A DNA stretch of 64,000 nt from Aplectana chamaeleonis (Eukaryota > Nematoda > Chromadorea > Rhabditida > Cosmocercidae), in assembly GCA_029168955.1 (NCBI GenBank), contig JAPDOI010000063.1, forward strand, positions 620,001 to 684,000, written 5' to 3'. The notes under the pieces are model-generated. The model was given only the letters and a program-made list of their open reading frames with translations. It was not told the origin of the DNA and did no database searches. A program made the translations under genes and the position numbers. Positions 1 to 64,000 of the stretch are shown here, one piece after another. Position 1 is the stretch's first letter. The number at the start of each line of letters is the position of its first letter.

Positions 1-18
1 GCGCTGTACAAGTGTGGT

Positions 19-3000
19 CTACTTCGAAATGACGCACAAATCACAACATTGGAAAACGAGTGTGCTGTGTGCCTTTACAAAACTTGTCACGAGACTACCC
101 ACCTCTTCGAGGCTTCCCACACTCATTAGCATGTTCATCAAACTGCCAAGGTCCTCGTGATTTTTCATCGCGTCCAGCTCCTTCTTAGTTGCAAGTCTCT
201 GTTCGCGTTCGCGTTTAGCCTCCCGGAGAGCTTCTTCTTTCTGTGAAAAAATACGGTTCCATCAGAAATGACATCAAGACCCGCTTTCAGTATGCTCAGG
301 TCATATGCGCGCCTTTGACGAGAATAGGCGCGTCCTGGACTGTGTAAATGTGAATGGGGCCGTCAACTAACCGATTCCTGCAGCGCAATGTTCCTTCGTG
401 CAAGCTTGTCGTATTTATCCGCGAGTCGCTGCTCTCGTTGTTTTGCTTCTTCCAGTTCAATCTGTTAATGGAACTTGGATTGCATCTCTAAATTTTCACA
501 ATGGATAATAAAATCACATCGAGCCGTCGCCTCTCTCGTTGAAGCGCGAATAGAGCTTCTGAATCAGACTTTCGATCGGCTGCCAATCGCACCACTTCAC
601 ACTGACGACGAGCTAGCTCCTGATAAATGAGTTACCATATAATGTCGGTTGACTACACATACACCTACCTACAGCCCACATCAAAAGTATAAGGAAGTTT
701 TGAATTTTGAGGTTTCGCAACAATTACATCATTGCGGTCCAGAATGGATGCCGAACTCGTGTTCCGTATCTCAACTAGCCCCACTAGGCAGAAAACTAGA
801 CAGCCCATCTAAAGATGAAACTTTCAAAATTTTTTGAAGAAAAAGTGCCATATTACACCGTGTGAGAAGTATAAGAACACAAAGTAGAAAGCTGATTTAT
901 TTGAAAATAACAGTAGCACTCATTGACGAAATCAACGTGGAATGATTGTGCTATCCCTGAGCCTCAATTTCGTTCACAATAAACACAATACACATCAAAA
1001 GGCTGCAAAACGTTCACATAAGTTTCAAAATCTTTAAAATTCCAAAATAGAGTCTCCAAAAGTTCGAAACTTCCTTCCGGTTATCTTTAGGCTCGTAGAG
1101 CCTTCTTCGGACCTTTTTCTTCTGCCGAAAAAATGAGCCGGAAACTACGGACAATCAAGGTTTCCAGTCCATTTTTGGGCACAAGAAGAAGGTCTGAGGA
1201 AGGGTCTACGAGCCGAAAGCTAACCGGAAGGAAGTTTCGAACTTTTGGAGACTTTATTTTAGAGTTTTTAAAGATTTTGAAACTTTAATGAACATTTTGC
1301 AGCCTCTTGATGTCTATTATGTTTATTGTGATTGAAATGAATGTGGGTTTGTCAAGGACTGTTGAACTGTCGACGCCAAACCTGCAGTCAGGCTCTTAAT
1401 AGAGAAACAAAGGGAGAAGAGCCGTAACATCCATACCGCGTTTCTCGACTACGGAAAAGCCTTCGACAGCGTCCCTCAGAATCTTATACACATATCGTTG
1501 AAGTCACATGAAGTGCCGGAAGAGTACATGCGCTGGATAAGGTTGCTGTACGCAAATACGAGCAGTGTTGTCAGGTGCTCAGCGGGAATTAGAGACCCCT
1601 TTCCCATTCATGTCGGGGTCCACCAAGGATCAGCCTTGTCGTCGCTGCTGCCCATCCTATGCACAGATACAATTACTCAAGACCTGCAGGAACCACATCC
1701 ATGGGCTATAGTGTACGCTGACGACGTAATGCTAGCTGCTGAGTCGCGAGAGGAGCTGCAAGTTCAAGTACAACTATGGAATGATCGCCTGCAGCATTAT
1801 GTCCTACACGTCTTAATGCCGCCAAAACCGAGAACATGGAGTGTGGATCTGTTGAGCAAGCTCTGCATGTGATGGAGATGCGGATGCTCACGTGATCAAT
1901 GGGAGTTGTCTGGAAAGACAGGTTAACTAATGACCTGGTGCGCTCCACCTTTGGAGTGGCCCCCATTACTGCGAAGATGAAAGAGTATCGCCTCAGGTGG
2001 TATAGCAATGTTCAAAGGGGTGAAGAAGACTCAGTAGCTAAAACCGCACTCAAGGTGGGAGTTGCAGGGACCAGACCTCGTGGAAGACCGAAAACCCGAT
2101 GAGTTCATCGAGTGAAAACGGACAAGGTTGAAGCGCAACTCACTATGAGGGACACCGCTGCCAGTATCTAATGGCGAGCAAAGTGTAAACAAGCGGACCT
2201 CGCGAATCCGTGGGACAGACGTTAGGAAGAAGAAAAATAGCACTCATTGATGAAATCACACTGATGGGCATTTTCTGAGCCCCCCTAGATACGAAGTCAC
2301 GTGGAAGATGCGAGCTGGAATCGACGCGGCCCTGGTCTGCAGCATATTCTTCTTGGTGTCAACAATCTGCAGCTACAGTGGTCTGGGACGGTCGTCGTGC
2401 TTCTTACCAACACGCTGAATTTCTTGATTAGAATCTCAAGAGTGTTCAAGTAATTCGTATTAGAACAGCACCTTGGTGAGTACATAATTGTGATCACTCT
2501 GCTGCTGAGCGCTGCAAAGGCTTCTGGCTTTATATTGTTAAGATATGCATCCCTGATGTCCGCGCTGGTCGGGTACCGTGAGAGCCTGAACTTTGAAAGC
2601 CAACTCGTTGGTTTACAGATACGAAGCAGTTAGAGACAAACCTCGAATCGAAGAAACGATCAGCTCCAATAACTGACAAAAGGCTACCAATCTTCCGCTT
2701 GCTTTAAAAATGCGGATGTTGCCCATAGCACTTCTTGGTACAAGTCAGTTAAATAAACAAGCTCGAACGGAATTCAGCAGAACTGAATAGATCTACAAAA
2801 TTGGGTTTTAGGAGCAAACGGAAGACAGGAAGCTTTTTGTCACTAATTGGAGATGATGGCTTCCTCGCTTTAGGGTCCGTCACTGTCGTGACTTCCGTCC
2901 GACTTAGTCATCTGAAGGCCGCCGCCTGGCCTTCCGTCACTGGTCTCGCTACGATCGCTACCAAAGGAATTGTCATCGGGTGGTGGCCATCGTATATCAA

Positions 3001-4852
3001 CACCCGCAAGGAGGCGGGAGAAACGGGGGAGGAGCGAGGTTCCTGATTGGACGCAATGCGGGCTAGCCCCGTGTTGCGTCACATCAGAAACCTCGCTCCT
3101 CCCCCGTTTCTCCCGCCTCCTCAGGGGTGTTAATACACGATGGCCACCACCCATTGTCATCATGCAGGGACGCAGAATCCGCGCGACCCCCGCTGCCTGG
3201 CAAGTCAGACCGCCAGTGCCAGTGCCTAGTCAGTGTCATCGATTGCCGTCATCGTGTGAGCTGCTTTTCGTGCGTTCGCGTCACATGCCTGTGACGTCCT
3301 GCTTCCTTCGATCGTCGTCAGTCCTGCGAGCCGTCCTGCCGATCCCGCGTACGGAGGAGGGCCTACCGTGCGGTGGCGTCGTGCCCGCACCTCTTCTGCT
3401 CCTGTCATCGCCTGATGGTTGAGCAGGGGCTTGGTCGACTTCCAGCCCTCACTGCCCGTGCATCTGGTTCCTCCCATGCCTGAGAGTTCTCTCCCGTTCT
3501 CAGCCGGGCAAGGTCCGTCTCTGACACGTAGGAGAAATTGTATTTTAACTTGTGTATATTTTATTGCCGCGTTCAGTAGTTTAGTATTTTAAAGGGTAAA
3601 CGCATATTTTATACTTGTGTCCTGTTATGTAGCAATATCATACCGTACAGACGGTGTATACTTGGTTCGGTGACATATGTTATGTTTTGTGTGTACCGCG
3701 CAATGGCAGTTGTAGTTGGATCAGACCTATCCTGGAGTCGGCCCTGGTTTGTGGGCAAGAGCGTGGTAACAGCGTAGTTTGCGACCGGAGGCTGTAGGGC
3801 CTAACACACATGTAGTATTCCATATACTCGGTTTCCGCGTGGCAGGCATAAGCACAGGGGCACGCCGTAAGTCCTCTGGTTCATTCGTGTCGGACTAGCG
3901 GCTGACCCCCTCCGTGACAACCGATATTGCAAGGACGGAAACGCAGACTCGGAGTGGAGGACGGCAACCGTCGCGACAGCCACTAACTGTTTTGTTCCTA
4001 TAACCCAACCAGGTGGCCTTCAGCGCACTCACGTCACTTCCGGCCGCCGATAAGCACGGATATCAAGGCTGCATACTGTAACAATTTAGGGCCAGACTCC
4101 ACTGCAGCACCTCGGCCGCGGAATTGTTCAGTCACCATCAGATCACAGTTTTACATTCACCGATGGGCTGTTGTAACATGTATTTAATAGAACACCTCTG
4201 AGAGATTGTAATCATTGAATTGCGACGGTCGGGAAGAGCTCTGACGACCGTCCTGGGCGATTGTACCTGCATATTGCTGGCATCGAAAAGAATATGTTGC
4301 AGAACAGGACCGCGTCGATTCCAGATCGCACATCCCAAGTGGCTTTGCATCAAGAACGCGGATTTCGATTCATTAATGAGTGATATTGTTACTTTGGAAT
4401 GAACTAGCTTTTTACCACATGCTCCTATACTGTTGACACAGTATAATACCGCAAATCATGAAAATTTGATATTTGGATGAAACTTTCTAGTTTTCTACCT
4501 AGAGGGGTTATTTGACAACTTTTTCCTATAAATTTGACGCGCGCTGAAGACCCCTGGCTATAATATCGCATGCTATGTACAGTCGTCATGGATCCTAGTA
4601 ATACTTTGCACTCCCTATTGAAGTTTGTCGCACACTCCGTGCACCTATGTTATAGCACATGGCACCGAACTTGTGCCAATCTTTAATAGGGAGCGCAAAG
4701 TATCACTAGGATCCTTGGCCTACTGTAAATGTGCTCACCTGTTCTGTGTTCCTTAGATTGGTTTCCAGCACGCTGACTGTATCCCTTAAGCGCATTTCAA
4801 CGAGAAAGCTTTCTTCGTCCACGATATCACTTCGATGCGTTGGCAACTGTCT
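19..4852 (-). CDS. Coiled-coil protein, C-terminal exons (5' end not found)
   Basis: Four exons join in frame on the minus strand: 4739-4852, 518-619, 372-461 and 19-240, with the stop at 19-21. All junctions are phase 0 with GT donors and AG acceptors. The 175 encoded residues are almost entirely charged heptad-like coiled coil rich in Glu, Arg, Lys and Leu, for example RERRRLD, then IELEEAKQREQRLADKY, then KEEALREAKREREQRL. The first visible exon contains VEMRLRDTVSVLETNLR, which resembles the 'MRLREAE' coiled coil after the TBC domain of EVI5-type Rab GTPase-activating proteins. That match is from memory of the family and is weak, and no TBC domain is visible. The 4.1-kb intron between the first two exons holds an RTE fragment and several foldback repeats. 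The gene must continue upstream of 4852, but I could not place further exons. The open frames and splice phases make a real gene likely; its identity is uncertain. Confidence 0.55.
975..1330. repeat. Foldback (palindromic) MITE, about 356 bp
   Basis: The two halves are near-perfect reverse complements. The left end CACAATAAACACAATACACA pairs with a right end reading TGTTTATTGTG, and both arms carry GTCTCCAAAAGTTCGAAAC. The arms are about 165 bp with a short loop near 1145. No coding capacity. It lies in an intron of the coiled-coil gene. Confidence 0.8.
1385..2235 (+). pseudogene. RTE-type non-LTR retrotransposon reverse transcriptase fragment
   Basis: The conceptual translation shows reverse transcriptase blocks typical of the RTE clade: FLDYGKAFDSVP (block A), GVHQGSALSS (block B) and VYADDVMLAAESREEL (the YADD catalytic block). 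Further on come the C-terminal RTE signatures FGVAPITAKMKE, RLRW, EEDSVAKTAL and RPRGRPK. The 5' part with the endonuclease is missing. Between about 1800 and 1905 the segment that normally links the catalytic block to the C-terminal region is deleted, and the frame shifts. An in-frame stop falls near 2103. A dead, 5'-truncated, internally deleted copy. The 3' end (GAAGAAGAAAAATAGCACTCATTGATGAAATC) is split here only for reading and resembles sequence at 913-940. Confidence 0.85.
2290..2420. repeat. Inverted repeat arm, pairs with 4215-4345
   Basis: About 130 bp, related in reverse orientation to 4215-4345. Shared landmarks are GGAATCGACGCGG, GCAGCATATTCTT and GGGACGGTCGTC. The two arms enclose 1.8 kb with no recognised gene. 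They could be the ends of one non-autonomous element or two independent copies of an interspersed repeat. Confidence 0.6.
2977..3153. repeat. GC-rich hairpin MITE
   Basis: Left arm GGGTGGTGGCCATCGTATAT pairs with right arm ending TACACGATGGCCACCACCC. The inner arms carry GGCGGGAGAAACGGGGGAGG and its reverse complement, with a loop around 3050-3070. Half of a related element lies at 44403-44490, and a diverged one at 54025-54165. Confidence 0.8.
3160..4130. other. No gene recognised
   Basis: Moderately GC-rich sequence with short open frames on both strands, but no domain, no coherent exon chain and no RNA gene that I can recognise. It lies between the inverted repeats at 2290 and 4215, inside the large intron of the coiled-coil gene. 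Confidence 0.4.
4215..4345. repeat. Inverted repeat arm, pairs with 2290-2420
   Basis: Reverse-complement relative of 2290-2420, with roughly 75-80% similarity by eye. It carries GACGACCGTCC, AAGAATATGTTGCAGA and ACCGCGTCGATTCC. Confidence 0.6.
4590..4714. repeat. Foldback MITE with GGATCCTAGT ends
   Basis: Left end GGATCCTAGTAATACTTTGC pairs with right end GCAAAGTATCACTAGGATCC, and an inner palindrome surrounds GGTGCACCTATG. The same family occurs at 59799-59935 and in part at 22380-22670. It sits just downstream of the 4739-4852 exon, so it lies in the intron. Confidence 0.8.
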
Positions 4853-5387
4853 CTAGAAGACATGTGATTGTATAGAGCACTCATAATACGAAACGGCGGG
4901 AATTTATTTATTTCGGTTTCTGTCTTGCTTTCCATTTTCGTAGCAGATTCTTATGGGTTCAAGTGTTCCAACTTTATTGTTGTGGCCCCTTTGCCTAGTA
5001 AATTTTGGGTCTTTGGACTTACCCGCGGTAGGTCGGGTGGGTTTGGCATACATTATCCGAAGGTTTCCAGAAATAGATACTCTCTAGTGCACAATTTTGT
5101 TCTTCATTGTTCCGCTAGATGATTTAAACACCTCCCACTAGAGATATTCGCAGTTCATTCTAGCGAGCTTTTCAAGAATAAAATTGAACAGTTCGATATC
5201 TCTACACTGGAATGTAGCACGTAAAATCGTCTTAATGGCAGAGTCCACGATAAAGTCTCGTTCTCGAAGTTCCAGTTTGAAACACTAAGTTGGCAGATGC
5301 TGGAGAGGATAGGGTCGTAGAAAGCAGCGAAAACGGGTTAGAAATCGATAAAAACGGCTTTGAAAGTTATCCCAGTACGCCTGCCTA

Positions 5388-5933
5388 TAGGGGTCTGCAG
5401 GGCCGAACCAACCGGCGACTGGTCGCCGAGCGTCAGCCTTGACGAAAATGTTTAGGAGTCTGCAGAGTTGAAGTCGCGGCGTTGCAGCGACGAACAGAGC
5501 TGGGTGATGCAATATCGATTACATTCGGCGACGAGGGCGACTGACGTGGCGTGAAGGGCGACGAAGGGCACCGCAGAGTGCATTAACGAGGCGACGGCCC
5601 TGCGTCACTGCCAGCGACCGGCACCCGACGCGGCGACGATAATGTTCGGAAACAATTTTGTCGCCGCGTCAAGGCTGACGTTCGGCGACCAGTCTCCTGT
5701 CGGTGCAACTCTGCAGACCTGTTTTGCGAACATTTTCGTCGCAGCGTCGGTTGCCGCTTGCTGGCAGTAACGCAGGGCCGTCGCGGCGTCAAAACACTCT
5801 GCACGCCCCCTGGTCGCCATTGACGCCGCGTCGGTCGCCCTCTACGCCGAATGTAATCGATACTGCATCACCCAGCTCTGTTCGTCGCTGCGATTCACGC
5901 CGCGACTTCAACTCTGCGGACCCCTTATCCTAG
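5388..5933. repeat. Composite GGGGTCTGCAG-type palindromic MITE
   Basis: The left end is GGGGTCTGCAG and the right end is CTGCGGACCCCTTA. Inside, motifs such as GGCGACCAG, GCCGAGCGTCAGCC and CGTCGCTGC recur in both orientations. An internal pair, GTCTGCAGAGTTG near 5457 and CAACTCTGCAGAC near 5703, suggests two elements joined or nested. A single copy of the family occupies 61117-61400. All reading frames through it are repeat-derived. Confidence 0.75.
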
Positions 5934-6539
5934 TCGGCACCCCATTCGGACGAGCTTGAGGCGCTGCACACGTTTCAATGGGAATTGCCAAGCAACTCTG
6001 CCGCTTCCGGCCTGGTCGATTCGCGCACATTTCGCGATTAGCGCGCGCTCGCGGAAATCAGCAAGTCCCATAATTCTCGACCATGCCCTCAACGTTAGAA
6101 GCCGTTATTTTAGCTTATTCTGGACGGTTTTCTTAGTTGTTCCTTCACTATTACTTACCTCTCGAGTGCGATATTCATCGTGAACAGTGCCTTCAAGAAA
6201 GGATTCTTACAGAACTCTCAACCTTGGATCATCCTATGGTTGTTTCGCTTTTTCTATGACAATGGTACCGGTACTTAATATTTTGATAAATGAGCAAATA
6301 ATGAATAAGCAGCTGCTACCAGTGAATCTCTCGCAATGAATATATTGTCAGGCCTTTTAATGTTCTCAGTGTTGTACTGTATTCGAATGGTGTTTGCCGC
6401 GCAGTGGAGTTCTGACAGGTGCTTCCTGCTGGTATTGAATATTGGCGTAATTGTGTTATCGTGTTCTTCTTTGCTCCAAATTCTGGAGCTAGAATATTTC
6501 TTTGCACGGCACATGATTTGCCATTAACCGGTCCTATGA

Positions 6540-6735
6540 GGTCATTGCATGGGGTCGATGGCCGTGCTTTCCGCTAAAGCTTTAAATTCAGGGTGCTCTT
6601 ATTCGTACGAAAGTTTTCTTTGCCTACAATTTTGTTTGCCTGCATGTCCAGGCTGTCTTGTTTAAACCTATCTCACATACATTTTGTATGTTTCTTTGTC
6701 GCCAGATAAAGCTATTGAATTGAATTGAATTGAGT
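6540..6735 (+). repeat. Possible LINE/SINE 3' tail ending in a GAATT microsatellite
   Basis: The segment ends in AGCTATTGAATTGAATTGAA, a short tandem microsatellite of the kind that terminates many non-LTR elements. No coding domain is left upstream. The identification rests on the tail alone. Confidence 0.35.
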
Positions 6736-7127
6736 ATAGCCAGTTAACCCATGTTCCGAAGTTCCGGCGTTATATCAATGAGCCATAGCTGGCTGGCACG
6801 GCTGAGAAAAGCTTTATTCCACGCATTCAGACATGAATTTTCTGATTATCATTCGATATTTAGTAGACCCCTTTTGTATAATACGTGCCAAGAGTGAGAT
6901 CTCTTGGTAGTCTCAACCGCGTGGCAGTCTTCGGTGAGCTTGGAAACGTGTGCGTAAGTCCTCTGATATTACCCTAACAAGGGAAGTATAAGAAGCGTAG
7001 GTCTGAACGGTAGAAATCTAATGTCATGCGGGAATGTTCACGCATTACATTTTAAAATAGTGTTGGGTACCCGCCGCGAAAGGTAGGTCTGAAAGAGTTA
7101 TAAGCTCCGAAAGTTTGCCGACCATCG

Positions 7128-10100
7128 CTGCCGAGATGTCGTACGTTCACGCCGTGGCAGTGTGGAGGAAAGAAGATCACCTCTATGCAAACCGACATCA
7201 CCCCCTCCACGAAGAGGGTTTTTGTCATGGGAGAGGTGCTGGCCGGCCGCGTCTCTCCTTCGGATACTCCTGCTAAGGGCCGGCGTGGAAAGGAATCCTG
7301 GACCCGCTCAGAAGAAGAAGTACCCATGTGCCACATGCAACAGAAATGTCAATTGGAATGGGACCAGCGTCCAATGCTTTGGATGCCTAAGGTGGGTGAA
7401 CTTCTCTTGTTCGGGTCTCAGTTCTGTGAAGCATCATAACTCTTCTTTTCGCTGTGTTATATGCTCTTCACCTTCCATCTCAGATTCCTCTTCCTCATAT
7501 CGCCCCCTTTCCATTGTACATATGAATCTCAACGGCCTTCGTGCCAAACTTTCTGAGCTCTCTCTCTTCGCACGTACTTACCATCCAGACGTGATCATGG
7601 TTCAAGAAACCAAGCTCTCTCCATCCCTTACCCGTCCTCATCCTAACATCCCGGGCTATACCGCCTTCCATGCACCAAGGTCAGCTCTTGGCGGAGGAGT
7701 TTCAACCTTTGTTTTATCTTCTCTACCCTCCCACGTCATACCCAACACCCCCACGGATGGTACTCTCGAGTACCTTCCAATCCATCTCCCTCTTAAAACA
7801 CCCCTTTCTCTTTTCAACATATATATTCCTCCCACTACCTCATGCCCCCCATCTTACGATCCTATTCCTCTACTTAAGCAGCTTCACGACTGCTCCATCT
7901 CATCTTCGGTTGTCTTCGGGGGGGATTTTAACGCTGACACTTTTTGCTCGTGTCTTGACTCTGATGCTGGAGGAAATGACATCGAAGAATGGCCAGGGGA
8001 GTGTGACCTGGTCATCCTAAACGATGATCAGCCCACTCGCCTCCCTTCCAACGGCCGATCTTCCAGCCCAGACATATCTCTTGTCTCGTCCAACCTCTCT
8101 AACTCTTGCTCATGGCCCACCTCAACCACTTTTCCAAGCGACCATGTCCCCGTCTTTATCCATATCGATCTCTCCAACTCTCTCGCTCCTTATTCTGGTG
8201 TTCGTCAACGTTCTTATCTTAATTTAGGCCGAGCAGACTGGAGCCTGTTCAGTGAAGTTGCGCTTCGCCTGTCGGCAAATTACCCTTGGTATGGCGACGT
8301 GCACCAGAAAGAGTGTCATTTATCTGACGCGATCCGCAGAGCCATGAAAGCGGCTATTCCTGTCGGCCGCGTCAAGACTTTTTATCCAAATAACACTAGG
8401 GAGATCCTCGATAAGATCAGGGCAAGAGATGCCAGGAGAGCGGTCAACCATCTGGACCCCGTCGTTGCTGAACTTGACGATGAGATCAGAAAGGATTTAG
8501 ACAGGCACAAGAAAGAAGAGTGGGAAAAGTTCACCGGGCAGTTGGATTTCAAGACGGATAGTGCAGCCACTTGGAAGGTATTACGAAAGCTTTCGGGTAA
8601 GAGCTCGCCCGCTACCGTCTCCACAATCGAATTCAACAACGGTGTATTCAAATCAGGAAAAGGAGCCGCATATGCGCCCGGTAGAAGTTTTTGCATCACT
8701 AGTGCAAAGCGTGGTCCGCAGAACAGAGTGACTCTACGAGAGCTGTGCCTCCTCCCGCTTATGAGCACGGCCGAAGCGTTCACTTCGACGCAAGTTGAGA
8801 AGGTTATAAAGGATATGCGGAATTCAAAAGCGGTCGGTCCAGACGGGATATGTCCTGCTGTCTTGAAGAAGATACCGAATGAAATCCTTCCGCTTCTCAC
8901 TGATTTGGTCAATACCTCGTTCAGATCGTGCACCATCCCACAGAACTGGAAGACAGCTAACGTTGTGCCGCTGCCCAAGCCGGGGAAACCTCAGGCTTCA
9001 GCAAAGGGATACAGACCCATTAGCTTGCTGTCCACGTTTTCAAAGGTAGCCGAAAAACTGATCGTAAAGGATCTTACAGAGCACAATGAGAACCAGGTGT
9101 TTCAGCACGGATTCAGAAAGCTGCATTCCACCACGACAGTTCTATTGGGAATTACAAGTTTTGCCATCGATGGGTTCAATGCCCAGAAGCCACAGAGAAC
9201 TGTGGCTGTTGCCTTAGATCTTACCAAGGCATTCGACACAGTAAACCATGGAGTTCTGTCAAGCAACTTACAGAAGTCATCATTACCGCCGTGGCAGAAA
9301 CGCTGGACATCTGCATTCATAAAGGGCAGACGAGCCAGAGTTATGTTCCAGAACCATGTCTCCAATAGTATTCCTATTGCAGCTGGAGTTCCGCAGGGCG
9401 GCGTTTTATCGCCTGCCCTCTTCAGTCTGTACCTCGAAGACATGCCCGCCCCTCCCCAGGATATCAAGGTGGTCGCCTATGCCGATGATATGACAATAAT
9501 GTGTCGGGATCGAGATATAAATGTGGCCGCCTCCAAGATCAATGAGTACCTGGTCACACTGAAAAGCTTTTTCGACCGCAAAATGCTAAAGATCTCGACA
9601 TCCAAATCGTCGGTATCCGTACTCACAACGGATCCATCAGAGCACAGCGCCCAGCCGCATGTCGAGTGGGACGGAGATCGATTACCTGCTGCTCGCTTTC
9701 CCAAACTGCTCGATCTGGTGCTCGATCCATCACTCAAGTTTCACAAGAATACCGAGCAGAAGCAGGCCGTCGTCAAAGCGAAGCTTAATGTGCTCAGAGC
9801 CTTGGGCGGTACATCATGGGGCAGTAGCAAGGAAACTATTATCAGGACCTACAAGGCCATACTTCAGCCCGCTCTGGAGTACGCTGCACCGGTGTGGCAG
9901 CACTTGGTATCAGAAGCCTCCTGGACCAAAATGCAGCGTGTACAGAATGCCGCACTTCGTACAGCTACCGGATGTGCAAGAAGTTCCCCAGTCGAGCACT
10001 TGCATGCGGAGACACGATTGTTGCCAGTAAAGGAGCACTGTCAGCTCCAGGCCCAACAATTTTTCATCAATATCATAAAGCAACCCAACCACCACTCATG

Positions 10101-10583
10101 GAAGTGCTGAACCCCGTCAAGGAGAGAGACATCAGAAAGCCATTCGCCGATGCTCCAAGCAAACTCAATCTGCAAAGATGGCACGATTCACAGCAAGATC
10201 GACTCCGTCTATTGCGCGAGGAGCACACACAATTCGTACGGTGTCATCTGGAAAGGGCTGCAGTAAATCCCATCCTGGGAGTGGCGTCGCCCCGTGTCTG
10301 CACATCCGAGTCTCAACTCGGAAGGAGGGCCAGATGCACCCTGGCATCGCTGCGCTGTGGTCACTCTACTATGCTTATGGCTTACGTCAGCAAGATTGAC
10401 AGCAGCAAATCGGACGTTTGTCCAGACTGTGGATGCCAAGGCCACGATACGGCACATCTGTTTAATTGTCCGCAGAGACCAACCACGCTGACCACAATGG
10501 ACCTATGGACGAATCCATTACTGGTCGCCCAGTTCCTCAACCTATGACAAAACTCTCGACGTGGCTGCAAAGAAGAAGAAGAA
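7128..10583 (+). mobile_element. Non-LTR retrotransposon (LINE), PHD + APE endonuclease + RT
   Basis: 3456 bp. The element is bounded by an 11-bp target-site duplication, GCCGACCATCG, at 7117-7127 and 10584-10594. It ends in a short (AAG)n tail at about 10570-10583. The first ATG of the long frame is only 34 bp from the 5' end, so the copy looks nearly full length. A 5'-truncated relative with the same tail lies at 55940-56305. The clade is not certain: the APE-type endonuclease, PHD-like finger and C-terminal CCHC motif fit Jockey/CR1/I-group elements rather than RTE. Confidence 0.92.
7162..10547 (+). CDS. LINE polyprotein with 2A-like N-terminus, frameshifted near 10095
   Basis: The protein starts with about 30 residues and then SLLRILLLRAGVERNPGP (residues 31-48), a match to the 2A ribosome-skipping consensus except that Gly stands where Asp is usual. 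A Cys-rich PHD-like finger follows (about 56-100: CATC, CFGC, CSG, CVIC). The APE endonuclease spans about 115-345, with HMNLNGL, VQETKLS, GGDFNAD and the SDHVP catalytic block. Reverse transcriptase follows: KAVGPDGICP, YRPISLLST, ALDLTKAFDTVNH, GVPQGGVLSP and AYADDMTIM (YADD at about 773-776). The frame stops at 10110. The expected C-terminal region (SQLGRRAR, RCGHSTML, then CPDCGCQGHDTAHLFNC) continues in the next frame to 10547. The overlap near 10085-10100 suggests a one-base indel. Apart from that break and an unusual stretch near residues 505-525, the enzyme looks intact. Confidence 0.9.
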
Positions 10584-11324
10584 GCCGACCATCGACCTCC
10601 TCCTAGTCTATGAATTGTTGAGCAATGGAGTCAACAGCATCGACGGCGCAAAGGGAGGAAGGGGCAGTGGTGGGCATGTGACCAGGGTTCGAATCTCCCC
10701 CAGAGCTGTTTTTTTGCAAATTCACGGAACTTTCATATTTTGATCAAAAATTATATCACAAATGTCATCTTATCCTTTTGCTGCGCGATATAGCCATATC
10801 GACAGTGAAATAGACTCGGGTACAAGGGATTCAAGGTTTTGTATCCCATCAAAGCTTTCCCATTGTTTTGGAGGGAAAGGTGCGCTTGGTGCAGTCGGCT
10901 TCTGCGACCACCCGTAGTCTGACCGTCATGCCCCACATTTTTCCATCAGGCAAGGTCGGAGAAATGCTCTTTGTCCAATTACCATAGCCGGGTGGTCGCT
11001 TCCCATTTAAGGGTGTATTCAAGACAAAGAAACTTTACGTCGTCAGCGGAACATTCCATATCATGACGACGTTAACAACACTTGCAATTTTTGAGAATGT
11101 GTTCATCCAGCAAATTCCGGAGAATAGTGTTCTCTTTCTCGACTCAAGGAGTGATTTTTCCAATCAAAGCGCGACACAGGCTCTTGTGCCGGCGGGGAAA
11201 AACTTGCAGATTTTGACGGAACCGCCTGGCGTAACAAGCTTGGTTCGGTTGTGGGTTTTTCACCTGTTCGAAAGCACTGCTCAAGCGATTGCACTCTAAT
11301 ATTTCTCTTCAAAATTTTGAATTT

Positions 11325-11549
11325 TCAGATCGTTTAAAATAATATACGATTTTCGGCGTGGACGATGTCTTTAAGACCGGCTACGTTCTTATCCGTCCGG
11401 GTCCTTTCGAAACTCCAACTGATCTCGAATTCCCAGTAGCGCTCGGCCCCTGTGAAGAGATAGGTTGCCAGTGGCCTATCGCGTTCATTCGCTGTTCCTA
11501 TTGCGGAATTTGCTTATGTTTGATGCATTGTGTGCCTATTTACCATTAA
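11325..11549 (+). other. Short Cys/His-rich frame in the foldback loop, possible transposase relic
   Basis: After a TTTTCAG acceptor-like site the frame reads to a stop at 11549. Its end, GCQWPIAFIRCSYCGICLCL followed by MHCVPIYH, has the C-x2-C...LC-x3-C-x3-YH spacing seen at the C-terminus of piggyBac-like transposases. Only this segment is present and no DDD core is visible. It may be the last trace of the transposase that mobilised the foldback element, or a chance pattern. Confidence 0.3.
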
Positions 11550-12306
11550 TGAAAGAAATGGCTATGTACTTTGCGTCCCATAAAGTGATAAGGTTGTTAA
11601 AAATATGTTATGTTAATACTTCCAAATCATATAAGTTCTCCGAAGCAATGGAAAACCTTGATGGGGAACAAAACCCTAAATCCTTTGTACCCGAGTCTAT
11701 TTCACTGTCGATATGGCTATATCGCGCAGCAAAAGGATAAGGTGACATTTGTGATATAATTTTTGATCAAAATATGAAAGTTCCGTGAATTTGCAAAGAA
11801 ACAGCTCTATGGGAGATTTGAACCCTGGTCACATGCCCGCGACTGCCCCTTCCTCCCTTTGCGCCGTCAATGATGTTGACTTGAACGCTTAACAATTCAT
11901 AGACTAGGAGGAGGTCGATGGCTGGTAAAATTTCGGAGCTTATAACTCCTTCAGATCTATCTTTCGCGGCGGGCCGCCTACACTATTTTACCATGTAATA
12001 CGTGAACATTCCCACATGACATTAGATTTCTACCGTTCAGACCTACGCTTCTTCTACTTCCCTTGTAAGCGCGGCCACGGTACCCAGACCCCTTGTCCAC
12101 CGATGCTACTAGCATCGTCCTCCAAGATTTCCGAGACGCTTGCCCAGCTCTGGCCGCTTGTCGTATGTTTGAATGAGCAACACCTTACCGGAGCAGTCCT
12201 ACGGGCCAAATTGTCGTTACCGAACTGACGAGGCGGAGGAGGCTGCCGTGGCTCTACCGGAGTGTTTTCGTTTTTCTGAATGAATAACTAATTTCAGTCT
12301 GCCTAA

Positions 12307-12432
12307 GGGATGGTTTATACTACCACCGCCGAGTGGCGCGGTACAATGCATTTCTGTGATATTGATCACGCAGTCGATGTTGTGGGTTTGTACTTCGCCG
12401 CGCCGCTCGACGGCGGAAGTATAATCGACGCC
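12307..12432. mobile_element. MITE with TAA target duplication (PIF/Harbinger-like)
   Basis: The element is 126 bp, flanked by TAA on both sides (12304-12306, 12433-12435). The ends are GGGATGGTTTATACT and AGTATAATCGACGCC, and the whole element folds back. It belongs to the same family as 12946-13220. The 3-bp TAA/TTA duplication is the reason for the Harbinger-like label. Confidence 0.75.
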
Positions 12433-12633
12433 TAATGTGAGGAATACTTCCCCACAGTGCCATACGCAGCAGACAAAAAGTGTATGCAGTTGATTCCATG
12501 TCAGTGAAACTCCTCAGAACAGCTACTCGATGCTGCTTGCCGCTGCGACGGAGTATAGCTAGGTAGACCGAAGAATGAATGCTTTTGAGAACTCACGGTC
12601 AGCCACTGGAAGAATACTGGAAGGAGCATCATT

Positions 12634-12936
12634 TTGAACAGGCAGGCAGCTCACGGAGTATTAGGACACAGAACTGTAACACAGTTTGCAGAAACTAGGA
12701 GAGGCGAATTTCGGTTAGTCACCAAGCAGAGGCGTGCGGAATCTTGTTCAGGAATTTCGGAAACGGAACGGAAATCATTCAAAAACACCGGAATTTCCGC
12801 AAATAGGAGAGGACTAAAACTGATGGAATGTACGGGAACAGAAAGGCAAAATGAACAGCATGTGATGGAATGTGGCCTTAATTCTTTACGAAAAAAACAT
12901 GAAAAACTGCGTGTAGGGCAGAATGGCTCACTGTAA
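12634..12936 (+). other. Open frame of 100 codons, unrecognised
   Basis: A Glu/Arg/Asn-rich frame between two MITEs, with no recognisable domain, no obvious signal or membrane segment, and no splice partners that I can defend. It may be spurious. The interval 11,900-14,000 otherwise contains only repeats. Confidence 0.12.
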
Positions 12937-12945
12937 CCGCCCTTA

Positions 12946-13220
12946 GGCGTCGTTTATACTTCCGCCGCCGAGCGGCGCGGCGAAGTGCAATCCTATAGTA
13001 TCGATCGTGCCGCGCCGCGTGATCAATATTAGGGATCGTTTATACTTTCATCGCCGAGCGGCACGGTGAAGAGCAATTCTACAATATTGATCGTGCGGCG
13101 CTGCGTGATCAATATCATAGGATTGCACTTCGCCGCGCCGCCCGGCGGCGCAAGTATAAACGACCTCTTACAGGAATGCACTGTGCCGCGCCGCTCGGCG
13201 GCGGGAGTATAAACGACCCC
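12946..13220. mobile_element. MITE inserted into a copy of itself
   Basis: The outer element is flanked by TTA at 12943-12945 and 13221-13223, with ends GGCGTCGTTTATACTTCCGC and GGAGTATAAACGACCCC. Inside it, 13032-13167 is a second element flanked by TTA at 13029-13031 and 13168-13170, with ends GGGATCGTTTATAC and GTATAAACGACCTC. Removing the inner 136 bp and one TTA leaves an outer element of 136 bp, the same length. Confidence 0.88.
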
Positions 13221-13938
13221 TTAGTGGCACAGGACACACAAAAAATGAATTACCTGATTTTATACTCATCTTAGAGCGAATCACACGCTGATCATAGTGG
13301 TATCTCTGGAATCGCTCATGGTCCCCACAAACGGAGTTATGGCTCCTTACAAACGCCTATATTTTGAGGGTGAAAATTTGGTGGACGAGTTGTCTCAGCC
13401 CTGTATTTCTCTTCGTTCGTAGTCGATGCGCGAGAACGATTCAGAATGAGGAGACAGACAGGCAAGGAAGATGAAATTGAAGACGCGGTTGAAATGCATT
13501 CATCCATCAAGTGGATATTGAGTTTTTGAATATTGAAGAAATGGGGCGTGGCCTGCGGAGTTGATTGAGGGGGTCGGGCCCGTGGTGGTCGCTTATTTCT
13601 CGTTCATTTGGAGCAATTCAGATTTAGGCAAGTGTTATATAGGAGTCTACTACGCGACAGCATTAAAATTTCAAAATTCCTATCTGACGGTGTACTGTGC
13701 CTTTAGATGCTCACTGCGCTCCAAATCCAAGGTTTTTCAACGTTTATGGTGTGATTGTTAGTAAGCCGATACCCAATAGTCTCCTCAAATCCAAAGTGTC
13801 TCAGATGTTAGTTTTGAGAACCTTTTAAGGTAATTCTGTAGTAGACCCATCCTGTATAACACGTACCTAGTGCGAGATCTCAATTCCTCCAATTAAGCGA
13901 GATATAGGTAACAACCACGGGGTCAACCTCCTCAATCA

Positions 13939-14316
13939 CTACCACTGACCACGCCCCCTTCCTTGATTCTCGAACTCAGTAGCGGCTAAATGGATTGATA
14001 GATTCCAACGGGTCAGGGGCCCTCTACACACCGCGGGAGGAGTTGTTGAGGTTTTGTAGTTCGCAACGTCACGCTGCCCAATGCAAGCAAAGTGGTCCCG
14101 AGTGGAATTAGAGCCGCGAAAAACGGGACAGTTGCCTCGGTATGTAGAGTAGAGAGCCCCTATCCCGATTTCAACAGGGTCTTCGATTTTCAATCCGTCT
14201 ACGTAGTCAATATAGTCTGGTAAATGGAGGGGCTGTGACGGTAGATCGCCGACTGCGATCGAAACCCCGCTGGCCGGCGATGCCGCCAGCACTGCTCGGC
14301 CAGTCGCCTGGTTCAT
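13939..14316 (-). other. Open frame of 125 codons, unrecognised
   Basis: A mid-length frame starting at ATG 14314-14316, with ordinary composition (LPDYIDYVDGLKIEDPVEIG near the middle) and no low-complexity character. I recognise no family, and no flanking exons with matching phase were found. A short element similar to 6860-6905 (GTGCGAGATCTC) lies just beyond its 3' end, so it could be transposon-derived. Confidence 0.2.
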
Positions 14317-14594
14317 GCGTCAGACTAAATGTAATACGGAAACCATATATGCATCTTTAAAGGCATCGCGCGCGCTGAAAATCATTTTCATTTGTTTGTG
14401 CACAATCAAACCATTCGCGCTAGCTGACAACACCCGCGAAGCTTGAGGCCCTGAAAATGCGCACCTTAGAAGTAATGGCCACCTGAAAACTGCTCCGAGG
14501 TCGATCATCTACCACTTCTGGATCGATCATCTAACACTTTTTCATTGAATGTTGATGCGACCGTCAAACAACATGGAAAACTCAGACAATAGAT

Positions 14595-15430
14595 GCGGAC
14601 TGACCGCTGGCAATCACGGCCTCTGCGGGCGGTACGCCAACAAATTGCGGGCGGATCACTGCCAATCGTGGCCTCGCCGTGCGGATCGCTGCCTCTCGTT
14701 GTCTCCGCGAGCGGATCGCTGCGTTTTGGCGGGCGGATAGCGGCACCTGGAGAAGTTGATCACGCTAGCGGGCGGATCGCCGGCAAGCTCTACAGCGGCT
14801 ATCCGCTCGCGACCTGCCAGCGATCCGCCCGCCACTGCTTTGATAGCCAGCGATCCGCCCGCTGAGCTATGAGATGCAGCGATCCGCTCGCGACCTGCCA
14901 GCGATCCAGCCGCCAGAGCTTTGATAGCCAGCGATCCGCCCGCCACTGCTTTGATAGCCAGCGATCCGCCCGCTCAAATTTTACACGGTGAAACTTGTCA
15001 ATCATTGACGAGTTCTTATCTGGTATCAGTATCATGCTCAGAGTAAACAAACCGAAGGGTATAAAAGGCGCTCCATCGCACAGAATGCTCACTGGGCATT
15101 TCGAGGCCGATTCTGGAAGTTGACTTGAGGTCACACTCGAAGGATCACTCAGAAGCCGGAGAGTAATTTTTGGCAGCTGAGGGGATGGTCCCCACGGCTA
15201 GAGGGATGGCCCCGCACGCGGAGACCGTGATGGGAACCATCGGAATAACCCTCAAATGGCATCGAGGGCGGATCGGTGGCCAGTGGCGGGCGGATCGCTC
15301 GCTACTGGCGAGCGGATAGCTGGCTACTGGAAGGCGGATACCTGGCTACTGGTGCGCGGATCGCTAGCTGCTGGCGGGCGGATCGCTGGCTACTGGCGGG
15401 CGGATAGCTGGCAACTGGCGGGGGACGCCC
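14595..15430. repeat. GC-rich tandem/inverted repeat array (GCGGGCGGATCGCTGGC unit)
   Basis: Units built on GGGCGGATCGCTGGCTACTG recur every 25-45 bp. They point forward at about 14600-14800, in reverse (GCCAGCGATCCGCCCGC) at 14815-14975, and forward again at 15270-15425. Unique sequence of about 290 bp sits between the last two blocks. The array can fold as a large hairpin. Reading frames here (for example 14656-14946) are repeat artefacts. Confidence 0.85.
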
Positions 15431-15481
15431 GCCAAAAGCCAGCGATCCGTCCGCACCTGCTCTGAGAAAATCTGTGGTGAC

Positions 15482-15542
15482 GGCACCGCAATGCGGCCGT
15501 GTAGGTGCCCTATAGGCACCTACATGGGGTCATTGCGGTGCC
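15482..15542. repeat. Perfect two-stem hairpin
   Basis: GGCACCGCAATG pairs with CATTGCGGTGCC, and inside it TGTAGGTGCC pairs with GGCACCTACA around CTATA. A second perfect stem lies at about 15645-15673 (GCGTAGGTGT / ACACCTACGC), so the pair probably represents the ends of a small foldback element sharing the AGGTG motif. Confidence 0.7.
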
Positions 15543-15689
15543 TTCATTACAAATTGCCCTGCCTGCACGCAAATAGCGAAGTAGGCTCCGCAATCGCAGC
15601 TCGTTGAAGAGCCGATTGCCGCGTCGGCTGAGCGTTGACACCGCGTAGGTGTTTTTCAAGACACCTACGCGACCTCGCTGCGAAGCCTC

Positions 15690-17850
15690 CGAGGTGAGCC
15701 AAATATAATTGCCCTCCCCATAGTGGATATCGAATAGTTGTTTGTTAAGCAACACACCGATACAGCTGATACAGCTTTCCAGCACTTGCCTTTCACCCAT
15801 CTTACGTTTTCTTCGGAATCCTTTGCGTAGGAATAGTACTCGAACGATTTGGTATTTTAGCTTTTCAAACCCATACGTAATCCAAATAAAATTTCATGCT
15901 AATCAAACGCAAATTGCAAACACCCAGCTTTGATACTCGAATGCAGAAGTCCTCACCCATTTTAATCGGGCAATAAGTCTTCAGGCAGTTTTTATTTGGA
16001 ATTTTCATTCAATCGGGCAATTCAAAAAGAGATAATTGAATTACACTCCCTCCTTCATAACTTTCAAAACGGCGATATTTTAAAGATTCGTTCATCTGAA
16101 ACTTTCTGACAGTTTCCATTGAAATTTTCAATTTTTCGGGAGCAGTTGTTTTTTGAAAATGCAATATTCTTTCGTTTATTTAAGAATGAGTGTCGAATGA
16201 CCATGTCTACTCGTCCCTCTACCTAAGGGATGAATGCCGAAATTCAGGTGGACTGCGAAAAACACCCAAAAATTCGGGTAATACACGGCATTGTTTCTTA
16301 GATCGTGGTTGCTGCAGTTTTGAAACCGAAATCTTGAAGAATACAAAAAGCGTAATACGCGGAGACACATGAGCACAAACAGGCGCTCAAGATTATATTA
16401 ATGTCGCAACATAAAGAAGACTTAACGCTTGAGATGGAAATTCAGTATAAAGCCAATTTTACTACACTGGCAGTGTATGGTGAAAATGTGGATAACATAA
16501 AAAACGAATTCGCAGAGCACCGGAATAGATATAGGCGAATCTAGTTGGAAATTTGATCGATACTGCAGTATGACTGATGTCTGCCAGTTCGGAGGTGTGT
16601 CGAACGCGGAGCCGACGGGATACTGGAAGCCTGCACACTCATCGCGGTGCCGACGCTGTTCCACCGAGGAGCCGTGTTGTCTACGCTACCTCTTTATCGG
16701 ACTGCGGAGCCGACATGAGGCTATCGCGGGGCGACTGCGTCACACACCACTTTTCCACGATTGCGGAGCCGCCAATCAACTGCCGATACCCCATCGCGAT
16801 ACCAGCGAGAATCTCGGGGCTATCGCGAAACCAGCGGTACCAATTTTCTCAGAGTGCTGTCTCAGAACATTTCTGGCACAAGCTCCGCATGCAGGAAAAC
16901 TTCAAAAATAACAGTGACGGGGCCCCCGAACGCAGAAAAGCTTCAAAAACGATTTTGGCGCAGAATTTAAATCCAGTTTAACAGGGTATTCAAGTTGTTT
17001 TTTCTTAACGAATCAAAATTTCGAGCGACTCTTTCGACATTTTTGTTCCCTACGGAGGCCAAGCTAAAAAAGTTCAGGCTTCAGATTTGGCCCGAAACAG
17101 TGGTTCTTTCGCAATTTTTCCTTATAGGTCGTACTACTCTAAACCCAGAAAAGGGTTTAGAGAGGAAAAGAAGACAAACATATTCTATCGCGACCACTGC
17201 CTTTAAGGAGCCATAACTCTGCTTGTTGAAGGCATTTGAGAGATTCCAGAGCTACCATTTGATCAGCGTATGATTCCAAGACTCCAAGATAGACACAGAA
17301 TCTGAAAAAAATTTGGGTTTCCTGTGCCCCTCCCACAGATCTGCCGAAGGCACTTCTTTGGCATCACTGCTAGTGAGAGTGGACAATTTCCCCTGCAGGC
17401 CAGGAAACAAAGTTGACCAGCTGACCAAATGTATACTAAGACTACCGACTCTCCTTAGTGTCTTCATCTCTATTTGGACAATTTTAATCATTTATTACTA
17501 TTTTTTCACGGGACCATACACAATAAGCTATATAGTTGGGGAATGTTTTGTCATTTCTACTATTCAAGAGAATAAAATAATGTCACTAAGCATCAGACAA
17601 AGGCCAAGCTACCAATTATTAAATGCATTTTTCACATGGGCGACAGACATACAACTCAAATGGATTTATACTTACAAGAATACAATACCCGATGCTAACC
17701 ACTTTAACATACAGCATGCAGCTACAACAAACGAGCAGAAAGCTCAGTCTTCTTCCTGGCAAAAGTTATGGCTTTGACAAAAAGCTTATACGATTAAAGG
17801 GACACGATATTGCAACCAACTTTAACAACAACAACATCAGCAGATCATTA
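15690..17850. other. No gene recognised
   Basis: AT-rich sequence with scattered short frames. The frame at 17313-17777 (154 codons) contains one hydrophobic run but matches no family I know and has no supporting splice structure. GCGGAGCCGAC-like words recur at 16600-16790, as in the MITEs elsewhere. No RNA gene seen. Confidence 0.4.
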
Positions 17851-17863
17851 TTCATTATGTCAG

Positions 17864-18794
17864 CTATGCAGTGACATTCTTTCGACACTGCTCATCCGTT
17901 TCCGCCACTTCTCGCAGCAAGGAGTTCACCGTCGGACCGCTCTTATGCGAGTCACTCTCCAGAATCTCACGAGGTCCATAGTTGTCCAGCACTGAAAAAA
18001 GAACATAGTTCCTTCTTCAGTTGAATGTCATACAACTATACCGCTGCTAACATTTGTAAAACGGGCAAAATGGGCCAAAAAAGCGCTATGGCGTATAACT
18101 CGCTTTGAAGTGCTCCAATCTAATTTTTCAAACCATCCCCTTCAATGCGATACGTTGGTTCAAATCAAATCGAGAAAGTCCGGGAAACCACACACGAGGA
18201 AACCCCGTTTTTGGGAAAAGTTATTTCATCATGCGATAACGTGTAAATTTCGTTACTCTAGTCACCACACTCGAATTTACACGTTGGCGCATGGGTAGAA
18301 AACGGGGTTTTCATCGTGGGGTTTTCCGGACTTTCTCGATTTGATTGGAACCAACAGGTCACAAGGATGGGATGGTTTTTCGAAAATTTATATTGGAGCG
18401 CTTCAAAGCGAGTTATACGCCATGGCGTTTTTTCCTTTGCCGATTTTGCCCATTTCGCGCTTTTTTCCCTACATTAGCAGCGGTATTGCAGGTAAGTGTT
18501 TCAACTTGCTCACAGCTGTTCTCCCAGCTCCAAATACACTGCATTGTTGAGTGACCTTGTGCCGGCTTTGATGGCATCGCGCTTTCCCAGAACGACGAGC
18601 AGCACTCATTCCTTAACTTAGTAGGAATAAGAACAAAAGAGGGTTAATTATAAGGCTAATTATTACAAGACTGCCGACAGGACGCCACGATCACAACTTT
18701 CACCAGTGTAGCTTGCACCAACGCGAACTACACCGTCAAGGGGAACCAAAACGGTCAGTGCGACCAGTGCCGACAGTAAAATTCTTCCTACCAT
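17864..18794 (-). CDS. Predicted small secreted protein, three exons
   Basis: Exon 1 (18667-18794) starts at Met and encodes a clear signal peptide, MVGRILLSALVALTVLVP, followed by DGVVRVGASYTGESCDRG. A 55-nt intron leads to exon 2 (18514-18611: NECCSSFWESAMPSKPAQG, then MQCIWSWENS). A GTGAGC donor joins in the correct phase to exon 3 (17864-17991: LDNYGPREILESD and so on to TEQ-like DEQCRKNVTA, stop at 17864-17866). All three phases match and the total is 117 aa. If exon 2 is instead read through, the product has six cysteines (ending NSCEQVETLTC). Intron 2 contains a complete foldback element. The acceptor of intron 1 is TTAAG, weaker than usual. I do not recognise the family. It lies about 1.9 kb downstream of the CMTR1 gene on the same strand and could be nested in an unseen last CMTR1 intron. 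Confidence 0.5.
18041..18483. mobile_element. Foldback MITE with TA target duplication
   Basis: 443 bp. The ends are CCGCTGCTAA and TTAGCAGCGG, flanked by TA on each side (18039-18040, 18484-18485). The arms of about 200 bp include GAAAGTCCGGGAAACC and AAAACGGGGTTTTC. The TA duplication suggests mobilisation by a Tc1/mariner-type transposase. It sits in intron 2 of the predicted secreted protein. Confidence 0.8.
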
Positions 18795-19239
18795 GCGGTT
18801 AAAGGCAGGGTTCGCAATAAGCAACGATTGTTGTGCTATCCTCATGTGAAGGTGGAGTTGGCCATCACAAATGTGAAAATAAATGGAAAGTTGTAGAAAA
18901 AACGCTCAGGAACAAGTTATTGCTTGGTGTCCACCCGCCCCAAATTATGGAGATTTCCATATATGCCTGCTTTGTCAACTTCTATTTTGCTCCTAAAGTA
19001 ATTTCTTATCACTTCTGAAGATGCTGACTACTTTCAGAGCAAAATAAAAGACGACAATAAGATAAACAATCATTAGTGAAAATCTCGTTAAACAGGGCCG
19101 ACATTTGTAGATAGCCGTTATACCCTGTTGTTATACCATTTTTTTTCGCTGATTTCCGAGTTTTCATTTGTTTTTACTTTTGTGATGAACTCTACATTCC
19201 CATGAGGTTCACCCCGCTTCGTCATAGGGTCACCTCTGG

Positions 19240-19640
19240 AGTATTCATACGTGGCGCACATGACCTGCTCGCGTTGAGGAATATATCCTCTGGTTCGAAG
19301 ACAAATTTACTCTGTTCAATCGCTCGCTTGTGCGGAGCGAGGGTAGAGACAGCTAGACAGTGTGGGGAGAAGGAGACACAGCAGACGCTCGCGCTGAACG
19401 GAAACAAATTTCACTCCGAAACAGAGGATAGATAGGCCTAACGCTGCGGTCACACGCCAAACCGCGGCGAATATCTCTGCCGCAGAGAAGTGACGGAGGA
19501 TGTGGGGGGGGGGGGGGGGTAAGCAGCGGCCGCGGTCAGCGACGTGTCGCGCGGAAACAGCAACGCGGATACCTCGCAGAGTGTTTCGCCGCCGCGGTAG
19601 CAGCGACTCGCGAAGCGACGCAACCAGCGAACGGCGGCGG
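19240..19640. repeat. MITE remnants with a G16 homopolymer
   Basis: 19275-19435 carries the ATATCCTCTGGTTCGAAGAC / ACAGAGGATAG inverted ends also seen at 22435-22595. 19441-19640 is GC-rich with CCGCGGCG words in both orientations and a run of 16 G at 19504-19519. No gene was recognised from 18850 to 20500 apart from these repeats. Confidence 0.5.
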
Positions 19641-20509
19641 GGAATGGTCTCAACCATTTCCATCGCCGGAGAGGAACGCTACCATCGATCGATTCTAACC
19701 CCTTTTTTTATGATCTCTCAATGAATTCAATCTTCTGACGACTTTTACTGTGACTCAAATCAAGGGGAAAACATGCTTAAAACCACAGATTTGCCGTTTT
19801 ACTCCAAATTTGGTTTTGTTTTTCAGTTTTCTTAGATTTTTTTTTCGTTCTAGAGGGCGACAGTTGTGATTTATGCGGCTACCGCCATCCGTCTACTATT
19901 TGCGGTGCGTCGAAATCTATATTTCAAGGCGTAATCACTTTACCGAACGCTAATTTCAATTTCACTTCACAGCTCTCTGAGGGTGTTATTTTTCGGACGT
20001 CGTTTCCGAGCAGAACCTAAACTCTTGAAGCATATTAAAGCAATTGTAAGCTAATCAGAGAAAATGTGGCGTCAAGTGAAGAGGGTGTACGCAATGGCAG
20101 AATGCGACGCTGACACCGTCGCTCCAACTCTGCGAGGTCCTGGCACCCAACGCAGCGTCGGGTTTCGGCGACGCCCAAAAGCTCTCGCCCGGCGGCGTGC
20201 CGCCGGTCGCTACAACTCTGCAGAGCCCTTAATTGTGGCGTGGATACGGAGCCGCACAGAAAAGCGGCTACACCGCTACGCGACGCAATGTTCTTGTGGA
20301 GACCACCTTTGTTTTGTTACACTTCATGTGTGGTTGTTGTTAGCACGACACGACATTGCTCTCCCGGACGCCGAAGTATATATTCAGAAAACAGGCGTGT
20401 GTCTCTTCCCTGCCAACTCGGAGTATGAGAAGTCTTGAGTTGTCGGCGTTAATCAACCCTTTTTGGAGATGCGTGGCGCATTCACCTTCCATTCACATGC
20501 ATTTCGCAA

Positions 20510-20680
20510 TGTGCATTGGTCCTGTCCAATGATTTTTGGTATCCTCATCCTCCCAGCCAAGTCTGATACCAGTTGGCCGACCACGGAGGGATCCCTTTGG
20601 CTACGATCAATCACAGGGCCGTGTGAAGCCACTAGTGGCGCCTCTAACCACTGCGCTATACGCGCCCCTATCAACCTGAT
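20510..20680 (-). repeat. tRNA-derived SINE-like element
   Basis: On the minus strand, GCGCGTATAGCGCAGTGGTTAG is a tRNA-like 5' segment with a good A box (TAGCGCAGTGGTTAGAGG). A degenerate B-box-like stretch (GTGATTGATCGTAGCC) follows about 35 bp later. The body has no coding sense, and no cloverleaf of a functional tRNA could be drawn. It lies 30 bp downstream of the last CMTR1 exon seen. Confidence 0.5.
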
Positions 20681-20708
20681 ATCTACAAAAAAAATGGTTA
20701 CAACATAC

Positions 20709-23700
20709 TCTTCCCACTGCAGCTCGAAGAAGCTCCCTAAATCCGGCCGTTGCGGACAAAACGCGTAGTTCATCTTCCGACCACACGACCATCCCATCTT
20801 CCACGCATCTGTATAGAACAATTTTTCATTATGACCTGGTCGAATTCAGGAAAACTCTAACACCTTTTAGCAGACGCGCAACCCGCATAGCCTTACACAT
20901 CAGCGTATGTCCGTTCTCTTCATGAATCAGAACTTCTTCACCAGAGTGCCGCAATCGCGAAAACTTCTGACGAACCTTCAAGACAGAGCCTTTCAAATCA
21001 GGAAAATTCACGGATAGGAGGTGACGCTACTTACCTTGGCCAGCTGATCAAATGAGAACGTCTCCGCCACCACCAGCTGAGAAGAAGCGACGTACCTCTC
21101 ATGGTTTCCCCAGCCTAGTCTCACTTTTGGGACAACCTGAAAAGGGACTGTTAGGAGCAGGAGTTGAGCATTCTGCTCACACCTTCTGGGTGAACGGCCA
21201 TTCCTTGTAAGAAGAAGGCCCATCCTCCGAAACTCCTCATAAAGTCCGTCCGAATAAGACTGTCCGCCCACGCGGTCGGCGTGCGAGTGGAGGGACCGCC
21301 AGGAATGAATTTTTCGAACGAGCCTTCTCACGGTTGCAAAGAGCAGACAGGACTAATATCAATAATTCCTCCTATATTCCCGCAAATCATTTTACAATTT
21401 CGAAAAATGTCTTCGCAACGGCCGCTCGGCACGCACGCCGACCGCGTGGGCGGACAGTCTCATCGAGCCGGACCTTACCGACTCCTACGAACTATATCTT
21501 CCGTATTCGAAATGGTTTTAACTTTAATCCAAACTCTCACTAATTTCAGCGCCTGACAGAACTTCTTCGCCGCCGCCATCCGTTTCGAGTACATCAGTCC
21601 CGACACGTCGTCACCATTCAGAACAGCAGCATCCAAAATTCGAATCAGACCATTTGTCGAAACCGTTTCCAGTCGTTTACCATCCACCTGAAATATATGA
21701 TCAATGAGCTTTTCGCTAGGAACAAATGAGGATGCTATCGCAAACGGGGGGGAGGAGGGTACTAGCATCGCACTTCAACACACCCATTTTTCCGCGCCGC
21801 AACAATTCCAGTCTAAGCATTCATTTTGAACAAATTTACCACATATCCAATTCTTTCACTTCCAAAATCAGGAGAGCTGGAACCAAAAAATCCTTCCCCC
21901 CCCCCAAAGCAGTTTTCACGATTAAGAACGGTCCTCGAGTTTTTGCCGTAAATCGAAGTTTCCAGAATGCATTGCAACAAAAATGCTTAAAAGTGGCTAA
22001 AAACACCACTAAAACTTCGATGTGATATGCCCGCCCCGTCCCCCTTTGGGTAGCCCAGGTGAAAAAAAGGAAGGGGCGGGCGTAGCACATTCAAGTTTCG
22101 GGGCCGCACATCGCTATCCATGGCTCGTTTTCCGCCGTTTTTTCGAAACTTTTGTTCTAATGGACCCTGGAACATTTGATATACGGCAGACACCCGAGAG
22201 CCGTTTATATCGTGAACACTACCTTTGGGTCCAAACAAACCCCGAGTTAGTGTCAGGTTGGCGGCTGAATTCAAAACGCGCGCTTAAACTTCGGGACCGC
22301 TATGAAAAATGGGCGTGGCTAAGTGCGATCGCCTGATGCCCCCCATTTGCGATAGCACCGAAATGAGGGACTTATAGTCGGCACGGATCGTACTGATACT
22401 TTGCGTCTTATTGTGAGTTGGCGCAAACTCGGTGTACGTATCCTCTGTTTTGAAGTGAAATTTATTTCCGTTCATCGCGTGCGCCGGAGCGCGTATGATG
22501 CGTATACTTCTCCCCACACTTTCTCGTTGTCTGTACCCTCACTCCGTGAAAGCGCGCGAGGGAACAGAGTAAATCTCGATCGGAACCAGAGGATATGTTT
22601 TAACATAAGCGCACCGAGCTTGCGCCAACTAACAATAAGGAACGCAAAATATCAGTACGATCCGTAACGACTGTATGTTCAACGGTTACAACTGTCAGGC
22701 GTGACAGCCGCATAGTTACGACCACACCCCTTTTCGTAACCATTGCTAATACGCTGTAGACTTTCTTACAAGTTTGTAGGTCGTTGCTCTTTCCACCAAC
22801 AAAACCGTCCTATCCGGGATTCGCATCAGATTATTATCCATCTTCTCCCAGTACTTCTTCCAGACGAAAACGGCATCCTTAATGCGTAAACAGATTATTC
22901 CTTAGTGGGGCGAATATACTGGCAGTACTAGCCTCATCAGACTGAAATTCCTATCCGCAATTGCGGACAACCGCTGTTGCGACACGCACTGCACACGAAG
23001 ACGTGCTGGTTACCGTGGGTAACAGTGATACGACCACGAGGTCCCGGTCCCAGCGCGATTATCTTCAACGCGCGTGATGTAACAGCGGATGTCCGCGAAT
23101 GCGGACCGGAAATTCATTCCGATAAGGACTGTAGGTCATACCCCCGTTGAGATCAATAACTCCGGCTGTGTCGAGGCACGATTCGACAGAATATTGAGCG
23201 AATATTCTGCATATTTCAACTCCTTCACGGTCCTTTCACTAAGTAGAGATGCTGTGAAAGGTGGAAGTCGAGCATTGAAGTCTTCCCGACCATAAAACTG
23301 AAATTAAACCTTCATAAACAATTTTGGAGCGAATTTCAAACATTTAAAACACAACATCTCCACCAGTACCTTCCTCGTGAATCGTCCAAAATACTGATCA
23401 GGGTCAATTTGTTGCCGCTCACCACCACGCTCCCTTCTATCCAGGGTTCTGTTCGGGACCAACCAAAACTTCAGACACTCATCGCGAATATTCCCCTAGA
23501 GCAATTAGCATCTTTAGGATGTATTCTGCACAAAAAAGTGCACACCAAAGACCAACCTGGTCCTTATCTAGCAATGAGTTGTTCTTAGCGTAACTCAGAT
23601 ATTTCTGCAAATAAGTCGCCTGTCGCACACCTAACCTCAAATATACTAAAACTTCAACTCCAATTTTCCTACAATTAATTTCCAAAAAAGCGAAGTCGTC

Positions 23701-26700
23701 ACCTTTCATTATGTTCAACCACATAATTGAAAAACACTTCATCACTTCGGAGCGTCTCCAGCGGAACAATACTAGTAACATCCTGTGAAGATTTGGCCTT
23801 TTCAAGCTTGTCCAACTCCTTATTGACCCTACAAACGTCTTGTGAGTACGGTAGAACATACTGTAGAGACGATACCATAGACACCAACTTCTTCAAATAA
23901 TCACGCACCGCATCCGAGTAGTTTTTGCGCAAACCCTTACAAATGATGTACCTGAAATACCAGTGAAGTTTTCTTTTTTCAAACAGTTGGAGCCCACGGT
24001 TACGCGACGCACACGCACGCAGGTATTGGCCAACAAATAATTCAGTTTCATTCCGCCTTAGACGTACATTTTCGTATGTTTTACCTCCTCACCTTCCGGA
24101 GAACCATTTTTTTCAAACAGTTGGACCACGCGCTCACGCAACGCAGACGCACGCAAATACTTGCTCAATCAATGGGTCAACTTCCTGCCGTCTTCGGTGT
24201 ACCTACTACATCTCAATAAATACTAAAGTTTGTTTTCCAAACGAGTGGAACCTCCCACTTACGACGCAGCGACGCACACGCAATCGAATAATCTTTAATC
24301 GACAGTTTCGTTTCCTCAAAAGTACATGTTCCTGCATATTGCCTTCCCCTTACAGGAAACAGAAAAAAAGATTTTTAACAGCTAGAGACCAAGCTTACGC
24401 GGAGCACAGCACGCACGCGAATAGTCGCTAATCGATATAAATGTTTCTTGATTTATAAAAAAATAACAAAAATGAAAGCAACAAACCTTTCTGAATTCGC
24501 TGGACGACTAGTATGAGGTTTGTGCAGTGACACCTGGTCGTATGCAACGTACATCAGGTAGATCAAACCCACACTAAACACATCATCAATCAATAGGGGT
24601 TCTAGAAGGAGGAAGCCAATGTCCCTAACACGCTCGCCACGCGTTGCACATAACTCTCTTGACAGTGACGGTGCCGCCGACGCTACTGATCAGCACAACA
24701 TTCATCATTTATACGCAGCCACAACCCGTCAAATAAGCTTTCATAATAAGGAACTTTTGAACCAGTTACATGCAAGGTCCGAGCAACATGTTGTGTTTAT
24801 TGAGGAACTTGATAGCAAGAAGTAATAAATCCTAAGAAGTAATCTATTCTGCTGATTTATGTCCCATGCAAGTTCAAATGTAGCACAAACTCATGGAAAA
24901 ACAAGTTACCTACGGGATAAACAAAACAAGATCTGAAAATGCCCGAAAAAGAAAGATAAATGGCAAAACACAGCAAGTTGCATGCAGCCATCAAACATCT
25001 TGCGCTCAGTTGGCAGACAACATGTTTTAATGTTCCCGAGAAAATGATGAAATTTTTGACGGTCACGTCCCGAAAATGGGCGCTAGTCACTACAAAAGTC
25101 GCTATTCTCAGCAACTTTCGAGCAAGTTACCTGTAACTTTAGCGCTGACTACTTGAAGGCTTCACGCAAATGAATTCTTTCATTTTTTTCACGTTAGATG
25201 CAAACTCTGAACTTGCATATAACTAAAACAATGGGCAAAAAAATCACTCAAGTTACTTGCGAGGCCAAAACATCAATTTGCGTGCGGCTTTAGGGCAGCA
25301 TGCGCTAAAGTCGCACGCAACTTGTTCAAATTTTTTCAATCCTTACAGGTATTCATACCGATTTCCGGGAAATTCACCGCAGATTACCTGAGAGCTTCAC
25401 GCAGCATGCTGCGGTTAACTTGTACGCAATTTGCTCCCCCATTATTCTATATTACAAGCGGACTCTGAACTTGGCATATACAGCGAAGTCAGCGAAAAAA
25501 AAACTACCCGCGCGCGATAAACACAACGAGGTATGTGAAACCTTCAAATAAATTTCTCCAAGGCTGCAGATAACATGCTCAGTAATCTCATACTTTGAGG
25601 CCACTATGATTGCTGCGGGCTGTCCCATGTCGCAATGCAAACAAAAACTTCAATTCCAAACGCACAATCGCGTCCGTGATTGCGGGTATCCGCGCTGCGA
25701 CCCGCCGCGCTTCCTTTTTTAGAGAGAAACTGTCGTGGAACGAATACAGTGCGTTCGGAAATGATAGGGACACCTCTAAAAAATGAGATTTTCAAAAAAA
25801 TTCTGGGAATGGTGATGAATACTGTTCATCAATGAATTCAGCGTGATAAAAAACCTCTGTTCGCAACTTCTTTGAAACCGTGCCTGATTTTATTAGATTT
25901 TGCCTTTACATATAAAAAATTTCACCGTTCGGAAATGATAGGGACACCCTGCAAAAAATGGGATTTTTCACTTTGAACAAAATTTCCCGTTACAAGTTCA
26001 CTACATGAACGCAACACGAGGACACTCAACATCTTTATTCCAATCATGGGCCGTGGTACATCGCTTACTGTTTCCGAACAAGCCAAAATACGTGCCCTCA
26101 ACGCTGCCGGACTGAGCCAACGTCTAGTTGCCTCCCAGCTCGGACGTTCCCCCAACTGCATCAGCCAGTTCCTACGAGATCCAGACTCCTACGGCTTGGC
26201 GAAGAGTCCTGGACGCCCAAGAAAGGTCAGCGGCAGGGATGCACGGAGGATAAGCCGACTCTGCTCAAACAGTAGTCTGTCTCTCAACCAAATGAGGGCT
26301 CAGTTGCCGCTCAATGTGTCGAAGACTACTGTTTGGAGCGTCGTAAACGCAGACGAAAACATCGTCCGCCAAGTGATGAAGAAGGCTCCATCACTCTCAG
26401 AAGCCCACAAAGAAGCTCGACTCCGGTTTGCAAGGAATAACATGGCAACAGACTGGTCAGAGGTATGGGATTCTTTAAAAACCCGATAAAATTTAAAAAG
26501 ATAAAGGCGACATGTTCAGGTAATTTTCTCCGACGAAAAGAAGTTTAACCTTGTTGGACCTGACGGTGCTCGATGCTACTGGAGAGATCTTCGCAAGGAT
26601 CCGATGCTATTTAGTCTAAGAAATTTCGGAGGCGGTTCGCTGATGTGTTGGGGAGCATTCTGCAGCGAAGGTGTTTTGGAAATCGCCTCCACTTCATGTC

Positions 26701-29700
26701 GGATGGATTCGGAGGAGTATCAAGAAACATTGCGTGCGCATCTTCTGCCGTTCTTCACTGGAAACAGACGTCAACGCTACATTTTCCAGCAAGATAACGC
26801 TGCGGTCCATGTCTCCAGATCCACAAAGGCGTGGCTTCAACAAAACCGAGTTCGCGTGATGGAATGGCCCGCGTGTAGTCCTGACTGCAACCCGATAGAG
26901 AATATCTGGGGCATAATTGTGCGCCAGATTTACGCAAATAACAAGCAGTATGGGACCGTAGGCGTGCTAAAGCCCGCTGTTCTCGAAGCCTGGAGAAATT
27001 TGGATAAAAATGTGATATCCAATTTGATCACTTCTATGCCGAATAGAATTTTTGAATTATTTTTCAACTCTGGAGGTGCGATATCATATTAGATTTCATG
27101 TATGTGTGTGTTTTGTTCATTCCTTGTTTGATAATTTTTGTTTTTCAATAGTGTCCCTATCATTTCCGAACGACGAATAATGTGATAATTTAAAATAAAA
27201 TATAACATTATCGCGCTATTGTTATAGAAACAAGTGAACATAGGTTATTTACCTTGCTGAATTCATTGATGAGCATTACCGAACGCCGCACGCTATTTAA
27301 ACATAAAGACTCTGGTTTTCAGAGGTGTCCCTATCATTTCCTAACGCACTGTATAGCGCGGACATTAATGACGATGTAAATTTATATAGTGACAGCTCGT
27401 GCACGCGGACGCGTCGCGTGTCAGAACTGCGGCTGGGCCCGCAATGGCGGACGTAAATTAACCGCTGGGCGGTACTGAAATCATAACTAGCGCCAGGTGC
27501 TCACTCAAATAACCAAAAATCAATCAAAAACTTTTGACCTTCAAAACTTTGCAACCCAAAAAAAAACATAAACCCTACCTGAAAGGTGTGAACAAGTCGA
27601 ACAGCTTACAGAAGAAATTACCACCTTCACGTACTATACAGAGTGAGACCAGCAACTGACACAGATACAGACGTTTAGACAGAATTTCCTGAATACACAT
27701 ACTGTGATTTTTCATTTTTTGAGCTTTTTTTCCGAAAAAATGTTGTTCGGCACCTGAATATTTTCTTGCCCTTCCACACTGAACCCACCATCGGCCATCA
27801 TCAGATCCACACCTGCCTCGTTGGTACCTGAAGACGCTGAATTTATGGTTTCAAACCTTTTTCATACTTGAAATTTTAAACGTTTCAAACGAAACCTGGA
27901 CACCTGTCTATATAAATTAGGATTTTTTCAGGCAAATTCCACAATTTCATCCGAATCCAAATCCAACATTATTCATCGTATAAATCAGGAATGCCTGAGG
28001 CCAAAATCTAAGGCTTTTCAGAAAAGTTGCTTATTTTCAAATCAAGATCGACTATGTTAATAACAAATTCGAGACCCTTCGAGTCAGTTTTGATGTTTTT
28101 TTGAGCGAAATCTAACATTTTCTAGCAGGGGTCTGACATCTCTAAGGAAAATAAGGCACTTTTGAAGCGAAAATCGAACACTCCATAGCGAAATTCAAAA
28201 CATTTCGGCACAAAAAGGCATTATCGTAGAAAATCAAACACTTTTTATCCAGATTGAACATCTTTTATGGTAAATAAGGTATGTTTGAAGCCGAAATCGA
28301 ACATTTTACAGCGAATTCGATAGTTTTCAAATCATAACTATAAGCTTTCATAGCAAATTGCACGCTTTCCAAGTTAAGAATTTGAATAACATAATTGAAA
28401 CCTCTCACTGCTTATCAAAAGCGAACAACTTCCCACACAAAAAGTTCGATTATCGAGAATAAATCAAATTTCTGCCTCCTATGACCTAGAACTTCTAAGC
28501 AAAATTTGAGTTTAAAGGCCAAATCCAACACTTCTCTCAAACTGTATGCGGCGACGGGACATCCCGAAAGTCATGTAATTTGACATGTTCCGGAGCAGAG
28601 TATTTACTTTCCCGTGTTTTTCATGTCACCAACAGTGGCCGTTTTCTCGTTTAAAGCCGGGATCATACTTTCCGCGACCGGCACAGACAATACATATCAG
28701 GCGTATCGATTTTTGGTCGATATTGATTGTAAACATTGCGTCGCGTCGCCAGTCGCTGGAAGTATGATCCCGGCCTATGGTGCTGAAAATTCTTCCCCAT
28801 GATGGTGGGTCTTCCGCGTTCCACGCGCGCGCGGCATTCACCAGACCGCGACGTGCACGCACGCGAGTGGACAATGTCATGGAGCCAAAAAAAAAACAAG
28901 AAAAAAACTCCGCACCTTTCATAATGAACTCCTCCAGGGAGTTGATATTCTCCGGATTCATCACATCTCCGTCACCCGCCGTTCCATAGAAAGGCTCAAA
29001 ATAGTGCGCGGAAGACGCCGTGAACTTGCCAAGCTTGAAGTCGTCTTTTCCTTCAATATAACACTTCTTCTCAATCAATCAACCTACTTTAACTCAAGAA
29101 TACTCAAGAAAAACCACAAACCTTTCAATGTAAATCCGAATCCTTTGACATTATAGAACGCTTTTCGCCATAGCATATACTCTGAAAATCCTCCCGGACC
29201 GGCACATACATCGGCAAAGTAGAAGAGAGGATCCTCCCGATCAGAGTTCGAATTGGGCCGATCCCCTGTCAGTGGATTTTTGTTCTAAACACAGTAAAAA
29301 CGCTCTATAGAACGATTGTTCAGAGAGAAACATTAAAAATACATCCCAATTTACTCTGAATCGAATCATTTTTGTCGAAAACTTTTTCAATTCCGTCAAA
29401 ATTTGCAATAATTTGGCTGAATTTTGCGCAGAAAGTCGCATTTCTCGTTGGAACACAAATAATTTTTCATATTTTTTCTCTGAAACTCTTTAAATACATT
29501 ACCAAAAGCGTCTCCTTCGTCTCGCCACTGAACAGAAAGTCGTATATGCGATCGAGATTGGCCACTTTCATCGCAGCGCGATTCTGAAAGAAGGCGGCTC
29601 CAATCGTTTCATACGGATTCGCACGCGTTCGCGCTTCGCGGAGCTCACGATCCGGAACCACATCAAACACCTAAAAATCAATGAATCATAATCCTCAGCA

Positions 29701-30058
29701 TAATTCCGTAGAAAAAATACCTAAAAACTCACACATTTCGATTTCAGCATATTTGCAAGTATTTCGCCATCGCAAAACTGGGTTTCATCGTCAATGGTCA
29801 TCTTTTTCTAAAACTCAACACTGAAACAAACTAACCAAAGCAAAAAAAAACTTAACTTCAAAAAAAACAGGGTAAAAGCGAAGAGAAAACTGAAGGTTAT
29901 GAACGCTCCAGAAAATTGGAAAGAAAATACGAAGAAACGGGCAACAAAAAACAACAAAAAATATAAGGATTCGATACAGGCGAAGGGAAAGGAAATGAAT
30001 AAATCTGGAGAAAGCATGGTCGAGGAGAGAGAGAGAGAGAGGCGTAGTGAAAGAAGGC

Positions 30059-30106
<48 letters not shown>

Positions 30107-31431
30107 GATAGAGAATGGAAGGTAAGAGCGAGAAAGCAGGAGAAAGAGACAGCTCCAGAGGGGAGAGCGGGAAGGTAGAGGGAGCGAAGGAACGAAATAT
30201 AAGGTGAATAAATGAAAGAGCGAATGAAGGAGGAAAAGAAAGGGAGAGCTTGAGAGAGAAATAAGACAGGAGAAGAAAGACAAAAAAGAGAGCGAGCGGA
30301 AGAGAGAGGAAAGTGAAAAAGAAAGAGCGCGAGAGAAGAAGTGATAGAGAGGAAGGACAAGAAAAACGTAAAGTATCTAGAACGCGGGTCGAAGAGAAAG
30401 CGCGTGAGGAAAGAGGAAGAGAGAGAGAGAGAAAGAGAAGGAACACGGAAAGGCGAGGGAATCTGTTGGGGAAGCCAAAAATATATAAGGAGAAATGAAG
30501 AGGGACGAGGACGAGATGGAATTAGCACACGAGAAAGAGAGAGTTAGAGAGAGGGTGGGAGAGGCAGAGAAAGGGAGAATAAAAGCCAGCCAGAGCGTGA
30601 GAACGTAGGAGAGAAAAATCGGGAGAGAAAGAGATAGGTTGGCGAGAGAAGGGAGAAGGAACCAGAAAAGGCAAAAAAGGCGAGCGAGCAACAACGACAG
30701 AGTGGATGCGATAAGGAGAGCACTAGGTACAGAGAGAGCGAGCGCGCAGAGTGTGGAAGCTGAAAAATATACAAAGGAAAACAATAGAAGGAGCGAGAAA
30801 AATTTAAAAACCAGGGAGCAAGCGAGAGCGAGGGAAAAAGAGAGAAAGAAGAGAGACAAAATGAAGAGAAAAGGAAGGCGCTGTAGAGAAAAAAGAGAGG
30901 GAAGAAAAGGAAAAAAGAGAGGATTACTAGGGACTAAAAAAGAACGAAAAAACGAAAGAGTGAGATACTGAGAGAAACTGAGCGCAGGAAGGACGGCGGG
31001 AGGAGAGAGGGGGAGGAGAGGAGAGAGAGAGGGTGAAGAGAGAAGAAGAGGAAGAGAAGACGAGGACGAGAAGAAGAGGAAGAGAAGAGAGGGAGAGGGA
31101 GAAGGGAAGAAATGAGACAGAAAAATAAAGGGAGGAGAGAGGGAGTGGGAGGGAAGAAGGGGTAGAGAGAGAGCAGGGGAGGACAGAGGAACCGAAAGAG
31201 AACCAATATAGAGAGGAGCCGACCGAGCGTTGGAGGTAGGAGGGGTAAGGGAGCGAGGGAGGAAGAGTTGAAGGAAGAGAATTAGAGAAAGAAAGGAGAG
31301 GGAAAGAGGAAAAGAAGAGAAAAGGCAAGAGAAATATTAGAGAGAACGAGAGGGTGTATATAGAGAAAGAAATAGCGGAGAGAGAGAGAGAGAGAGAGAA
31401 TGGGATGCGGACAGGAGCCGACCGAACGCTG

Positions 31432-31482
<51 letters not shown>

Positions 31483-31530
31483 CAAGACTGGGGAGATGGA
31501 TGGAAAGAAACTGGAGGAGAGAGAGAGGGA

Positions 31531-31596
<66 letters not shown>

Positions 31597-34500
31597 AGGA
31601 GAACTGGAAAGACAGAAGGCAACACAGGGTGACACATAGAAAAAGGAGAAGGTAGGAGGAGAAGGAGGAGAAACGAGAAAAGAAGCCAGTGAGCAAATAG
31701 AGCACGGCAGAAAAGGAAAGGAGAACAAAGGAAAATAAAGAGCGCGGAAGAGTTGTAGAGATAACGGAAGAAAGCGAAGATAGCTAGCTCGAAAACCAGA
31801 AAGAGACAGAAAGGATAGGGATATATACTGTGCTTATCTGGGTCAAATTCCGGTCCGCAAATGCGTCTCGATACGCCTTGCAGCCGCACGCTCCCAAATC
31901 AAAAAAGCTTCCAGCGCCGCAGCCGCCGATTTGTTGACTCTAGATGGGTTTTGGAAACTGGAAACTAAGAGAATTTAGAGAAAATTGAGTAAAAAAGCCA
32001 CATCGAGTCGGCTTTGGCGCTGGAAACCCGACTGACTCGAGCGCGTGCGGCCGTAAAGCGTGTCGAGACGCAATTGCGGACCGGAACTCGGCCCAGATAA
32101 GCACAGTAGATAGATGGAGAGAGAGAGAATCCTTGCGTGAAAACGATAACTAAGCGGACTATAACTCACAGTTCCGATTTTAATCCACTCAGTTCCCTCA
32201 AGATTGTCCACCACCCATTCCCGGGTGCTATCCGGGCACTCTGGAAGCCACTTCACATGTTCCTCGATGGTTTTCTCCTCTTTAGACTCATCCCACGTCT
32301 CCGAAAAATCGCGACCAACCGTCTAAAAGTCAAGAAAACTATCGATCGCTTCATGCCCAAACGGGAACTTTCATACCTTAGTGATGTCATGGCCAAGACC
32401 GACACGACCGCGCTGCGTTGACAAAGCTATCGGTTCAGTTGTGCCTGAAGATGGGTGAATAAGACCTTTTATGAGCTATTCACACTTCGGCGCAGCGCCA
32501 AACGCAGCGTATATGACAAAGCCGTAGCGCCGTACTGTACCTTGTTTTGCCTTTCCAAGACCCGTTCCTTCCTTGTATCCCATAGCAGCCATCATTCGCT
32601 CGGCGTTTGTCATCTGCTTCGGCTCCTGCGGTTCGACCGCCGCGATTTTCGCGGTCGGAGGCTCAAAGTCATCTTCGGACGAGTCTGACAGTTCACCATC
32701 AGCAGAATCAGTGACACGACGTCTTTTACCCTGAAAACGCCCAAGTTTACTCATCGAAAAGATCTGAAACGTGTGATCTCCCGAAAAAAAAACAGAAGAC
32801 AGACCTTGTAGTGGACATTTTCCTCATCGAACTCCTCCCGCAGATCCTCATGTTTCGCACGTTGCAAGGCGGACAACCGGTCCTTGCTGACCGGATTTGC
32901 ATCCGATTCGGAATCCTGTACGGAGAAAAAGTAAACCCTATGAGTGATCCATGAGAATTCAATTATGGTGAGAAGTTTTAGGCGAGTACACTTCAAGGGT
33001 AGTCATTACACACCAATTACAGAAACAAGGCGGGTGGGCCCTGGGGCATTGGATACGGAGATAAGTTCGGGGTGGGTAAACTTCATGGGAGGTTTAGAGG
33101 ACATCAGTGATGGGAAATCCGTAGAACATCGATTAGGGAGAAGTAGGTGACTAAACTTCAAGGGTAGTCATGAGGCATCAATTGCGGGGACAAATTGGGA
33201 GGGCTGAATAAGCTTCGTGGGTGGGCCTTGGGACATCGAGTAAGGAGAGATAAGTTGGAGATGAATAAACTTTAAGAGTGGTCCATGGGTGATCTAATAA
33301 GGAAGAAAGTTGTGCACGGGAACACTTCACTAGTGGTTTATAGGACATTAAGAATGGGAAACCAGTTGATGATACTTTATAGGTTGCCCAAGGACATGAA
33401 ATATGGCACAAGCTGCGAATGAGTAAACTTTATGGGTCGTCAATAAGATATCGATTGCGGAAGCAAATTGGGGATAGGTGAGAAAGAAGCTGAGGATGAG
33501 AAAACTTGGAGGGTAGTCATGAGACATTAATTACGGAGACAAGTTGGGACGATTGAGTAAACTACGTGGGTGGGCCTTAGGACTACATTTAAGGAGAAAC
33601 AAGTTGGAGATGAAATAACTTCATGGGTGGTTCATGATCGATCTGATAAGGAAAGGAGATGTGGATGGGCCAACTTCATGGATGGTCCATGAGAATTCAA
33701 ATACGGAAAGTAGTCGGGAATAAGTAAACCCTATTGATGATCCTAACTAGATCGATTACGGAAAGAATTTGTAGGTGAGTAAACTTCAAGGGTGGTCATG
33801 AGACATGAATTACAGAGACATGTTGGGAGGACAGAGTAAACTTCGTGGGTAGGCCTTAAGACATCGAGTATGTAGATGAATTGGGGATGAATAAACTTCA
33901 TGGGCGGTTCACGATTGAATTGGTAAGGAAATAAGTTGTAGATGAGTAACTTCAAGGTCGATCCGCAGAACATCTTTTACGGAAGCAAACTGGGGATAGT
34001 TGAACCTCATGGGTAACCCACAGGAAATCGATAACCGAGAGAAGTTGAGAATGAGTAAACTTCAAGGGTGGTCATGTGACACCAATTACGGAAACAAGAT
34101 TGAGAGGACCAAGCAAACTTCGTGGGTGGGCCTTAAGACATCGAATATGTAGAAAAATTGAGGATGAATAAACTTCATGGGTGGTTCACGATTGAATTAG
34201 TAAGGAAAGAAGTTGTATATGAGTAACTTCACGGTCGATCAGCAGAACATCTATTACGGAAGCAAATTGGGGATGAGTGAACTTCATGGGTAATCCATAG
34301 GAAATCAATCGATTACCGAGAGAAGTTGAGAATGAGTAAACTTCAAGGGTGGTCATGTGACATATTTTACGGAAACAAGATTGTGAGGACCAAGTAAACT
34401 TCGTGGGTGGGCCTTAGGACCTCGAATATGGAGGTATTATGCTTATCTGAGCCAAATTCCGGTCCGCAATTGCGTCTCGACACGCTTTGCGGCCGCACGC

Positions 34501-35303
34501 GCTCGAGTCAGTCAGGTTTCCAGCCCCAACGCCGACTCGATGTGGCTTTTTTAAACAAATTTGTTAGTTTCGAGTTTCCAAAACGCACGTAGGGGCAGCA
34601 GATCAGCGGCTGCGACGCTGGAAGCTCTTCTGACTCGGTAGCGTGCGGCCGCAAAGCGTGTCTAGACGCAATTGCGGACCGGAATTTGGCCCAGATAAGC
34701 ACGTTAATTTGAGAATGAATAAATTTTATGGGTGGTTCCAGATGGATGCCATACAGAAAAAAGTTTAGGTTGAGTAAGCTTCATGAGTGGTTAAGAGGAC
34801 ATCAATTATGGAAAACAAGTCGGTAATGGGTAAACTTCATGGGTAATTCGAAGAGCATCGGTTTCTGAAAGAAGTTGGGGATGAGTGAACTTCATAGGTA
34901 ATCCGCAGGAATTCGATTACGGAAACAAGATTGTAACGAGTAAAATTCATGGGTGGTCCAATAGAAAACAATCACGAAAGCAAGCTGTAGGTGAGTAAAC
35001 CTCAAGGGTAGTCATGAGACATCAGTGACGAAAACTAGTTGGAGGGGTAACGTCCTATTACGAACAGAATTGGAGGATGAGTATACTTCATGGGTGGTCC
35101 AACAAAACTGTTGAGAGGAGAACTAAAACTCATGGGTGGTCACCAAAGCGGGAAAAAACTCTAAATGATTATTCAAAACTTACAGATGACTCCGCGAACA
35201 TTTCGACTTCTTTCAACGCTCGCAACGACAGGAACCAAAAGATGATCTACAGCCAGAAATCGGTAAAAACCTGCAACAGCACTAAATTCGCCTAACTTAC
35301 CAT
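20709..35303 (-). CDS. CMTR1: Cap-specific mRNA (nucleoside-2'-O-)-methyltransferase 1
   Basis: Makes cap1 by methylating the 2'-O of the first transcribed nucleotide in the nucleus. In-frame exons: 35184-35246, 32805-32915, 32541-32763, 32377-32444, 32170-32322, 29733-29807, 29503-29670, 29122-29284, 28916-29050, 27754-27827, 27579-27688, 24487-24573, 23703-23951, 23557-23635, 23370-23495, 23142-23297, 22770-22877, 21541-21687, 21035-21136, 20864-20975, 20709-20808. They give about 870 aa against 835 in human. The G-patch ([15 protein letters not shown]) comes first, then the RrmJ-type domain with SAM motif [14 protein letters not shown]. The catalytic lysines and aspartate sit in [15 protein letters not shown] and FFCKLFDLF. 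The guanylyltransferase-like region and a WW-like end ([17 protein letters not shown]) follow. The start is uncertain: ATG 35199-35201, a one-codon exon at 35301-35303, or an exon at 35605-35697. The last exon after 20709 was not found. Confidence 0.93.
22380..22670. repeat. Foldback MITE (GTTGGCGCAAACTCGGT family)
   Basis: Left GGATCGTACTGATACTTTGCG pairs with right AAATATCAGTACGATCC. The inner arms GAGTTGGCGCAAACTCGGT and ACCGAGCTTGCGCCAAC match the elements at 4590 and 59799. It lies in the CMTR1 intron between exons 21541-21687 and 22770-22877. Confidence 0.7.
22930..23135. repeat. MITE, CCGCAATTGCGGACAACCGC family
   Basis: Left end GAAATTCCTATCCGCAATTG pairs with right end GCGGACCGGAAATTCATTCC. 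Related elements lie at 39480-39660 and 44665-44860, and an interrupted one flanks the Tc1 element at 25660-25746 and 27352-27465. It sits seven bases from the donor of the CMTR1 exon 23142-23297. Confidence 0.7.
23960..24450. repeat. Four degenerate tandem units of about 125 bp in a CMTR1 intron
   Basis: Each unit contains a poly-T/CAAACAGTTGGA-like start, then ACGCGACGCACACGCACGC and a stretch ending in AATCGATA/AATTCAGTTTC. Copies start near 23975, 24108, 24230 and 24370. Divergence is high, so this is an old array. Confidence 0.55.
24850..25640. other. Intron sequence with imperfect repeated words, no gene
   Basis: Part of the large CMTR1 intron. Words such as CAAGTTACCTG, CGCAACTTG and GCAGCATGC recur in both orientations, suggesting a decayed repeat. 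No exon, RNA gene or transposase fragment was recognised. Confidence 0.35.
25747..27351 (+). mobile_element. Complete Tc1-like transposon with double (IR/DR) ends
   Basis: 1605 bp, flanked by TA on both sides (25745-25746, 27352-27353). The outer ends are CAGTGCGTTCGGAAATGATA and its reverse complement with one change (CTAACGCACTG). A second, internal copy of the binding motif GTTCGGAAATGATAGGGACA starts near 25928, with its mirror at about 27150-27170. Each end therefore has two motif copies about 180 bp apart, the IR/DR layout of Sleeping Beauty-, Minos- and Tc3-like elements. It sits in the CMTR1 intron between exons 24487-24573 and 27579-27688, inside an older palindromic MITE. Confidence 0.93.
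26046..27092 (+). CDS. Tc1-like DDE transposase, intact, one 57-nt intron
   Basis: Exons 26046-26462 and 26520-27092 join in phase 0 (GAG|GTATGG donor, TTCAG acceptor) to give 329 aa, the normal Tc1 length. The N-terminal bipartite DNA-binding region has two helix-turn-helix units ([20 protein letters not shown] and [10 protein letters not shown]) separated by a GRPRK-type linker ([10 protein letters not shown]). The catalytic triad is D in IFSDEKKF, D in FQQDNAAVH and E in NPIENIWG, with 34 residues between the second D and the E (DD34E). No stop, frameshift or missing catalytic residue is seen, so the copy may be active. The read-through of the intron would end at a stop, so splicing is required. 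Confidence 0.94.
27860..28560. repeat. Degenerate short-period repeat in a CMTR1 intron
   Basis: A loose unit of about 30-40 bp around GCGAAATCGAACATTTT recurs some 15-20 times with heavy divergence (AAATCTAACATTTTC, AAAATCGAACACTCC, GAAATCGAACATTTTAC). No coding content. Confidence 0.5.
28655..28777. repeat. Short foldback element (GCCGGGATCATACTTTCC)
   Basis: GCCGGGATCATACTTTCCGC at the left pairs with GGAAGTATGATCCCGGC at the right, with about 80 bp between them. It lies in the CMTR1 intron downstream of exon 28916-29050. Confidence 0.7.
29880..31790 (+). repeat. GA-rich microsatellite region (1.9 kb)
   Basis: Long (GA)n runs at 30056-30104, 31378-31399, 31438-31480 and 31531-31591 are joined by purine-rich, diverged sequence. 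Long frames on either strand (up to 320 codons of Ser/Leu repeats) are artefacts of this composition. It lies in the CMTR1 intron between exons 29733-29807 and 32170-32322, and is CT-rich on the transcribed-sense strand. Confidence 0.95.
31828..32106. mobile_element. TA-flanked palindromic MITE, 279 bp
   Basis: The ends are CTGTGCTTATCTGGGTCAAA and TCGGCCCAGATAAGCACAG, flanked by TA (31826-31827, 32107-32108). The inner arms carry CGGTCCGCAAATGCGTCTCG and its mirror. The copy at 52560-52838 has the same length. A copy at 34437-34705 and a half copy at 38962-39108 are degraded. Tc1/mariner-type target site. Confidence 0.85.
32945..35150. repeat. Minisatellite of about 56-60 bp units filling a CMTR1 intron
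   Basis: A unit built from GAGTAAACTTCATGGGTGGT, then CATGAGACATCAATTACGG and AAACAAGTTGGGA repeats about 35 times over 2.2 kb, with strong divergence between units. One MITE (34437-34705) has landed inside. Frames in the region are repeat-derived. It separates the first from the second recognised CMTR1 exon. Confidence 0.85.
34437..34705. mobile_element. Degraded copy of the TA-flanked MITE
   Basis: GCTTATCTGAGCCAAATTCC at the left pairs with TTTGGCCCAGATAAGCACG at the right, and the terminal CTGT bases are lost. It is inserted into the intronic minisatellite, so it is younger than the array. Confidence 0.8.
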
Positions 35304-35604
35304 CTTGTTTCACACAGAATAATACGTCTAGAAAAACCAGGTTTGAAAATTCGCAAGAACAAGAACATTAATAAACAAGAACAATAATAAATATTTTGGA
35401 TTGCCAACGCTGGATTCTCGGCGCAGAGTATTTGACCTTTGCATGGTCCGCAAACTTCTGGAAAACAGCAGTATTTTCAGGCTTGCACCCTATTTCAAAT
35501 TGGTCACATCGAGAACTAGAGGTGAAATAATGAAAATATTTCTCGGTCGGCCAATTACCAGTGTTAGGGTTAGGTCTTTTCCACACAGGGCGGGTAGCGC
35601 ATAC

Positions 35605-35697
35605 CTGAAAATCGCTAGAAGAGTCACCGGCGCTGCTTCCTTGAGCCAGTTTAGGCGACGGGTATCCCAAATAGTTCTTAGCTACGAAACATAGCAT
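35605..35697 (-). other. Candidate alternative first exon of CMTR1
   Basis: An ATG at 35695-35697 opens 31 codons (MLCFVAKNYLGYPSPKLAQG, then SSAGDSSSDFQ) that end at CAG|GTATGC, a fair donor in phase 0. It could join the exon at 35184-35246 in frame. The Ser/Asp-rich end resembles the acidic, serine-rich N-termini of CMTR1 proteins, but the sequence is too short for a firm call. Confidence 0.35.
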
Positions 35698-35699
35698 TT

Positions 35700-37450
35700 T
35701 CGACTGTTTCTTCTTTTCTAGAGATAGATCTTCGTTTGTTTGATTGGTAGGGTGTATGAAGAATAGGAGTATTTTTGCTCAAATTTGCTGTCTGTTTTTT
35801 TTTCTTTCTCCCGGTCTTGTTGGTTTTTTTTTTCTGTGCATCTCTTCGTATTATTATCACGCATTTGCCTTATGTGAGTGTAATAAACATATACATATAT
35901 ACATAAACGGAGTAATTCCTATCGATAGCTTTTTTCCCTCTTCGGATATATTTAACAAGAAACATTTCGGATTGCAGTAGGCTGAGAAGAGCATCCTTCG
36001 CCCGAACCTCACCTAGGTGACTTGGTAAGCGAAATACAAATGCAAGTCTTTTTTTTTCAGGATTTTCTTAAAATTCGGTGAGTATACGACGGATTGGCCT
36101 AAAATTGACTAAAAACCTTTTTAATTTCAAACTCTGCAGTGCTAAATATCTGCGAACACCAAGAAATAATAAGATATTAGGCGGAAAACGAAAGTACATA
36201 GGTGATAAAATGAAAAGTCGACTTCCAAAAGTTAGAATTGTTACATGACTTTCCAGTAAAGCTGAACGGATCAAATATGAGCAATCTACAAAACTTTTAC
36301 ACTTCCATTAGAACAGAATTCTCTAATTTTCAACCCTAGGAACTGAAAAAAAACTATGGATTTCCAAGAATTCAGCATGAAAAGAGGCAATTCAATGGCG
36401 CAAAAGAAAAAAAACTGATTAAAAACTAGGCGTCAGTTGTGGTGTGTCTCTGTTCCGTCGCTACGACACACTCCATTATACGCTTATTTTAATTTTCGTC
36501 TCAGATAATTCTTGGGCACGACGCCTCGGCGAAAGAGGGGTTTTCGGCGGAGCCTCGTCAATGGTTGGCGACGCCTGAACCTGTTTCAGCGACGCCCTGG
36601 CAGAGGGGACCGCGGGAAGTTTCAAAATATGAAAACGGGTCGAAGCCTCAGCGAACAACGTGTTTTGTCGACGCCTCGCCCTTGTTTAGCGATGCTTCGT
36701 CAATGAACTCACGGCCCTTTAATTATCAATACTGATTCAATAACAAACATTTTAAGACGTCGACTGCAAGCAGCCGGTGCTCTTTTCTTGATTTCGCTGT
36801 TGCTTCCATCTTATCCAAAGCTTTACAAGTACCAAGTGCACCACTCACCACCTGTTTTTGTTTCTGTGACTGCTATCCAATGTTGTGTAATTTGGTAATT
36901 TGCAGCTATCAGGCAGTCATTTCTCTTATATGCCTGTGTCTACTTTTTGATTCTCCTATATATTGCGACAGCCGCCCGGTTTTCTGAAGCAGGACCTGCA
37001 AACCGAAGACAGAAAATTTATAAATTATCTTAATTAAAGTATCTCGTCTCGAAAGGGTGAGTCAAAACTTCATCTCTTCTCAAAGGGCAAAAATTTTATG
37101 TGCGAAGAACACGTATTAGTTTCTCAATAGTCGCCTGGAAAAAAAATTGAAATTTCCGAAAAACCACTTTGTACTCCTGTCTGCCCCTGTGCCAAAAAAA
37201 ATGATTTGAACTTCATTTGTTTTCAGTGTGTATTATGTATGTGTTGTGATGTAGGCAGGTGCAGACGAAGCTTTATTGGAACAACTGAGACATACTGAAG
37301 AGAATAACGGCTTTTATAGGCCACGAATGCAATGATATCACTTCCATGTTTACACATGATATATCTTGATATGATGGTAAGATTATTGACCATTGCTTGT
37401 AGTCGATTGCCCATAACAGTATGATTGTTCTTTCTTTCCTATATTAGTGA
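35700..37450. other. Intergenic sequence between divergent CMTR1 and LZIC; repeats only
   Basis: AT-rich. 36500-36720 has GCGACGCCTCG-type words in both orientations (a MITE remnant also seen at 38575-38660). 35750-35930 resembles 52915-53050, so it is an interspersed repeat. No promoter motif that I would defend. Confidence 0.4.
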
Positions 37451-37456
37451 TAATAA

Positions 37457-37681
37457 TCAGCCATGCCGCATGCTTACGCCCATCAGTGATGTCCGCCCCC
37501 AAAGGTACGGTACCATGTGTTTTCTGTATGAGAACTGCGCCTTTTCTGGTTCAGGAACGTCAAATATTATTGTGAGATCTGGTCCTTTATGCATTGGCAT
37601 ACCTGGTAATGGAAGCGAAACATGATCATATTTGGCTGGAAAAGAGGGAGAATCGCTCTGAGGAGATGTCCTGTCTTGCAT
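37457..37681 (-). CDS. Possible small gene or final exon, unrecognised (74 aa)
   Basis: A frame from ATG 37679-37681 to a stop at 37457-37459 encodes a balanced, non-repetitive sequence including KYDHVSLPLPGMPMHKGPDL and FSYRKHMVPYLWGR. It is not low complexity and does not overlap any repeat that I identified. The frame stays open for a few codons upstream, so it may be the last exon of a longer gene. No family recognised. Confidence 0.35.
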   Translation of the reverse strand: MQDRTSPQSDSPSFPAKYDHVSLPLPGMPMHKGPDLTIIFDVPEPEKAQFSYRKHMVPYLWGRTSLMGVSMRHG

Positions 37682-38574
37682 GGAAGGGTGTGTTAACCGA
37701 CATTTTAAGAATAAGTTCTATAAGAGATGCAGAATACAGATTTTTATAGAATTATCTTGATGTTTCGGATTGTTTCCATTTTCTTGTATGTGTGGCTAAA
37801 AAGATAGAACTGCTTCCTTCCTTCCGCTGCAGACAGAGCAAAGCGTCCACTTCAGGGTGGGTTTTTATACCATTTTCTTTTTCATATTTGGTCTTTGCTG
37901 ATAGTAAAGTTACTATTTCAGATAGACTACAACGCTAGATAGTTATATTATATGTAGAGATGTTGCACAGTGATTTGCTGAAAATTTTCTCCCAACCCCA
38001 TATATGGAATTTCAACATATCAACGAGGTAGGTTTTCTGGAGCTGAAACATTGTTTTACGGCGATCTACTCAATTTCTGTATTTCAGAGCTCCCTCAATA
38101 CATTACGCGATGGTGCTATAGGTTACAATGAAGGATCCTGATGAAAAATGGGGACTGATGCAGATTTTAAGCCTTTTTCGTCGATTTCATTCCCTACTGC
38201 CATCCTGGTCACTGGACATTATCCTTGATTGCGATTACCAAGCTCACAAGAATTTTATTCACAAACTGCTTTATTTTAAGTCACGAATGTACTACCATTG
38301 CATTGAGTGAAATTGCTGTTATAAAATGTTATGAAATAAATAAATACTTGTAATATTTCTGTTATGGTGACTTGGGGGAAATAAGGACTTGTATTTGGAA
38401 AATCTGAGCAAGTTTGCAGCTCAATGTAAGTTTCGGGGCAAAAGTAATAGGAACGAAGGGAAGGAGCGCAGCGAAACAGTGAAGAAAGCGCCTATCGTGC
38501 TCTGATGATAATGGCGCTGCATACGCGACGCAATCGACGAAAATTTGTGCGGGTGTAGTTAACGCGCTCCAATG

Positions 38575-38660
38575 ACAAGACTTTCGGCGACGCCTCGGCA
38601 AATGGTCGTCGACGGTCCCGGGGGGGGTTTCGGCCGCCGACCATTTGCCGAGGCGTCGTG
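38575..38660. repeat. Short perfect-like palindrome GCGACGCCTCGGCAAATGGTCG
   Basis: CGACGCCTCGGCAAATGGTC at 38589 is mirrored by GACCATTTGCCGAGGCGTCG at 38639 around a G-rich centre. It lies about 150 bp upstream of the LZIC start codon. Confidence 0.75.
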
Positions 38661-38810
38661 CCTCAAAACTATCTGAGGTCGCATTTTTTTAAAGTTTGGC
38701 GCTGGGTTTCCACTAGATTTTGGCTTGTAGAATTCGATTTCCTCCTATTAATTCACTTGAATCTGATCAATTGTTTCTCCTCACTGTCAATTCACCTATT
38801 ATTTGTAGTG

Positions 38811-41401
38811 ATGGCCGACGCTGTGCTTGTGGAAAATCTTCAAAAACAGCTGGATCGCTTAATGAATCAACTCGCCGATATTGAGGAAGAAAGGTTCGTT
38901 CCTGAAGATTCTAATTTTTTAGGTCATTATATTCCATAGAAAATTCGAAATTTTCGAGAAAATGTTCTTAGTTCCCAGTTTCCAAAACCCACCTCGAGTC
39001 AGCAGATCGGCGGCTGCGGCGCCAGAAGCTCTTCTGACTCGGGAGCGTGCGGCCGCAAAGCGTGTCGAGACGCAATTGCGGACCGGAATTTGGCCCAGAT
39101 AAGCACAGTATTCTTTCCAAATTTTTGTCACATTTCTGGACAGCGTGACAGATTCCATTTTCAGCGGTATATTGGATTTTTGTCTTTCTCGGTAAAAAAA
39201 GCAATTTAGAATTTCAAGATTTGTTGTTTGAAAGCTTCTCAATTTGAAAATGATTTTTTTTTCAATTTTTCAACCGTATATTTTTTCTAGGCCCAACATG
39301 GATGCTGAAGAGTACGAGGAGCTCAAATCGGACACCATGGAGGAACTCCAGGTTTAGAGAAAATTTCAGTTCTCATTTCATTCCCCGAATCTCATTCTTC
39401 TTTCTTTAAAAAAAGGTGTGAATCTGAGTTGGGAGTGGTTCTTGAGCCTTAGCTCAAAGTCATTCTCATTTTCGGATTGAAATTTCAGTCCGCAATGGCG
39501 GACAACCGCTGTTGCAACACTCAACACGATGATAATCGCGCTGCGACCATGAAAGTCATGCTGGGGGTCTCCTGGTCCCGGCCAGGACTAAATGTTTTCA
39601 TCGTGGTGTCAGCGTTAGTCCATTACTGCGGACCGGAATGTCGTTCCGAAACGGGGACAGTAGCTTGCTCCCTCTCTCTCACTCTCTCTCACTCACTCTC
39701 TCACTAACTCTCTTTTTTTCTCGCACTCTCTCACACACTCTCTCTCTCTCACTCTCTTCTTCTTCTCTGCACGCTCACTCTCTCATAGGTTCAGAAACTC
39801 GGCCACTAGCGTATCGTCCACAGATCCATTGTCGTTAATGTAGTCGGTCTCTTTGGGCAATTGAACAGGTGCTCACTCACTCTCTCCCTTGACTCTCACT
39901 CTCTCTATCTCTCACTCTCTCTCACTTTCTCTCTCACTCTCTCTTTCACTCTCTCTTTCTCACTCTCAATCTCTTTCACTCACTCTCTCACACTCTCCTT
40001 CACTCTAACTCTCCCTCTCTCTTTCTCTCTCATTCTCACTCTCTCGCACTCCCTCTCTCTTTCTCTCACTCTTTCTCACTCTCTATCACTCACTCTAACT
40101 CTCTCTCATTCACTCTCACACTCTCGCTCCTCTCTCCCTCTCTCACTTTTTCTCTCACACTCCCTCTATTTATCTTTCTCTCTCACCCTCACTCTCTCTC
40201 ACTTTCTTTCTCTCTATCTCTCACCCTCACTCTCTCTCTTTCTCTCTCACTCTCTCTCACACTCGCTCTTTCTCACTCTCTTTCCTCTCTCTTTCTCTCT
40301 CACTCTCTCTCACACTCGCTCTTTCTCACTCTCTTTCTCTCTAACTCTCACGCTCACTCTCTCTTTCTCTCTCACTCTCCCTCACACTCTCGTTCCTCTT
40401 TCTCTCTCTCTCCCTCCCCTCTCTCTTTCTCTACCTCACTCTAACTCTCTTTCTCTCTCATTCTCTCACACTCCCTCTCTTTCTTTTTATCTCACTCTCT
40501 TCCTCACTCTTTCACTCACTCTAACTCTATCTCTCTCACTCTCTTTGTTTCTCTTTCTTTCTCATTCACTCTCCCTTTCTCTCTCACTCACTCTCTATCT
40601 TTCTCTCTCACTCTCTCTCTCTCGCTCTCTCTCTCGTCTCTTCTGCGTATACTGCTGCGGTGAAGTATAACTGCGGTCTTGCAGGCATACCAGGCAATTT
40701 TTTCAGGATCTCAGTCGGACTTTGGAGAAGATGACTGTTGGAAATATAACTCTTATCGACAACCTCACGGCTACCCGAATGGTGAGTCTGAACGTTTTTT
40801 CTACATTGGCGCACCTTCGGAGGCACGAAACTGGGCGTGGCTTCAGATAAATCTCCGGGGGTTGGATCAATTGACCTACCAGGGCGTCGCATGGAAGCTC
40901 CTCCACGGAAGGCATGGTTGGTTAACTAAACCTGTGCTTTATCTGTTATTGTTGAATCATTCTAATGCGAAGCCACGCCCAGTTTCGTGCCCATTGGTGC
41001 GATAATGGCATTTGGGTCATTTCAGGCTGTAAGAGCAGCAATAAGTCAGGCTTTTCGAACACCTGAAATAGTAGCCCTGTTTGCCAGAAAACAACCGGCC
41101 GCATTGAGGCAAAAATTGATCGTGGTAGGTCAAATAGTTTTGAATTTTTTACATTATGCCAGTTCTTGTAATGCGATCTCATGCCATGTTTCAGATGGAA
41201 AATGAACGACGCATGCACAAATTGACTGAAAATGTCTACAATTTGCGGAAGTTTGAGATATTGACAGCTTTGATGAATCTGAAAGAAGACTTGACGGACG
41301 AGGAAAAATCCTTTCTGCAGCAAAAGAATTCGGAAAACATGCCAAGTTTCGACCTGGAAGCCACCTCTGGTAACACTACCTGTAAGACTATGCTGGGTTA
41401 G
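38811..41401 (+). CDS. LZIC: LZIC orthologue (leucine zipper and CTNNBIP1/ICAT domain protein)
   Basis: Five exons, all phase-consistent: 38811-38893, 39291-39351, 40707-40781, 41026-41124 and 41195-41401. They give about 174 aa against 190 in human. The N-terminal leucine-zipper segment (LQKQLDRLMNQLADIEEE) is followed by EEYEELKSDTMEELQ, then VGNITLIDNL. The ICAT-like helical block AAISQAFRTPEIVALFARKQ follows, with QLR-type continuation and FEILTALMNLKEDLTDEEKS, each close to the vertebrate protein as I recall it. LZIC is a small cytosolic/nuclear protein related to the beta-catenin inhibitor ICAT, and a role in Wnt signalling is only inferred. TTTGTAG directly before the TGATGG start context could be a trans-splice acceptor. 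Intron 1 holds half a MITE, and intron 2 a MITE and a CT array. A pseudogene copy lies at 57910-59014. Confidence 0.95.
38962..39108. mobile_element. Right half of the TA-flanked MITE
   Basis: Matches the right half of 31828-32106, ending GCCCAGATAAGCACAG followed by TA. The left half is missing. It lies in LZIC intron 1. Confidence 0.8.
39480..39660. repeat. MITE, CCGCAATGGCGGACAACCGC family
   Basis: Left GAAATTTCAGTCCGCAATGG pairs with right TACTGCGGACCGGAATGTCG. It lies in LZIC intron 2, directly before the CT array, and is absent from the duplicate copy at the corresponding place. Confidence 0.65.
39662..40645 (+). repeat. CT-rich microsatellite (CTCTCTCACT), 1 kb
   Basis: Near-continuous CTCTCTCACTCTCTCTTTCT repeats, with a unique 110-bp interruption at about 39785-39895. 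The 269-codon Ser/Leu frame at 39861-40670 is an artefact. It lies in LZIC intron 2 and is absent from the duplicated locus. Confidence 0.95.
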
Positions 41402-42541
41402 TCCATAGGTTCCAGTGTGGGCGCGCGTGTATGCGAAGCGGTCATATTAGGTCAACTGGACACATAGGCTCGCCGGTGATGGCAGCTACCCTCCGGAATT
41501 GTACTTGTCTTTCATGGCTATTCACAGCATTTATTGTGGCTCTCAGTTCATTACTGTAGTATAGTTTACTACACAAGCCAGTAACGGTCGAATTTAACCG
41601 GGCTGCCCCCGATCCACAGTACCCCTTTTCGCGGCGGGACCAGCATGGATTGTTGGCTCGCATGCAGTCATGGATTCTTGGCACAAATGTTCGATCAATA
41701 TGCCTCACATATTCGTCTTCACATTGTACGCCGTGGAAACCTGTTCATATTACTTTTTTTCGAAAACGGCTGAAACTCTGCAAGACCTATTTCTCGTACG
41801 TGACGTCATTTCATCGTCCGAATCGATGTTTGCTCGCAAATAGCAGAAACATTGAAGAAAAGCTTGAACGAGAAGACCTTTTTCGTGGTTGATGATTTTT
41901 TTCACACAGTTTAATCATTTTACTCTTCTGTCGTGCTTCGGAAAAAAAAAGGAATTGACCAACTTCAAATTTGCTTCTCTTCAATCCAGGATGTTATTTT
42001 AGGTATCCGAGTTGACCAAGAAACAATCACAGTCTCTCAAAAGCCCATTACATGGCTAGCGAGGTTCCCTAATAAGAACTGCATGCACACATGGATATTG
42101 TCCAGGTAGATTTCTTCTGGCCTTGCGCCCTCAACACTTTCCTTCTTCTCTTTCTCCTTCTATCCATCACGGCTTCTACCTGCAAAAGATCAGTTGAAAA
42201 CCACTAATCGTTTGGAAAGAAGGACTGTTAGCCTCCATCGTTTGTGTCCCTCCTTTGTTCACATGTTTAGCCGAATTCCTTTGTGGTGTCAGAACTGATT
42301 TCCACAAACAACAGTACTCCTTCGAACAACCAGAGATGAAAGCGAGACACCAAAATCTTCAGGTTTCACTTGAAATAGCGCGTACTTCAGTTTCTTCATA
42401 CACAGCGTACGGTCATCAATAGCGAGCCGTGAAACATTCTCCACTATTTTTTGAATGCCATCCAACTGCTGAAATGATTAGGTACTCCACGAGTAGCGAA
42501 ATCTAGTACCAAGCGTTCATTTGCGAAATTTATGTCAGTCA

Positions 42542-42990
42542 TTATATTTTCCATTCATTATCTTCTGTCTCTGTAGTGATGCAGACTGAGGTTGCATCTT
42601 CATCAAACTCTGCGGAACAAGGGTCAATATTTTCTTCATAACTATCGTCGCCAAATAGACCAGGACTAGCATCTTCAGAACTGAGAAAGAGTGCTGGTTC
42701 AGGTGTGTTTTTTCCTGAAATGAAGTCCCGGTGAACAACTGGATACAATATAGAGATCTTAGGCTTTTAGTACGCTCGCGTCGCAGGTCTTGCCGCTGTT
42801 GTCAGTGACAGATCTGCCACTCGTCGAATAGGAACTTGAACCAACCGCAGACCCGTAGCTGAGAGCAGCGATACGCGACGCAAGTATATTGTAGGCCTTG
42901 GGCATAAAAAGTACCATCGTGATGAATCGCCCAAGCGTGAACATGCTTACAAGGTATCTCTGCTTTCACAATCTGAGGACAGCCACATGT
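42542..42990 (-). pseudogene. MULE transposase remnant with SWIM zinc finger
   Basis: On the minus strand the exon ending at 42810 reads CGCPQIVKAEIPCKHVHAWA, an exact SWIM zinc finger (C-x-C-x9-C-x-H), the hallmark of the C-terminal half of MULE transposases. It is followed by FYAQGLQYTCVAYRCSQLRV. A GTCACT donor joins in phase to 42542-42738, an acidic C-terminus (FLSSEDASPG, TTETEDNEWKI, stop at 42542-42544). Upstream of the SWIM motif the frame meets a stop within about eight codons unless a splice site intervenes. I found no DDE catalytic core between 43 and 48.7 kb. A decayed or incomplete gene. The SWIM motif itself is firm; the splice joining is tentative. Confidence 0.65.
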
Positions 42991-43271
42991 CTCTTCCGTT
43001 GTTCATTCTCTGGTGATTCCAAATGGTTACTCTTGCAGGAAAGTGCACAGTGGTAGTGCCGTAGGATATTTTGACGAGTTAGATTCAGTGGTTAACAAGT
43101 TAAGAAGTGTTAGAACGTGTTATTTTCTCTTCACCTCTTCACGTCCTTGTACTGAAGAATCGGGTTTGACGGTCGCATGTCTCTGCAAGGCGTTCAGATG
43201 ACAAGAGCCTTCATTCCCCGCCCTTGTATTTGTTAATTTTTCATGTTCTTTTATTTTATCACTTACTCAGG

Positions 43272-43604
43272 CAATAACTGCATTCGATGCGTGTCGCTGT
43301 TTCGAGCACACTCAGGGAACGTGCAGCTTGGGGAGCTTGTGCTCCTATTGTGCTTCAAATTACAGCACGTGCTCCAACAAACAAGACGTTCAATGCGTGC
43401 ATGGTACACATTCAACGCGATGGCAAAACGATTTTCCAAGAAAAGAAAATATACGACGCACACTTGAGGCGCAACTAAGATGTTGGGAGCGTCGCCGGCT
43501 CAATCACCCAAATTTGTGGTTCTTGACCCGTACAGCCTCTGTTGGCCTCAAGCAACCACTGGCGGCCCCAGATAGTGCTCGGCGCGCTGGCCGCGTCGCA
43601 TATT
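43272..43604 (+). other. Cys-rich open frame inside the MULE, unrecognised
   Basis: After a CTTACTCAG acceptor-like site one frame stays open for about 110 codons with a Cys cluster (CRCFEHTQGTC, CSYCASNYSTCSNK, QCVHG). The cysteines partly coincide with a GCACGTGCTCC repeat that recurs at 43370-43740, so the pattern may be repeat-derived. It could be cargo or transposase-derived. No family recognised. Confidence 0.25.
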
Positions 43605-44055
43605 GATGGGACGGCCGCCTCGCGTGTGGGTGTGCTGCTACGATAGCGCCGGACTACCTTTCAGCACGTGCTCCTGTGCATAAATTTTGCGGCACGTGCT
43701 CCTGCAATCAAATTTTGCAGTACGTGCTGCTACTTGGAGCACGCGCCCCTGCGATAGAGCTTTTTGATGGGTGTGGTCACTCGAGTTGAAAGCATATTCA
43801 ACATGCATTGAATGCGGCGATTTTCTGTGTACATTGATTTGTATCCTTGGGTTCGGAGCCAGATTTACTGTGTTCCCTCGCGCGTTTGTGCTAATGAATC
43901 CGATATTATCAAAGGGGTGAGTTGTCAGGTTCGGTTCAGCCGTGACTTCTCTAAGTAACGAAACCGCTTCCTTCAGTATCTTCTCAACGAGGATCCCGAA
44001 GACTTTGAATGCTCTGCGACGATAGTGAGACTTTTCTCTAGCGCCTGTTCAGAGA

Positions 44056-44349
44056 ATGAGCAATGATCAGGAAATGTTACTGAATGCTAGCTTTTTTTTT
44101 GAGTATCTGAAGCACTATTGCTTGGAGTCACCTGACGTGTTCAGCATAGGTGAGAGTAGTCGAAAGAGGAAGCGCAAGGTGAAAAGTTTTACTTATTTTC
44201 GTGGAAATCCATCACAGATAGAGTTTTGCGGCGGTAATCCACTTCATTTTCAATGTTCTGAGTCGATGAAAGAGAATGTGGAGTCGAACGAAACAGCGTT
44301 GGCCCCCCCCCCCCGGCGAAAAGGTATGTGTCGCATCATAGTGATGTGA
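44056..44349 (+). other. Open frame with basic cluster inside the MULE, unrecognised
   Basis: 97 codons with a nuclear-localisation-like cluster (SSRKRKRKVKSF). A donor candidate (AGCATAG|GTGAGA) falls within it and a C-run follows. It may be a decayed exon of element-borne coding sequence. No family recognised. Confidence 0.2.
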
Positions 44350-44402
44350 GACACGCTTTGGATCGCTTCTGGAGGGATTGGATCTCATGAATGCATGCGA
44401 TG

Positions 44403-44490
44403 AAGCCCCGTGTTGCGCCCAATCAGGAACCTCGCTCCTCCCCCGTTTCTCCCGCCTCCGCAGGGGTGTTGATACACGATGGCCACTACC
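44403..44490. repeat. Half of the GC-rich hairpin MITE
   Basis: Matches the right arm of 2977-3153 (CCTCGCTCCTCCCCCGTTTC, ACACGATGGCCAC). The left arm is missing. It lies inside the MULE. Confidence 0.75.
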
Positions 44491-44664
44491 CCACGGCCGC
44501 TCACGCTGACGTGCTCAAACTTGCTATTGGGTTCCAGCCTTTCCTTGCTACATAAGCTTGACAGATGGGTGGAGTCGAGCTCCAAGAAGAAGTTTCTTTA
44601 TGGAATGCTCTCACCGTATGATCGAAACGAGAGACGCAGTTTTTTTTGATTAGCTGCCGTCATA

Positions 44665-44860
44665 GTCGTAGCGAAATCCCGGTTCGCAGTTGCAGAGAAC
44701 CTCTGCTGCGACACGTACTGCAAACAGAATCATGCTAGGGTTACAAGGTCCTGGTGCGATTAATCATCGTCCCTCCTCGATTATCTTCAGGCCGCGTGCT
44801 GCAACTGCGGACAGGAATCTCACTCCGGAATGGGCATCAACGATGGAGCTCGGCTCTACC
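44665..44860. repeat. MITE of the CCGCAATTGCGG family inside the MULE
   Basis: Left GAAATCCCGGTTCGCAGTTG pairs with right CAACTGCGGACAGGAATCTC, and the centre matches 22930-23135 (GATTATCTTCA). Confidence 0.65.
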
Positions 44861-45479
44861 GATGTTGCCGATTATGGAGCAAATCAAGGTCGAAACCCAT
44901 TAAACACTTCGTTGCATATTTCTGCGAAGATTTCGAAACAACCTTCAACACTCATCTAATTCTAGCGGCTAAAAGTTAGAAACAAAATCTGTCAACTCGT
45001 GAATTCAAATCTCCTCTGGTGGGTGCCTATCTGTGAAGGCAATTAAGCTATAAGAAAAGAATTCAATTTTTGAGTTCAGTCCACAACATTTCAACAAAAG
45101 TGCAGCAGCCTAAAAACTTGATGACTCCTGCATATCATTCTAGAAGATAAACCTCATAAAGCACTTAATTCTCTAAAAAGGTTTAAAATGTGTTTAAATA
45201 AATGATCAAAAAATCAAAATGCAAAAGAAAAGAAGATCAGAAGACAGCATTCAGTTTAAGAATTACAGGTTTGGAGGTAGCCTTCACTTTTTTTGCATTT
45301 CAACCTTGAACAACGTTCACTTCTATGACTACTGTCTTGTGTGGCTCTCTTTGGCTTCCATTGAAGTCCAAAATGTTGACGATAGCCCAGAGATGGAATC
45401 CACGAACACCTTCCCACCGCTAGCTAGCGCTTCTGACCTAGACAGTCATGGTTATCGCACTAGAAGTTTGCGAACGCGG

Positions 45480-45685
45480 CTCCCTAGCTATGGCTCTATT
45501 GACCATAGCTACTCAGGAACTCGGTGCTCGCGGCCCGCGCGCATTTCGGGCCTTGCTCGCCACCCGCTCACCCCTCATTTTGAAGTGCTCGCCACCCGCT
45601 GACCCCTCGTCTCCGCTCGCCACCCGCTATGGGTATAGCGGGTCGAGTGGAGGTGGTATAGTGGGTCGCGAGCCCATTGCGAGCC
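45480..45685. repeat. GCTCGCCACCCGCT repeat cluster
   Basis: GCTCGCCACCCGCT occurs three times, followed by its mirror (AGCGGGTCGAG, AGTGGGTCGCGAGC). Related copies are at 48235-48300. Both clusters lie inside the MULE. Confidence 0.65.
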
Positions 45686-46381
45686 AGTCGACCGCTGTAT
45701 CAACAAAAATCACAGTTGGCGTCTGATTCCCCTGCATCGTTTTTTTTTCTTGCTTTCGATTTGTTTTCCTTTGTGATTTAGAACTACGGTGAAGTTTACC
45801 AAATGTTCTCCGTGGTTGCTGTCACCCTTTAGCCAGACTATGTGTGCGACCTCTTTGTCATTCGGCGAGTCAGCACATAATTATTTAATGCCTTAGGTGT
45901 ACCCACGAGTACCAGATAGGTGTTAATGACTCGCCCTAGGACAATCACGCCTCCATTATCACCATCCTCACGTCTACGTGTCACTCGATATGCCTCAGAT
46001 CATTTGTGATGACTTCTCCGACAATTTTTTTTGAACATTTCTGTCAACCCCAGCTACTCCACGTGAATAGTTCCCTATCCCTATTTTCGCTGTTCAGGTA
46101 TTTTCCATTTAGGTTCTGAAATTTCTCCAAAAAAAATGAAATTTTTTGGAACACTTCAAATTTGATCTTTTTTAAATCAGGAAAATCAAAAAGGTTCATT
46201 GCTTATTCTGAATTTTCGAATGACTCGTGAGTTAAAAATGTTGAATGTATTTGATGAAATTCAGTAAATGTAAATTCATCAGATGTTACGGGCGAGCACT
46301 TGAATTTTTGAACGGTCTTCAAATTATGTGTAACATCATAATTAATTTTGTTTCGCTCGCTGAATAATTTTTATTTTCCAG

Positions 46382-46663
46382 GTGAAATTTTTTGTTTTAC
46401 GCATGCTTCCATTCACGAACCGGTCCGCACAGTGCACCATGAGAGCTCGTGCTTATGGAGGTGAGATGCTATTTTTAATTGTTTGCGATTCTCTTCCACG
46501 GGCTTATATTAGACGACAAGAAGCAGCTGATTTAGAAGTTTTCTCTGAAGCTCTGAACGTTTCAAACTTTTCAGAGATGCTTGTTAATAGAGTTCGTAGA
46601 AGAGCTGCGTATTTGGAGCGTCTGAGGAATGGACGAAGAAAATGGAAGTCAGCCCTCGTCTGA
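46382..46663 (+). other. Arg-rich open frame inside the MULE, unrecognised
   Basis: The frame follows a TTTTCCAG acceptor and ends in a basic tail (EMLVNRVRRRAAYLERLRNG). A donor/acceptor pair inside (GGAG|GTGAGA ... ATTAG|ACGACA) would remove the hydrophobic stretch. It could be a terminal exon. No known family, and no partner exon found. Confidence 0.25.
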
Positions 46664-46669
46664 TTCTTG

Positions 46670-48140
46670 AGTCATTTTGAAAAAGGCCAATTTTTCACGT
46701 TTTTTTTTTACAAAGGGCTTGTTTTCAATGCACCCCGATGTTTTAGGAAACCATAATCCGCAGATTTCTGTAGATAATTTTCAATAACAAAATTGCAAAA
46801 TGCCTCAGAGACTTCCACATTCCTAGGGGGGCATATTCATATTTGCGAAGGGAAAAGGGGTATCCTAGGTGAAATTTGGGACGTCCAGAAAAAACTGTTT
46901 CTAAGTTCACCCTATTTTTGGGTGCTGATTACAAATCTCAGGTCCATTGGTCATTTTGTTTCGAAAGTGGATTTTTTCTGAACGTCTAAAATGTCCTTGT
47001 CGGTTCCCTTAACTTATCGCTAGCACCAAAAAGGCATTGTTTACGAATTCACTCAGGTAATTAGGGAATTTCGAGCACGGATTCTTCATGTACTGTCCCA
47101 TACCTACAACAGCGAAAACGCTATCCTCCAAATCATCGTGGCGCGGGTGAAGCAGTCCCTAGGAAGTGCACTTTTCATGTATTTTTTCAATTACTTTGCT
47201 AAACCAGTAATACAGTATCATTTCAGGAGGGATATTCGCAGCCTACAAATTCCACGAGGATCGTACAATTTCTAATGGATACCAATTAATGTAAGTGCGC
47301 TGCTATTACTTATTTGTACTACTCAATTCCACTAAAATCAATTTTTTCAGCGTCATGGCACACCGAAGAGCAGTCAGTGTGGAGAAGTAGAAGAGCTAAT
47401 GTAGCGTATATTGGCAGAGCCGTGAGGCAATGATGCTAGTGGATTCTGAAAATATTTTTTGATTTCTGTATAATTAAATTGCCAAGTTGCTGTTTGCTTC
47501 CCATGAAATAGTTCACTACAGTGATGTTATTTACAAAAAATATTACAACTTAATGCGATATTGATATTGGTATAAGTAGAATTAGAATATTTATATATTG
47601 ATAAATAAAACAAGGTCGGAAAATACTTGGTTTTATCCTAGGCGGGGGGGGCACTCAGGCCTCGAGCGAAAATGAACCAATGATTATTCAAGTTTTTTTA
47701 GTTTTCATAATAACTGATTGATACCGATATAAGGTAAATCCCTCTGCTTCTTTTTTATAGTTTAATCTCGAGTGCCTCCAGTCTGAGATAGAGCCAAATG
47801 CTTATTGTACATGGGATTGTGCTTCGTTTACTACATGCCATGATATATATTATATTTGTGACCAATTAGAATGATATGAATTCGGCGTGTGAAACCATGA
47901 TTTTGATCATTGTATTGATTGAACGCCCGCCTGTGACATTAAATGCTGAGTGAATTTGTATTGATTGCTGGAATATAATATAATAATAAACACATTTTAA
48001 CCGATTGTAGATCATAAATCTATTACTGAAAGATAAGGGATAGAGGTGGGGGAATAGATTCGATGGGGTATGAGAATTTAATGATCGGGGTGTGAGCTAG
48101 TGCTAAGCTATCACGCAAGAGTGGGCGTCACCCGCTACCA
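46670..48140. other. AT-rich interior of the MULE, no gene recognised
   Basis: Low-complexity AT sequence with short frames only. An AATAAA-rich stretch at 47590-47610 and a G8 run near 47645 are the only landmarks. Confidence 0.4.
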
Positions 48141-48799
48141 TTTTGTCAGCTACCAGGAGAAGGCGAGTGGGTGAGTGTGATGTGGCGGGCGCGCCGCCGA
48201 ATTAGTGGTGGCGGGCGGGGAGCCCCTGCCGTCGAGTGCTCGCCACCCGCTATAATTTCGCTCGCTGCCCGCGAAAAGGGTTGCTCGCCACCAGACTTTC
48301 GCTTCGCGGATGGCGAGCTCCAACCTTCTGAGTAATCAAACCACGTGCTAACCAATGACGTGGTTTGTAGTCTACCTATTTTCATCTCCCCTTTCTCGAT
48401 GAAGATTGAATATATATGGTTGTCTCGCTCGAGATCAGCTGATCGGGCCACTTTTCGTTGAATTTCACTTTTTCTCATGGATTTTGTCCGTTCCCACTAA
48501 AAAAATGAAATAAACTGAAATAAACTAACTATAACCTCAAAATGAAGATTGACATCAAAACAAGTAAAAAAAAGGCCGTGGAATAGTGATAAAATGTTAA
48601 ATGGACACAATCGATTACAGAAAACAATGAAAAGGAGTGTTCCTAAACTTCACAAGAGAATGAGCTGCAAGCAGGAAATTATTGGACATATCGAGCGATC
48701 AAGTGTGCCAAGCATCCATGTTGGTCCCGCCGCGAAAAGGTGCACTGTGAACCGGGGTCAGCTCGGGAAATTTTGACCGTTACTGGCGTATGTTTACTA

Positions 48800-50600
48800 C
48801 TGCTTGTGTTATCCAGGAAATTCCTCTGTCTATGCCGGTTTTATGTGCCATTGTCTAGACTTCTGTCTGTCATCGCCGCCAAGAGACACGAAAGTGGGCG
48901 TGGCCCCCAGGGTTTCGTACTTGAAGGCATCGTACGCGCAGAAAACCGTATATTGTTTTTTCATGTTTTTGTATAGCTAGGCCTCTCTAATGAACGAAAA
49001 TGTCGAAGGAGCCCATGAAAAACCTTCATTTGTAAAGAAAAGTCAATTGGAACACTTTGTAAATAAGAATTTGAATTTCGCTCCAAAATGGTTTTTGACG
49101 ATTTTCTGCCTTTGGAGGCCTCGTCACTGTCGTTTTCGGTGTTTTTCTCCATGTGGAGTTCGTGCCGTAACTATTTTTCATGTTGTCTTACGGTCGCACC
49201 AACATTCTAGGAAAAAGTGCTAGATGACTGGTGAGATTTGGTGGCGGATTCTCATCTTTGACGCCTTCCTACCTCATTGCCGAACGTTTTTGACGCGTCA
49301 AAGTTTACCAGTGTGGCCTACCGGGCTCAGTCATGAAATTGAGCCTGAAAAATGAAAATTGATTTCCACCGCGAACGATGGCTTTGAGCTTCTCACTACC
49401 CTAACTTCTTTGAAATTGCGCTTCGTTCGAGGGGCAGTCCACATTTGTGCCCTGATTTGCCTCTTGGTCTCGCTACTGTATTTCAGTTTCTTCAAGATGT
49501 TGACAGGTATTGTATATATGTATATTTTTGCTTTTCTATCATATATTTTATGAAAGATTTTATAAACAATACTGGCAACGCTGTGTATGATTGCGTGAAT
49601 GGTTTCGAACCCTTTATATCTGTTGAGTAACTTGCTGTGGTTTGTATCTCAGGTGATAGCATCGGGCGGATGTACGAAGTGCGCTTGACGGTCAGTGTGG
49701 ATAGGATGGACATCTACGTGAATAAATAAATAAATAAATAAACGCTTCGATGTGATTTCGTCGGTAGGATCGCGGCCAGCTACTGCAACTTCAGCCAGGG
49801 CTGGGATTCATGAGCGATCGTGTATCCTAGCTGGCTTTGTTGCAAAATCTTCAAATACCATTAACTTATGAACACTTAGTTCGGCCAGCGCTAGGCTGCA
49901 TTTGTGTTCCACGAGACCGCATCTGCGAGCTGCTGGTTAGGGCCTGGTTAAGAAGCACGAAGATGCGGTCTCGTAGTACCCAAGTGTAACCCAGCGCTAG
50001 CCGAACCAGGTGTTGACGGGTTCTTGGCCTATGAAGATTTTGCTACAAACCCAGCTGGGACCCACGCTCGTTCATGAATCCCAGCCCTGCTTCGGCTAGC
50101 GTTGGCTAACATTTGGGTCCCACGAGACCCTATCTCCGTGTTTCCTAACCAAGCCCTAACCAGCACCTCGCAAGTGCGGTCTGGTGGGACCCAAATGTAG
50201 CCCAGTGCTGACACGTTGTTGGGTTGTGAAGATTCTGCAACAAACCCAGTTGGGGCCTACAATCGTGTAGCACCTGTTTCTGTTTAGGCAGTTAAGCCAG
50301 GTGTACCCAAGGACTTAGCGGGTTGATCAACTCCCAACCGGAATCCGACAGCCTTCGGCCCGGAATCAACCAGCCGCGGAAAAGTGGCTGGCAGCATGAG
50401 GTCGTCACGCGCACCATTATACAGAAAATCTGTCGCTGTCGGCGATCCGCTCATTGCTTCGAGTTTCACCCGCCGTCAACCCGCCACACTCATTGATGTA
50501 CGAGATCCGACTGACAAATTCGCATGGGCCTAGACCGGCTGGCCCTCTATTGACCGTGTTGCGTGCGCCACGCACCCGGTATCAACTCGGTGGGTATGTG
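48800..50600. repeat. Segmental duplication copy A, non-coding block (matches 59183-61090)
   Basis: It contains the TGCTTGTGTTATCCAGGAAA start, a LINE/SINE-like segment ending in (AATA)n at 49724-49742, and a palindromic block around CCAGCGCTAGGCTGCAT / CCCAGCGCTAGCCGAACC at 49880-50215. The same sequence order occurs at 59183-60340. Confidence 0.8.
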
Positions 50601-50915
50601 AAAGCCTAAGTTCATCCTATGTTGAAGCCTGAGTGTGGAAGGATAAGCCGCACGCACCTATGGCATTATCCTTAAAGTGGGGAGGCTGCGCGCAAGCAGA
50701 GAGATTTCTTATGGCGGTGGTAATTCTTAATCGAATCGTGGGGTTCATTTTCTGCCAAGTGTGCCTACAGCACTTTTCCAATACGACGCGTGGTGGAAAC
50801 AAGCTCTGCGATTGCCGCTGCGCAACCGCTCCCGTTGATAATTAGCGGTTGCGGTGGATCAAAATCCCAATTTTTTTTCTTAAAAAACCGCTAAATGTCT
50901 AATCGTATTTTTCAG

Positions 50916-51009
50916 TCATTTGCAGCTGTTGAAGGATTTGTAACGGATGCTACGGAGGATCTCAACGACGATTATATCCTGAAATGTGCCTATAGAATGA
51001 AATCTATTT
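50916..51009 (+). pseudogene. SWT1 exon 7 copy, orphaned by deletion
   Basis: 94 bp, still in frame (SFAAVEGFVTDATEDLNDDY, then ILKCAYRMKSI), with an intact TTTTTCAG acceptor and GTGAGT donor. It is almost identical to exon 7 of the intact gene at 63103-63196. Exons 1-6 are absent: the sequence jumps at about 50838 from the block matching 61480 to the block matching 63025. It cannot encode SWT1 on its own. Confidence 0.92.
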
Positions 51010-52180
51010 GTGAGTAATTTTCGAGTTTTGAACCCGAAGCTCCGCCCATTCTTTTTCGAAATATTTTTTCCATGCCATGAATTGAATCCCTGTCCTCTGG
51101 GGATTTACGCGGTGACCTAAAAGCCTCGCCCAGTCTTTGGGACTTCTCAGGCCGTGACCCGAAACCCCGCCCAAATTTCTATGATTCTACGCTACAAATC
51201 TAAATTTCACATTCAACTTACAGGCTATAAAACGGCGAAATTCACTTGGTTCCTACGCGTGCTGGTGCGGAGCGGAGGTTCGAGACAGTGAGAAAGCGTA
51301 GGGCAGACGGAGGCCGAGGCGTCGCGCGCACCGCTCGCGCCTCGAGGGATGTGAATTTCGACGTTTTATAGAGGGTATGTCTCTGACAATGACCAACAAG
51401 CCCCTCCCACTTTATTATTGCCGTTAATGCATAAGTTTAAGTCGATGACCCAAATGCCTCCCACTGTTTTAAGGAAGATGATCCAGAAGCTCCGCCTAAA
51501 TTTCTATATTTCTATGCAGCGACCGCAAGCTCCGCCCACTGCTCATTGCTAATTGCCATGACCCAAATGCCCCGCTCACAATTTTATGGCTTAATGTCAT
51601 GTCCCAGCAGTCCCAGTCAGTGTTTTATGATTTTATGTGACGTCTCAAATGCTAACCCCAATTTCATGACTTTTTTGCATTAACCCGAAGCCCCGCCCAC
51701 TATTTTATGATCTCGTGCTATGACCCAGACGCTCCGCCCACAATTCTGTGGCGCCACGGCAATATTGTACAAGCCCCGCCAACTTTTCTTGGCTTCCTGC
51801 GCAATTACCCAGAAGCCCCGCCCTTAGTCCTATGGATTTCTGCGGGGTAACTAGTAGCCACGCCCACAAATCCGCGGCGTTCAACTCAATGGCTACTATT
51901 CCATGGTGTCAGTGCGATGACGTCCCAGTCTGCCCACTACTTGTGGCTTTTAATGCCATTGCATGAAGCGCGCTCATTTTATCGTTTTACGCGATTATCC
52001 GAAGCCACGCCCGCTATTTTATGGAATTCTACGCGATGAAAGTGAGTCGCATATTTTCTTGGCTTTCGATGTTTTGACTCGGAGCCACGCCCACCTTTCT
52101 GTGACTCTCTATGCGATGGCTGGAAACCCCGCCCATTACTTTGTGGTTTTATTGCAAGTGTTTGTGCCATGTCTGGTCTA
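51010..52180. repeat. GCCCCGCCCAC minisatellite (about 45-55 bp unit), copy A
   Basis: Degenerate units of the form GACCCAGAAGCCCCGCCCAC followed by TATTTTATGGCTTTATGC repeat some 20 times in the intron after SWT1 exon 7. An unrelated TIR-like insert at about 51225-51375 (GGCGAAATTCACTTGG ... GAATTTCGACGTTTTATAG) interrupts it. Confidence 0.85.
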
Positions 52181-52189
52181 GCTAAAGTT

Positions 52190-53560
52190 CAAGCACCTAT
52201 TTTTGTATCTAACCATTTATTAGTGTGTGTTTTTCCATGCGTTTAAAGTGAGCTGTTCTTCTCTGGAAACATATTTATTTCTTCAATGCATCTCATCGTC
52301 TTCGCATTTGCCAGTCCCTCCATCGCATCAACTCTTCTCTTCCGCCCCATTCCGTAGCTTCCAATCATAACTTATTTACAATTTAATACACAAGTATCCT
52401 GGATACACGCCCAGAACTTATGTGCCTCATATCCAACCAAAGGAGAAGCGCTTTACTATAATTTTTACCCTAACGAAAACTTGACTTTGAAAAAGCTTCA
52501 TATTAATTGGACGGAATTATCGAATTCTTCGCAAAAAAAAAAGAATTTTAAACAGTGTACTGTGCTTTTCTGAACCAAATTCCGGTCCGCAATTGCGTCT
52601 CAACACGCTTCACGGCCACGCGCATCCGAGTCGGAAGAGTTTCCAGCGCCGCAGCCGCCGATCTGTTGACTCTAGGTGGGTTTTAGAAACTGGAAAGTAA
52701 ACGAAATTAGAGAAAACTGTGTTGAAAAACCATATCGAGTCGGTTTCGGCGCTGGAAACTCGACTGACTTCAGCGCGTGCGGCCGCAAAGCGTGTCGAGA
52801 CGCAATTGCGGCCCGGAATTTGAACCAGATAAGCACAGTACCTACCGTCGTTCAGAATATTCACCTGGTTATCTGGTGGAGAGTAGAAGGAATGTTGATT
52901 TTTCTCTTTTATGAGTGGTTTTTATTTTGTGTATGTGTGTTTTCCTAATGTGGGTGTGCGCTTTTCTTTGTGACTATTTTTCTCTCACATTTGCCTTATG
53001 GGAATGTAATCAACATGTAATATATGGTATATACTACAAGAACGCTATTAGTGTTCTAGCGGAGAGTACGCACCGTAATCTTTGCAGTGAAATTTAATGC
53101 CTAGTCGCTGCTATTTGCAGACCGAACAATTGATTTGACGTCAACGGATGAGTTTTTCACCTTTTTCTTGCTCCGTGGGTTTTTTGATGAAGATGGAGGG
53201 AAATATTCGAAGAAGCTAAAGTTTTCTTTCTATTTTAGGTTTGTTGTATCCTTCACTTTATCCTGTCTTTATTTTGCACTCTACTCCCAAGCATCTGCTT
53301 GTTTTTTTTCTTTATATCGGCCGGTTCTGCGTCTCATTTTATTTCCTCCCACCTTGCTGCAGGCGCCCACTATGTGGCCCCACTGCGATCCATGTTGGGG
53401 TCATCAAGGCGAAGGCTTGATTATGGTGTAAGAGTGCGGAAACCATTTACTAAAGAGTTTAACCGGCTTGACAGATAGAATTCAAGTGGTTCCCTGGGAT
53501 ACTCTGAGCGCTCAACAGTTGCAGCTCGGGAGATTCGCCCTAGGGGCTTCATTAGAAGGG
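52190..53560. other. No gene recognised outside the MITE at 52560-52838
   Basis: AT-rich sequence. 52915-53050 resembles 35800-35930. Short frames only. The boundary of duplication copy A appears to lie near 52200. Confidence 0.4.
52560..52838. mobile_element. TA-flanked palindromic MITE, 279 bp
   Basis: The same length and ends (CTGTGCTTTTCTGAACCAAA ... GAACCAGATAAGCACAG) as 31828-32106, flanked by TA at 52558-52559 and 52839-52840. Confidence 0.85.
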
Positions 53561-53567
53561 TCACCCG

Positions 53568-54003
53568 CAGGGATGAGCGGAATTCCGATTTCCGATGGTT
53601 TTTGGTCTTCCGATTTATGAATTCCGATTTCCGAAAAAAGCCTGAAAATGCGGAAGAAATCGGAAATATTCACGAGATAAAAAATTTTTACGCTCTCCCT
53701 GGCCAAATCCCCAGAGGGTTAATTTAGGCGCTGAATTCGGATTCGAGGTCCGTTTTCACTTTTCACAAAGCCAGAGTTGATTGAGTTTGCATAAAAACTT
53801 TCAGTAAAGAAGGGTGAGTTCAAGTTTTTTGGTGGTACGCGTAGTCACCAGGGGGAGCGTTAAGAATTTCACTGAATGTATTTCCGATTTCCGCATTCCG
53901 ATTTCCGATGGTTTTTGGCGTTCCGATTTCCGATTTCCGAAATTGAGAAGGTTCTTCCGATTTTCGATTTCCGAAGTTCAGAAAAAAATTCCGCTCATCC
54001 CTG
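53568..54003. mobile_element. hAT-type MITE with 8-bp target duplication
   Basis: 436 bp. Terminal inverted repeats CAGGGATGAGCGGAATT and AATTCCGCTCATCCCTG are flanked by GTCACCCG at 53560-53567 and 54004-54011. The CAGGG start and 8-bp duplication are diagnostic of hAT elements. Subterminal regions carry many ATTCCGATTTCCG copies (at least ten), as expected of transposase-binding repeats. No transposase. Confidence 0.9.
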
Positions 54004-54024
54004 GTCACCCGTGGTGGTTGTAAT

Positions 54025-54165
54025 GTTCTCCAACCGTAGGATAGGCGGAGGAGGGGCTCCTTGTTCCGTCAGATCACGTGCGTCGCTCCTCCCCCATTCG
54101 TCCAATCACGTGCGTCGCTCATCTCCGGTTTCCCCGCCTCTATTGCGGATGGGAAACATTACCAC
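54025..54165. repeat. Diverged GC-rich hairpin MITE
   Basis: TGGTTGTAATGTTCTCCAAC near 54012 partly mirrors GGGAAACATTACCACGACCA, and GATCACGTGCGTCGCTCCTC recurs as AATCACGTGCGTCGCTCATC. Distantly related to 2977-3153. Confidence 0.55.
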
Positions 54166-54940
54166 GACCACCCAGTCGCGTTTGGCGCAGATTGCGTGAG
54201 GCAAGTTCACTTTATCACAGAGGTTTTGTCACTAAGATGTGGAATGATTTGTGTTATTGTGACGAAAATCGGACAATATCAGTTTGGAAATCAGACAATA
54301 TCATGTCTTTCGCCACGTTGTCCTTGACGCGACGGCCTGTCTCCGCGCGGCCACAACTCGGGTGAGGCGTCGTTGACTATTGGATTAGTGCGGTTCTGTA
54401 ATGTTGATCACTCGACACGATTGATATTATAGGTTTGCTTTTCGTCGCTCCGCTCAGCGGTGGAAGTGTAAATGATGTCTTAGAGCGCGAATAGAAACCC
54501 GTCGCTGAAAGGCGTGGCATCATTCAGTGCTTTAGTATTGATCACGCCACACCACATGCTTCTCAGTCGCCTGCTACAATGCCTTCCGACAATGGGACAG
54601 TATTTGGGATTGAAGGTTTTTTGGAGTACCATCGCGATGCTACGTGGCTGGATTTTCTCTGTAGGTATCGATTGAGATTATGCCTCATGAAAAAAGCTAG
54701 AACCCCAAATCGAATATAAACTTCCCAGAACTAGCACCTCGGGGGGATCCCAAAACTTTTGGATTTTGGAAGAAAAAGATGGGGCTCGCTCCGATTTTGA
54801 AAAGTCTCGCAAAGCCCCGCTTCACCCTGGCGGGCGGTCATTAGCGAGGTAGCTGCGCACAAACGGGCCCTTACGTGCACTCAGGTAAGTCCCTGTAATT
54901 TCTGTTTGAATATTATTAATCCCATTCATCTTGAATAATA

Positions 54941-55905
54941 TTGTATTGGTTCCAGCGTGACTACATCAGCCGGATATCTTCATTCAGTGCCACTTGCCCC
55001 ACTTCGGAATGTGACAGCGACCTATGCAGAGTGCCAGTTCAACGTTGTACCGTACCAGTACGGGTACACGGTAGTTGGATTTTCTTAAAATTTTCTGCCA
55101 CCGTGATACGTACGCCGTTTTTCGAAATCTGTAGGGTAAAATCTTTTTTTTTATTTTCGAAAAATTGATGGGATAACTTTGGCTGAAGAGTGTGTAGAAA
55201 TTTTTGAGAGCTACAGTTTGAAAATTTTTCTTGAAGGTTGAGTGTGGGCTCGATTGTAAAGTGTCCGTGAACCATCAATGCTTTAACCATCTGTTGTGGG
55301 AGAAGAAGGTCTCGAGCAGTTACGATTCGAAACGCCAATCTCATTTGAGAGGATAGGAAATTGAGCTGATTTTGCGCATGCACTGCTTTACCCGTGGTTG
55401 TGGTGGTTCAATTCGTTGTGTATGGGAGTATGAACAAAATATTGACGACGCTGTGGTTAGTTATTGTCTAGATAGTTGAATTTTCATGTTATGATTCACC
55501 AGTCTTGAGAAAATTTCCCTTTTTTAGTGCGTCAGACCCTACCATCTAACTTCTGTGTGGAACAAATTTTTCGTTGAGAGCTGTGTCAAGGAGGAAAACA
55601 ATGGTTCATTGCTTGGGGAATCATTTTACTTTGGTGCCTAAAAAATTTCTGTTAGCGCAGTTTGAATAGATATAATTTTATGAGATTAATTTTTTTCAGG
55701 TGAAACTTGGAACTCCAGATGAAGTTGTGGGTGTTTTGGCTGATCAAATGAGAAGTCAAATTTCTTTGTCTCTGGCAGCTGACCCCAGTGGTATGACATT
55801 TGTATTAGCGTCAACGCAGAAGACTTCACCAGATTTATGGCGCACATTTCAGTACTTGAGACCAGCTGGGATTCGGGGTCAAACAACAAGAATACTGATA
55901 CACTA
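54941..55905 (+). other. Possible multi-exon gene, unrecognised
   Basis: Several segments look exonic: 54956-55070 after TTGGTTCCAG (Cys-containing), 55237-55308 (VECGLDCKVSVNHQCFNHLL), and 55370-55455 (CFTRGCGGSIRCVWEYEQ, then NIDDAV, with a G|GTTAGT donor). The last joins in phase 0 to 55700-55905 (KLGTPDEVVGVLADQMRSQI, then TSPDLWRTFQYLRPAG). Regular Cys spacing hints at an extracellular or zinc-binding product, but I cannot assign a family, and alternative frames exist in the first segment. A truncated LINE follows at once, so the 3' end may have been replaced. Confidence 0.3.
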
Positions 55906-55939
55906 ATTCTCGTAATAGCGAAGTTTGTGGGGGGGATTC

Positions 55940-56305
55940 ATTGTATGAAGGAACGATTCGCAGATGCTCCTCGTAAAGTTGATGCACAGAGATGGGCCGA
56001 CGCCAACATGGAAAGGCTTCGTCTTCTGCTTGAGGAGCACATCAGTTTGTTCGAGAATATCTAACGAAGGCGGCTGTGAACCCTATCTTAGCAGTGCCGC
56101 CGCGGGTTTGCGAGTCCGAGTCTCAACTCGGCAGGCGAGCCAGATGTGCTGTGGCGCTCCCAGACACGACACGGCGCACTTGTTCGTGTGCCCGAAGAGA
56201 CCTGCCCTCTTAAGCACAATTACCTTTGGACGAATCCTGTGAAGGCCGCCCAGTTCCTCAACCTATGACTAAAAGACCACTTTGAGGCTGCAGAAGAAGA
56301 AGGAA
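55940..56305 (+). pseudogene. 5'-truncated, internally deleted LINE 3' end
   Basis: Matches the last 450 bp of the LINE at 7128-10583: KERFADAPRKVDAQRWAD, ESQLGRRA-like and DTAHLFVCPKRP, then CCCAGTTCCTCAACCTATGA and a GCTGCAGAAGAAGAAGG tail. The TLASLRCGHSTM-to-CPDCG segment is deleted, and a stop falls at about 56062. A dead copy. Confidence 0.88.
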
Positions 56306-56309
56306 CGAT

Positions 56310-57290
56310 GGAAGCGATGGGCGATAAGGTGAGCAAGATGGATAGGCTACCGTTTGGGATCTGAAAGTAGATGGACATGTTTACAATAGAGGGGTTTGGA
56401 GGAAGTTCTCAGGCCTTCAAGAGCGTCTCCCCTCGGAGGAGGAGCTTGTTACGCTCTTTTTTTCCGTTTCCACGACAATGACTTCACAAGCGCGCCGGGC
56501 GAGGGTGGACGGACTTGTGGAGTGAATAAAGGGAACCTGCGAAAAAAAACCGAATAACAACTTCGAATTTGTGTTCAGTGGCCTAAATAGCCCCTCTGAA
56601 TTATATTGAGCGAGCAAATCAATCCCAGGTATCCATTCCGTGGTCGAAAATCCTAGGTCTGCGCCCTTTACCACCTAGTTATCGGGAACAGTTCCGAGGT
56701 TTATTTTTACTTCTTTTGATTGATGCGGTGGGTAATAACTCATTCAGAGAAATGTTTCGCAAATTTAGATTAAAAAATTCGTGTTCCACGAGCTAGAAAC
56801 GTAAATTCCATTCGAAATGGCCACTTTTCTCAAATATCCTCCCCTTGTCAAGCCTGTTCGCCATTGCAGAATAATGCTAATTTAAAATAGGTTTTCTATC
56901 CGTTGAATCGTTTATTGTTGCTCCACTGGGATTGATTCTGCCTCTGTGGATTCTAATCATATTAATTTATTAATATCAGATTTCTATTAGCACCCCCTGT
57001 GAATGAACAAGTGTTATGCACATGTTCGTTCCCCATGGAGGAAATTGGTTGGGGCGGGGTTAACCCCACCCACGCACTTTATAGTTCAATTGGCGGCAAC
57101 CTTAGAGCTGAGAAGGCTCCGCCAAACTGCAAATGGAGCGACGACGGTTAGGATAGCCCCGCCCCAAACAATTTCCTTGATGACAGCCTTTTGCGGCCTG
57201 TAAAAATGGGCGTGTTTAAGTGCCATGGCCATGTGCCCCTCTCGCTGCGATTGCACCAAAATTAAAGTGTATTTATGAAAATTCTTCAAA
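56310..57290. other. No gene recognised
   Basis: AT-rich to 57000. Then comes a small inverted-repeat element at about 57045-57260 (GTTGGGGCGGGGTTAACCCC ... GATAGCCCCGCCCCAAAC), with a tail (AATGGGCGTG..AAGTGC) similar to 22305-22370. Confidence 0.4.
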
Positions 57291-57447
57291 GTTATACCCT
57301 AATTCTGGAAGGTGTGATAGGTTCCGTGTTCAGTGCTATATTAGATTCGTGGGTGTCGTGTTCCGTTGAAAGAAATGCACTTGAAAATGTGTAAAATTCC
57401 TCTTCGAAAGCTCTTCAACTTGAATTTTTCAAATTTACTCTGTCCCC

Positions 57448-57870
57448 AACAAGATGGCAAGCGAAGGGTCCCGCGATGAAACAGCGCTCCCTCTGCGTCT
57501 CTGACGTTCTTGAACTACGGTAAGACGTCGCGTACGCAAACCACGTACGCAACGGAGACTCTGTCTTACCGTAACCCAAAAACAGAATAAGCGGTTATCC
57601 ATTTCCTGAAATCACCCCACCTGCCAGGTAAGTAAGAGTATTTGTCTCAAGAGCGAGTATCACGGGCATTTTCAGCGAAAATTACGCAAAAAATGATGAA
57701 GTATGTGGAAAAGAGAAAGGAAAACGTGAAAACTCGATGAATTCTGTTTTTGGGTCACGGTAAGACAGAGGCTCCGTCGCGTACGTGATTTGCGTACGCG
57801 ACGTCTTTCCGTAATCCGAAAACGTCAGAGACGCAGAACGAGCGCTGCTTCTTTGGACTCTTTGCTTGTC
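57448..57870. repeat. Foldback element with GGTAAGAC arms
   Basis: GTCTCTGACGTTCTTGAACT at the left and CGTCAGAGACGCAGAACGAG at the right, with inner arms TACGGTAAGACGTCGCGTAC and GTACGCGACGTCTTTCCGTA, around a loop of about 130 bp. It lies just upstream of the LZIC pseudogene exon 2, in the position of intron 1. Confidence 0.8.
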
Positions 57871-57909
57871 ATCTCATTAGGGATAGAGTATACCCTGATT
57901 TTTTTCTAG

Positions 57910-59014
57910 GCCCTACATGGTTTTCCAAGAGTACGAAGAACCTAAATTGGACACCATGGAGGAACATGAGGTTTACTAAAACTTTCAATTTTTCTTTTAT
58001 TTCCGGTTTTCTAAACGTTTCTCCTTTAAACATTGTGGATCTGGGCTAGGAGTGGTTCTGAAGCCTAGGTCAGAGTCAATACGCTCTCCGTCTGCTGCGT
58101 CGTTCGCGGGGACAAAGTATATCATCTATTTCGAAGTAAATTTTTAAACTTCCCTCGCGTGCGTGTGCGGAGCGATGGGAGATACAGCGAGAACTTGTGG
58201 AGGGGAAGGAGGCGGAGCCTACTCGCACACGCACGCGATCGACGGAAATATATTTAACTCTGAAATAGAGGGTTACGCGTGTCGTAAAGCCGTACCAGAC
58301 TATTTTTTCAGGATCTCAGTCGGACTCTGGAGAAGATGCCTATTGGAAACATAACTCTAGTCAACAATCTCACTGCTATCTGAATGGTGAGTATGAGCAT
58401 TTTCTACATTGACGCACCTTAGAAGGCACGAAAGTGAGCGTGGTCTGAGATAAAACTTCGGGGCTGATTCAGTTGGCCTGCCAGGGCGTCGCACGGAAGC
58501 TCTTCCAGCGACAGCATTATTGGTTTACTGAATCAAAACCTCTATTTGTTATGCGTGAGTCATTGTACTACGAAGCCACGCCCAGTTTCGAGCCAATTGG
58601 TGCGATAACGGCATTTGGGTCATTTCAGGCTGTTAGAGCAGCAGTGAACCAGGCTTTTCGAACACCTGGAGTAGTAGCCCTGTTTGCAAGAAAAAAGCCA
58701 GCCGCATTAAGGCAAAAATTGATCGTGGTAGGTCAAACAGTTTTGAATTTTTTAAACATTATGCGAGTTCCTGTAATGCGATGTCATGCCGTGTTATGCT
58801 GTTTCAGATGGAAAATGAACGACGCATGCACGAATTGACGGAAAATGACTACAATTTGCGAAAGTTTGAGATATTGACAGCTTTGATGCATCTGAAAGAA
58901 GATTTGACGGACGAGTAAAAATCCTTTCTGCAGCAAAAGAAATCGGAAAACATGCCAAGTTTTGACCTGGAGGCCACCTCCAGCAACACTACCTGTAAGA
59001 CTATGCTGGGATAG
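57910..59014 (+). pseudogene. LZIC pseudogene (duplicate of 39291-41401)
   Basis: Copies of exons 2-5 at 57910-57970, 58312-58386, 58629-58727 and 58808-59014 keep all splice sites. Exon 3 has a CGA-to-TGA stop at 58381-58383, and exon 5 a GAA-to-TAA stop at 58916-58918. Exon 2 is diverged but still in frame, and exon 1 was not found upstream. Intron 2 lacks the CT array and MITE of the intact gene but has its own TIR element (about 58085-58275). Confidence 0.94.
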
Positions 59015-59174
59015 TTCATAAGGTTCAATATGGGCGCGTCTGTAGGCAAAGTGGTCACATTAGGTCAGCTGGACACATGGACTCGCCGGTGATGGCAGCT
59101 CCCATCCGGAATCGTTCGTCTTTCATGGCTACTCACAGCATTTCTTGTGGTTCTGACTTTGATACTGTAGTATA

Positions 59175-61110
59175 GTTTACTACTGCTTGTGTTATTCAGG
59201 AAATTTCTCTGTCTATGCCGGTTCTATGTGCCATTGTTTAGACTTCTGTCTGTCATCGCCGTCAAGAGACACGAAAGTGGCCGTGGCCTCCAGGGTTTCG
59301 TACTTGAGCTTCCCACTACCCTAACTTCTTTGAAAATGCGCTTCTTTAGAGGGCCAGTCCACATTTGTGCCCTGCTTTGCCTCTTGGTCTTGCTACTGTA
59401 TTTCAGTTTCTTCAAGATATTTTGACAGGTATTGTATATATGTATATTTTTGCTTTTCTATCACATATTTTATGAAAGATTTTATAAACAATACTGGCAA
59501 CTCTGTATGATTGCGTGAATGGTTTCGAACCATTTATATCTGTTGAGTAACTTGCTGTTGTTTGTATCTCAGGTAATGGCATCGGGCGGATGTACAAAGG
59601 GCGCGTGACGGTCAATGTGGATAGGATGTGCATCTATGTGAATAAATAAATAAATAAATAAACGCACCTATGTGATTTCGTCGGTAGGGCAGCCACTGCA
59701 ACTTCGGCAAGGGCTGGGATTCATGAACGAGTGTGTGTCCTAGCTGGGTTTGTTGCAATATCTTCACATACCATTAACTTATGAACACTTAACATCGACA
59801 TGGATCCTGAAGAGACTTTGCGTTCCCCATTGGAGGTTGGCGCAAACTCGGTGCACCTATGTTAGAGCATATAGCACCGAGTTTGCGCCAACCTACAACA
59901 GTGAACGCAGAGTCTCTTTCGAGTCCATGCCGACGTTAGGTCGGCTAGCGCTAGGCTGCATCTGTGTTCCGCGAGTGCGCATCTGCGAAGTGCGGGTTAC
60001 GGCATGGTAAGAAGCACGGAGATGCGGTCTCGTAGGTTCCAAGCGTGACCCAGCCCTAGCCGAACCAGGTTTTGACGAGTTTTTGGCATATGTAGATTTT
60101 GATACAAACCCAGCTGGGACCCATGCTCGTTCATAAATACCAGCCCTGGTTCGGCTAGCGCTGGCCTACATTTGGCTCCCACGAGACCGCATATCCGTGT
60201 TTCTTAACCAAGCCTTGACCAGCACTTCGCAGGTGCGGTCTAGTGGGGCCCAAATATGGGTCAGCGCAGGGCGAACGAGTGCTGACGCGTCGTTAGCTGG
60301 TTAGGATTTTGCAACAAACCCAGCTCGGACCCACTTTCGTTCATGAATCCCAATTCAGTCCGTGAGTCGCCACAGGTTTCCTGCCTGATGGTACGCATGA
60401 GGAACTCATTTGGTCACTTCAAGTCGACATATCGAACTGATCGCGGGGTAGATGCTGTTCTGCTCATCCTTGACCCTCGGTTTGGACGACGTTGTTTGAG
60501 TATGAACGTGTGTGGCAGGTTTGTACCCATTCAGTCAAACCGGGTGAACCTAGGGCCTCTGGCGGGTCGATCAACTCCCAACCGCAATCCGACAGCCTTC
60601 CGCCCGGAATCAACCCGCCGCGGAGAGATGGATGGCAGTATGAGGTCAGCATGCTCACCATTATATAGGATATCTGCCACTGTCAGCTACCCGCCCATTG
60701 TTAGCGTTTCACCCGCTGTCAACCCGCCACGCTCAACGCTGTCGCAGATCCAACTGACAAGTTCGCATGGACCTGCCATTAGACCGGCTTGCCCTCCATT
60801 GACCGCGTTTCGCCTGCCACGCACCCGGGATCGGCTCGGAAGGAATGCGAAAGCCTAAGGTCTCTTTCCGAGTGCGATCGCTGGTCGCCGCGATGGCAGG
60901 TTTTGAACACACGATCTCGATCAATGCTCATGGTGATCATTCCATCGCGTCGCACAGCGATCGAACTCTGACAGAGGCTGAAGTTCGCCTGGTGTTAAAG
61001 CCTGATTATGGAAGGATATGACATTATCCTGCATGTGTGGAGGCTGCGCGCAAGCTGCTAGATTTCTTATGGCGGTAACAATTCTCGATTGATTCCTGGG
61101 GCTCACTTAC
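59175..61110. repeat. Segmental duplication copy B, non-coding block
   Basis: Collinear with 41564-41572 plus 48792-50640. It lacks the 7.2-kb MULE and contains additional inserts: a MITE at 59799-59935 and further unmatched segments near 60355-60540 and 60860-60980. The (AATA)n tail is at 59641-59661. Confidence 0.82.
59799..59935. mobile_element. Foldback MITE inserted after the duplication
   Basis: The ends ACATCGACATGGATCC and GAGTCCATGCCGACGT are inverted. The copy A sequence (AACACTTAGTTCGG at 49880) has the uninterrupted site, and TTA is duplicated at the ends. It belongs to the same family as 4590-4714. Confidence 0.8.
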
Positions 61111-61116
61111 TGCTAG

Positions 61117-61400
61117 GTGTGCCTATAGAGGTCTGCAGAGTTGCAGAAACCGGCGAGTGGTTGCCGAGCGTCAGCCTTGACGCGGCGACAAAAATGTTTC
61201 GAAACATTATCGACGCGGCGCCGGTTGCCGCTCGCTGGCAGTGATATGGGGCCGTCGCGGCGTCAATACACTGCGGTGCCCCCTCGTCGCCCTTCACGCC
61301 GCGTCGGTCGCCATCGTGGCCGAATGTAATCGATATTGCATCACCCAGTGCTGCTCGTCGCTGCGAGCAACGCCGCTACTTGAACTCTGCAGACCCCTTA
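61117..61400. mobile_element. GGTCTGCAGAGTTG MITE inserted after the duplication
   Basis: The ends GAGGTCTGCAGAGTTG and AACTCTGCAGACCCC are inverted, with TATAG-like flanks on both sides. The corresponding place in copy A (GTGCCTACAGCAC near 50763) is uninterrupted. Confidence 0.8.
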
Positions 61401-61612
61401 TAGCACTCTCCCAAAGCATCAAGCGGTGGGCGCATGGCGGCAACAGGTCTGCGATTGCCGCGACGCACCCGCTCGCGTCGATGCAGCGTTTATGAGCCGC
61501 CTTCAGTTCAAACATTTCCGATGAAAGGGACTGTGTACATCTAAAATGGGATCACCTGAGTAAATCCGTCAGTACGTACTCTCTTGATCTACAGTACGAC
61601 GTATTTTAGATT

Positions 61613-63196
61613 ATGACACAGAAGGCGAGGAAGTGCCGAATAGATATGCCGGGTTTACCGAAACCATGGTCGGCATACATGCATCTAGTCAAAAAGAAAG
61701 TCTTCTATAATAATTCCGAAACGGGAGAGTCTCTGTGGCATCTGCCCAAGGAGATTCGAGCCAAGTTCACGACAGGTACTGCTTCACTTTTTAAAAATAT
61801 TTTCTTTTCAAAAGGCGAATTTTCAGCTGATGACGCCTCCGAGAGAAAGCTAGAAGATGAGAAGTGTCCGGCCCAGATTGTTGTTACGGAGGAGTGGGTG
61901 ACTTTCTTTCATAATTTTGTTCTCAGACAATCTCAGTTGTCGACAGCAGGTCGATAGGATGTCATCTCCTTAGACATACTAGCTGTGTCCCGCCAGACCG
62001 CTGATCTTTGCGCTTGCATCGGGGCACACGCCAGGTCTCTCGGGTAAAAGAAAAGGTGTTCCGGAGAAAACCAGGCGTTGAAGAAAGCGCTGAAGAGCGA
62101 TGTTTCGGGATGAACGGCAGATGTTTCGGGTCCACGGAATCGGCCTTAATACGGCAGCGGTGTGGCAGAACACAACTGCGAGTGTCGGAGTCATGAACCG
62201 CTTCTTGTTGACAGTCAAAACCACGTGTATTTGCCCCGAAAGGTCCGTCTGTCGCCCCGAAAGACCTGCTTGTCGCTTCGAAACACTGTTTGTTGTCTCG
62301 AGAAACCTGCCTTTCGGTTCAGCATGGAATCGATGGATTGCGCAGAACCCGCAGGGAGTTCTCCCGTCGGAGGGTGTGAGGATATGGATATCGATTTTTC
62401 GGAAGATCTTCGTCAGATGCGCGGAATGAGCTTTGCCATGGGGACGATATCAGTGGTGAGGCGCTATCTCTTGATCATTTGTGTGATCTACGTATATTGA
62501 TTATTTCCATAGTGTTTTCTAGGACTCAAAATATCAGGAGATATTCCCTTCGTCGGCTGGTAGCTGCCGAAGCTGTGTGGTGTTTGACACCTGTGTACTA
62601 ATAGACGATCCGGACATGTTAACTGACTGTATAGAAAGTGAATTTTTCGGGTTTTCCCGCGGATTTTCAAAATTATTTTCACTTTTTTTCACAACTTTTC
62701 AGAGGGTGTATCTATTGTGATCCCGTACAGAGTCTTCTATGAGCTGGATAATATAAGAAAGATTTCATCGGATTCGCAGTCGGCCAATGAGTTGAGGAAG
62801 GTGTGTCTTGAAAACTAAGAATTTTTAGAAAAATTTTCATAATATTGAACATTTCGAAAATTGTAGATTGCCACCAGGCTAGTGCATAAACTTCGTGATC
62901 TACGATCGTCACCGTTGGTCTACTGGGAGAGCTCATCAGAGGTGAGGATTTGGTTGAAGGTGACAAAAGGTACTGTCGAGGCTCGCTCTCCACGCTCCAC
63001 ATGACATCTAAATTTTGATTTTTCCTCATAACGGTTGTGGTAGATCAAAATCCCTTTTTTTCAAGAATCTGCTAAATTTATCAGTCATTTGTTTTTTTTC
63101 AGTCATTTGCAGCTGTTGAAGGATTTGTGACGGATTCCACGGAGGATCTCAATGACGATTATATCCTGAAATGTGCCTATAGAATGAAATCTATTC
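61613..63196 (+). CDS. SWT1: SWT1 RNA endoribonuclease (WW + PIN domains), 5' seven exons, runs off window
   Basis: Exons 61613-61775, 61827-61893, 62323-62455, 62523-62637, 62703-62800, 62867-62941 and 63103-63196 join in consistent phase. The first exon encodes a WW domain (LPKPWSAYMHLVKKKVFYNN, then ETGESLWHLP). A short acidic linker (MDIDFSEDLRQMRG) leads to the PIN nuclease domain: CVVFDTCVLIDDPD with the first catalytic Asp, VIPYRVFYELDNI with the Glu, and TEDLNDDYILKCAYRMKSI with the later Asp pair. This is the order in Swt1, a nuclear-pore-associated endonuclease that degrades defective mRNPs in yeast. The ATG at 61613 is the first in frame. The intron after exon 7 holds a minisatellite and passes the window end, so the C-terminal half is not seen. 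Confidence 0.9.
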
Positions 63197-64000
63197 GTGA
63201 GTTATTGTTACGATTGGAACCCGAAGCTCCGCCCATTTTTTCCATGCAGTGAATCGAAGCCCTGCCCACAGTGAATTTATGTGGTGACTTAGAAGCCACG
63301 CCCATTTTTCAAAGGCTTCATAGACCATGACCCAGAGCCCCTCCCAATCTTCTATAGTTTCACGCTACCACTCTAAACCCCGCCCACTAACTCATATCTC
63401 TCACAATGACATAGAAGCCCCGCCCATTTTATTATTATCATAAAAGCAATGGCTCAAATGCCTCCCACTGTTTTAAGAATGATGACCCAGAAGCCCCGCC
63501 TAAATTTCTATATTTTTACGCAGCCACTGCAAGCTCCGCCCACTACTCATTGCTTAATGTCATGACCCAAATGCCCCGCCCACTATCTTATGGCTTTATG
63601 CCATGTCCCAGCTGCCCCAATCAGGATTTTACGTGACGACTCAAATGCGCTGCCCGTTTGAATTACGTCCTGCGCTATGGCCGGGAGCCCCGTCCACTAT
63701 TTTGTGGCGGTATAGCAATATTCTATAGGCCCTACACAACGACCCAGAAGCCCCGCCCACTGTCTTAGAGATTTCTGCGGGGTGACTCAAAGCCACGCCC
63801 ATATTTCTGCGGCATGCCACACAACGGCTAGGAAACCCATCCACTATTTCGTGGTTTCAGTGCGATGACCTGGAAGTCTGCCCACTATTTATGTTTTTAA
63901 ACGATTCAATTTCAAGCGACTTTCTGTATGCTCTGCCCACTATTTCATGGCTTTTTTCGCGATAACCCCGGAATTTCACCCACTTTTCTATGGTTTTATA
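63197..64000. repeat. GCCCCGCCCAC minisatellite, copy B, in SWT1 intron 7
   Basis: The same degenerate unit as 51010-52180 (GACCCAGAAGCCCCGCCCAC ...). It starts at the same distance from exon 7 and continues to the window end. Confidence 0.85.

Follow-up and report, generated by a model that had tools for sequence, protein, structure and literature searches.

When a stretch of DNA has been duplicated, and one of its genes appears to survive in the first copy while the neighbouring gene survives in the second, has each copy lost a different gene, or did the duplication itself deliver each gene broken in one place? This question is raised by a 64,000-nucleotide stretch of the Aplectana chamaeleonis genome (hereafter the window; contig C63, JAPDOI010000063.1, positions 620001-684000, in an assembly of 1.04 Gb and 2,087 contigs) that carries copies of LZIC and SWT1. 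A sequence-only reading of the window had proposed a segmental duplication with reciprocal gene loss, and with it a possible route to hybrid incompatibility.

Arrangement of the two copies

Self-BLAST of the window resolves two direct repeats, copy A at 39.1-52.2 kb and copy B at 57.3-64.2 kb, whose blocks lie in the same order (Table 1), bearing out the collinearity noticed earlier. Over 11 aligned blocks the two copies are identical at 2,957 of 3,513 aligned sites (84%), and by exon positions they are spaced 12-19 kb apart on the contig. The 5.1 kb that separates them can be explained as repeats in part only.

Insertions further distinguish the copies. The transposon-like element of copy A is flanked by a 9-bp target duplication (GTTTACTAC), and the corresponding empty site is found at B 59175-59183; a site filled in A and empty in B indicates that the element entered A alone. 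The smaller inverted-repeat element in LZIC-B intron 1 sits between two left-edge homology blocks.

Table 1 Features of the duplicated locus (window coordinates)
Feature	Position	Strand or orientation	Remarks
Copy A of duplicated unit	39134..52200	+	from LZIC intron 1 into SWT1 intron 7; right end approximate
Copy B of duplicated unit	57303..64000	+	extends beyond window to ~64.14-64.28 kb; right edge approximate
Weaker left-edge pair	A 39134-39248 / B 57303-57424		score reached by 0/200 shuffles
Block pair	A 39281-39462 / B 57900-58078	direct	self-BLAST
Block pair	A 40688-41572 / B 58293-59183	direct	self-BLAST
Block pair	A 48781-48924 / B 59163-59307	direct	self-BLAST
Block pair	A 49384-49878 / B 59304-59791	direct	self-BLAST
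Block pair	A 49876-50266 / B 59936-60340	direct	self-BLAST
Block pair	A 50289-50613 / B 60532-60862	direct	self-BLAST
Block pair	A 50659-50770 / B 61017-61128	direct	self-BLAST
Block pair	A 50843-51204 / B 63029-63377	direct	self-BLAST
Block pair	A 51377-51953 / B 63394-63900	direct	self-BLAST
LZIC, copy A	38811-38893, 39291-39351, 40707-40781, 41026-41124, 41195-41401	+	intact, 5 exons
LZIC relic, copy B	57911..59014	+	exons 2-5, without exon 1; stops
SWT1 relic, copy A	50843..51009	+	exon 7 (50916-51009) with splice sites
SWT1, copy B	61613..64000 within window	+	exons 1-7; exons 8-11 follow beyond window on contig
DNA-transposon-like insertion, copy A	41573..48791	.	7.2 kb; ~81-base terminal inverted repeats, 84% alike
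Inverted-repeat element, LZIC-B intron 1	57478..57851	.	111-nt arms, 89%
Segment separating the copies	52201..57302	.	5.1 kb
Inverted-repeat element, inter-copy segment	52557-52841		
Repeat, inter-copy segment	~53568-54008		at 40 other places among scored candidates
Piece of inter-copy segment	~55957-56227		seen at one other place

State of LZIC and SWT1

The exons of LZIC-A join into an open frame of 174 residues with GT/AG introns, and the product passes the Pfam ICAT profile (PF06384, 39 bits against a cut-off of 25). An approximate 162-residue join of the exons is 79% identical to the protein of Cooperia oncophora and 78% identical to that of Teladorsagia circumcincta, the best of 23 matches; by this resemblance the DNA would most likely belong to a strongylid near the trichostrongyloids. 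In copy B, exons 2-5 equal their counterparts in length, with no indel across 438 coding bases, and are interrupted by in-frame stops at 58381-58383 and 58916-58918; an intact LZIC in A and two stops in B, at 58381 and 58916, had been reported before and are confirmed. The absence of exon 1 from LZIC-B had been missed. Used as a DNA query against the whole genome, the 885-bp LZIC segment finds two matches, copies A and B, and no further copy outside them.

The second gene, which we take to be SWT1, owes its name to the sequence-only reading, the matched database entries being named ‘WW domain’ or hypothetical protein. Its copy in B yields an 11-exon open model (61613-66567, boundaries picked by score) that aligns along residues 1-502 of a 510-residue Haemonchus protein, the linkers being poorly conserved; exon 8 lies at ~64289-64400 and the stop in exon 11 ends at 66567, past the window. 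Pfam finds PIN_4 (PF13638) in this model at 73.7 bits against a cut-off of 21.9, while a WW domain in the exon-1 open reading frame reaches 24.1 bits against a cut-off of 26.9 and is unlisted for the assembled model. The earlier observation that exons 1-7 are complete in B and that only exon 7 persists in A holds, and can be extended by the four exons beyond the window. At the junction 50839/50843, copy A has no counterpart of B 61483-63028, which contains exons 1-6, and their disappearance would most simply be attributed to a single deletion. All eight matches of a genome-wide search with a Haemonchus SWT1-like protein fall at this locus (seven in B, the eighth being A exon 7), so no second SWT1 was found elsewhere in the genome. 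With LZIC open in A and SWT1 complete in B, the description of one survivor per gene, in different copies, is correct.

The neighbourhood of the two genes appears to be old. In Parelaphostrongylus tenuis, LZIC (KIN20_030712) and an SWT1-like gene (KIN20_030713) bear consecutive tags, and the contig given for both is 166,381 bases long; in Trichostrongylus colubriformis the model P0032 starts as LZIC and then runs into an SWT1-like protein. Read from these locus tags and protein models, the order LZIC>SWT1 is very likely ancestral, and the pair would very likely predate the duplication.

The edges of the repeat

The repeat ends within a gene on both sides, in LZIC intron 1 on the left and in SWT1 intron 7 on the right. 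On the left, LZIC-A intron-1 sequence from 39134 on matches B from 57303, at a score that none of 200 shuffles reached. The stretch of A that contains exon 1 and the promoter matches the 1 kb upstream of B no better than shuffles do (84 of 200 reach its score), and the same is true when exon 1 is compared with the inter-copy segment in its entirety (109 of 200). Across 82 kb, LZIC exon 1 has a single convincing match, in A (E 1.4e-14), the next best having an E of 1.0. The sequence upstream of A (36000-38800) shares a 16-base match with the gap between the copies, which was reached by 5 of 200 shuffles and is taken as chance.

On the right, the alignment of A with B continues through SWT1 intron 7 as far as approximately A 52.17 kb and B 64.14 kb, just short of exon 8; this intron is internally repetitive, so that the register near the edge is uncertain and the breakpoint is not base-exact. 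That homology stops before exon 8 had also escaped the sequence-only reading. Exons 8-11 are matched solely after B, and neither B 64200-66600 nor B 64200-64500 resembles the inter-copy segment more than shuffles do (142 and 122 of 200, respectively). Taken as a whole, 52201-57302 contains no above-shuffle match to LZIC exon 1 and its promoter, or to SWT1 exons 8-11.

Divergence and decay

An estimate of the synonymous divergence of paired exons had been suggested earlier as a check on the duplication, and for LZIC exons 2-5 it gives a Ks of 0.32, with a Ka of 0.076; SWT1 exon 7 differs between the copies by three synonymous changes and one replacement. Non-coding divergence in LZIC is uneven (K of 0.223 in intron 3, 0.075 in intron 4 and 0.189 in the 3' flank), as it is across nine blocks (0.066-0.33). 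A 48781-48924, A 49384-49878 and LZIC intron 4 have diverged by about 7% (K 0.066-0.076), and seven other measured blocks by 0.15-0.33. Two stretches are unusually alike, one from the end of LZIC exon 4 to exon 5 (A ~41.1-41.4 kb, 92-97% in 60-base steps) and the other non-coding (A 49.38-49.74 kb, 92-98%); the steps between them range from 77 to 93%, and those around them are mostly at 75-90%.

The replacement changes fall overwhelmingly on one side. Polarised with four strongylid proteins (Trichostrongylus for residues 1-107 only), 20 of the 25 amino-acid differences between LZIC-A and LZIC-B, two of which are stops, are assigned to B, one to A and four are ambiguous; both stops are counted among the 20. 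The 20-24 replacements observed in LZIC-B can be set against neutral simulations, in which the mean number is 23.0, 28.3, 34.3 and 46.4 at branch rates of 0.075, 0.093, 0.115 and 0.16, where 0.093 corresponds to half of the divergence pooled over LZIC introns and flank, and 0.16 to half of Ks. At these rates, the probability of 20 or fewer replacements is 0.30, 0.049, 0.002 and <0.001, respectively, and that of 24 or fewer is 0.64, 0.215, 0.018 and <0.001. LZIC-B replacements are thus below neutral expectation on most yardsticks and, together with the lack of coding indels, this points to a possible period of constraint on LZIC-B. Gene conversion is a possible cause of the alike stretches and would account for part of the replacement shortfall; a period of function of LZIC-B is another possible cause.

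Origin of the locus

We consider it highly probable that one tandem duplication, from LZIC intron 1 to SWT1 intron 7, produced this arrangement, and that the truncated halves then decayed. A segment of ~6 kb (an estimate, the span of B minus two insertions) would have been copied in tandem from an ancestral head-to-tail LZIC>SWT1 pair. The left copy would have been born with a whole LZIC, as exon 1 and the promoter lay outside the unit, and with an SWT1 that broke off within the PIN domain, ahead of exon 8, while the right copy would have had a whole SWT1 and an LZIC devoid of exon 1 and start codon. Probably non-functional from birth, the truncated halves would have decayed afterwards, copy A losing SWT1 exons 1-6 to a 1.5-kb deletion and LZIC-B acquiring two stops and nearly all polarisable replacement changes, with the 7.2-kb transposon in A and the small inverted-repeat elements in B as later arrivals. 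Since both repeat ends are intragenic, it was most likely the duplication itself that cut short one copy of LZIC and one of SWT1, and damage confined to these copies is then expected and no coincidence. The sequence shows directly the repeat structure, the place of the homology ends relative to the exons, which genes are intact, the polarity of the replacements and the empty and filled transposon site; we infer that the homology ends mark the original breakpoints, that the duplication happened once and that neither truncated half was ever functional.

The segmental duplication of the sequence-only reading is supported as real, and it is old; reciprocal gene loss by divergent resolution is not supported, because that model starts from two whole copies of each gene, whereas the repeat ends inside the genes. 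Nor does the proposed route to hybrid incompatibility fare better, as it needs copies that segregate apart, and two copies at this spacing on one contig would rarely segregate as divergent resolution requires. The locus is an ordinary partial duplication, and not evidence of speciation-type reciprocal gene loss.

Had both genes been duplicated whole, LZIC-B would later have lost exon 1 and gained its stops, and exons 1-6 and 8-11 would have disappeared from SWT1-A. That LZIC-B has fewer replacements than neutral on most yardsticks and is free of coding indels would fit the period of function that such a history allows, but the extra deletions must then happen to end within two introns, LZIC intron 1 and SWT1 intron 7, and the inter-copy segment bears no above-shuffle trace of the missing ends, even though SWT1-A exon 7 is still plain. 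As these gene ends left no trace, we reject true reciprocal loss as the best reading and give it a small chance. Mis-joining of two haplotypes, or of two worms, end to end, with A and B as alleles, which the sequence-only reading had itself named as its refuter, has a similarly small chance. In its favour, the same geometry of genes truncated on the outside would arise from haplotig ends that overlap, 1.04 Gb is large for an assembly in this nematode group, and A 48781-48924, A 49384-49878 and LZIC intron 4 are indeed little diverged. Against such a join, the remaining seven blocks and the synonymous sites of LZIC exons 2-5 have diverged more, the window contains zero Ns, the 5.1 kb between the copies lacks both the rest of SWT1 and the beginning of LZIC, which either haplotype should carry there, and one allele would need a broken LZIC and the other an SWT1 without exons 1-6. 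Judged from the assembled sequence, an artefact of this kind seems unlikely.

The partial tandem duplication would also have brought SWT1 exons 1-7 upstream of LZIC exons 2-5 at the newborn junction. That they formed a chimeric unit, or that LZIC-B was otherwise used before it decayed, making the locus a fossil fusion gene, we regard as improbable. The paucity of replacements and of coding indels in LZIC-B is a possible trace of such a fusion or of temporary use. By exon lengths, the end of SWT1 exon 7 is in phase 1 and the start of LZIC exon 2 in phase 2, so that a simple splice from exon 7 to exon 2 is out of frame; this disagreement of phases, the missing exons 1-6 of SWT1-A and the two stops of LZIC-B lead us to reject an active SWT1-LZIC chimera.

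Comparison with known systems

Among the listed papers on LZIC, SWT1 and nematodes, none treats this gene pair in nematodes, to judge by titles and the opening parts of abstracts. In Mimulus, as described in PMC5896889, hybrid lethality comes from divergent resolution of pTAC14 duplicates at two loci, hl13 and hl14, and which of these has the working copy differs between the two parents. The Aplectana locus resembles this system in apparently having one working copy per gene after duplication; unlike it, the copies are in tandem on one contig, both fates would stem from one event, and the comparison here is within one genome. True reciprocal loss at this locus, if shown, would bear on the study of incompatibility, although it is unlikely with copies so closely linked. 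It would seem prudent to check whether the ends of a duplicate fall in genes before a pattern of ‘kept here, lost there’ is called reciprocal loss.

A closer parallel is provided by partial and chimeric duplicates, which the review by Katju 2012 (PMC3449122) describes as abundant. Chimeras are expected there to arise commonly from single events that partly cover two adjacent genes, and 63% of the spontaneous duplications in mutation-accumulation lines of C. elegans were partial (Lipinski et al., as cited in the review). As in those duplicates, one event with intragenic breakpoints would have affected two neighbours, and the derived copies are truncated and carry premature stops. Here, however, a simple splice across the junction is out of frame and, in contrast to the Sdic chimera of Drosophila outlined in PMC3449122, both halves have decayed. 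With its half-genes, its empty and filled transposon site and the polarity of its changes, the locus preserves a compact record of truncated-copy decay.

Sequence conservation between the two copies

Alignment of copies A and B, the collinear direct repeats carrying LZIC and SWT1, gives an identity of approximately 75-90% over most of their length, whereas the non-coding stretch at 49384-49740 in A and 59304-59660 in B is 92-98% identical. Gene conversion or constraint may lie behind this high identity. When SWT1 intron 7 of A is aligned with that of B, a short motif centred on GCCCCGCCCACTATTTTATGGCTTT is seen to recur many times in degenerate form in both (see table).

In the annotation of Trichostrongylus colubriformis, LZIC and SWT1 are joined in a single protein, GCK32_006905, which is either a gene-model fusion or a hint of a common transcript (operon) for both genes.

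Mobile and repeated elements

The intact LZIC of copy A is followed, ∼170 bp past its stop codon, by the insertion point of a 7.2-kb element, which we take to be Mutator-like from the length of its target duplication. Between the copies lies a short repeat (53568-54008) that matches at least 40 further places at 90-95% identity, with scoring limited to 40 out of 13,201 candidates.

Mobile elements and motif-bearing introns, in window coordinates
Feature	Position	Details
Non-LTR retrotransposon	7093-10110	1,005-aa open frame; endonuclease and reverse transcriptase domains
Tc3-like transposase domains	25977-27092	Spread over two neighbouring open frames
7.2-kb element	41573-48791	Terminal inverted repeats; 9-bp target duplication
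Motif-bearing SWT1 intron 7, copy A	51010-52170	
Motif-bearing SWT1 intron 7, copy B	63197-64000	Continues to 64288, beyond the window
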